The translations under genes were made by a program, and so were the position numbers. A model generated the notes under the pieces. The model made no database searches, was not told the origin of the DNA, and saw only the letters and a program-made list of their open reading frames with translations. This document shows, piece after piece, positions 1 to 31,156 of a stretch of 31,156 nt of DNA. How positions within the stretch are numbered: position 1 is the stretch's first letter; each line of letters opens with the position of its first letter. This DNA is from a virus: IMG/VR virus record IMGVR_UViG_3300042507_001323, positions 1-31,156 of that record. The stretch is one strand, 5' to 3'.

Positions 1-2
1 AA

Positions 3-110
3 CGAGACCTTGCAGAACATTTTAACATTGACCCCAGTAGCGCATTGATTTACATTAACGAGTTGAAGCAAAAATTTAGAACATATGTTGAAGATAAAAG
101 ACCAATATAA
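3..110 (+). CDS. Sigma-like/HTH regulator, C-terminal fragment (cut by window start)
   Basis: Only the last 35 codons are present; the reading frame is open to the window edge. The encoded tail (RDLAEHFNIDPSSALIYINE and onward) is nearly the same as the end of the complete protein at 29618-30121, so this is the variant copy of that gene. The residues form the C-terminal helix-turn-helix-like part. The last 26 bases overlap the next gene, as in the other copy. Function is inferred from the full-length copy. Confidence 0.75.
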   Translation, partial: RDLAEHFNIDPSSALIYINELKQKFRTYVEDKRPI

Positions 111-333
111 GGGAGTAAGCGTTGAGTACAAGTTGGGGACTGTCCGGGTAACCAAGAAAATCGAGGACTTGACCGAAGCCGACATAAACACGGCTCAAAA
201 GTGGGGGTTGAACTTGGGTAAATACTTTGAAGAGGAGGTCGAAAAGACGGAACTACCAACCGATGTACCAACCGAACTACCAACCATAGCATACGAAGGA
301 GTAGAGCAAAAACCTAAACGCAAAAGAAAATGA
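85..333 (+). CDS. Small conserved protein, 82 aa, function unknown
   Basis: I do not recognise a family. The first half is compact (VSVEYKLGTVRVTKKIEDLT, then a predicted helix ending GKYFEEE); the last third is low complexity with a repeated PTELPT/PTDVPTELPT stretch and a strongly basic end, KPKRKRK. A homologue of 86 aa lies at 30096-30356, with the same start, the same order of segments and the same basic tail, while the proline-rich part differs. The start overlaps the preceding sigma-like gene by 26 bases, and the stop overlaps the next start as ATGA. Conservation of both ends in two divergent copies supports a real gene. The basic tail could bind nucleic acid, but this is a guess. Confidence 0.7.
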   Translation: MLKIKDQYKGVSVEYKLGTVRVTKKIEDLTEADINTAQKWGLNLGKYFEEEVEKTELPTDVPTELPTIAYEGVEQKPKRKRK

Positions 334-500
334 AAGTAAGCAATTTATTCGCTTTCCTAGTCGCTTGTCTTGTCTTCGTGTCGGCACTATGTCTAATTTA
401 CAACGATGCACACCACGCGATGCAGTTTAGCGGTTGGTCATTGATATCTTACCTTTGTTATTTAATTGCCTTAACGGGCGAAAATGGAGATAATGGCTAA
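330..500 (+). CDS. Small two-helix membrane protein, 56 aa
   Basis: A short gene in the gap between the 82-aa gene and the next one. It starts at the ATG that overlaps the previous stop (ATGA at 330-333). The protein has a hydrophobic helix at about residues 5-23 (LFAFLVACLVFVSALCLIY) and a second at about 38-49 (WSLISYLCYLIA). The copy at 30353-30514 encodes 53 aa with the same two helices and the same central MQFSGWSLISYLCYL block, although many codons differ. That pattern argues for selection on the protein. Function is unknown; an inner-membrane role is inferred only from the helices. Confidence 0.65.
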   Translation: MKVSNLFAFLVACLVFVSALCLIYNDAHHAMQFSGWSLISYLCYLIALTGENGDNG

Positions 501-690
501 ATACTACCTATTAGACGCAGGCAAGAACATGATAAACTTCGCTAAGGCACTCGAAGACGAACTAAAGGTGAATGAAGCGCACGTTGTTTTTTACCTTACG
601 GACGTTGAGGGGTTAATGTGCCTTGAAGAAATCAGCGAAGACGAGTTTTTGGACCATTACGCAAACAACAAAAAGACGAAAGAAAAATGA
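493..690 (+). CDS. Small conserved protein, 65 aa, function unknown
   Basis: The start is taken at ATG 493 (MAKYYLLDAG) because the variant copy at 30507 uses the same position; an ATG at 484 would add three residues. The protein is acidic and probably alpha/beta (HVVFYLTDVEGLMCL, EDEFLDHYANN). Its sequence is almost identical in the two copies: I count six nucleotide differences over about 195 bases, all synonymous, while the genes on both sides have diverged strongly. It sits directly before TerS with an ATGA overlap at 687-690, so a role in packaging or in the switch to late expression is possible. No family recognised. Confidence 0.75.
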   Translation: MAKYYLLDAGKNMINFAKALEDELKVNEAHVVFYLTDVEGLMCLEEISEDEFLDHYANNKKTKEK

Positions 691-1106
691 AATCAAAGTA
701 TATAGAGACACCCGAAAAAATGTGGGAGTTATTTGAAGCATATAGGGACAGCAGAAAACCCCGTGAAATACAAAAGGCTACACCCAAGGGAGTGGTAAGC
801 GAGTTTCACACACCCCCGTTAACAATGGAAGGGTTCGAGAATTACTGCTTTGAACACGCAAGTACAATAGACCACTATTTTAGAAATGAGACGGGGACAT
901 ACGATGCGTATCGCGCCATCTGTTCGCATATAAGAAAACTCATCAGGCAAGACCAAATCGAAGGTGGCATGGTCGGACAATACAACCCTTCCATCACTCA
1001 ACGACTAAACGGACTCACTGAAAAGACGGACGTAACTACGGGAGGCGACAAGTTGACACAACCTATTACAGTTAAGATAGTAGGCAATGGAGATACAAGC
1101 CACTAA
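687..1106 (+). CDS. terS: Terminase small subunit, GP3-like (variant A)
   Basis: 139 aa. The small subunit recognises phage DNA and hands it to the large subunit for packaging. The layout fits DNA-packaging protein gp3-type TerS: an N-terminal PEKMWELFEAYRD segment, the PPLTMEGFENYC block typical of this family, a helix with IRKLIRQDQIEGG, then GQYNPSITQRLNGLTEK. The gene lies immediately upstream of TerL and overlaps its start by 20 bases (1087-1106). The C-terminal 35 residues are identical to the second copy at 30706-31134, whereas the DNA-recognition half is very different. Length is normal for the family. Confidence 0.85.
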   Translation: MKSKYIETPEKMWELFEAYRDSRKPREIQKATPKGVVSEFHTPPLTMEGFENYCFEHASTIDHYFRNETGTYDAYRAICSHIRKLIRQDQIEGGMVGQYNPSITQRLNGLTEKTDVTTGGDKLTQPITVKIVGNGDTSH

Positions 1107-1128
1107 CATTTTCTCCCGTAACTGGGAC
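1002..1128. repeat. 127-bp exact direct repeat, copy 1 (end of TerS / start of TerL)
   Basis: These 127 bases are identical to 31030-31156, the last bases of the window. The base before each copy differs (a at 1001, c at 31029). The repeat covers the TerS 3' end and the first 14 codons of TerL. A repeat of exactly 127 bases touching the end of the sequence is what a k=127 de Bruijn assembly leaves when it runs into an already used node. I read it as an assembly overlap that closes a circular or permuted genome, not as a biological terminal repeat. Confidence 0.85.
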
Positions 1129-2235
1129 GCACTAAATTCGGACAAGCGGTTTATCATTAACCAAGGTGGCAGCCGTTCAAGTAAGACGTACTCCCTTTGT
1201 CAGATGATTATAGTGTACTGCATTCAAAACCCTAACAAGGTAGTGAGTATAGTTCGTAAGACCTTCCCGGCATTGAGGGCTACGGTTATGCGTGACTTCT
1301 TCGAGATTATGAAGGACCTCGAAATTTACGAAAAGGCTAACCACAACATGAGCGAGAATATATACCGCTTTCCTAACGGGTCCATCGTGGAGTTTTTCTC
1401 GGTAGATGACGAGCAGAAAATCAGAGGTCGTAAGAGGGATATCGGTTGGTGCAATGAAGCGAATGAACTTTGGTTTGAGGACTTTCAACAACTAAACATG
1501 AGAACGGAAGAAAAGTTAATCTTTGACTACAACCCTTCGGACTCGTCAAGTTGGCTTTACAAGTTACCTACCGAAGAAAGCGTGTTAATCAAGTCAACAT
1601 ACCGGGACAACCCGTTCCTTCCTGAAAGTATTAAGCGACAAATCGAAGACCTTAAACGAACCGACGAGGCACTATACCAAATTTACGCATTGGGTGAGAA
1701 GGCAATAAGCAAATCTAATATATACAATAATTGGACGTTTCTCGGTAGGAAGCCACAACGCTTTCAATCTTACGTGTATGGTCTTGACTTTGGGTACAAT
1801 CACCCGACTGCTTTAATACGCGTCTATTGGTCCGATGGTGACATTTGGATAGAACCCGTGATTTACGAAAGCTACTTGACCACGTCCGAACTCATCGAAA
1901 AGTTTAAGCAACTGGAAGTTGAAAAGACGGTTGACATTCTCGCGGACTACTCACGACCCGAAATAATAGCCGAACTACAAAACGCAGGTTACAACGTCAA
2001 CAACGCGAACAAGTCGGTTAAGATGGGTATCAACTTCGTTAAGACCTTCGGGGTATATTGTCAGGAAGACGAAGCCTTAAAAAAAGAATACGAAAACTAC
2101 AAGTGGAAAAAAGTCGGGGACATAATTACCGAAGAACCCGTTAAGCTATACGATGACGCGATGGATGCGGTAAGGTACGCGACTACCTACATTAAGGAAA
2201 CGTATTACACCGATGACCAATACGTAGCTTTCTAA
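1087..2235 (+). CDS. terL: Terminase large subunit (ATPase and nuclease)
   Basis: 382 aa. This motor pumps DNA into the prohead and cuts the concatemer. The ATPase half has a Walker A-like loop, NQGGSRSSKT, with K33, and a Walker B-like end with acidic E124 (DIGWCNEAN). The nuclease half has the three expected acidic sites: D234 in GLDFGYNHP, D287 in DILADYS, and D356/D357/D360 in DDAMDAVRYA. This architecture matches the PBSX-type Terminase_3 families; the length is slightly short but complete. It follows TerS with a 20-base overlap. It is followed at 2236 by a candidate late promoter, which begins a new transcription unit. Confidence 0.95.
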   Translation: MEIQATNIFSRNWDALNSDKRFIINQGGSRSSKTYSLCQMIIVYCIQNPNKVVSIVRKTFPALRATVMRDFFEIMKDLEIYEKANHNMSENIYRFPNGSIVEFFSVDDEQKIRGRKRDIGWCNEANELWFEDFQQLNMRTEEKLIFDYNPSDSSSWLYKLPTEESVLIKSTYRDNPFLPESIKRQIEDLKRTDEALYQIYALGEKAISKSNIYNNWTFLGRKPQRFQSYVYGLDFGYNHPTALIRVYWSDGDIWIEPVIYESYLTTSELIEKFKQLEVEKTVDILADYSRPEIIAELQNAGYNVNNANKSVKMGINFVKTFGVYCQEDEALKKEYENYKWKKVGDIITEEPVKLYDDAMDAVRYATTYIKETYYTDDQYVAF

Positions 2236-2261
2236 TAACCACAAAATACAATAAATACTTA
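2236..2261 (+). promoter_or_regulatory. Candidate phage late promoter 1 (TAACCA-N14-TACTTA)
   Basis: TAACCA at 2236-2241 and TACTTA at 2256-2261 are separated by 14 bases. TACTTA begins 13 bases before the ATG at 2269. The same pair with the same spacing occurs at 6321, 8122, 10681 and 21182. It lies in the short gap after TerL. It does not match the host TTTG/TAnnTTTG consensus. Promoter function is inferred from recurrence and position. Confidence 0.65.
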
Positions 2262-2268
2262 GTAGGTT

Positions 2269-3675
2269 ATGGCAATGACATTAATAGCAGAACCGCAGGA
2301 CTTCACACCAGCGTACAACCCGTGCAAGTTTATTTACAACTCCACGAATAAAAACAACGAAGGGTTTAGATATATCTTTGACGTTTACGAACAAGGGACG
2401 GCTAACAAGATAGCAGAGTACCGAGTACTTCCTACCTTCGGGACGGGTTACGGCGAAGTTGACTTGAGTAAATTGTTAGGTGCTAAAGTTGGTCCCGACT
2501 TTCAACCAACTAACACCTCAGAGATTGACACACCGACTTCACGCTTTAACTACGATGTTAAGGTAGGCGAAGAGTACATTGTGACGTTTAACTATACGGC
2601 TAACTTAGTGAACAACGCAGGGAATGTAAAAATAACACCAACAGTCGCGCACACGTTTTTAGTAGGTGACCAAGTCGTAGTTGACGCAGGGACGAATACT
2701 TTAATTAGTGGCTTATGGACTGTAATTGCCGTGACGGGTACAACTGACTTCACTATTAACGCGGCATGGTCGAACGTGGTTGACGCAACGGAAAACGGGA
2801 CGGTTAAATATGCAGACAACCGAAAGACGATTATTCGAGACATTGATACGACTTTAGACAAGTGGGTTTTCAACGGGGCTTTGCCTTGGGTAAGTTTTCC
2901 TAACTACGCATTAACTGACTACCGATTAGACAATACGACTGCGCTGTTCTTGACTTCGATGTCCTACCGAAAGATGACCATAACACCAAACCAAGAAATT
3001 TGGTTCAATGGCTTTAACAACTCGGTAACGGGTCGTGTAGTGTTTAACAACTCAAACGGCGACTCATTCTATTATGACGTTACTAACACCGAAATAACTA
3101 CTCAGTTATGCGTGGCAAGTCCTAACCTTAACTTGACAATCATAAGCGGTACACTTCCGTTGATTAAGTCCGACACTACATTTTATGAGTTTTATTTTAC
3201 GGACGGAACAGCACCTCCCGACTCGGAAACATACACGTTTGACATTGACCAACGTTGTGCAATCAATGACTACTATTTAGTGTTTCTTGACCGCATGGGT
3301 TCTTGGGGCTCGTTTGCTTTTCCTCTTCGCTCTTACGAGACGGGGACAAGTACAAAGCAATCGTTTAACAAAACCGTTGAGGGCTACGTTAACGGGACGG
3401 AGTGGAGTTACGCAAGTGATGCAAGGGGAATGACTACCTATTCAAGCACGGTGGATAAAAACTTTCAACTCAATACAAACTGGATGAACGAACAAATGGC
3501 TTCCTACTTTCAAGAGTTGATTACGTCACCCGTAGTTTACTTTTGGGACGGCGGGCAATACTTAGCGTGTGTGGTTCAAGAAACAGCGTTTGAGGTTGAG
3601 CGACAAAAGAACAAGAATCTAATTAAAAAGACGGTTAACGTGAAGTTAGCGAACCAAGACAAGGTTAATATATGA
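2269..3675 (+). CDS. Probable virion tail/baseplate protein, 468 aa
   Basis: I do not recognise a named family. The protein is rich in T, N, D, Y and F with alternating beta-type sequence, typical of structural phage proteins, and has no signal peptide or membrane segment. A segment at about residues 115-190 (repeated short G/T/V turns such as VGDQVVVDAGTNTL) looks like a separate inserted beta domain. The gene overlaps the next, 883-aa, gene by 4 bases, so the two are translated as a pair; the partner looks like a receptor-binding or distal tail protein. The position in a late operon directly behind a candidate promoter fits a virion part. A distal tail or baseplate role is inference. Confidence 0.6.
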   Translation: MAMTLIAEPQDFTPAYNPCKFIYNSTNKNNEGFRYIFDVYEQGTANKIAEYRVLPTFGTGYGEVDLSKLLGAKVGPDFQPTNTSEIDTPTSRFNYDVKVGEEYIVTFNYTANLVNNAGNVKITPTVAHTFLVGDQVVVDAGTNTLISGLWTVIAVTGTTDFTINAAWSNVVDATENGTVKYADNRKTIIRDIDTTLDKWVFNGALPWVSFPNYALTDYRLDNTTALFLTSMSYRKMTITPNQEIWFNGFNNSVTGRVVFNNSNGDSFYYDVTNTEITTQLCVASPNLNLTIISGTLPLIKSDTTFYEFYFTDGTAPPDSETYTFDIDQRCAINDYYLVFLDRMGSWGSFAFPLRSYETGTSTKQSFNKTVEGYVNGTEWSYASDARGMTTYSSTVDKNFQLNTNWMNEQMASYFQELITSPVVYFWDGGQYLACVVQETAFEVERQKNKNLIKKTVNVKLANQDKVNI

Positions 3676-6323
3676 GTGTACAAATACAACTTGAGACGGG
3701 CTACCTTGACGTTAAAGAGGGTACAGCCTTCCCCCTTAATTTTGGTGTAGCGGATATTCGTGACGTAAGTAAACGTTCGGGTGCATTTAGTAAGACCATT
3801 ACGCTAACGGGGACGGCTAACAATCACAACTTACTAAACCACTATTACGACGTAAACATTCAGGCAGGAACGTTTAACATAAACACCTTAACACGTTGCT
3901 CAGTAATTCAGAACGGACTTCCAGTTTTAGAGTCTGGCTACCTTCAACTTGTCGCGGTTAACAAAGTACAAACGACTGCGGACTACGAAAACGAAGTTGA
4001 GTATGAGGTATTGATAAAAGACGAATCTTCGGACTTCTTCACCAAGTTAGGAAACAAGGAACTTACGGACTTAGACTTTACAGACCTTAACCACGAATAC
4101 CGGGCAATCAATGTAGTTAACTCATTCACCAACACGCAATCGGATGGCTACAAATACCTTGTCCCGTTTAAGGACTCGAATAACTATTACTTGCAGGAAA
4201 TGAAACCTGCTATCTACGCAAAGACCTACTTCGACCGTATCTTTGCACAAGCGGGGTTTAGTTACACTTGGTCTACGTTAACGGCTGCGCATTTCGACAA
4301 GTTGATTATTCCTTTCAATGGTGAAAAGTCATTGATTAGCAACGTGGACTATTTAGTAGAAGCAAACACTTCCTTTACTGACTCGGGTACAACTGCGGTA
4401 TTTATTAACCCAATTACGGGATGGACTGAGACACAAGACGCGTTTAGTTTATTCAACCCCACTACGGGTGCATACGATGTGCCTTTCAACTTGCAAGCGT
4501 CCGAAAGTGTAGTCTTTGAGTTTACGTTTACCGCAGATTTAACGCTTGTGAATAGCAACGCAGGAACGGCAACACTTCAATCGAACAACCTTTCTTATAA
4601 GCCATACTTTCAAATTGATTTAAACGGAACACCATACGCAACAACGAGCGGTTCACCTGCAGGAATAAGCGTACCTTTTGGAACTACTATACCAGTCGGT
4701 AATACTTCAATAGGTACTTTGTCGGGGACTTATTCAATGTTGGCAAGTAACGTAATTACAACGGACTTATTTACCATTAAAGGCGGTTCGTTGACTTTGG
4801 ACTATTGGACTGTTGGCGGTGTGTTTGCGCAAGTAGGTTTAGAAATAGACTTTACTTCGTTACAACTTCGCGTACTGCCGTCTTCGGACATTCTCGGTTA
4901 TGGTGCTGTCATCAACATGAATAACAGCGTCCCAAACAAAGTAAAACAAGCCGACTTTATTAAGTCATTGTTCACGATGTATAATTTATATACCGAACAA
5001 GACACCGACATTCCTAACAACTTGGTGCTAAAACACCGTGACGACTATTATGACCAAGGGCAGGAAGTTGATTGGACGTATAAGTTAGCAAAGGACAAAG
5101 ACCAAGCGTTACAATTCCTGCCTGAGTTGAGCGCAAAGAAACTTATTCTTACTTACAAGAACGACAGCGACGACCCGAACAAAATATACTTTGAAGCAAC
5201 TAAAGAAATTTACGGACAACTTGAGTTTATTTTCGACAACGAATATGTTAAAGGAATAGACACGAAAGAAATTACATTCAGTCCAACACCAATTGAGCGC
5301 AGTACTTTCAACGCTTACCTACCTATGCTTTCAGGTGAACCAAAAGTTAATATAAGAATTTTACACGATGGGGGTGTAGGTACGTGTGACGCTTACAACA
5401 TTTACGACTACGGGACTACTGGAGAAAGTGGTGTAACGACTTACCCAATTTTACACCATTGGGACGACCCTATTAACCCGACATTCGATATTCTATTTGC
5501 ACAGCCCGATTATATGTTTTACGAAGGTTACAACGTGACGAATAACAACCTTTACAACCTATATTGGAGACGCACGGTTAATCAAATAAACGTGGGTAAG
5601 ATGTTGACTGCGTTCTTCGACCTACGCGAAGACGATATACAAAGCCTCAAGTTAAATTCTAAGATACGAATAGACAACTCTTGGTGGACCATTAACAAGG
5701 TCATCGATTATGACTGCAACGCTCAAAACCTAACTAAGGTTGAGTTGATGAGTGTAGACACCGAAATAGACTTAGCCCCATTTGCTAAGGGGTCGGTTAC
5801 TCCAACGACGGTTGGCGACTTAGCAAGCCACACGGGAAGTATACACTTTAACAATTCATTCGTAGGTAACGTTATTCCGGGAACTTCAACGAGTGCAATT
5901 TACGGGCAAGGTAACGTTATCCAACCCGGTGTTAATGGTATCATCGTAGGCAATGGTAAGATGCTCGACCAAACGGGTATAGTTACCGAGCGACTAGGCG
6001 CGGACGTTGCGAAAATTGCAAGTCTTGCTATTTCGGAAGGGCTTCAGTTACCTATTGCAAAAACCACAGTTGACTACTATTTAACTACAAATAATTGTGT
6101 TCTTATATGTGTAAATATCACTGGAGCAATTAATGTTTATTTACCAAAGGCAAACGCAGAAAATATAGGTCAAGTATTTATTATCAAAGGGACAAACGGA
6201 TTTACAAATACTATTTACCCTTTTGGTACGGATGTGATTGATACTGCAATTAGTTATTCATTAACTTCTTTGTCAAGTGTTCGTTTATTATCAAATGGAG
6301 CAACGGCTTGGATTATTATTTAA
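3672..6323 (+). CDS. Large tail/receptor-binding protein, 883 aa
   Basis: The largest protein of the window. Residues 1-110 (ETGYLDVKEGTAFPLNFGVA, then SKRSGAFSKTITLTGTANN) resemble the N-terminal domain common in Bacteroidota phage tail proteins, as far as I can judge by eye. The middle, about 110-700, is beta-rich. From about 740 the sequence turns glycine/asparagine-rich (GTSTSAIYGQGNVIQPGVNG), like a fibre shaft, and the last 90 residues form a compact beta domain ending WIII. The DNA of this last part (about 6050-6323) is more AT-rich than the rest, which suggests a receptor-binding tip acquired separately. The gene overlaps its upstream partner by 4 bases. Receptor binding is inferred. 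Confidence 0.6.
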   Translation: MSVQIQLETGYLDVKEGTAFPLNFGVADIRDVSKRSGAFSKTITLTGTANNHNLLNHYYDVNIQAGTFNINTLTRCSVIQNGLPVLESGYLQLVAVNKVQTTADYENEVEYEVLIKDESSDFFTKLGNKELTDLDFTDLNHEYRAINVVNSFTNTQSDGYKYLVPFKDSNNYYLQEMKPAIYAKTYFDRIFAQAGFSYTWSTLTAAHFDKLIIPFNGEKSLISNVDYLVEANTSFTDSGTTAVFINPITGWTETQDAFSLFNPTTGAYDVPFNLQASESVVFEFTFTADLTLVNSNAGTATLQSNNLSYKPYFQIDLNGTPYATTSGSPAGISVPFGTTIPVGNTSIGTLSGTYSMLASNVITTDLFTIKGGSLTLDYWTVGGVFAQVGLEIDFTSLQLRVLPSSDILGYGAVINMNNSVPNKVKQADFIKSLFTMYNLYTEQDTDIPNNLVLKHRDDYYDQGQEVDWTYKLAKDKDQALQFLPELSAKKLILTYKNDSDDPNKIYFEATKEIYGQLEFIFDNEYVKGIDTKEITFSPTPIERSTFNAYLPMLSGEPKVNIRILHDGGVGTCDAYNIYDYGTTGESGVTTYPILHHWDDPINPTFDILFAQPDYMFYEGYNVTNNNLYNLYWRRTVNQINVGKMLTAFFDLREDDIQSLKLNSKIRIDNSWWTINKVIDYDCNAQNLTKVELMSVDTEIDLAPFAKGSVTPTTVGDLASHTGSIHFNNSFVGNVIPGTSTSAIYGQGNVIQPGVNGIIVGNGKMLDQTGIVTERLGADVAKIASLAISEGLQLPIAKTTVDYYLTTNNCVLICVNITGAINVYLPKANAENIGQVFIIKGTNGFTNTIYPFGTDVIDTAISYSLTSLSSVRLLSNGATAWIII

Positions 6324-6346
6324 CCAACATAAACACGAATTACTTA
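6321..6346 (+). promoter_or_regulatory. Candidate phage late promoter 2 (TAACCA-N14-TACTTA)
   Basis: TAACCA at 6321-6326 (its first three bases are the stop codon of the 883-aa gene) and TACTTA at 6341-6346, spacer 14. TACTTA begins 13 bases before the ATG at 6354, the same distance as at 2256/2269. An AAAAGG stretch follows and may act as a weak ribosome binding site. Confidence 0.65.
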
Positions 6347-6353
6347 AAAGGTT

Positions 6354-6824
6354 ATGGCACTACCGGGACAATACAACATTAAATACAAAACACGAGTACA
6401 TTTACAGCGTGCAATTCAACAAGAGATACAGCGTCAAGGCTTAGTACAACTTGGTACAATGAAAGACTCGATTCGTATTTCTGCGGGTAGTGGTGACGTA
6501 AACAATTTGTATGTAGAAATTAGTGCTATCTATTACTATATGTTTTTAGACAAGGGTGCGGAACTAAAAAACGGTGGTAACATTCGCCCGCACTACATTA
6601 CTCAAAACGCTCTTGCTTCTAATAATGGTCAAAGATTCATTCGTGAAGCAATCGATGAGTATTTGATTTATATGATTAAAACTTACCCATTCCTAAACAC
6701 TGACTCGGTAGGCATGACAGTTGACAATGTTAAAGTAAACATTCAATATAACTTGTTCGGTTCTGAGGATGACAAGTGGAATAAGATATTTGACTACGAT
6801 AAGATGTGGAATATTTACGGCTAA
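6354..6824 (+). CDS. HK97 gp10-like neck or tail-completion protein, 156 aa
   Basis: The pattern fits the loose HK97 gp10 family: an N-terminal helix rich in Q and R, a GTMKDSIRIS segment, a beta hairpin, then YYYMFLDKGAELKNGGNIRP, where the family usually has a tyrosine, an acidic/glycine turn and RP before a final helix (here HYITQNALAS). Members sit at the head-tail joint or complete the tail. It stands alone behind its own candidate late promoter. Its stop overlaps, in CTAA at 6821-6824, the stop of the convergent minus-strand gene. Assignment is by sequence pattern only. Confidence 0.5.
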   Translation: MALPGQYNIKYKTRVHLQRAIQQEIQRQGLVQLGTMKDSIRISAGSGDVNNLYVEISAIYYYMFLDKGAELKNGGNIRPHYITQNALASNNGQRFIREAIDEYLIYMIKTYPFLNTDSVGMTVDNVKVNIQYNLFGSEDDKWNKIFDYDKMWNIYG

Positions 6825-7558
6825 GACTTATTCAGTTGTAGTTCTTCGACCATTGAGAGCATATTAAACACGAACACCAACGGCAAGTCCGTAACTGCGT
6901 CTATTTTGGTAAGGTCTTCGTTGGCGATGTCGTAAAGTAGTTTTTCCCACGACCATTTAGTAAATACCTTTTCTTCGGCTTCGGCTTTGAGGTCTTCCTC
7001 GTCTAGTTCTTCCGTTTCGGTTTCTTCGATTACGGGGTTAAATAGATTTTCGTAGCGTTTCTTAAAGTCGTTTGAATAGGCGATGTAATTATTTACCGCA
7101 CCAAATACTTCGTTTATACTGACCTCATTAAATACCTCTTTACGGCTCACTAGACTATACGAATACGGCTCAAATACCACGTTACCCCACTCGTCAGTTT
7201 TCCAGCGTTTGTATAATATACTAAGCAAAAGGGTAAAATTCTCGGTGGTTTGACTAATATAATACTCAAGGTCTATGAACTCCCCTAAGGTAAGCGCGTC
7301 CAACGGCTTCAACATAAAACCTTTCACGGCTTGTTTAGGCTTATTGGACGGCTCACGCTTAATAAAAGATACCTGACTGGCAAGGTCAATGAGTTCTTCG
7401 GGGGTTAGGTCTTCCAACTCTTCTGGGTCTGTATCGGAGAGTATAGAAAGACTTTCCAACGTGTGTAGAAACACGCTGTTAAATTCGTTAGGGTCTATTG
7501 AATTAAGTTCGACCCATTGGTTAACCGTTACCTCGTTCCAACTCTTCGGTAGTTTCAT
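6821..7558 (-). CDS. Putative tail-assembly chaperone-like protein B, 245 aa
   Basis: The start is placed at the ATG at 7558 (MKLPKSWNEVTVNQWVELNS); a TTG at 7561 would add one residue. The protein begins with the same kind of motif as its upstream neighbour (LPxxxNELTVxQ-like, helical, acidic), so the two look like paralogues. The C-terminal third is acidic (ETEELDEEDLKAEAEE) and then WSWEKLLYDIAN. No catalytic motif is seen. It is read from the minus strand, unlike every other structural gene, and overlaps the upstream gene by 38 bases in another frame, as tail chaperone pairs often do. Chaperone function is inferred and weak. It could also be an unrelated virion or host-takeover protein. 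Confidence 0.5.
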   Translation of the reverse strand: MKLPKSWNEVTVNQWVELNSIDPNEFNSVFLHTLESLSILSDTDPEELEDLTPEELIDLASQVSFIKREPSNKPKQAVKGFMLKPLDALTLGEFIDLEYYISQTTENFTLLLSILYKRWKTDEWGNVVFEPYSYSLVSRKEVFNEVSINEVFGAVNNYIAYSNDFKKRYENLFNPVIEETETEELDEEDLKAEAEEKVFTKWSWEKLLYDIANEDLTKIDAVTDLPLVFVFNMLSMVEELQLNKS

Positions 7559-8078
7559 CAACTTTCTTTTCGGTTATTTTGGTTATCTTTTGTAGAATAT
7601 CGAGAATGTACGGGAATGCAATTTCTGCTGTTTGTTTCTTGAACAAATTAGTTTTCAATTTAAGGTGCGCAGGTGCGTAGTGTTCGGTTCGTGTAAGGTC
7701 CGTACGTTTAAAAAGAATTGAAAGCGTTTGAGCCGTAAAATTGTCGTCTTGACTGCGGTAAATTTTCTCAATCATTCCTAAGTCTTTAACACCGATATTC
7801 TCGGAGGTCTCATAAGTGTATTTATCAATGACAATTTGCGTCACCTTTTCGGTGCTTGGTAGGTCGGACTTGTTAAAGTCTTTAATGTAGTTAGCGAACT
7901 CGTCAAGTTCCATTGAATCGAAGGCTTTTTCTTCAACCCCTAAGTAAATAAATTTCTCTATCCACTTTTCGATGGTGTCTAACTCGATGTTGTTTTCGAT
8001 TTTGTTGAGGTGGTCGAACTGCTCAACGGTTAACTCGTTTAGTTGGTTGGGTATTTCAGCCCCGTAAATTTGAATCAT
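7521..8078 (-). CDS. Putative tail-assembly chaperone-like protein A, 185 aa
   Basis: First gene of the two-gene minus-strand operon. It starts MIQIYGAEIPNQLNELTVEQ, a motif shared with the next protein. Mostly helical and acidic at the end (EKKVDETTEELERGNG). Tail chaperone genes of other siphoviruses come as an overlapping pair linked by a frameshift; here the downstream frame is open from a TAA near 7576 to the overlap, so a +1 or -2 shift in the A-rich stretch before the stop would give a fusion, but the downstream gene also has its own ATG. A host-type -7 box lies 16-23 bases upstream of the start. Function is a tentative inference. Confidence 0.5.
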   Translation of the reverse strand: MIQIYGAEIPNQLNELTVEQFDHLNKIENNIELDTIEKWIEKFIYLGVEEKAFDSMELDEFANYIKDFNKSDLPSTEKVTQIVIDKYTYETSENIGVKDLGMIEKIYRSQDDNFTAQTLSILFKRTDLTRTEHYAPAHLKLKTNLFKKQTAEIAFPYILDILQKITKITEKKVDETTEELERGNG

Positions 8079-8093
8079 TGCTTAGATTTTAAC

Positions 8094-8101
8094 CAAAGGT
8101 A
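8094..8101 (-). promoter_or_regulatory. Host-type promoter -7 box for the minus-strand operon
   Basis: On the minus strand the sequence reads TACCTTTG, a full match to the Bacteroidota -7 consensus TAnnTTTG, located 16 bases before the ATG at 8078. A TTTTG occurs upstream but 24 bases away, longer than the usual 17-20, so the -33 box is weak. The short leader fits the other host-type promoters at 26531 and 29171. Confidence 0.5.
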
Positions 8102-8121
8102 TAAAAATAATGTTTAAAAAT

Positions 8122-8147
8122 TAACCAAAACTTTTTTAGCGTACTTA
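8122..8147 (+). promoter_or_regulatory. Candidate phage late promoter 3 (TAACCA-N14-TACTTA)
   Basis: TAACCA at 8122-8127, TACTTA at 8142-8147, spacer 14; TACTTA starts 14 bases before the ATG at 8156. The downstream bases TTAAG match those at 10707-10711, after late promoter 4. It lies back to back with the host-type promoter of the minus-strand pair. Confidence 0.65.
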
Positions 8148-8155
8148 TTAAGTCA

Positions 8156-9112
8156 ATGGAAGGTTTACCAACTTACAAAATTACCATAGACGAAGCCTAC
8201 AACGACGGCACTGAACCGCTTGGTGTAGACGCTATAGCGTTCACTGCAAACCCTGCCGTATTGGTTAAGGGTGTCGCGTTTAAGTCCCAAGCAAAAAGTC
8301 ACTTTGCAGACGAGAAAAAATATCGTATTACTGCACCTGCAATGATTCCTATGGACATTTACAGACGTGATGATGACATGGGCGAGTACTATGTACAATT
8401 TAGCGAGGTCGAAATAGACACGATTTTCAAAGACTTCATGTTGAACTTGAACAATAGAAACCTTTTCAACTTAGAACACGAAGGAGACCAAATCGTTCCT
8501 GCCTACATTCTCGAAGCGTGGTTAGTTGACAACCCCGAAGCGGACAAGGCGAAAAGCACTTTTGGTATTGAGGTACCTAAAGGAACTTTGATGGTCACGG
8601 CACAAATCACGGACACGGACTATTATAACAAGTTAGTCGAAGCAGGTCAAGTAGGCTTTTCTATTGAGGGCTTTCTTGGTCTTAAATTAAGCAACCAAAT
8701 AAAAATAAATAATATGTTACCAGACGGAGAACACACGCTCGAAGACGGCACATTGATTATCGTAAAAGACGGTCAAGTTGTTGACGTGCAAATTCCTACG
8801 ACTGAGGAGCAAGTAATGGAAGTTGAAGCGTCTACGGAAGTGGAATTAGCAGACACAACCGAAGTAACCGAAGAGTCCGTTAAGGAAGAAGAGGTTGTTG
8901 AAGTTGAAGCAGCTATTGACCCTGCAGCAGACACCGACGCTATTTTGGCAATCGTTAGCCCATACATTGAGCAACGAATTTCCGAACTATTGCAAGTTAT
9001 CGCAGACCTAAAGAATGAACTAACTGAAACGGAGGAAGTCGCACCCGTTGAAGAAATCAAAATGACAGCGGCGCAAAAGTTTAACCAAGTAATTGACTTC
9101 TTAAAAAAATAA
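8156..9112 (+). CDS. XkdF-like capsid maturation protease fused to scaffold
   Basis: 318 aa. Residues 1-175 match the XkdF-type phage serine protease pattern: PLGVDAIAFTANPAVLVKGV, AMIPMDIYRRDDDMGEYYV, NLFNLEHEG with candidate catalytic H108, and GQVGFSIEG with candidate nucleophile S169. Residues 215-318 are very acidic (VTEESVKEEEVVEVEA), followed by a coiled-coil helix and a basic C-terminal helix ending FNQVIDFLKK. This looks like an internal scaffold with a capsid-binding end. The major capsid gene follows after 5 bases. Protease plus scaffold in one chain is known in other phages; the assignment of the catalytic residues is by motif only. Confidence 0.8.
   Translation: MEGLPTYKITIDEAYNDGTEPLGVDAIAFTANPAVLVKGVAFKSQAKSHFADEKKYRITAPAMIPMDIYRRDDDMGEYYVQFSEVEIDTIFKDFMLNLNNRNLFNLEHEGDQIVPAYILEAWLVDNPEADKAKSTFGIEVPKGTLMVTAQITDTDYYNKLVEAGQVGFSIEGFLGLKLSNQIKINNMLPDGEHTLEDGTLIIVKDGQVVDVQIPTTEEQVMEVEASTEVELADTTEVTEESVKEEEVVEVEAAIDPAADTDAILAIVSPYIEQRISELLQVIADLKNELTETEEVAPVEEIKMTAAQKFNQVIDFLKK
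9082..9107 (+). promoter_or_regulatory. Possible variant late promoter before the capsid gene (TAACCA-N14-TAAAAA)
   Basis: TAACCA at 9082-9087 is followed after exactly 14 bases by TAAAAA at 9102-9107. The second box begins 16 bases before the ATG at 9118, the same distance as at 10701/10717. The site lies inside the end of the protease gene. Three of six bases differ from TACTTA, so it could be chance. Confidence 0.35.
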
Positions 9113-9117
9113 AGACA

Positions 9118-10056
9118 ATGGCTAAAAAGTACAAATTCGATTTGACAGTAGACGCGAGCGCGTTACTTCAAGCAAACCCTTCAGAGTATTACTCTATTCT
9201 TTACGGAATGGAGAACGCAGTATCTAACTACCGTGTCCTTCCGGGTATCAAAAACAAAACAAAAATTGCAACGGTTGTATTTGACAAGGTTCTTGCTGAG
9301 GCAGAATGTGACTTTACAGCACAAAACGGCGAAGTTTCAGCAGTAGAAATCGACGTTTGTGCATTGACTTCACAAGCATCTGTTTGTCAATACGACCTAG
9401 AACAATCTTGGTTGGCTTTGGAAATGGCTAAAGGTTCTAACTCTGATTTTTCAGTTGCATCTTTCATGAACTTCTTCTGGGCACAAATGGCGAAGAAAGG
9501 TCACCAAGAACTTGCTCAATTGATGTGGAGAGGTGATACGGCAAGTGCTACACCTGCATTGGCTTTGTGTGATGGTTGGTTGTTGCGTTTGTGTACTGCT
9601 GACGATTTTATTACACCTGCAGGAACTTACGCGGCTATCACGTCTTCAAACGTACTTGCTAAAATGGGTGCTACTTTGGCGGCTGCGACTAACGAAATGT
9701 TGGTTAATCCTGCTAACATGCAATTCAAAGTTTCTCCTGACGTTGCTGCTAACTACCGAATCGCTACGGCTTCGACTAACACAATCACGAACGTTACTAC
9801 AGGTTTGGCTTTGACTTACTTGGATATCCCAGTTGTAGTTGAGTATGGTCTTCCTGCTTCAACAATCATTTTGTCTGACTACACTAACTTCATCTATGCT
9901 TTAGATGCAGAAGGTGACCAAGACAACTTGCAAATCGTTGACTTCTCTAAGACAACTTTGGACCGTCGTATCGGTGCGCGTGCTGACTTTAAAGCAGGTT
10001 TCTACGTTGTGAACACTACTCAGGTTGTTTGGTATGGTGGAGACCAATACTGCTAA
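9118..10056 (+). CDS. Major capsid protein, HK97-fold type
   Basis: 312 aa. It follows the protease/scaffold gene and is followed by a strong terminator, the usual setting of the major capsid gene. The sequence has a compact mixed alpha/beta profile with a long helix (NFFWAQMAKKGHQELAQLMW) followed by a DGW turn, and a C-terminal half resembling the P and A domains of HK97-type capsids (MLVNPANMQFKVSPDVAANY, ILSDYTNFIYA). There is no obvious N-terminal delta domain, which fits a scaffold supplied by the upstream gene. Codon choice is biased (many GCT, TTG, AAC, CAA) compared with the neighbours, a sign of high expression. Identification is mainly by context and profile. Confidence 0.8.
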   Translation: MAKKYKFDLTVDASALLQANPSEYYSILYGMENAVSNYRVLPGIKNKTKIATVVFDKVLAEAECDFTAQNGEVSAVEIDVCALTSQASVCQYDLEQSWLALEMAKGSNSDFSVASFMNFFWAQMAKKGHQELAQLMWRGDTASATPALALCDGWLLRLCTADDFITPAGTYAAITSSNVLAKMGATLAAATNEMLVNPANMQFKVSPDVAANYRIATASTNTITNVTTGLALTYLDIPVVVEYGLPASTIILSDYTNFIYALDAEGDQDNLQIVDFSKTTLDRRIGARADFKAGFYVVNTTQVVWYGGDQYC

Positions 10057-10074
10057 AATTATTTAGATAGTTTC

Positions 10075-10101
10075 AGGGGGGTTAACCGCCCCCTTTTTTT
10101 T
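10075..10101 (+). terminator. Intrinsic terminator after the capsid gene
   Basis: Stem AGGGGG (10075-10080) pairs with CCCCCT (10089-10094), loop of 8 bases, followed by a run of T to 10101. A strong stem and eight T bases in a row. It separates the capsid transcript from the tail tube gene. Confidence 0.85.
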
Positions 10102-10122
10102 AACTCTTAAATACTAAATAAA

Positions 10123-10629
10123 ATGGCTTGTACAACAATAGAAACAATTTTAAAGGGTTGCGACAACAATATCGGAGGGATAACTTCAATTTATATTAAC
10201 GACATGGACAACATGACGGGAACTATTGTTGAGGCTAACTGGATAATTTCTTCTTTCGGTACACTTGCAGACCCTTTCATTCCTTTTGAGTTCAGACGTA
10301 ACACGGGAATGTTTACGGAAGAGGCAGCGATTGACCTTGTAAATGGTTCGTCTTTCATTACTCAAACTATCACTTTGATTTTCCACCGACGTGAGGCGGC
10401 TAAGTCTAAAGCAATTAAAATCCTTGGCGAAGGTCAACGCGACTTGGCTTTAGTAGTTGGTGACGCTAACGGGAAATATTGGTATTTTCCAAACGCTCAA
10501 CTTACAGCCGTAACGGAAGGGTCGGGCACAAGTAAAGCCGATGGCTCAAAGTACAGCATTTCCTTCGTAGCGGAAAACGAAAATCTTGCATTTGAAGTAG
10601 ACGCAGCAGAAATTCCTGACATTATCTAA
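10123..10629 (+). CDS. Probable major tail tube protein, 168 aa
   Basis: A compact beta-rich protein with no signal or membrane part. It has the size and the place expected for a tail tube protein: single gene, framed by terminators on both sides, directly after the capsid gene, with codon choice that suggests high expression. Features include GCDNNIGGITSIYINDMDNM at the start, a central HRREAAKSKAIKILGEGQ helix, and YWYFPNAQLTAVTEGSG followed by a long final strand ending FEVDAAEIPDII. I do not see a motif that proves the function; another abundant virion protein (head decoration) is the main alternative. No TAACCA-N14-TACTTA site precedes it, so its promoter is unclear. Confidence 0.6.
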   Translation: MACTTIETILKGCDNNIGGITSIYINDMDNMTGTIVEANWIISSFGTLADPFIPFEFRRNTGMFTEEAAIDLVNGSSFITQTITLIFHRREAAKSKAIKILGEGQRDLALVVGDANGKYWYFPNAQLTAVTEGSGTSKADGSKYSISFVAENENLAFEVDAAEIPDII

Positions 10630-10649
10630 TTAGATAAACACGAATTTAG

Positions 10650-10677
10650 AAGGGGGTTTTAATTAGCCCCCTTTTTT
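10650..10677 (+). terminator. Intrinsic terminator after the tail tube gene
   Basis: AAGGGGG (10650-10656) pairs with CCCCCTT (10667-10673), loop of 10 bases, then a T run to 10677. Candidate late promoter 4 starts 4 bases downstream, so the next operon is separately controlled. Confidence 0.85.
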
Positions 10678-10680
10678 ATT

Positions 10681-10706
10681 TAACCAACTTTTGTAAATAC
10701 TACTTA
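10681..10706 (+). promoter_or_regulatory. Candidate phage late promoter 4 (TAACCA-N14-TACTTA)
   Basis: TAACCA at 10681-10686 and TACTTA at 10701-10706, spacer 14, directly after a terminator and 16 bases before the ATG at 10717. The place between a terminator and the long portal-to-lysis operon is where a promoter is needed, which is the best positional support for the motif. Confidence 0.7.
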
Positions 10707-10716
10707 TTAAGATAGT

Positions 10717-11064
10717 ATGATATACATTGAACAAAACCAAAACAATACAATAGCTTTAACGCTTACCGAAAGTGCGACAATTACAGCACCGACATGGTTG
10801 TTTAAATTCGTGTGGGAGATGGACCAAACACTCGCACCTATTTATTGGGTAGGTGTGGACTTTTCGCAGTACGTTAATCGTTACAATCTTTTCTTTTTGG
10901 ATGAGGGTGTAGACGTGACGTTTCGCATAGGTCAGTATAGATATTGGGTTTACGAAAGTCCAGTGCCAATTATAGTTGACCCAAACACGAATGATAACGG
11001 TTTAACTTTAGTTGAAGAGGGGCGTATGGTGGTCGAAGGTGTATCAAATTCAATTTATGAATAA
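10717..11064 (+). CDS. Small virion-associated protein, 115 aa, function unknown
   Basis: First gene of the long late operon. The protein is beta-type: MIYIEQNQNNTIALTLTE, then a strand pair with FKFVWEM, RYNLFFLDEGVDVTFRIGQY and YWVYESP. It has the look of small beta-sandwich proteins found near the head-tail genes of Bacteroidota phages, but I cannot name a family. Its stop and the portal start share one base (TAATG at 11064). Likely a head or tail accessory protein by position. Confidence 0.55.
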   Translation: MIYIEQNQNNTIALTLTESATITAPTWLFKFVWEMDQTLAPIYWVGVDFSQYVNRYNLFFLDEGVDVTFRIGQYRYWVYESPVPIIVDPNTNDNGLTLVEEGRMVVEGVSNSIYE

Positions 11065-12353
11065 TGGGTTTATTTGGAAAGTTTAAAAAAGACGAAAGTC
11101 TTAAAGTAGTTGATACGGGTTATCAAAGTTTTAGTACACCGTTCTTAAAAGTGCCTGAAGGTAACTTGTCATTACCACGAATAGATGTAAGATACACTAC
11201 ACAAGGTTACGTGCGTTTCGGGTTTGACAATTTATTCCCTCAGTACATGAATCAAATGTATTTCATGAGTCCGTTGCATGGGTCTATTGTAGACTTTAAG
11301 ACTAACGCGGCAATCGGTGGGGGTTATTCATTCGAGGAGACAAAGTTAACCGACATGGAAAAGGTTGTACTTTACTCGTTCGGTAAGAAAATCGGCTTGA
11401 AAGGAACTATTAAAGCCATCACTAAAGACATTATTCTTCACGATAGATGCTATTTTCACGTTGAGTTGAAAGGTGGGAAGGTGTTTAACGTGTACCGGGT
11501 AGCCCCTGAGAAGGTAAGAATAAACCAAACGAAAACTATATACGCAGTAAATGAGGATTGGGAGTACGGACTTCAAATAAAGACGTATTTACCTTACCAC
11601 CCCGAACACAAAGACGGGTGTTATTTGTTGGCTTACGAAGGTCAAAGTGTAGGTCAAGACTTTTACCCACTTCCTCAGTACACCAGTGCGTTAAACTTCG
11701 CTTTTTTGAGTGGTGAATTAAGCTACCTACAAAAGTCGAACATTCAAAATAGCATTTTCCCTTCGTTTGCCATGATGTTCCCAAAGAAACCACAAGGACC
11801 CGAAGAGATGCAGTTAATTAAAGACACGGTTAACAAGTTGAAAGGCGCAGAAAACGCAGGAAAAGCGGTTGCCTTCTTTGCCAATAACAAAGAAAGTTTA
11901 CCCGACTTAGTAAACGTACCTACAAACTCAAATGATGAATTGTTTAAGGGTGTTTCTGAATTAAACACGGAGCAAATTTGTTTCGCTCACACCATCGACC
12001 CAATACTTCTTGGGGTTAGAACTACGGGTTCACTTGGTTCGGGTTCGGACATTAAACAAGCGTACGTAATTTTTGAGAAAAACACAATTATTCCTTTGCG
12101 CGAAACTGTTGCCGATGTATTTAACCAACTTTTAAAAGTCGTAGGTATTAATACTCACATTGAAATAACCAACTATCAAATTGTCAACGAAACAATTACA
12201 GCCGTTGAGGATGAAGGTAAAGCGGTAATTAACGCACTTAACGCTATGAACCCAACTTTAGCGGCTAAGGTTCTCGAAACAATGACACCTAACGAAATAC
12301 GAGCAATGGCAGCTTTACCACCATTGAGCGAAAATAACACACCGACATTATGA
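11064..12353 (+). CDS. Portal protein
   Basis: 429 aa. The portal is the dodecameric DNA entry channel at one capsid vertex. The sequence shows the usual plan: a short N-terminal arm, GFDNLFPQYMNQMYFMSP, SIVDFKTNAAIGGGY, a central clip part (NVYRVAPEKVRIN), and a long C-terminal part with IDPILLGVRTTGSLGSGSDI and FEKNTIIPLRETVADVFNQL, typical of portal stem and wing regions. Length is normal. It starts directly behind the 115-aa gene and overlaps the next by 4 bases. Its place after capsid and tail tube genes is unusual, since portal mostly comes between TerL and the protease. Confidence 0.85.
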   Translation: MGLFGKFKKDESLKVVDTGYQSFSTPFLKVPEGNLSLPRIDVRYTTQGYVRFGFDNLFPQYMNQMYFMSPLHGSIVDFKTNAAIGGGYSFEETKLTDMEKVVLYSFGKKIGLKGTIKAITKDIILHDRCYFHVELKGGKVFNVYRVAPEKVRINQTKTIYAVNEDWEYGLQIKTYLPYHPEHKDGCYLLAYEGQSVGQDFYPLPQYTSALNFAFLSGELSYLQKSNIQNSIFPSFAMMFPKKPQGPEEMQLIKDTVNKLKGAENAGKAVAFFANNKESLPDLVNVPTNSNDELFKGVSELNTEQICFAHTIDPILLGVRTTGSLGSGSDIKQAYVIFEKNTIIPLRETVADVFNQLLKVVGINTHIEITNYQIVNETITAVEDEGKAVINALNAMNPTLAAKVLETMTPNEIRAMAALPPLSENNTPTL

Positions 12354-12865
12354 TTTATTTCGTAACTGAAAATTACCTTAAGGTAAACACACCCATAACT
12401 GCAAACGTTGACGTTACGGATGTTTTCCCGTACGTTAAGCCAGCGAGTGATATGCGAGTACAAGCAATACTCGGTTCGTACTTTTACGCGTATCTATTGG
12501 GTGCGTATAACGCTCAGACTTTAAACAACGACGAAGAGGCTTTAGTTGAAAAGATACAGCCAGTTGTAGCGTGGAGGGCAGCCGAACAAGCAGCCTTCGG
12601 ACTAACATACCAACTTAAGAATAAAGGTATACAAACGCAGTTCGGGGACTATTCTAACAACGTTAGCCAAAATGAAACGGCTTTCGTTATGGACCACTAC
12701 GGACAAATGGCAGCCTTCTACGAAAAGAGACTTACTAACTACCTACTTACTAATAAGGCTTTGTTTCCTGAGTTTACAAGTGACTTAAACACGGACTCAG
12801 ATATCAAGCCAGTTGGTGGATGTGGGAATAGAGGTGACTACGATAACACAATGATGGTTATTTAA
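12350..12865 (+). CDS. DUF6712-like head-completion/adaptor protein, 171 aa
   Basis: The helical pattern fits the DUF6712-type protein found after the portal in Bacteroidota phages: an N-terminal ENYLKVNTPITANVDVTDVF, IQAILGS-like segment (RVQAILGSYFYAYLLGAYNA), then EEALVEKIQPVVAWRAAEQA and a C-terminal helix with HYGQMAAFYEKRLTNYL. It lies between portal and tape measure and overlaps both by 4 bases and 1 base. By position it most likely joins portal and tail. Confidence 0.7.
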   Translation: MIYFVTENYLKVNTPITANVDVTDVFPYVKPASDMRVQAILGSYFYAYLLGAYNAQTLNNDEEALVEKIQPVVAWRAAEQAAFGLTYQLKNKGIQTQFGDYSNNVSQNETAFVMDHYGQMAAFYEKRLTNYLLTNKALFPEFTSDLNTDSDIKPVGGCGNRGDYDNTMMVI

Positions 12866-14865
12866 TGGCAGACCAAGAAATAAATATAAAGTTAAACGGT
12901 ATCGCTCAGATACGTTCGGAACTTAAAGCCTTAAAAGGGGAGTTAGCTAACGCAACGGACCCTAAACAAATGGCGGACCTCGCAGAAAAAGCGGGTGAAC
13001 TTTCGGACAAACTGAAAGATGCTAACGAAAGGGCTGCGGTCTTCGCTTCGGGTTCACGTTTCGAGCAAACGTCTAACGCTTTCGGGTTGATGTCTTCGCA
13101 GTTAATGTCAATGGACTTCGAGGGTGCTGCCGAATCGGCTCAATTGTTCGCAGGTAACTTAGGGAAAATTGACGGAAAGACGATTTCAAGTTCTTTGAAG
13201 GGGTTAGGTTCTACGGTTGCGAGTGTTGGTGGTGCGTTTCTTAAGTTGGGGGCGCAATTACTTGTTAACCCTATATTCTTAATTGCTGCGGTTGTGGCTG
13301 CTATTGTAGCAGGTCTTTACATGTTAGCCGAAAGACTTGGGTTCGTGACTAAATTCGTTGACTTTTTGACTCAAGCATTTAAACCACTCATTGACGCGGT
13401 TAAATGGTTCTTGGACTTAATGGGTTTAACGTCTTTTGCAGCCGATGAAGCACTTGCCAAAACTACCGCAGCACTTGAAGAGGAAAAAGAAAAGCGTCAA
13501 GAGGTGCTTGGTTTAATGGACCAAAAAATTTCCTTGTTGGATGCCGAAGGTAAAAGTACTTTAGCGTTACGAATTGAGCGTAATAAATACATGCAAGAGG
13601 AAATAGCGAACCAAACTAAAGTTTTGGAGTTTATGAGTAACAATTTCTTAAACCAAACCAAACTATGGAAAGACACAGTCAAAGCCAATAAAGCTAAGGC
13701 ACACGAAATAAAGGTTGAGGAAGTTAAACTCAACCAAGAAGTTAAACAAGAACAAGAAAAAGCCGCCGCAGATTACGAACAATTTTTAGCTGCTAGGTTA
13801 GCAGCTACACGTTTGATTCAGGACCTGCGTGTTGGATTAATGAAAGACGGAGTTGAAAAAGAACTTGAGGCAAACCGACTTAAATACGCTCGACTTCAAG
13901 AGGACGTTTTGAAGAATGAAAAGTATAACGAAAAAGAACGTATTGCTTTAAATGAGTTGTATGTAAAGGAGGCAGAGCAAACGGCTAAAAATATAAATCA
14001 AAAGTACGTTGACGCGGAAGTTAAAAAGAATGAGGAACTCGCAGCGAAACGAAAGGAAGAACAAGAAAAAATAATCGCAGACCAAGACGCACTATTTGCA
14101 ATGCGCCAAGCGTTAACTCAAACAGACCAAGAACGAGCCATTGCACAAATAGTTGCTGAAAGTGAAGCTAAATTAGGCATGGCAGGAATAACGGCAGCCG
14201 ATGAGATTTTAATTGCCCAAGACACCGCCAATAAAATAGCCGAAATAGAAAAGGCCGCAAGAGATAAAAAAGCTGAAGAAGAAAAGGCCGAGTTTGAACG
14301 CAAAATGAAGATGGCCGAAGACTATGCAAATTCAGTCAACAACCTCGCAGAAACCGCCTTTACAATATCAAACCGATTCGGAAAGCAAGACGAAGAAAGC
14401 AAAGAGAAACGAGCAAAAAGACAGTTTCAAGTCGCTAAAGCGTTGCAGTTAAGTATGGCTATTCTTGACGGTTACAAGTCAATAACTGCCTTTTTTGCAA
14501 GTAACTCATTAACAGTTGCAGGTATTCCAAATCCGGGTGCTATTGCTTCATTTGCTTTGACCTTAAGTTCAGTTGTCGCGAATGTCGCTAAAATTGCGAG
14601 TACTCAATATGGTGCTAAAAACGGAAACCCTGCAGGCGGTGGAGGTGGTGCAGGAATGGGTGGCGGCGGTGCTACGCAAAACGCTGGAGGGGGTGCGCCT
14701 TCGTTCTCACTTTTCGGACAAGGTAACAACATGAACACCACGGGCGCAGCACAAGACGTTGAGAACAATAACAACCAACTCACGGTAAAAGCGGTGGTCG
14801 TCGAAAGTGATGTAACAAGCACACAAAATAAGGTTAAGAAAATGCAAGAAAACGCTACATTATGA
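12865..14865 (+). CDS. Tail tape measure protein
   Basis: 666 aa. It sets tail length and is ejected with the DNA. Residues 1-60 are helical, a hydrophobic membrane-like helix spans about 131-154 (LLVNPIFLIAAVVAAIVAGL), residues 200-500 are a long charged coiled coil with many E, K, A and Q, and about 585-625 are glycine-rich (GGGGGAGMGGGGATQNAGGG). A second weakly hydrophobic stretch (about 540-580, GAIASFALTLSSVVANVA) precedes the glycine part. The longest coiled-coil protein of the window, in the expected place. The length suggests a tail of roughly 100 nm if the usual rule holds. Confidence 0.85.
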   Translation: MADQEINIKLNGIAQIRSELKALKGELANATDPKQMADLAEKAGELSDKLKDANERAAVFASGSRFEQTSNAFGLMSSQLMSMDFEGAAESAQLFAGNLGKIDGKTISSSLKGLGSTVASVGGAFLKLGAQLLVNPIFLIAAVVAAIVAGLYMLAERLGFVTKFVDFLTQAFKPLIDAVKWFLDLMGLTSFAADEALAKTTAALEEEKEKRQEVLGLMDQKISLLDAEGKSTLALRIERNKYMQEEIANQTKVLEFMSNNFLNQTKLWKDTVKANKAKAHEIKVEEVKLNQEVKQEQEKAAADYEQFLAARLAATRLIQDLRVGLMKDGVEKELEANRLKYARLQEDVLKNEKYNEKERIALNELYVKEAEQTAKNINQKYVDAEVKKNEELAAKRKEEQEKIIADQDALFAMRQALTQTDQERAIAQIVAESEAKLGMAGITAADEILIAQDTANKIAEIEKAARDKKAEEEKAEFERKMKMAEDYANSVNNLAETAFTISNRFGKQDEESKEKRAKRQFQVAKALQLSMAILDGYKSITAFFASNSLTVAGIPNPGAIASFALTLSSVVANVAKIASTQYGAKNGNPAGGGGGAGMGGGGATQNAGGGAPSFSLFGQGNNMNTTGAAQDVENNNNQLTVKAVVVESDVTSTQNKVKKMQENATL

Positions 14866-16403
14866 CAAGCTATATAACACTACTTTCTAAAATAGAGCAA
14901 TTTTGTAACGCTCACTTGCAAATTAAAAAGTATGGGGGTGAGTTTCGTGAACAGATGCCTAACTTTTCTACTAAAGACGAGAAGTACCCGGTTGTTTTCG
15001 TTGAACCTTTGAGCGACCTTGAAGACTTAAACACGAACCAATTTAGCATAAACGTTTACTGCGTTGACATTATACAAAAAGACCGCGCCAATTTAAACAC
15101 TATTCTAAGCGACTGTCAACTCATATTGAAAGACATGTATGTTTATTACATAAACGACATGGACGCGCAGTTAGATGTGGTTGGAACGGCTACAATGACA
15201 CCTTTAAATAACTACGATTTAGATTACGTTGCTGGGTGGGTAATGGGTATTACTTTTGAGGTTGCTACTTATGGACCTTGTGAAATACCAATGGAACCGA
15301 TTACCCCTACACCCGTAGAATGCGCAGACGGAAATGTCGAAAACTCGGACGGAAGTTACACGGCAACTGTCGCAAGTGGTGGTTTATTAGTTTTGCCCGA
15401 TGTGAACCTTGTAGTTAAAGACCAAGATGGAAATATACTAAGCGACGAGATTTACCCAAGCGTTCAAGACGAAGAAATAATTGTAACACTTCCTGCGTGT
15501 GAACCTGCTACCTACGACCTTTACAATTCAGTTCCTACCTTAATCACTTCGGGTTCTATTGACTGCGGCGACAACGCTACAATAACAGCACCCGACGGAA
15601 TTGTACACATTAAGAAAGAAGATGACGGCACACTTGCCAATGTAAGCACACCTTCAAACGCTACAACTGAGTACATTATTCAAAACAATGACATCACGGT
15701 TAACGGTGGTAACTTATTTACTATTCACGCAGAAGAGCCGCTTGATATTCGATTAAAGAATCAAACGGGAGGTACGATAACACCGCAAAGCGTAACGCAC
15801 AACGGAAACCAAGACCACGTAGACATCGTAATTAATACGTCTTCATTTATGCCCGTGGGCGCGACCTTGCAAAAGACGGGACAAACAACGTCCTATGCAA
15901 CGGGTGACGATGGCGCAACGCAACGCGGAAGGCTCACGAATTTCACGACCTTGCCGTTTAATAACCCTCACGGAAACACGAATAGGTTTACAAATAAAAA
16001 TGGCGGTCAAGGTTATGGCGGTGGGGTTGCTATTGATTGGTCAACGTTTAACGGCTCAACGGTACTCGCTTACTATTTTGGAGATTCAACTACGCGTACT
16101 TGGACGGCTCAACTTACCCAATATACAAGTAGCACGATTGAAGGATTGAACGGTTGGCAGTTATTTAATATTTATGAAGCTATGAACATCATGAACTTCA
16201 ACTTTCCGGGTGGCTTTCTTTACAATTACGCACCATTCAATTTAACTAGACGTTATATGTGGGTAAGTACCAACCAAACGGGGGCAAATGGAATAAGCAC
16301 AGAGACGGCAGGACCAAACCCATTTACTACGTCTTCAAAAATATCGGGACTTTGGGGTATTTGGGTGCGTGTGTGTAACGTGAATGGAACTACAATAAGT
16401 TAA
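14862..16403 (+). CDS. Tail-terminator-like domain fused to adhesin with Lcl-type end, 513 aa
   Basis: Residues 1-145 form a compact alpha/beta domain (TSYITLLSKIEQFCNAHLQI, KDEKYPVVFVEPLSDL, QLILKDMYVYYIND, then GWVMGITFEVATYGPC) that resembles the small tail-completion proteins of Bacteroidota phages. Residues 150-225 are an Ig-like repeat (NSDGSYTATVASGGLLVLPD). About 330-513 is a surface domain with GLNGWQLFNIYEAMNIMNF, YMWVSTNQT and LWGIWVRVCN, the spacing of a DUF1566/Lcl lectin-like domain. One chain may therefore both close the tail and bind the cell. It overlaps the tape measure by 4 bases. Domain calls are by eye. Confidence 0.65.
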   Translation: MTSYITLLSKIEQFCNAHLQIKKYGGEFREQMPNFSTKDEKYPVVFVEPLSDLEDLNTNQFSINVYCVDIIQKDRANLNTILSDCQLILKDMYVYYINDMDAQLDVVGTATMTPLNNYDLDYVAGWVMGITFEVATYGPCEIPMEPITPTPVECADGNVENSDGSYTATVASGGLLVLPDVNLVVKDQDGNILSDEIYPSVQDEEIIVTLPACEPATYDLYNSVPTLITSGSIDCGDNATITAPDGIVHIKKEDDGTLANVSTPSNATTEYIIQNNDITVNGGNLFTIHAEEPLDIRLKNQTGGTITPQSVTHNGNQDHVDIVINTSSFMPVGATLQKTGQTTSYATGDDGATQRGRLTNFTTLPFNNPHGNTNRFTNKNGGQGYGGGVAIDWSTFNGSTVLAYYFGDSTTRTWTAQLTQYTSSTIEGLNGWQLFNIYEAMNIMNFNFPGGFLYNYAPFNLTRRYMWVSTNQTGANGISTETAGPNPFTTSSKISGLWGIWVRVCNVNGTTIS

Positions 16404-16406
16404 TCT

Positions 16407-16637
16407 ATGGCAAACTATAAATTTATCTTTTTCGAAGAGACAATAAGCGACCCAACTATAGAGGTGGTTTATATTACTGACGACCTTAAAAACAAAGCGT
16501 GTAGAGTTGACGTTCTTTTGTCTACACCTGCACAAGATTATGGTGTGAACTTAGATGGTTTTACGTACACTTCGACGTTTACCACTGCTGAGGTTGTTGA
16601 GTGGACTTTTCACGAGTTAAAGAAGTACGAAATATGA
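16407..16637 (+). CDS. Small protein, 76 aa, function unknown
   Basis: It begins 4 bases after the tail fusion gene and ends with an ATGA overlap with the holin gene. Beta-type sequence (NYKFIFFEETISDPTIEVVY, then VDVLLSTPAQDYGVNLDGF), no signal peptide, no recognised family. Position between tail and lysis genes suggests a late minor virion or lysis accessory protein, but nothing in the sequence settles it. Confidence 0.55.
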   Translation: MANYKFIFFEETISDPTIEVVYITDDLKNKACRVDVLLSTPAQDYGVNLDGFTYTSTFTTAEVVEWTFHELKKYEI

Positions 16638-17047
16638 AGTATTTAATCACGGGACTCGTTGCGGTTTATTCCTTCTTTGCGCCTATCCAAGTTATTTTAT
16701 TAGTCATTGGGTTGGCTATTTTCTTAGATACCTTTGTCGCGGTTCGTTTGACTACGGAAAAGTTTTCAAGTCGTCGCCTTCGTCAGGGGTTAGTAGGTAA
16801 AATGATTACATACGAAAGTGCGGTTATTCTTTTCTTCCTCATTGATTTTGCAATGGTTAACGACATGGTTAAAACCGTCTTTTCAGTTGACTATACACTC
16901 ACAAAATTGGTTGGGTTATTCCTTGCCAGTATCGAAGTGGTTAGTATTGATGAAAAGATACGACGAAAATACGGGGACGACAAAGGTTTCATTGCACGTT
17001 TTAAGTCGTTTATCAAAAAAGCCAAAGCAATCAAAGACTCGTTTTAA
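16634..17047 (+). CDS. Holin, phage holin 4-like
   Basis: 137 aa with start at the ATG overlapping the previous stop; an upstream in-frame start at 16601 lies inside the previous gene and is less likely. Hydrophobic segments at about 4-31 (ITGLVAVYSFFAPIQVILLV and on), 58-77 (MITYESAVILFFLIDFAMVN) and 89-103, with a charged C-terminal tail (IKKAKAIKDSF). The arrangement and the SRRLRQGLVGKMITYE block fit the holin 4/TIGR01593-type family. It forms the first gene of a holin, spanin, endolysin cassette. It makes holes in the inner membrane so the endolysin can act. Confidence 0.75.
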   Translation: MKYLITGLVAVYSFFAPIQVILLVIGLAIFLDTFVAVRLTTEKFSSRRLRQGLVGKMITYESAVILFFLIDFAMVNDMVKTVFSVDYTLTKLVGLFLASIEVVSIDEKIRRKYGDDKGFIARFKSFIKKAKAIKDSF

Positions 17048-17505
17048 TGAAGTACTTAATTATTTTACTATTGGTGTGTAGTTGTTCAGTTAATTACCAC
17101 CTCAACAAAGCAATCAAAAAAGGTTATCGGTGCGACACTATCAGCGACACCATCCGGGTAACAAAAGTAGATAGTTTCCTTATATGGAAACATGACACAA
17201 CGTATTGGGAGAAAATAATCACGTCAAAAGATACTATTATTCACTACAAGACTTCCTACATACCAAAAACACGCTACGAAATACGCTACGATTACAAGCG
17301 ATTTAACGATAGTTTGAAAGTAATTCGATTAATGTATAAGGACTCACTACGAAACGCGCTTAAAACGGCTAAAAATGACGTTAAACGCGAACGAATAGTA
17401 CAACGCAACAAGCCCGTGAGACAATTTAAACAACTATTTGTTATTTTAGGGTTTCTGCTCACTGTGTTTTTTGTCTGTGTGATGTTAAAAAAACGTGTAC
17501 TTTAG
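17047..17505 (+). CDS. Probable single-gene spanin (u-spanin) lipoprotein
   Basis: 152 aa. The N-terminus is a lipoprotein signal (KYLIILLLVCSCS), with the lipid-carrying cysteine most likely C13 in V-C-S-C. The body is hydrophilic with long extended and helical parts (ITSKDTIIHYKTSYIPKTRY). The C-terminus is a membrane helix at about 128-147 (LFVILGFLLTVFFVCVML) followed by KKRVL. An outer-membrane anchor at one end and an inner-membrane anchor at the other is the plan of u-spanins, which fuse the two membranes in Gram-negative lysis. It sits between holin and endolysin. Function is inferred from topology and neighbours; no sequence family was recognised. Confidence 0.7.
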   Translation: MKYLIILLLVCSCSVNYHLNKAIKKGYRCDTISDTIRVTKVDSFLIWKHDTTYWEKIITSKDTIIHYKTSYIPKTRYEIRYDYKRFNDSLKVIRLMYKDSLRNALKTAKNDVKRERIVQRNKPVRQFKQLFVILGFLLTVFFVCVMLKKRVL

Positions 17506-17518
17506 TCAAAAAAACCTT

Positions 17519-18082
17519 ATGAATCTAGAAACTTACGTTAAATTTATTAAGAAGTGGGAAGGTGGGTTAAGCCTTGACCCTTCGGACTCTTGTTCCTCGA
17601 TGTATTGCCCGACTCCATTGAAGGGTAAAAAATACCATACTAACATGGGAATTTGTTACAGCACTTGGGTTGGTATGTTCGGCACTACAAACGACGAGCG
17701 GTTCTTAAACATGAACTCAGAAGACTGGTTTAAGATATTCAAGAAAGGCTATTGGGACAAGTGCAAAGGTGACGAATTCAAATGCTTTTCCGTTGGAGTC
17801 ATCGTTTCGGGAATGGCTTGGGGTTCAGGTCAACACCGCGCAATCATAACACTACAACAAGCTTTAAACAATTTAGGTAAACACGTTGCCATTGACGGCA
17901 AAATCGGACCGCAGACGTTGAAGGCTGCGAATGAGTTAAACGACCGCATCTTATTCGATGAGTTAATTAGACTTCGTGAAGCGTTCTTTATTGCAATTAG
18001 TAAGCCCGGAATGAAAAACGCAAAATTTAGAAGGGGTTGGTTGAATAGGTTAGCCGACTATCATGAAACGTTTAGACCATGA
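17519..18082 (+). CDS. Endolysin, GH108 muramidase with PG-binding end
   Basis: 187 aa from the ATG at 17519. A GTG at 17495 would extend it into the spanin gene. The N-terminal domain matches glycoside hydrolase 108: ETYVKFIKKWEGGLSLDP with candidate catalytic E14 in WEGG, and later YWDKCKGDEFKCFSVGVIV. The C-terminal part (LQQALNNLGKHVAIDGKIGP, QTLKAANELND) matches the PG_binding_3-like domain that follows GH108 in such enzymes. It cleaves the MurNAc-GlcNAc bond of peptidoglycan. There is no signal peptide, so it depends on the holin. The stop overlaps the next start as ATGA. Confidence 0.85.
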   Translation: MNLETYVKFIKKWEGGLSLDPSDSCSSMYCPTPLKGKKYHTNMGICYSTWVGMFGTTNDERFLNMNSEDWFKIFKKGYWDKCKGDEFKCFSVGVIVSGMAWGSGQHRAIITLQQALNNLGKHVAIDGKIGPQTLKAANELNDRILFDELIRLREAFFIAISKPGMKNAKFRRGWLNRLADYHETFRP

Positions 18083-18852
18083 CACGCAAAAGACTATTTT
18101 TCGACATTGAGACAAGCCCGAATATAGTCACAAGTTGGCGAATCGGGTACAACCTTAACATCTCACACGATAACATAGTAAAGGAACGCGCTATTATTTG
18201 CGTGTGTTGGAAGTGGGAAGGTGAATACAAAGTCCATGCGTTGACATGGGACAAGAAACAAGACGACAAGACCCTACTAAAAAAGTTTATTCAGGAACTC
18301 AACAAAGCAGACGAAATAATCGGACACAACGGGGATAGGTTCGACATTAAATGGTTGCGTACACGCTGTATTTATCATGACATTGATATGTTTCCTACAT
18401 ACCGCACCATTGACACGCTTAAATACGCTAAAAGTGGGTTCTATTTTAATTCTAATAAACTAGACTATATTAGTAAATACTTAGGCGTTGGTGCAAAGTC
18501 GGACACTGGGGGCTTCGACACGTGGAAAAAGATTATTTTCGACAAAGACTCTGAAGCTTTAAACCACATGGTTGAGTACTGCAAAAACGATGTCGTAATT
18601 TTAGAAAAGGTTTACGACAAATTACGTCCTTATTCTAAACACAAAGTCAACTATTCTACGTTGCGAGGTGGCGAACGTTGGGAGTGTCCTAACTGCGGAA
18701 CTCCAAACGTAAGATTAAGCAAAACTTATACGACAGCTGCAGGTACTATTATGCACTCATTGCTTTGCAAAGACGGATGTCGTTCAGCTTATTCAGTAAA
18801 CAATAAAGTTTACATGGACTGGCTCAAGTACAAAATGATTAATAATTTATAG
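18079..18852 (+). CDS. DEDDy-type 3'-5' exonuclease with zinc ribbon
   Basis: 257 aa. The RNase H-like exonuclease motifs are all visible: FFDIET with D9 and E11 (motif I), IIGHNGDRFDIKWL with D89 (motif II), and YCKNDVVILEKVY with Y167 and D171 (motif III, DEDDy spacing). About residues 203-234 hold a zinc-ribbon pattern, CPNC and CKDGC (C203, C206, C230, C234). Substrate is not known; DNA or RNA 3' ends are possible. It is the last gene of the late operon, translated from an ATGA overlap with the endolysin, and is followed by a terminator. A replication enzyme in the late operon is out of place. Confidence 0.8.
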   Translation: MTRKRLFFDIETSPNIVTSWRIGYNLNISHDNIVKERAIICVCWKWEGEYKVHALTWDKKQDDKTLLKKFIQELNKADEIIGHNGDRFDIKWLRTRCIYHDIDMFPTYRTIDTLKYAKSGFYFNSNKLDYISKYLGVGAKSDTGGFDTWKKIIFDKDSEALNHMVEYCKNDVVILEKVYDKLRPYSKHKVNYSTLRGGERWECPNCGTPNVRLSKTYTTAAGTIMHSLLCKDGCRSAYSVNNKVYMDWLKYKMINNL

Positions 18853-18890
18853 TATCTTCGTACCACTTCTTTTTTTCATGTTAGGTTTAT

Positions 18891-18923
18891 AGGGGTAATC
18901 TTCAGGGGTTACCCTTATTTTTT
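18891..18923 (+). terminator. Intrinsic terminator at the end of the late operon
   Basis: AGGGGTAA (18891-18898) pairs with TTACCCTT (18909-18916), with one G-T pair and a 10-base loop, followed by ATTTTTTG. It closes the operon that starts at 10717 and begins the non-coding control region that runs to 19129. Confidence 0.75.
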
Positions 18924-18933
18924 GTCCTATTCC

Positions 18934-18960
18934 GTCACACATTTAGCCTAATTTTGTGAC
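18934..18960 (+). promoter_or_regulatory. Possible operator: GTCACA/TGTGAC dyad
   Basis: GTCACA at 18934-18939 and TGTGAC at 18955-18960 form a perfect 6-base inverted repeat with a 15-base centre. It is in the 277-base non-coding stretch (18853-19129) before the early genes. Apart from this dyad, the terminator and one promoter-like pair, I see only AT-rich sequence there, so this stretch may also hold the replication origin. Evidence is weak. Confidence 0.3.
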
Positions 18961-19063
18961 AAAACGCAAATTCCTAAAAAGTTTTTTTCGTGCTGAAACC
19001 CTTGTAAACATTGACTTTTAGAAAAAACCTTAATTTTTTTTGTTAAAAAAGTGTCGACAAGTA

Positions 19064-19093
19064 TTGTGTATTAATTTTAAAGCAGTAATTTAG
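19064..19093 (+). promoter_or_regulatory. Possible host-type early promoter
   Basis: TTGT at 19064-19067 and TAATTTAG at 19086-19093 with an 18-base spacer resemble the Bacteroidota TTTG/TAnnTTTG pair, with one mismatch in each box. It lies 37 bases before the first early ATG. A second weak match is TTG at 19011 with TAATTTTT at 19031-19038. The early operon needs a promoter here, which supports the call. Confidence 0.4.
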
Positions 19094-19129
19094 CAAAGTC
19101 ATAAGGCACAAAACAAAAAACAAAACGAG

Positions 19130-19261
19130 ATGAAAACAAAAATTGAACAAGAAATTAAAGATTTACAAAATGCGTGGAAAAACGGATTTTCTGGAATGAG
19201 TATTAATGAATACACAACAACATTACATTTACTATATCAAAAATTAAAATCAGTAAAATAA
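19130..19261 (+). CDS. Small early protein, 43 aa
   Basis: A short reading frame behind the early control region: KTKIEQEIKDLQNAWKNGF and so on, with no recognisable family. The start ATG follows an A-rich leader, CAAAACGAG, that recurs before the next gene (CAAAACGAC). The helical, charged sequence and the leader make it a likely gene, but no homologue is visible in the window. Possible host-takeover factor by position only. Confidence 0.5.
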   Translation: MKTKIEQEIKDLQNAWKNGFSGMSINEYTTTLHLLYQKLKSVK

Positions 19262-19309
19262 TTAAAACGGGGGGTGCGCATCCGTAACGCACGACAAAAA
19301 CAAAACGAC

Positions 19310-19426
19310 ATGAAAAACTTAATCAACTATTTCACACCACGCAACGCCGACGAGCGTAACACTTTAGGCGGTCTTTTCGCAGGACTACTTATCTTATCAA
19401 TCGTATTTTATTTTTACTCACTATAA
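19310..19426 (+). CDS. Small membrane protein, 38 aa
   Basis: Encodes a polar N-terminal half (KNLINYFTPRNADERNTLGG) and one hydrophobic helix at about 21-38 (LFAGLLILSIVFYFYSL). A hairpin (GTGCG at 19274-19278 with CGCAC at 19288-19292) lies between this gene and the previous one. The A-rich leader is the same as before 19130. No family recognised; a single-pass inner membrane protein is the safe statement. Confidence 0.5.
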   Translation: MKNLINYFTPRNADERNTLGGLFAGLLILSIVFYFYSL

Positions 19427-19436
19427 TTTTTAAACC

Positions 19437-19652
19437 ATGACAGCTTACGAATTTAAACAATCAGTAATCATCGAGCAGAAAAACGATAAAATTGAAGCAC
19501 TTATTGAGGGCTACAAAGAAATACTTAGACAACTAAACCACAACCAAAAGGTCGCAAAGACGGACGCAGAGAAAACCGCTTACTACACGGCAAGAGACAT
19601 CGTAGAAAGCACAATGATAGAAATAGCAGATATTAACGTAACCGATATTTAA
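19437..19652 (+). CDS. Small early protein, 71 aa, function unknown
   Basis: Helical, charged protein (FKQSVIIEQKNDKIEALIEG, ILRQLNHNQKVAKTDAEKT), probably a coiled coil. Part of the run of small early genes spaced by a few bases or overlapping. No family recognised. The ATG follows TTTTTAAACC, and there is no Shine-Dalgarno site, as expected for Bacteroidota. Confidence 0.6.
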   Translation: MTAYEFKQSVIIEQKNDKIEALIEGYKEILRQLNHNQKVAKTDAEKTAYYTARDIVESTMIEIADINVTDI

Positions 19653-19654
19653 CC

Positions 19655-19831
19655 ATGTACGAAATAGTAGAAGTAGCTTGCAAGTATTGCTCAGGAACTG
19701 GAGTAGGTGAATATATAAGCGAGTACGGACCTTTTGGGTTCTCAGTAAAAGACGAATGCCACGAATGCGAAGGCGAAGGAATTAAAGTAACATTAATAGA
19801 CCCTTATGAAAGTAAAGACTTTGAGTATTAA
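19655..19831 (+). CDS. Small zinc-finger-like protein, 58 aa
   Basis: Contains two copies of the DnaJ-type CxxCxGxG motif: CKYCSGTG at about residues 9-16 and CHECEGEG at about 35-42. Two such units can bind one zinc ion. Starts 2 bases after the previous stop and overlaps the next gene by 26 bases. Proteins this small with a DnaJ-like zinc centre occur in several phage genomes without known function. Confidence 0.6.
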   Translation: MYEIVEVACKYCSGTGVGEYISEYGPFGFSVKDECHECEGEGIKVTLIDPYESKDFEY

Positions 19832-19967
19832 AGTAGACCTCAAGACGTTTGAGGAAACGATTAAAAGACAGTTAGCCATCACCCACGCAGACCGTAAGAA
19901 CTGGTGGACCAACTACAACGCAGAATTAGTAAACAGAATTAGTGAAATTAAAAAAGCAACGACATGA
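19806..19967 (+). CDS. Small early protein, 53 aa, function unknown
   Basis: Starts inside the end of the zinc-finger gene and ends with an ATGA overlap with the next gene. The sequence (KVKTLSIKVDLKTFEETIKR, HADRKNWWTNYNAELV) is basic and helical. Coding support comes from the tight overlaps on both sides. No family recognised. Confidence 0.5.
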   Translation: MKVKTLSIKVDLKTFEETIKRQLAITHADRKNWWTNYNAELVNRISEIKKATT

Positions 19968-20170
19968 AAACACCAATTGAACAATTAATTGAAGACCTAA
20001 TAAAACATGATTTAATCAAAGCGGATGGATTTACAACCACGCTAATGTTAAAGGCAAAGCAAATTGAATACGAACAAATACTTAATACTCATAAATTGGC
20101 TAAATTTTTTACAAGTGGTGATGAGTATTACAATACAACCTTTAAAAAAACGAACGATGAAACGATTTAA
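19964..20170 (+). CDS. Small early protein, 68 aa, function unknown
   Basis: Helical protein starting KTPIEQLIEDLIKHDLIKAD. The first residues resemble the MTPxEKA start of two other small phage proteins (20300, 27109) only loosely. Starts in an ATGA overlap with the previous gene and overlaps the next by 14 bases. The DNA is rather AT-rich compared with its neighbours. Confidence 0.55.
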   Translation: MKTPIEQLIEDLIKHDLIKADGFTTTLMLKAKQIEYEQILNTHKLAKFFTSGDEYYNTTFKKTNDETI

Positions 20171-20303
20171 AGTAATTTACAAAGGCTTCGCTCACAAGAC
20201 TTGGACCGAGATGTACAAAATAGTGACCGCAGTAAGCAAAGAAGACGCACGAAAAAAAGCGGACTTATGGGAAGGAGTAATCATTGACATTTACGAGATA
20301 TGA
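20157..20303 (+). CDS. Small basic protein, 48 aa, function unknown
   Basis: Start taken at ATG 20157 (MKRFKVIYKGFAHKTWTEMY); longer forms starting at 20064 would overlap the previous gene for most of its length. The sequence looks like a small alpha/beta fold (strand, then VSKEDARKKADLWE helix, then IIDIYEI strand). Followed by an ATGA overlap with the next gene. No family recognised, but the fold pattern resembles small phage proteins that modify host functions. Confidence 0.5.
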   Translation: MKRFKVIYKGFAHKTWTEMYKIVTAVSKEDARKKADLWEGVIIDIYEI

Positions 20304-20539
20304 CACCAATAGAAAAAGCACGAGATTTAGTTGGAAATTTTTATATAATTGAAGACAGTAAAACAAATGATGACGCATGGATGGACTATTATTTATCTAT
20401 ACGTTCCGCGCAAGTTGCAGTTGAATTAGCACTTGAGTTTGCAGGTGGAGATATGAATGAGCAATTTGATAAAATACTTTATCTTGTTGAAGTAAAACAC
20501 GAACTTGAATCAATGCTTATTAATCAATTAAAACAATGA
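20300..20539 (+). CDS. Small MTPxEKA-type protein, 79 aa
   Basis: Begins TPIEKARDLVGNFY, like the protein at 27109 (TPKEKADELVSKYY), and continues with a helix (AQVAVELALEFAGG) and a final helix (LYLVEVKHELESML) that align loosely with ALIAVDEIL and YWVNVRKEIEKL of that protein. The two are distant paralogues, a small type common in Bacteroidota phages. Its DNA is more AT-rich than the neighbours, as is the other copy. Function unknown. Confidence 0.6.
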   Translation: MTPIEKARDLVGNFYIIEDSKTNDDAWMDYYLSIRSAQVAVELALEFAGGDMNEQFDKILYLVEVKHELESMLINQLKQ

Positions 20540-20790
20540 ACAACGACTTAAAACTCATTTCTTCCATCGCGATACTCCCGGTACTTGCCGACTTTTTAGA
20601 AGACCTAAACGAAGACAAAGCGTTCCGCACCGAAATGAAGATGGCAACGCAGAACTTAATCAGTCAAATTCGAAAACTCGATGAACGCGTAATGAAGAAC
20701 GCATCACAAGAGACCTCAGAACAACAAGTAAACATTCAAATAGCATTTAGACAATGGTTAAGAACGGCACAACATACGGAAGAAAGATAA
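20536..20790 (+). CDS. Small helical protein, 84 aa, function unknown
   Basis: Helical, charged (IAILPVLADFLEDLNEDKAF, QNLISQIRKLDERVMKN), probably a dimer through a coiled coil. Overlaps the previous gene by 4 bases and the next, DnaA-like, gene by 37 bases. No family recognised; possible partner of the replication proteins by position. Confidence 0.55.
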   Translation: MNNDLKLISSIAILPVLADFLEDLNEDKAFRTEMKMATQNLISQIRKLDERVMKNASQETSEQQVNIQIAFRQWLRTAQHTEER

Positions 20791-21197
20791 AATATATTCT
20801 CAGCAAACTACCAAAGCGGTCATTTTACACGATGCACGAGTTTTTTCTAGTTTGTCCTTACACTCACGAGGAACTAAAGATAGCCAACCGCTCACGCGAC
20901 CGAATGCAATGGCGACAGCTTGGAATGGCTTGGGCAACGTTGACCGGGTTGTCTTTAGCTGAGTCGGGGAAGCTGTTTAACAAGGACCACGCAACGGTTA
21001 TTTATTCGCAGGAAATGATAGTTTTGGCTCTCGACGGTTATCATCCACTCCTTGCGGAAAAGTTAAACGAGGTGCTGGAGTGCATCGAAATAACGAATGC
21101 TCACGCGAATGATTATAATACCGCTTTGATTATTTCAGCGCGACGTATTGAAAGCCTGTTGAAAAATAAGTATTCACGAATTAACCGAATTAGTTAG
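20754..21197 (+). CDS. DnaA domain IV-like DNA-binding protein, 147 aa
   Basis: Residues 51-90 (MQWRQLGMAWATLTGLSLAE, SGKLFNKDHATVIYSQEMI) match the helix-turn-helix of the DnaA C-terminal domain, including the DHATV signature at 78-82 that reads DnaA boxes in the DnaA family. There is no AAA+ ATPase domain. The protein likely binds DNA at an origin or operator and could act as an initiator, a helper, or a decoy for host DnaA boxes. It is the last gene before a candidate small RNA and the replication genes. The N-terminal 50 residues are not recognised. Confidence 0.75.
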   Translation: MVKNGTTYGRKIKYILSKLPKRSFYTMHEFFLVCPYTHEELKIANRSRDRMQWRQLGMAWATLTGLSLAESGKLFNKDHATVIYSQEMIVLALDGYHPLLAEKLNEVLECIEITNAHANDYNTALIISARRIESLLKNKYSRINRIS

Positions 21198-21207
21198 ATA
21201 GTACTTA
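21182..21207 (+). promoter_or_regulatory. Candidate phage promoter 5 (TAACCG-N14-TACTTA), before the small RNA
   Basis: TAACCG at 21182-21187 and TACTTA at 21202-21207, spacer 14; one base differs from the TAACCA box. It overlaps the end of the DnaA-like gene. No reading frame starts in the next 100 bases; a structured, terminator-ended region follows. This separates the motif from start codons and so argues that it is a promoter and not a ribosome binding site. Confidence 0.65.
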
Positions 21208-21213
21208 ATATTG

Positions 21214-21311
21214 TAGAAGGTTCGCTCTCACATTATAGAACTTAGGATGTTTTTAACAACCCTATTTACAAGTAGCGAGGTGAGAGCCGTGAAAGTGAGT
21301 AGGGTTTTTTA
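21214..21311 (+). ncRNA. Candidate phage small RNA with kissing hairpin loops
   Basis: About 98 bases between the candidate promoter and the next gene. Hairpin 1: AGGTTC (21218-21223) pairs with GAACTT (21238-21243), loop of 14 bases that starts GCTCTCAC (21224-21231). Hairpin 2: 12 pairs between 21258-21269 and 21295-21306 (core AACCCTA/TAGGGTT, three G-T pairs), loop of 25 bases that contains GTGAGAGC (21280-21287), followed by TTTTTTATTT, so it is also an intrinsic terminator. The two loop sequences are exact 8-base complements, which allows a kissing-loop or pseudoknot. It could be an independent small RNA or a leader controlling the replication gene at 21327. Start and end positions are estimates. 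Confidence 0.6.
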
Positions 21312-21326
21312 TTTAACACAATTTTT

Positions 21327-21914
21327 ATGCGAAAAGCGTTTAATTTTTATCGAAGCTATTACGATGTAGCTAAAGAACTTTCCAAGAAGGATAGAGAAGA
21401 ATTTTTAATGGCTATACTCCAAAAGCAATTTGAAGGAATAGAACCAGAATTAACGGGCATGGCTAAGTTTGCTTATCTTTCACAACAGCACTCAATTGAC
21501 TCACAAGTAAAGGGTTACGAAGACAAAACTAAAGAGAAATTAACCCCTATTGAAGGGGGTACAGAAGGGGGTACGCAAGGGGGTTCGGTACAAGAGAAAG
21601 AGAAAGAGAAAGGGAAAGAGGAAGTAGAATATACTATTATACACCCACTCGTTGAATACTTAAACACTAATTGTCCTCAGGTGCAAGGTTTAGCCTCGCC
21701 AATAAACAACTTGGACGCTGTACGTCTGTTAGTTGAATTTGACAAGTACGATTTAGTTGAAGTATTTATGGCGATGGAAAATACTAAACAACTAAAAAGG
21801 AAGTATAATAGTGCTAATTTAACCGTACGTAGTTGGATAAAAACACGACAGAAAAGTAATAGTACCTTCGGACAAATTAAGCAACAAAATAAAGTGAAGG
21901 CAGCATGGGAATAG
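21327..21914 (+). CDS. DUF6291-like replication protein, 195 aa
   Basis: Residues 1-65 fit the DUF6291-type N-terminal domain of phage replication proteins (AFNFYRSYYDVAKELSKKDR, MAILQKQFEGIEPELTGMAK). A glycine/glutamate linker (GGTEGGTQGGS, then EKEKEKGKEE) follows, encoded by short tandem repeats. The C-terminal domain (about 110-195) is helical, with VRSWIKTRQKSNSTFGQIKQ. Such proteins are often helicase loaders or replisome organisers, and the helicase-like gene overlaps its end by 10 bases. The exact role is inferred. It begins 15 bases after the small RNA terminator. Confidence 0.65.
   Translation: MRKAFNFYRSYYDVAKELSKKDREEFLMAILQKQFEGIEPELTGMAKFAYLSQQHSIDSQVKGYEDKTKEKLTPIEGGTEGGTQGGSVQEKEKEKGKEEVEYTIIHPLVEYLNTNCPQVQGLASPINNLDAVRLLVEFDKYDLVEVFMAMENTKQLKRKYNSANLTVRSWIKTRQKSNSTFGQIKQQNKVKAAWE
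21552..21587 (+). repeat. 12-base tandem repeat with G5 runs, three copies
   Basis: Three units, GAAGGGGGTACA, GAAGGGGGTACG and CAAGGGGGTTCG, encode the EGGTEGGTQGGS linker of the replication protein. Runs of five G lie at 21555, 21567 and 21579. A run of GAGAAA hexamers follows at about 21593-21620. Slippage could change linker length without breaking the frame, because both units are multiples of three. Confidence 0.7.
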
Positions 21915-22891
21915 AAGGCTTTAAGGTCACAGAACCTAACGACGTACTAAACCAACTCAAAACCTACCGAGATAAATACCACGAACGAGGGAAGTATTTA
22001 GGGTTTGAAAGTTTAGATAAACATTATTCAATGCAGTTAGGGAATTGCACCGACTGGACGGGTTTCCCCATGAGCGGAAAGACTCAAGTGTTGATGGAGT
22101 TACTTGTTAACGCATCGATGTTTTATTCGTGGAAACACTTGGTATATTTTCCTGACGTTGGGAATAATGTCGAAATTGTAGCGGACTTACTCCACAAAAA
22201 GACGAGCAAATCATTTGACCCGAAGAAACCTAACACCATAACGGACAAAGAAATCGAACAGAACTTGGAATGGGTTTTATTCCACTTCAAAATCTTAACA
22301 CGAACGGATGTAAAAGCGAAACTTACACCGATGCAGTTTTGGGACTTGGCAGCCGAAATGAAGAAAACCGAAGGACTTGAAACAGCAAGTATAGATTCTT
22401 GGAAAGACATGAGCCACCCATACGATGAGTTTGGAGGTTATGCGACTTATTTAGAATTTTGCCTTCCGTATCGAAATCACATTGCCGAAGAAAACAACCT
22501 TCATTTTCACACGATTATACACCCAAAGTTGACGGACAAAGACAAAGACGGAAAACGGAACGCACCCGGTCCTTACGACTTGAAAGGAGGCTCGGAATGG
22601 TTTAATAGTGGTAAGTGCATGATTACGGTACACCGCCCTGACATCAATAGCAATGTAGCCGAAATCAAAATGAATAAGATTAAGCCGCGTTCGGTTGGTC
22701 AAATTGGCGATGTGGTTCTTCACTTCGATGTGAATACGCTCACTTATTACGAATTAGATATGATTGGACCAAGTGACCTACAAAAAAGATACGCATCACC
22801 AAAGGGAGAGATTAAAGTGAGTAAATTAGTACCAGAACTCAACAACTTCTACGGACCAAAAAACGAATACATTAACGATTTACCTTTTTAA
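21905..22891 (+). CDS. RecA/DnaB-superfamily helicase-like ATPase, 328 aa
   Basis: A RecA-fold ATPase with Walker A at residues 53-60 (GFPMSGKT) and hydrophobic strands such as HLVYFPDVGN. It has the late-helicase-like HFHTIIHPKLTDK, LKGGSEWFNSGKCMITVHRP and IKPRSVGQIGDVVLHFD elements seen in DnaB- and Twinkle-type helicases. There is no primase domain. The C-terminus ends EYINDLPF, like the C-terminal tip of single-strand binding proteins. It follows the DUF6291-like protein with a 10-base overlap. It likely unwinds the phage fork; a helicase-loader role is an alternative. Confidence 0.7.
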   Translation: MGIEGFKVTEPNDVLNQLKTYRDKYHERGKYLGFESLDKHYSMQLGNCTDWTGFPMSGKTQVLMELLVNASMFYSWKHLVYFPDVGNNVEIVADLLHKKTSKSFDPKKPNTITDKEIEQNLEWVLFHFKILTRTDVKAKLTPMQFWDLAAEMKKTEGLETASIDSWKDMSHPYDEFGGYATYLEFCLPYRNHIAEENNLHFHTIIHPKLTDKDKDGKRNAPGPYDLKGGSEWFNSGKCMITVHRPDINSNVAEIKMNKIKPRSVGQIGDVVLHFDVNTLTYYELDMIGPSDLQKRYASPKGEIKVSKLVPELNNFYGPKNEYINDLPF

Positions 22892-22893
22892 TT

Positions 22894-23529
22894 ATGAACA
22901 TAACCGATAAAATACAAATCACGAACGAGGACAACATAGAGTTAATGGCTCGTTACCCTGACAACTACTTCGACCTTGCTATTGTTGACCCTCCATACGG
23001 AATAAATAAATCTTTAAAAGGATGGGGTAAAGATACTGATGTGCGACCATTTGGGAGGTTATATCGTGAACATAGTTGGGTTGATGAATTGCCTACAAAA
23101 GAATATTTTGATGAATTATTTAGAGTTTCAAAAAACCAAATTATTTGGGGTGGAAATTATATGACAGATTTTTTAACTGCTCAACGTGATTGGATTATTT
23201 GGGATAAGAAACAAAGTGATGCTGTAAATTTTAGCATGCACGAAATGGCTTGGACAAGTTTTAACCATGTGCCAAGATTATATCGTGAAGCTGTTGTAAG
23301 TGATAAATTACATCCAACTCAAAAACCGATTGGTTTGTATAAATGGCTTTTGACACAAAAAGCAAAAGACGGAGACAAAATCCTCGACACCCACCTCGGG
23401 AGTGGAAGTATAGCAATAGCTTGTCACGAATACGGCTTCGAATTAACCGCTTGTGAACTGGATAAAGAGTACTTTGAAAAGGCGGTTGAGCGCATCAAGA
23501 ACCACGTTTCACAGCAAAAACTATTCTAA
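22894..23529 (+). CDS. DNA methyltransferase, beta class (N6-A or N4-C), copy 1
   Basis: 211 aa. The catalytic motif DPPY lies at residues 32-35, and the SAM-binding end DTHLGSGSIA at about 166-174, so the order (catalysis, target recognition, SAM) is that of beta-class amino-methyltransferases. The middle (about 38-140) is AT-rich and unlike the second copy at 25481, while the ends are about 80% identical in DNA. The target site is not known. Methylation would hide phage DNA from host restriction. No restriction enzyme gene is seen. It begins 2 bases after the helicase stop. Confidence 0.85.
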   Translation: MNITDKIQITNEDNIELMARYPDNYFDLAIVDPPYGINKSLKGWGKDTDVRPFGRLYREHSWVDELPTKEYFDELFRVSKNQIIWGGNYMTDFLTAQRDWIIWDKKQSDAVNFSMHEMAWTSFNHVPRLYREAVVSDKLHPTQKPIGLYKWLLTQKAKDGDKILDTHLGSGSIAIACHEYGFELTACELDKEYFEKAVERIKNHVSQQKLF

Positions 23530-23801
23530 TGAAAGAACTCGACATTTTAACCGCACAAATAAACCTGCGCACACTTGACCAAGCGTTGAGCATGAGCATT
23601 GACGACCTAAAGACAAAACACACGCACCGAGTTGACTTAATTAAGCCAATGGAAGAGCGACAAATCGAACTTAAGGAAGCCATGTTAACCTTCTACCGAG
23701 TTTGCGAAGACCATAAGCAAGTCGTGAAGAAATACTACGCAGTTTACGAAGAGAATTTGCGGTTAAGAGATGAAAACACAGAACTAAAAAAGTTTATATG
23801 A
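23529..23801 (+). CDS. Small coiled-coil protein, 90 aa
   Basis: Charged helical protein (DILTAQINLRTLDQALSMSI, IKPMEERQIELKEAMLTF, NLRLRDENTELKKFI), almost certainly coiled-coil. It shares one base with the stop of the first methyltransferase and overlaps the second by 4 bases. No family recognised; the setting among methyltransferases suggests a small helper, but this is only position. Confidence 0.55.
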   Translation: MKELDILTAQINLRTLDQALSMSIDDLKTKHTHRVDLIKPMEERQIELKEAMLTFYRVCEDHKQVVKKYYAVYEENLRLRDENTELKKFI

Positions 23802-24976
23802 ACAAGAAAATAAAAGTAGGTAGCGACTTTTCTGGAGTTGGTGCATTTGACCAAGCATTAATGCGTTTGGGTATTGATTACGAAACTGAATTTGCGTGTG
23901 ACATGGACAAATACGCTAGAACTACATACATCCACAACTACAAAGAACCTAAGTATTACCCTAAAAATGTTTATGACCGTGAAATACCTTCCGAAAGTTT
24001 AGACATCTATATGACTTCACCTCCATGTCAGGCGTTTAGTTTAGCTGGAAAGCGGTTAGGTAAAGACGATAAAAGAGGTATTTTGTTCTTCAACTCACAT
24101 GAATTCATCACTAAAAATAAACCTCGATTTTTTATATTTGAGAATGTCAAAGGTTTGCTTTCAGACGATGCAGGTAAGACCTTTCAAGAGTGGGTGAATT
24201 TACTTGGTGGTAAGTCCGTTAATGGTTTGCATATCTTATTTCCTTACGAAGACAGTGTGCCTTATCACATTTACTGGAAGGTATTGAACGCAAAAGAACA
24301 CGGAGTTCCACAAAATAGAGAACGGGTTTTTATAATTGGAATACGAGACGACCAAGATAATAACTTTAGGTTTCCTGCTGAAGAGCATTTGACAAAACGA
24401 CTAAAAAACATACTTGAAAATGATGTGCCTGAAAAGTATTTTTTGAGTAATGATGGAATAAAGAACTTAATTAAAAATCAGGAATATAATAAATTTAACC
24501 CATTAGAAGAAAATAGTGAATTTACTAATGTAATAACTGCAAGATGTTCGAAAGTTAGCAATGACAATCCTTTTTTAAAAATTGGAACTTGGCGAACACA
24601 TAAAGATGGACAAGGATTTAGAGAAATTGAAGATGGTAATTGTCCTACAATACCTGCGAGAGCAAGGGAAGATGGCAGCGGACAACCTGTAATACAAGAA
24701 TTAAAAATTTTAGATTGTTATAATAATAACATACGAAAAGACGAATGTTGTGGAACAATAACGCAACATTGCTCAAGAGAAGGAATGACTAATGGTTTTA
24801 AAGTAATTGAAAATTATAAGATACGCAGATTAACTCCTAGAGAATGCTTTCGATTAATGGATTTCCCTGATACTTTCGATTTTAGTTGCGTATCAGATTC
24901 ACAAGCTTACAAACAAGCAGGAAATAGTATAGTAGTGCGAGTATTGGAGAAAATCATTAAAAATCTTTCGTTATGA
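23798..24976 (+). CDS. dcm: DNA cytosine-5 methyltransferase
   Basis: 392 aa. All main motifs of the family are present: SGVGAFDQAL (motif I), SPPCQAFS with the catalytic C77, FENVKGL with E115, QNRERVFIIG with Q172, R174 and R176, and AGNSIVV near the end. The region about 200-330 (DNA about 24400-24830) is strongly AT-rich and lacks family motifs, as expected of the target recognition domain. The recognition site is unknown. Copies of a beta-class methyltransferase lie at 22894 and 25481. It overlaps the coiled-coil gene and NinG by 4 bases each. Confidence 0.95.
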   Translation: MNKKIKVGSDFSGVGAFDQALMRLGIDYETEFACDMDKYARTTYIHNYKEPKYYPKNVYDREIPSESLDIYMTSPPCQAFSLAGKRLGKDDKRGILFFNSHEFITKNKPRFFIFENVKGLLSDDAGKTFQEWVNLLGGKSVNGLHILFPYEDSVPYHIYWKVLNAKEHGVPQNRERVFIIGIRDDQDNNFRFPAEEHLTKRLKNILENDVPEKYFLSNDGIKNLIKNQEYNKFNPLEENSEFTNVITARCSKVSNDNPFLKIGTWRTHKDGQGFREIEDGNCPTIPARAREDGSGQPVIQELKILDCYNNNIRKDECCGTITQHCSREGMTNGFKVIENYKIRRLTPRECFRLMDFPDTFDFSCVSDSQAYKQAGNSIVVRVLEKIIKNLSL

Positions 24977-25494
24977 AGTCATGTAAAAAATGTGGAGAAA
25001 TCTTTACACCATTCTCGACCTTAGACAAGCACTGTTATGTGTGCAAAAAGACGGAACAAGCCCTAAAGAACCTCGCCAAAATCAAAAAGGAAAAAATCAA
25101 AAAGCAAAAGGAAGACTTGTTAACCGTCTCCGACTATCTTAAACTTGCGCAACAAGTGTTTAACAAGTGGGTAAGATTACGAGACAAAGACCAACCTTGT
25201 ATTTCCTGCGGTAACACCCTCGGTAGCAAATACGACGCTGGACACTTTTGGAGTGCAGGAGGTCATTCTTCGGTGCGTTTTCACCCGGACAACGTCCACG
25301 CTCAATGTGTCAGCTGCAACCAACACAAACACGGAAACTTAATACCATACCGCGAAGCCTTAATAAAGAAAATCGGTTACGATGGATATTGGTGGCTTGA
25401 AAGTTTTGCGCACGACACGAAGAAATGGGACAAGGAAGAACTAAAGGAATTAATAGCAACCTACAAAAAGAAAATTAAAGATGAAAATTACTGA
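24973..25494 (+). CDS. ninG: NinG-like recombination protein (Rap/Holliday junction nuclease family)
   Basis: 173 aa. The N-terminus has a zinc centre (CKKCGE and CYVCKK). A basic helix follows (AKIKKEKIKKQKEDL), then the NinG core: CISCGNTLGSKYDAGHFWSA, GGHSSVRFHPDNVHAQCVSC, NQHKHGN. This matches lambda NinG, also called Rap, which cuts branched recombination intermediates. Together with the ERF protein and the YqaJ-type exonuclease downstream it completes a recombination set. It overlaps the next methyltransferase by 14 bases. Confidence 0.85.
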   Translation: MKSCKKCGEIFTPFSTLDKHCYVCKKTEQALKNLAKIKKEKIKKQKEDLLTVSDYLKLAQQVFNKWVRLRDKDQPCISCGNTLGSKYDAGHFWSAGGHSSVRFHPDNVHAQCVSCNQHKHGNLIPYREALIKKIGYDGYWWLESFAHDTKKWDKEELKELIATYKKKIKDENY

Positions 25495-26143
25495 TAAAAT
25501 TGAAATTACAAACGAGGACAACATGCTATTGATGTCACGCTATCCTGACAACTACTTTGACCTTGCTATAGTTGACCCTCCGTATGGGATAGGTGAAGAT
25601 GGAGGTGACAAAAAAAGAGGCACTAAAGGAATTAAAACACCTATGTATACGAAAAAAAATTGGGATTGTTCTATACCTAATAAATGTTATTTTAATGAGT
25701 TAGTAAGAGTTAGTAAAAATCAAATTATTTGGGGAGCTAATCATTTTATTGAAAATATACCTTTAGCAAATAGTAGTTGTTGGATAGTATGGGACAAAGA
25801 TAATACGGGGGATTTTGCAGATTGTGAATTGAGTTGGACTTCGTTCAAAACCGCAGTAAGAAAATTTGAATTTAGATGGAACGGAATGTTACAAGGTGAC
25901 ATGAAAAACAAAGAGAACCGCATCCACCCCACGCAGAAACCCGTAGCACTTTACAAATGGCTACTCGATAAGTACGCAAAGGAAGGCGATAAAATCCTCG
26001 ACACTCATCTCGGGAGTGGTAGTATAGCAATAGCCTGCCACGAATACGGCTTTGAACTTACAGCGTGCGAACTAGATACCGAGTACTTTGAAAAGGCTAT
26101 CCAAAGAATAAATAATCATGTAGCGCAACAAAAATTATTTTAA
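25481..26143 (+). CDS. DNA methyltransferase, beta class, copy 2
   Basis: 220 aa. DPPY near residues 32-35 and DTHLGSGSIA near 175-183. First 37 and last 55 or so residues are nearly the same as in copy 1 (22894), with shared short islands VSKNQIIWG and HPTQKP in between, but the target part is different (EDGGDKKRGTKGIKTPMYT here). The target part is AT-rich against its flanks. Two copies with the same frame and different recognition cores give two specificities. It overlaps NinG at its start. Confidence 0.85.
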   Translation: MKITDKIEITNEDNMLLMSRYPDNYFDLAIVDPPYGIGEDGGDKKRGTKGIKTPMYTKKNWDCSIPNKCYFNELVRVSKNQIIWGANHFIENIPLANSSCWIVWDKDNTGDFADCELSWTSFKTAVRKFEFRWNGMLQGDMKNKENRIHPTQKPVALYKWLLDKYAKEGDKILDTHLGSGSIAIACHEYGFELTACELDTEYFEKAIQRINNHVAQQKLF

Positions 26144-26145
26144 GT

Positions 26146-26505
26146 ATGGAATTTAACAACGACTTCCGCTACGACTTACAAGTTGGTCAAGTTTACGAAC
26201 AAGAGTTTGCTAAATTACTAGGCAGCAAAATAGAAATTAAACGGGACTTTAGATGTTTGGAAACTGGTAATATATTTATCGAATACGAGTCACGAAATAA
26301 GCCTAGCGGCATTGCATCAACCCAAGCGGATTTTTGGTGCTATTGGTTAAGCGACAACCATTGTGTATTTATTAAAACCGAAGCGTTGAAGTCCCTTTGT
26401 AGGGAATACCTAAACACGAACCGGGACATTTTAGGCGGTGATATGAATACAAGTAAGGGAATTTTGCTGCCATTGAACGACCTAATAAATAAAAATTTAC
26501 TCTAA
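26146..26505 (+). CDS. Putative PD-(D/E)XK-like nuclease, 119 aa
   Basis: The pattern, QVGQVYEQEFAKLLGSKIEI, KRDFRCLETGNIFIEYESRN, KPSGIASTQADFWCYWL, has the acidic residues, the central IEYES strand and the SGI-T-ADFW stretch seen in small phage resolvase-like nucleases. Catalytic residues would be E in IFIEYE and an upstream D or E; this is by eye only. It follows the second methyltransferase by 2 bases in a recombination neighbourhood, so a DNA nuclease makes sense. Its function is uncertain. Confidence 0.5.
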   Translation: MEFNNDFRYDLQVGQVYEQEFAKLLGSKIEIKRDFRCLETGNIFIEYESRNKPSGIASTQADFWCYWLSDNHCVFIKTEALKSLCREYLNTNRDILGGDMNTSKGILLPLNDLINKNLL

Positions 26506-26530
26506 TGCGTTCCGTATTAAAAATAAAGCG

Positions 26531-26538
26531 TATATTTG
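26531..26538 (+). promoter_or_regulatory. Host-type promoter -7 box before the ERF operon
   Basis: TATATTTG matches TAnnTTTG. It lies in the 55-base gap after the nuclease candidate, 23 bases before the ATG at 26561. The -33 region shows only a weak TTCC, 17 bases away. The same TATATTTG is used at 29171. Confidence 0.55.
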
Positions 26539-26560
26539 CTGAAACTAATAAGAAAAAAAC

Positions 26561-27112
26561 ATGAAAAAAACAGAACAAACCATTGAAGAGGTGGTAAAAG
26601 TAACGGGTCTTTACCCAAAACTACACGCTGCAAAGCAAAAAATTGGTAAGGTAGTTAAGAACTCTACTAACCCTCACTTTAAAAACAAGTACGCCGACAT
26701 TAACGGCTTAATTGAAACAGTTGAACCAGTGCTTTTAGAATACGGATTACTACTTATCCAACCTATTGAAGATGGTAAAGTTAGGACGTTGATTATTGAC
26801 ATTGAAACGGGAGAAACAGCATTTTCAGATATGCGCCTTCCTGACATTCAAGACCCTCAAAAAGTAGGTTCTGCTGTGACTTACTACCGTCGTTATACTT
26901 TGCAGTCATTGTTAAGCCTACAAGCCGAAGACGACGACGCGAATAGTGCGAGTGCAACGGTCAAAAACACGAAGCCAACTATTACGCAGGAACGCTTTGA
27001 AAACGGACTTACTAAAATCACCAATGGCGAAATGACACCCGACCAATTCAAACAAGCATTGAGCGGTTACCAATTAACAGACTTACAAACTAAAGCACTT
27101 TTATTGTTATGA
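26561..27112 (+). CDS. erf: ERF-type single-strand annealing protein
   Basis: 183 aa. The ERF core is clear: HFKNKYADINGLIETVEPVL, LLEYGLLLIQPI and GSAVTYYRRYTLQSLLSLQA followed by EDDDAN. It anneals complementary single strands and works with a 5'-3' exonuclease, here the YqaJ-type protein two genes downstream. The last 50 residues form a separate C-terminal domain (TNGEMTPDQFKQALSGYQLT). It has its own host-type promoter and shares 4 bases with the next gene. Confidence 0.9.
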   Translation: MKKTEQTIEEVVKVTGLYPKLHAAKQKIGKVVKNSTNPHFKNKYADINGLIETVEPVLLEYGLLLIQPIEDGKVRTLIIDIETGETAFSDMRLPDIQDPQKVGSAVTYYRRYTLQSLLSLQAEDDDANSASATVKNTKPTITQERFENGLTKITNGEMTPDQFKQALSGYQLTDLQTKALLLL

Positions 27113-27369
27113 CACCAAAAGAGAAAGCAGATGAATTAGTAAGTAAATATTACTTGCAAGTTGAAACACTTGAAAAACAAAAAGAATGTGCTTTAATTGC
27201 AGTAGATGAAATTTTATCAATGGGAGGTCATTTGAATTTTGATTACGCATGGGTAGAGCATCGACCTACAGATATCAAAAATTGGTTTGATACTAATAAT
27301 TCCCAAGTCATTAAAGTAAATGCCTTTTTATATTGGGTAAACGTAAGAAAAGAAATCGAAAAGTTATGA
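27109..27369 (+). CDS. Small MTPxEKA-type protein, 86 aa
   Basis: Starts TPKEKADELVSKYYLQVETL, continues ECALIAVDEILSMGGHLNFD, and ends YWVNVRKEIEKL. The middle and end fit a small protein type common in Bacteroidota phages. A shorter relative is at 20300. It sits between two recombination genes with overlaps of 4 bases on both sides. Its DNA is more AT-rich than its neighbours, which suggests it is a mobile accessory gene. Function unknown. Confidence 0.6.
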   Translation: MTPKEKADELVSKYYLQVETLEKQKECALIAVDEILSMGGHLNFDYAWVEHRPTDIKNWFDTNNSQVIKVNAFLYWVNVRKEIEKL

Positions 27370-28037
27370 AAATTCGCTGCAGCTCGTTAGGTAAGATAAT
27401 GACTTCCCCCAAATCAAAGGGGGAGGTCCTTTCACAAACCGCTAAAACGTATCTTAAAGAATTAGCACTTGAGGAAAAGTTTGGTATAAAAAAAGACTTC
27501 TCAAGCCGTTACACGGACAAGGGTAACACTCAGGAAGACCTAGCCATCGAAATGGCGTCACAAGTCCTTAATTTACCTTTTGCGCTCAAAAACACGGAAT
27601 ACTTTGAGAATGAATTTATCAAAGGAACTCCCGACCTTATTTTGGAAGACGAAATAATCGACATCAAATGTTCTTGGGACGGCACTACCTTCCCTTGGTT
27701 TGAGGATGAACTTCCTAATAAGGATTACTTTTGGCAACTTGTGGGATATTGTTGGCTCACTGGACGAACGAAAGCCCGTGTAGTGTATTGCCTTGTAGAC
27801 ACCCCCGAAGACATCGTGCAGGACGAGATTCGACGTACTTCGTGGAAGAAATTCGAGATTGACGTCACCGAAGAAACAGAAAACGAAGTCCGAGCGAAAC
27901 ACGAATTTAGCCACATAAGCGAAAATAAGCGTGTTAGAGCGTTTCAAATAGAGTTGAATGAGGCTAACATCGAACAGGTTAAAGAAAAGCTGTTACACGC
28001 AAAGGAATACTATAACGAGTTAATCAATAAATTATGA
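27366..28037 (+). CDS. YqaJ-like exonuclease (lambda Exo superfamily)
   Basis: 223 aa from the ATG at 27366 (a longer form from 27333 would run inside the previous gene). The nuclease core is visible: GNTQEDLAIE with E57, KGTPDLILEDEIIDIKCSW with D90, D99 and K101, then YFWQLVGYCWLTGR, where YqaJ/Exo enzymes have a conserved Q and Y. This is the PD-(D/E)XK arrangement of phage recombination exonucleases. With the ERF protein it should form a Red-like pair that resects and anneals DNA ends. Confidence 0.85.
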   Translation: MKIRCSSLGKIMTSPKSKGEVLSQTAKTYLKELALEEKFGIKKDFSSRYTDKGNTQEDLAIEMASQVLNLPFALKNTEYFENEFIKGTPDLILEDEIIDIKCSWDGTTFPWFEDELPNKDYFWQLVGYCWLTGRTKARVVYCLVDTPEDIVQDEIRRTSWKKFEIDVTEETENEVRAKHEFSHISENKRVRAFQIELNEANIEQVKEKLLHAKEYYNELINKL

Positions 28038-28234
28038 AAACAGATAGAATAGTTATCCAAGTCCTAAACCAAATAGCAGACCGTAGCGAAAGAGGGTTAG
28101 AGAAATACGGAACGAACCTTGAACGAACCGACCTTGAAACCTTGGATTGGATTCAACACGCCCAAGAAGAGGCAATGGATTTATGCCTATATTTAGAACG
28201 AATTAAAGAGCAAATCAAAAACAAACAGTTATGA
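28034..28234 (+). CDS. MazG-like small protein, 66 aa
   Basis: A short all-helical protein with RSERGLEKYGTNLERTDLET and LDWIQHAQEEAMDLCLYLER. The last part holds the E-E-x-x-D pattern of MazG-like nucleotide pyrophosphohydrolases, in the short form common in phages. Such proteins may trim nucleotide pools. Overlaps its neighbours by 4 bases each. Confidence 0.65.
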   Translation: MKTDRIVIQVLNQIADRSERGLEKYGTNLERTDLETLDWIQHAQEEAMDLCLYLERIKEQIKNKQL

Positions 28235-28410
28235 GTTGTGAACCATTAAACGAACTGCCACCACGAAAAGACGAATACGAGGATGCAGTTGTTGACTTAC
28301 ATTTTCTTTATGACCTATTGAGATGCGAAGGACACGACCCTGAAAGTTCATTTATGAAAGGAATTAAATACGCACACGATTATTTAGATGATAAACCAAT
28401 AAACCAATAA
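28231..28410 (+). CDS. Small acidic protein, 59 aa, function unknown
   Basis: Reads SCEPLNELPPRKDEYEDAVV, then DLHFLYDLLRCEGHDPESSF and MKGIKYAHDYLDDKPINQ. It starts in the ATGA overlap with the MazG-like gene and ends directly before a structured non-coding stretch. Acidic, helical, no family recognised. The overlap and codon pattern support it. Confidence 0.55.
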   Translation: MSCEPLNELPPRKDEYEDAVVDLHFLYDLLRCEGHDPESSFMKGIKYAHDYLDDKPINQ

Positions 28411-28581
28411 TATCTGCTGCAACCCAGATAATAACGCTGACAGCTCGGAAAGACGAGCAGAAACACAAAATAATCCGTGCGACGGTAGCGGGGTGTTGCA
28501 GTTGGGCGAGCAACCATTTTATATGTAGTTGAAAAAGCGTCTGGTGTTTCTATTTTAGTAAATAATTAAAAACAAGTAAAT
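28411..28581 (+). ncRNA. Candidate structured RNA with a branched fold
   Basis: A 171-base gap without a gene. Perfect stems nest in order: outer CTGCAAC (28417-28423) with GTTGCAG (28495-28501); inside, CGCT (28435-28438) with AGCG (28487-28490); inside that, hairpin GCTCG/CGAGC (28443-28447, 28454-28458, 6-base loop) and hairpin CCGT/ACGG (28475-28478, 28482-28485, 3-base loop). After it, GTTG/CAAC (28501-28504, 28511-28514) can form. CCAGA (28424-28428) is complementary to TCTGG (28540-28544). The stretch is more GC-rich than the other gaps. It could be a leader control RNA for the gene at 28582 or a processed small RNA. I see no promoter directly upstream. Confidence 0.5.
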
Positions 28582-28818
28582 ATGAGTTACGAACACAAAG
28601 CAAACACGGGAACGCTTTTCCCTAACAACAAAAAGGCGGACAACCACCCGGATTACAAAGGTAAAATCAAAGTAGGTGACCAAGAGTACGACATCGCAGG
28701 ATGGGTAAAGACCACGGACAAAGGACAATTTTTGTCTCTTAAAGTATCGGAGCCGTTCAAACCCGAACCGCAGAACACCAGCGAAAAGATTGCTAACTCT
28801 TCAGGCTTACCGTTTTGA
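28582..28818 (+). CDS. Small DNA-metabolism-like protein, 78 aa (ends in GLPF)
   Basis: YEHKANTGTLFPNNKKADNH, then YKGKIKVGDQEYDIAGWVKT and GQFLSLKVSEPF, a pattern found in short phage proteins of unknown role (DUF736-like shape). Beta-rich. The last residues, SSGLPF, resemble the end of single-strand binding proteins. It follows the structured RNA by several bases and overlaps the next gene by 4 bases. Binding to single-stranded DNA is possible but not shown. Confidence 0.55.
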   Translation: MSYEHKANTGTLFPNNKKADNHPDYKGKIKVGDQEYDIAGWVKTTDKGQFLSLKVSEPFKPEPQNTSEKIANSSGLPF

Positions 28819-29036
28819 GAATAGCAGAACTAACCGCGCTCAATGGCTTTCTTCGGGAGGCTATTGGGACGCGCTTGGAAACTGAGTCGATGAGGTCTTT
28901 TTGTAGACGGTCAAAAGTACAGTCAAGCCAAGTCAAGAAATTACTAAACAACGAAGGCGGCTTAAACACAACCACAGTTGAACGAATAGCCCACGCATTA
29001 ATTGACTCACTTTATGAGGCGCAGGAAACCAATTGA
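28815..29036 (+). CDS. HTH protein, XRE/Cro-like, 73 aa
   Basis: The helix-turn-helix is clear: MRSFCRRSKVQSSQVKKLLN, then GLNTTTVERIAHALIDSL. The start is a TTG at 28815 overlapping the previous stop (TTGA), which gives 73 aa; a later in-frame ATG would lose the first helix. As the only small repressor-like gene, it may control the early genes or the promoter at 29149. There is no integrase or second regulator facing it, so a lysogeny switch is not evident. Confidence 0.65.
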   Translation: MRIAELTALNGFLREAIGTRLETESMRSFCRRSKVQSSQVKKLLNNEGGLNTTTVERIAHALIDSLYEAQETN

Positions 29037-29139
29037 CAAGAACCATGTCAAATATCGGATGAGAAGACGGACCAAAACCGACTACACCCGTTTCATCTTT
29101 CAATTACCCGCTTTCGAGCGACTAAACCCCGAAGAGTAA
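29014..29139 (+). CDS. Small basic protein, 41 aa
   Basis: Overlaps the HTH gene by 23 bases in another frame: RRRKPIDKNHVKYRMRRRTK, then DYTRFIFQLPAFERLNPEE. Very basic at the start, acidic at the end, no family. Its stop is inside the loop of the following terminator, a common position for the last gene of an operon, which supports it as a real gene. Could be a nucleic acid binding peptide. Confidence 0.4.
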   Translation: MRRRKPIDKNHVKYRMRRRTKTDYTRFIFQLPAFERLNPEE

Positions 29140-29151
29140 CGGGGTTTTTTT
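29124..29151 (+). terminator. Intrinsic terminator after the HTH operon
   Basis: AAACCCCG (29124-29131) pairs with CGGGGTTT (29140-29147), loop of 8 bases, then a T run to 29151. The T run flows directly into the next promoter. Confidence 0.85.
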
Positions 29152-29178
29152 GTTGGTTAAAAAATAATCGTATATTTG
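29149..29178 (+). promoter_or_regulatory. Host-type promoter before the membrane/sigma operon
   Basis: TTTG at 29149-29152 and TATATTTG at 29171-29178 with an 18-base spacer, a full match to the Bacteroidota promoter consensus TTTG-N17-20-TAnnTTTG. The ATG at 29195 is 16 bases after the -7 box. This is the best host-type promoter in the window. Confidence 0.8.
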
Positions 29179-29194
29179 ATTAAAATTTAAGCAC

Positions 29195-29452
29195 ATGGAG
29201 TATCTTTTTTTGATTGCGATGGGGTGGTTTATTCAAGAGTTTGAGCCGTTCAAGTATTTAGCAGATTATATCTATAGCAAAATGAAGCCTCGTGCCATTA
29301 CGGAGTACGTTTTTGGCTCGTTGGAGTGTTGGCAATGTTGTACATTCTGGTCAGCGTTAGCCATTACTTGGTCGTTTGAAAAGGCGGTAGTGTCTTCGTT
29401 TATTGTTTTCGGTCTTCAACTATTGCATGAAGGATGGATGCGCAGGAAGTAA
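29195..29452 (+). CDS. Small membrane protein with CWQCCTFW motif, 85 aa
   Basis: Hydrophobic segments at about 1-18 and 50-75 with a cysteine cluster, LECWQCCTFWSALAI, between them. This resembles a small inner-membrane protein type found near the packaging genes of Bacteroidota phages (DUF1360-like in look). The clustered cysteines could bind metal. First gene behind a strong host-type promoter; it overlaps the next gene by 19 bases. Confidence 0.6.
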   Translation: MEYLFLIAMGWFIQEFEPFKYLADYIYSKMKPRAITEYVFGSLECWQCCTFWSALAITWSFEKAVVSSFIVFGLQLLHEGWMRRK

Positions 29453-29637
29453 GCCTATTCGAGACGTTATACGACGAGTTTAATGCTGGCAAGGTCAACA
29501 AAGTGACCATTGTAAGGGTAAGAGACGTATACAATAAATACTCGGAGCGTAAAGTAACGTATTGTATGTGTTCATCGGTTCAGCGCAGAATCTATGCAAA
29601 GGACTTTTTAACGTGGTATGCGGAGTTTAATAGATAA
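29434..29637 (+). CDS. Small protein, 67 aa, function unknown
   Basis: Helical start (DAQEVSLFETLYDEFNAGKV), then a strand and KYSERKVTYCMCSSVQRRIY. It may be a small winged helix-like protein, but I see no clear match. Overlaps its neighbours on both sides (19 and 20 bases), which supports translation as one operon with the sigma-like gene. Confidence 0.5.
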   Translation: MDAQEVSLFETLYDEFNAGKVNKVTIVRVRDVYNKYSERKVTYCMCSSVQRRIYAKDFLTWYAEFNR

Positions 29638-30121
29638 GTTCTATACTGACAATTATACGCTGTTGGTGAGTGCTGCGAAAAGACGAATCACGCAGTTAAA
29701 GAAATCTATTGAGCCTGAAAGTTTAGTATCATCGTCCTATTTGTACTTAGTGGGTAAGGCGGACACCATACAAGAAGACGAAATAGAACGTTTAGCCTTT
29801 GGGTTTATTTACTTTGAACTCATGCGCTACAATTCACAAACGAACCTTAAAGAACGGGTTAACTCGGTGGACTTAGAATTTGACATTAGCGACCTGAATA
29901 ACCAATCGAACAACCTATTACTTAAAATAGATGTAAGCGACTTTGAAAAGACGTTAGATAGGGTCGACGCTATACTTTGGGAGGTGTATTACAACAAGGG
30001 AATAACTACTAAGCGTGACCTTGCCGAACATTTTAACATTGACCCAAGTAGCGCACTCATCTACATTAACGAATTAAAGTCAAAATTTAGAAAATATGTT
30101 GAAGATAAAAACACAATATAA
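29618..30121 (+). CDS. Sigma-70-like/late transcription regulator, 167 aa
   Basis: The N-terminal half (LLVSAAKRRITQLKKSIEPE, AFGFIYFELMRYNSQTNL) has the helical build of a sigma region 2-like domain, and the end (TTKRDLAEHFNIDPSSALIY, INELKSKFRKYV) is a helix-turn-helix similar to sigma region 4. Many phages put a late regulator immediately upstream of TerS, as here. It is a good candidate for the factor that reads the TAACCA-N14-TACTTA motif. A fragment of the variant copy starts the window (3-110). It is transcribed from the host-type promoter at 29149. Assignment as a sigma factor is tentative. Confidence 0.6.
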   Translation: MRSLIDKFYTDNYTLLVSAAKRRITQLKKSIEPESLVSSSYLYLVGKADTIQEDEIERLAFGFIYFELMRYNSQTNLKERVNSVDLEFDISDLNNQSNNLLLKIDVSDFEKTLDRVDAILWEVYYNKGITTKRDLAEHFNIDPSSALIYINELKSKFRKYVEDKNTI

Positions 30122-30356
30122 GGGAGTGAGCGTTGAATACTTGGCGGGTGCTGTCCGGGTGACGAAGAAAATAGACCAACTTACCGAAGCCGACATTGAA
30201 ACGGCTAAAAAATGGGGTGTTAACTTGGAGAAATACTTTGATGAGGTCACCGAAAAGACGGAAGAAACTATTGAACCTTTTACAATAGAATTTAACGGGG
30301 TAGAAATAGAACGTATTATGGAAACATACCCAAAACCTAAACGCAAGCGCAAATGA
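30096..30356 (+). CDS. Small conserved protein, 86 aa, copy of the 85-333 gene
   Basis: Same plan as the gene at 85: a VSVEYLAGAVRVTKKIDQLT segment, a helix ending EKYFDEVTEKTEETI, and a basic end KPKRKRK. The middle linker differs (IEPFTIEFNGVEIERIMETY). It overlaps the sigma-like gene by 26 bases and the next gene by 4 bases. Function unknown. Confidence 0.7.
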   Translation: MLKIKTQYKGVSVEYLAGAVRVTKKIDQLTEADIETAKKWGVNLEKYFDEVTEKTEETIEPFTIEFNGVEIERIMETYPKPKRKRK

Positions 30357-30514
30357 AAATAAGTAACTTATTCGGGTTCCTTGTAGCTACATTTGTACTA
30401 ATGTCTGCGTTGAGCCTAATATACAACGACGCAACACACGCTATGCAATTTTCGGGGTGGTCATTAATCAGCTACCTTTGTTACTTGGTGGCAATAACTG
30501 GTGAAAATGGCTAA
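30353..30514 (+). CDS. Small two-helix membrane protein, 53 aa, copy of the 330-500 gene
   Basis: Reads KISNLFGFLVATFVLMSALS followed by LIYNDATHAMQFSGWSLISY and LCYLVAITGENG, the same as the first copy in the second half. Overlaps its neighbours in other frames. Small, membrane-bound, unknown role. Confidence 0.65.
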   Translation: MKISNLFGFLVATFVLMSALSLIYNDATHAMQFSGWSLISYLCYLVAITGENG

Positions 30515-30704
30515 ATACTACCTATTAGACGCAGGCAAGAACATGATTAATTTCGCCAAGGCACTCGAAGACGAACTAAAGGTGAATGAAGCGCACGTTG
30601 TTTTTTACCTTACAGACGTTGAGGGGTTAATGTGCTTAGAAGAAATCAGCGAAGACGAGTTTTTGGACCATTACGCAAACAACAAAAAGACGAAAGAACA
30701 ATAA
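30507..30704 (+). CDS. Small conserved protein, 65 aa, copy of the 493-690 gene
   Basis: Start chosen at ATG 30507; a GTG at 30501 would add two residues. The protein from MAKYYLL to KKTKE is identical to the first copy; the six DNA differences I count are silent. It ends one base before TerS. Unknown role, but strongly conserved. Confidence 0.75.
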   Translation: MAKYYLLDAGKNMINFAKALEDELKVNEAHVVFYLTDVEGLMCLEEISEDEFLDHYANNKKTKEQ

Positions 30705-30705
30705 T

Positions 30706-31134
30706 ATGGGAAAGCCAAGAAACATAGATAGCCCCGAACACCTATACGGCCTATTTGAACAATACACCGAAGACGTAAAAGGAAGGGTAAGAAGAATACC
30801 AAAGGCCACCAACAAAGGGGTGGTTTACGAAGAACATACACCCCCATTGACGATGGATGGGTTTAAGACGTTTTGCAACAAATGGGGGGCTGACATTAAC
30901 CGCTATTGGAATAATGTAGATGGGGCATTTTCCGAGTATGTAACAATCGTCACGCGTATAAAGGAAGAAATACGCAACGACCAAATTGAGGGCGCATTAA
31001 TCGGCCAATACAATAACAATATCGTGGCCCGACTAAACGGACTCACTGAAAAGACGGACGTAACTACGGGAGGCGACAAGTTGACACAACCTATTACAGT
31101 TAAGATAGTAGGCAATGGAGATACAAGCCACTAA
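30706..31134 (+). CDS. terS: Terminase small subunit, GP3-like (variant B)
   Basis: 142 aa. The gp3 pattern is clearer than in copy A: SPEHLYGLFEQYTEDVKGR, EEHTPPLTMDGFKTFCNKWG, FSEYVTIVTRIKEEIRNDQI and EGALIGQYNNNIVARLNGLT. The first 105 or so residues differ strongly from copy A while the last 35 are identical. This variant probably recognises a different pac sequence or comes from a related strain. It is followed by the start of TerL. Confidence 0.85.
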   Translation: MGKPRNIDSPEHLYGLFEQYTEDVKGRVRRIPKATNKGVVYEEHTPPLTMDGFKTFCNKWGADINRYWNNVDGAFSEYVTIVTRIKEEIRNDQIEGALIGQYNNNIVARLNGLTEKTDVTTGGDKLTQPITVKIVGNGDTSH

Positions 31135-31156
31135 CATTTTCTCCCGTAACTGGGAC
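31030..31156. repeat. 127-bp exact direct repeat, copy 2 (window end)
   Basis: Identical to 1002-1128. It ends exactly at the last base of the window. See copy 1 for the reading as an assembly overlap of a circular genome unit of 30,028 bp. Confidence 0.85.
31115..31156 (+). CDS. terL: Terminase large subunit, first 14 codons (cut by window end)
   Basis: The reading frame MEIQATNIFSRNWD is identical to the start of the complete TerL at 1087. It is cut by the end of the sequence and is a repeat of the same gene, not a second gene. Confidence 0.9.
   Translation, partial: MEIQATNIFSRNWD

Follow-up and report, generated by a model that had tools for sequence, protein, structure and literature searches.

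Phage-encoded sigma factors for late genes are already known. In T4, the small late sigma factor gp55, together with gp33 and gp45, redirects the host polymerase to the late genes; the T4 late promoters, which depend on the sliding clamp, consist only of a -10-type TATAAATA box. The lytic phages phiEco32 and 7-11 also encode a sigma factor, and use host promoters for their early genes and a phage motif for their structural genes (PMC4331800). For phage ECF promoters, the absence of a recognisable -35 element has been described (PMC5333181). The regulators RinA, Ltr and ArpU of Gram-positive phages bind repeats upstream of a host-sigma promoter, and regulators of the RinA/Ltr type are encoded at the same genomic position as the sigma-like gene considered here (PMC13123087).

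Here, we describe a new, well-resolved variant in a 31,156-nt stretch of DNA (the window), an IMG/VR virus record from an uncultured phage of Bacteroidota-type bacteria. A motif of two boxes is very probably the late promoter of a phage family and is most likely read by the host RNA polymerase core together with an ECF-like sigma protein, the product of ORF 29618-30121. The arrangement resembles that of phiEco32 and 7-11 in its phage sigma gene, its host promoters for early genes and its phage-specific motif at the structural genes. However, the promoters of those phages are a short contiguous TAATGTATA-like element, whereas two separated boxes at a fixed 14-bp spacing are found here, and this is a 30-kb Bacteroidota-type phage with a sigma-like protein that curated sigma models miss. 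Unlike the T4 late promoters and the phage ECF promoters as described, these promoters have a -35-type box, and in contrast to the RinA, Ltr and ArpU systems both boxes are phage-specific. The distance between the boxes is similar to that in the Bacteroidota primary sigma promoter, with which the variant second box TACTTT shares TAnnTT, but the late boxes lack the -33 TTTG as well as the TTTG of the -7 box. A literature search, limited in that it mostly left out subscription papers, returned no report of this system. It would represent a late-gene switch for Bacteroidota phages, where few regulatory systems appear in the literature searched.

A pattern search of the whole window for TAACCR-N14-TACTTA gave six exact copies, all on the plus strand:

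2236-2261, plus strand: predicted late promoter copy 1, TAACCA-N14-TACTTA, exact match; directly after terL; ATG at 2269
6321-6346, plus strand: predicted late promoter copy 2, exact match; overlaps the stop codon of ORF 3672-6323; ATG at 6354
8122-8147, plus strand: predicted late promoter copy 3, exact match; ATG at 8156 (protease-like gene, then capsid gene)
10681-10706, plus strand: predicted late promoter copy 4, exact match; just 3' of a terminator; ATG at 10717 (gene before the portal gene)
21182-21207, plus strand: predicted late promoter copy 5, with TAACCG, exact match; precedes a structured non-coding RNA
29899-29924, plus strand: predicted late promoter copy 6, exact match; inside the sigma-like gene, upstream of terS and terL

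The five copies listed in an earlier note (2236, 6321, 8122, 10681 and 21182) are each found where it placed them, on the plus strand and with a spacing of 14, and that at 10681 directly follows a terminator as described; the sixth exact copy, at 29899, had been missed. Within the window, no exact pair occurs on the minus strand at spacing 14 or on the plus strand at the remaining spacings between 0 and 39, and a reversed control pattern does not match. The note's estimate of about 0.01 chance matches was reproduced, as 0.012 exact copies are expected on both strands at the real base composition, and the plus-strand hexamer counts (28 and 18) give 0.016 pairs expected at one given spacing. A chance origin of the motif is ruled out by the six copies against about 0.01 expected and by the strand bias in relatives. 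A further copy had been proposed at 9082, before the capsid gene (TAACCA...TAAAAA), but none of 30 distinct homologous regions carries the motif there; this near-copy, which falls within the coding end of gene 8156-9112, was rejected as a chance coding look-alike.

To follow the motif beyond the window, the capsid protein and ORF 20754 served as queries in scans for relatives, and many related contigs were obtained. In the 55 contigs with a major capsid protein (MCP) about 80% identical or more, the coding strand has 113 exact copies at spacing 14 and the opposite strand has none; these copies are not independent events, as the set includes near-duplicates. Other spacings in the same contigs give 0 to 3 exact pairs. 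Across 74 distinct 26-mers, which were picked as exact matches so that the boxes are fixed by choice, the spacer carries close to 0 bits except at the bases adjoining the first box. When the upstreams were chosen by orthology and not by motif, the late motif was found in 100 of 104 at the four virion operons; among distinct sequences it is kept in 14 of 15 for copy 1 (2236), 22 of 22 for copy 2 (6321), 34 of 36 for copy 3 (8122) and 30 of 31 for copy 4 (10681), with TACTTT as a common variant of the second box. Copy 5 (21182) is kept in most relatives although the RNA sequence behind it changes. The host -7 box TAnnTTTG, which a Bacteroidota sigma-A promoter would carry, is present in none of the 104 late upstreams, and the late motif is found before none of the tested intervening virion genes, the capsid gene included, in orthologous upstreams. 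The motif is thus bipartite with fixed spacing, stands before late operons and combines conserved boxes with a free spacer. The earlier note had proposed a phage-specific promoter and had named absence of the motif before the same operons of relatives as the result that would speak against it; boxes and spacing are instead kept there in dozens of relatives, around a free spacer, and the proposal stands. In a phage group that shares replication genes, and in which a search of six records of about 30 kb found no sigma homologue, the late motif is absent from 293 kb.

More distant phages, with capsid proteins 60-67% identical, carry other box pairs at the same loci and in nearly the same geometry. 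These pairs are TAACTA/TACTTA, TAACTA/ACCAAG and TAAACA/TCCAAT, further TAAACA or TAACAA with TACAAT and an A-rich box with TCCAA, and TAACCA/TCCAAG, in which the spacer is one base longer. Within one phage, the boxes of different promoters have changed together. When the promoter upstream of the ORF 8156 orthologue was compared with that upstream of the ORF 10717 orthologue in 15 phages, the two agreed at 11.8 of 12 box bases within a phage and at 9.5 between phages (11.75 and 9.4 when collapsed to 12 lineages), and none of 20,000 permutations reached the observed within-phage match in either set. First and second boxes have, moreover, been re-combined between lineages. Such drift in concert within a phage, with re-combination between lineages, is what a single cognate protein that reads DNA with two domains should produce, and what a host factor should not. 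De novo counting of dyads in single distant genomes was swamped by coding composition.

The candidate for this protein is encoded upstream of the terminase genes:

29618-30121, plus strand: ECF-like sigma-fold protein of 167 aa, proposed promoter reader (AlphaFold2 model, structural matches and PHROG hits of homologues)

With 18 close sequences as input, AlphaFold2 gave a model of insufficient quality (pLDDT 50); with distant homologues added (21 diverse sequences), the mean pLDDT rose to 74 and a two-domain helical layout was obtained. N-terminal helices (residues 2-26, 33-46, 53-69 and 74-79) and C-terminal helices (106-112, 115-126, 132-139 and 143-165) are joined by a low-confidence linker stretch (75-104). 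At moderate model confidence, this is the predicted sigma-2/linker/sigma-4 layout of ECF sigma factors, which consist of no more than these two linked domains in about 150-200 aa. The top-ranked PDB matches in the Foldseek and VIA lists are almost all sigma factors, including SigK, SigH, SigL and sigma-E. The whole length matches SigK (4nqw, Z 8.3, rmsd 4.4), the N-terminal half SigR region 2 (1h3l, residues 1-76, Z 7.3) and the C-terminal half 3mzy (residues 97-167, Z 8.3) and several other region-4 domains, where a Z of about 8 is within the range reachable by chance for helical folds and no Foldseek match is below E 0.02. Some homologues match the sigma factor family phrog_351 (1.2e-5 and 1.1e-3), and hhalign aligned the expected region with bacterial ECF sequences, weakly (pairwise E 0.03, probability 2%). 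The window protein itself has no sigma-family match in Pfam, NCBIfam or PHROGs, a TIGR02937 search of the window found nothing, and phmmer and hmmsearch against PDB sequences gave no sigma match. Since it falls below every curated sigma profile, we call it ECF-like and do not file it as an ECF member.

The genomic setting also recurs, as the order of small genes, sigma-like ORF and terS-terL is found in distant phages, whose homologues are 34-43% identical. Within the C-terminal helix-turn-helix, the sequence follows the first box: TTKRDLA...HFNID occurs with TAACCA, RSSGDL with TAAACA, and the single homologue with TKKREMA has a TAACTA first box, a pairing that rests on five or six lineages. 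From sequence and model together, the product of ORF 29618-30121 is most likely the partner of the late promoter and active as a sigma factor. Neither tblastn of the protein against isolated phages nor a GTDB scan with its alignment returned a relative, so that no cultured host is known.

This same gene contains the copy at 29899, whose 12 box bases are all invariant in 20 distinct homologues of ORF 29618-30121. There are 110 codons for invariant, degenerate amino acids, of which only 23 use a single codon, and the box codons N94, N95, Q96, L102 and K103 are among these. The longest invariant nucleotide run of the gene, TACTTAAAATAGA, starts at the second box, in a region that encodes linker of low model confidence. 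By this comparison the boxes are under selection and frozen at synonymous sites. Three small genes and then terS and terL follow 3' of the copy, which probably drives the terminase genes. In the distant lineages examined, no copy was detected inside the sigma gene with the patterns tried.

The sigma-like gene is itself preceded by a promoter of a different type:

29150-29178, plus strand: host-type promoter TTG-N18-TATATTTG of operon 29195/29434/29618, Bacteroidota primary-sigma type

Among 21 distinct orthologous upstreams of the sigma operon, TAnnTTTG is present in 19 and the late motif in none. TAnnTTTG also occurs in 31 of 43 relatives' upstreams of the recombination gene at 26561 and in 35 of 52 for the minus-strand pair starting at 8078. 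The late motif had been said to differ from the host consensus, which agrees with the Bacteroidota TTTG/TAnnTTTG that stands in its place before the sigma operon and some early genes. With a host-type box before the sigma operon and the late motif absent there, production of the phage sigma would depend on host sigma-A, and that of the late mRNAs on the phage sigma. In the proposed mechanism, host sigma-A would serve both the early genes and, through TTG-N18-TATATTTG at 29150, the sigma operon. As the phage sigma builds up, it would direct the polymerase to the six promoters, with TAACCA as a -35-type box and TACTTA or TACTTT as a -10-type box, 20 bp apart from start to start. This would turn on packaging (from the promoter within the sigma gene), virion and lysis genes together with one structured small RNA, and the motif-driven genes would be late in timing. 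The two minus-strand genes at 6821-8078, inside the late region, are conserved in relatives and belong to no known family; near 8101 they carry a host-type TACCTTTG box of their own, which stands back to back with the late promoter at 8122.

Shine-Dalgarno sequences are not used in Bacteroidota. At the four virion operons, the gaps from the box end to the ATG are 7, 7, 8 and 10 nt, and the 13-16 bases given earlier hold when counted from the first base of TACTTA. Start sites were placed by the convention for the host -7 box, with TACTTA at -12 to -7 (PMC6847099); the Bacteroidota -7 box spans -12 to -5 (PMC6847099; PMC9723704). If TACTTA starts at -12, the leaders are 1, 1, 2 and 4 nt, copy 1 having a predicted +1 at about 2268 for the ATG at 2269, and the four late mRNAs would be nearly leaderless. 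Leaders of 1-4 nt, if true, would offer a clear way to test leaderless translation in a phylum without Shine-Dalgarno use. In F. johnsoniae, 87% of mRNAs have leaders above 10 nt (PMC6847099), and 5.5% of mRNAs are leaderless in F. psychrophilum (PMC9723704).

As the earlier note observed, the copy at 21182 leads to a non-coding RNA and not to a start codon:

21214-21311, plus strand: structured non-coding RNA, 5' hairpin and terminator hairpin with kissing loops

The 5' hairpin pairs 21218-21223 with 21238-21243 and the terminator hairpin pairs 21258-21269 with 21295-21306; the loop of the former (21224-21231) pairs with 21280-21287 in the loop of the latter. Between relatives, the bases of this kissing helix, usually 8 nt long, have been exchanged while the pairing is preserved. 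In 20 sequences, 17 of the 26 pairs changed on both sides and 90% of cells are paired, falling to 40-58% when the structure is slid by one to three columns. The RNA shows strong covariation in at least two phage groups, and Rfam gave no meaningful match. A search with the RNA model found the same RNA in lineage G014, whose promoters are TAAACA/TACAAT, and in the group without a detected sigma homologue, where a host-type TATATTTG box lies roughly at the position of TACTTA in the window. One RNA is thus controlled by a host-type box in one group and by the late promoter in the other, which supports TACTTA as the -10 element. In some relatives the promoter-RNA cassette is placed elsewhere (L096:3269, L102:6996 and L105:7009). 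Directly upstream of the RNA locus in the window, 20754-21197 encodes a 147-aa protein with a match to the DnaA C-terminal helix-turn-helix (Pfam E 7e-9), possibly an origin-binding protein.

These observations bear on other ways of reading the motif. ORF 29618, or another phage protein, might be a RinA/Ltr-style activator that binds TAACCA and brings in polymerase with host sigma-A at a weak -7 box. A RinA-family match, weak and below the cut-off of the model, exists for one homologue (TIGR01636, E 0.003), and TACTTT is similar to the first six bases of TAnnTTTG, but we regard such an activator as unlikely. The -10 box is not that of the host; it varies between lineages (TACTTA, TCCAAG, TACAAT, ACCAAG) in step within each phage, and this concerted change is unexplained if host sigma-A reads it. 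The targets of Ltr are repeats upstream of a host promoter and not a single box pair at fixed spacing, whereas the late upstreams lack a host-type -7 box and have a single box pair per site, and the fold search gives full-length ECF sigma factors. Reading by a host alternative (ECF) sigma factor is very improbable. Bacteroidota do have several ECF sigma factors, F. psychrophilum for instance eight alternative sigma factors of which seven are ECF, but in the ECF-type motif given in the same study the -10 box is CGT (PMC9723704), and the box pairs differ between related phages with the phage sigma-like gene differing alongside.

Least credible, to the point that we give it hardly any weight, is that the boxes form a translation-initiation or other non-promoter element, or are a by-product of conserved coding sequence. 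TACTTA does stand at a near-constant 7-10 nt from the ATG at four sites, but at 21182 and inside the gene at 29899 the motif has no start codon, in line with the earlier argument that it is not part of a ribosome site. The boxes are fixed while the spacer is free, those in the sigma gene are fixed at synonymous positions, and other phages have a host-type TATATTTG box at the equivalent small-RNA position. Nor does the motif qualify as a T7-type single-subunit polymerase promoter, which would be contiguous over about 20 bp, as the 14-bp spacer carries little information; no match to a phage polymerase gene was found among the ORFs scanned, larger ones included.

Returning to the late promoter read by a phage sigma factor, we see about an even chance that these phages hold an undescribed minimal sigma family of Bacteroidota phages, in which the -35/-10 specificity has been re-tuned repeatedly, box by box, in about a dozen lineages with the geometry nearly kept. 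Such a family would make almost leaderless late mRNAs in hosts that mostly have leaders, carry one promoter inside its own gene and drive a kissing-hairpin RNA. It would offer a natural series of sigma-promoter pairs, with each box changed separately between lineages, and so a record of how a signal and its reader evolve. As several versions of protein and promoter are known from sequence, it could be tested directly how a sigma factor shifts its specificity and still keeps its regulon, and the pairs could serve as orthogonal promoters in Bacteroidota genetics.

Some further observations concern the phage itself. INPHARED holds no near-identical phage among isolated phages. A terL scan of GTDB returned one relative, L242, on a contig of a small-genome pond MAG, in which the phage contig is probably misbinned; it has a divergent sigma-like homologue (hmmsearch E 2e-26) and AACA...ACAAT-like promoters. 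The end of a tRNA-like sequence (GGTTCGAATCCCGTATAGACTA), absent from the window, lies just upstream of the orthologue of the gene at 28582 in L224 and L228. The first 1.1 kb of the window (1-1128) is a 77% identical copy of its end (30014-31156), with 127 identical bases at 1002-1128 and 31030-31156, and the record is probably a circular phage assembled from two strains. As the contig wraps round, genes 85-1106 duplicate 30096-31134.
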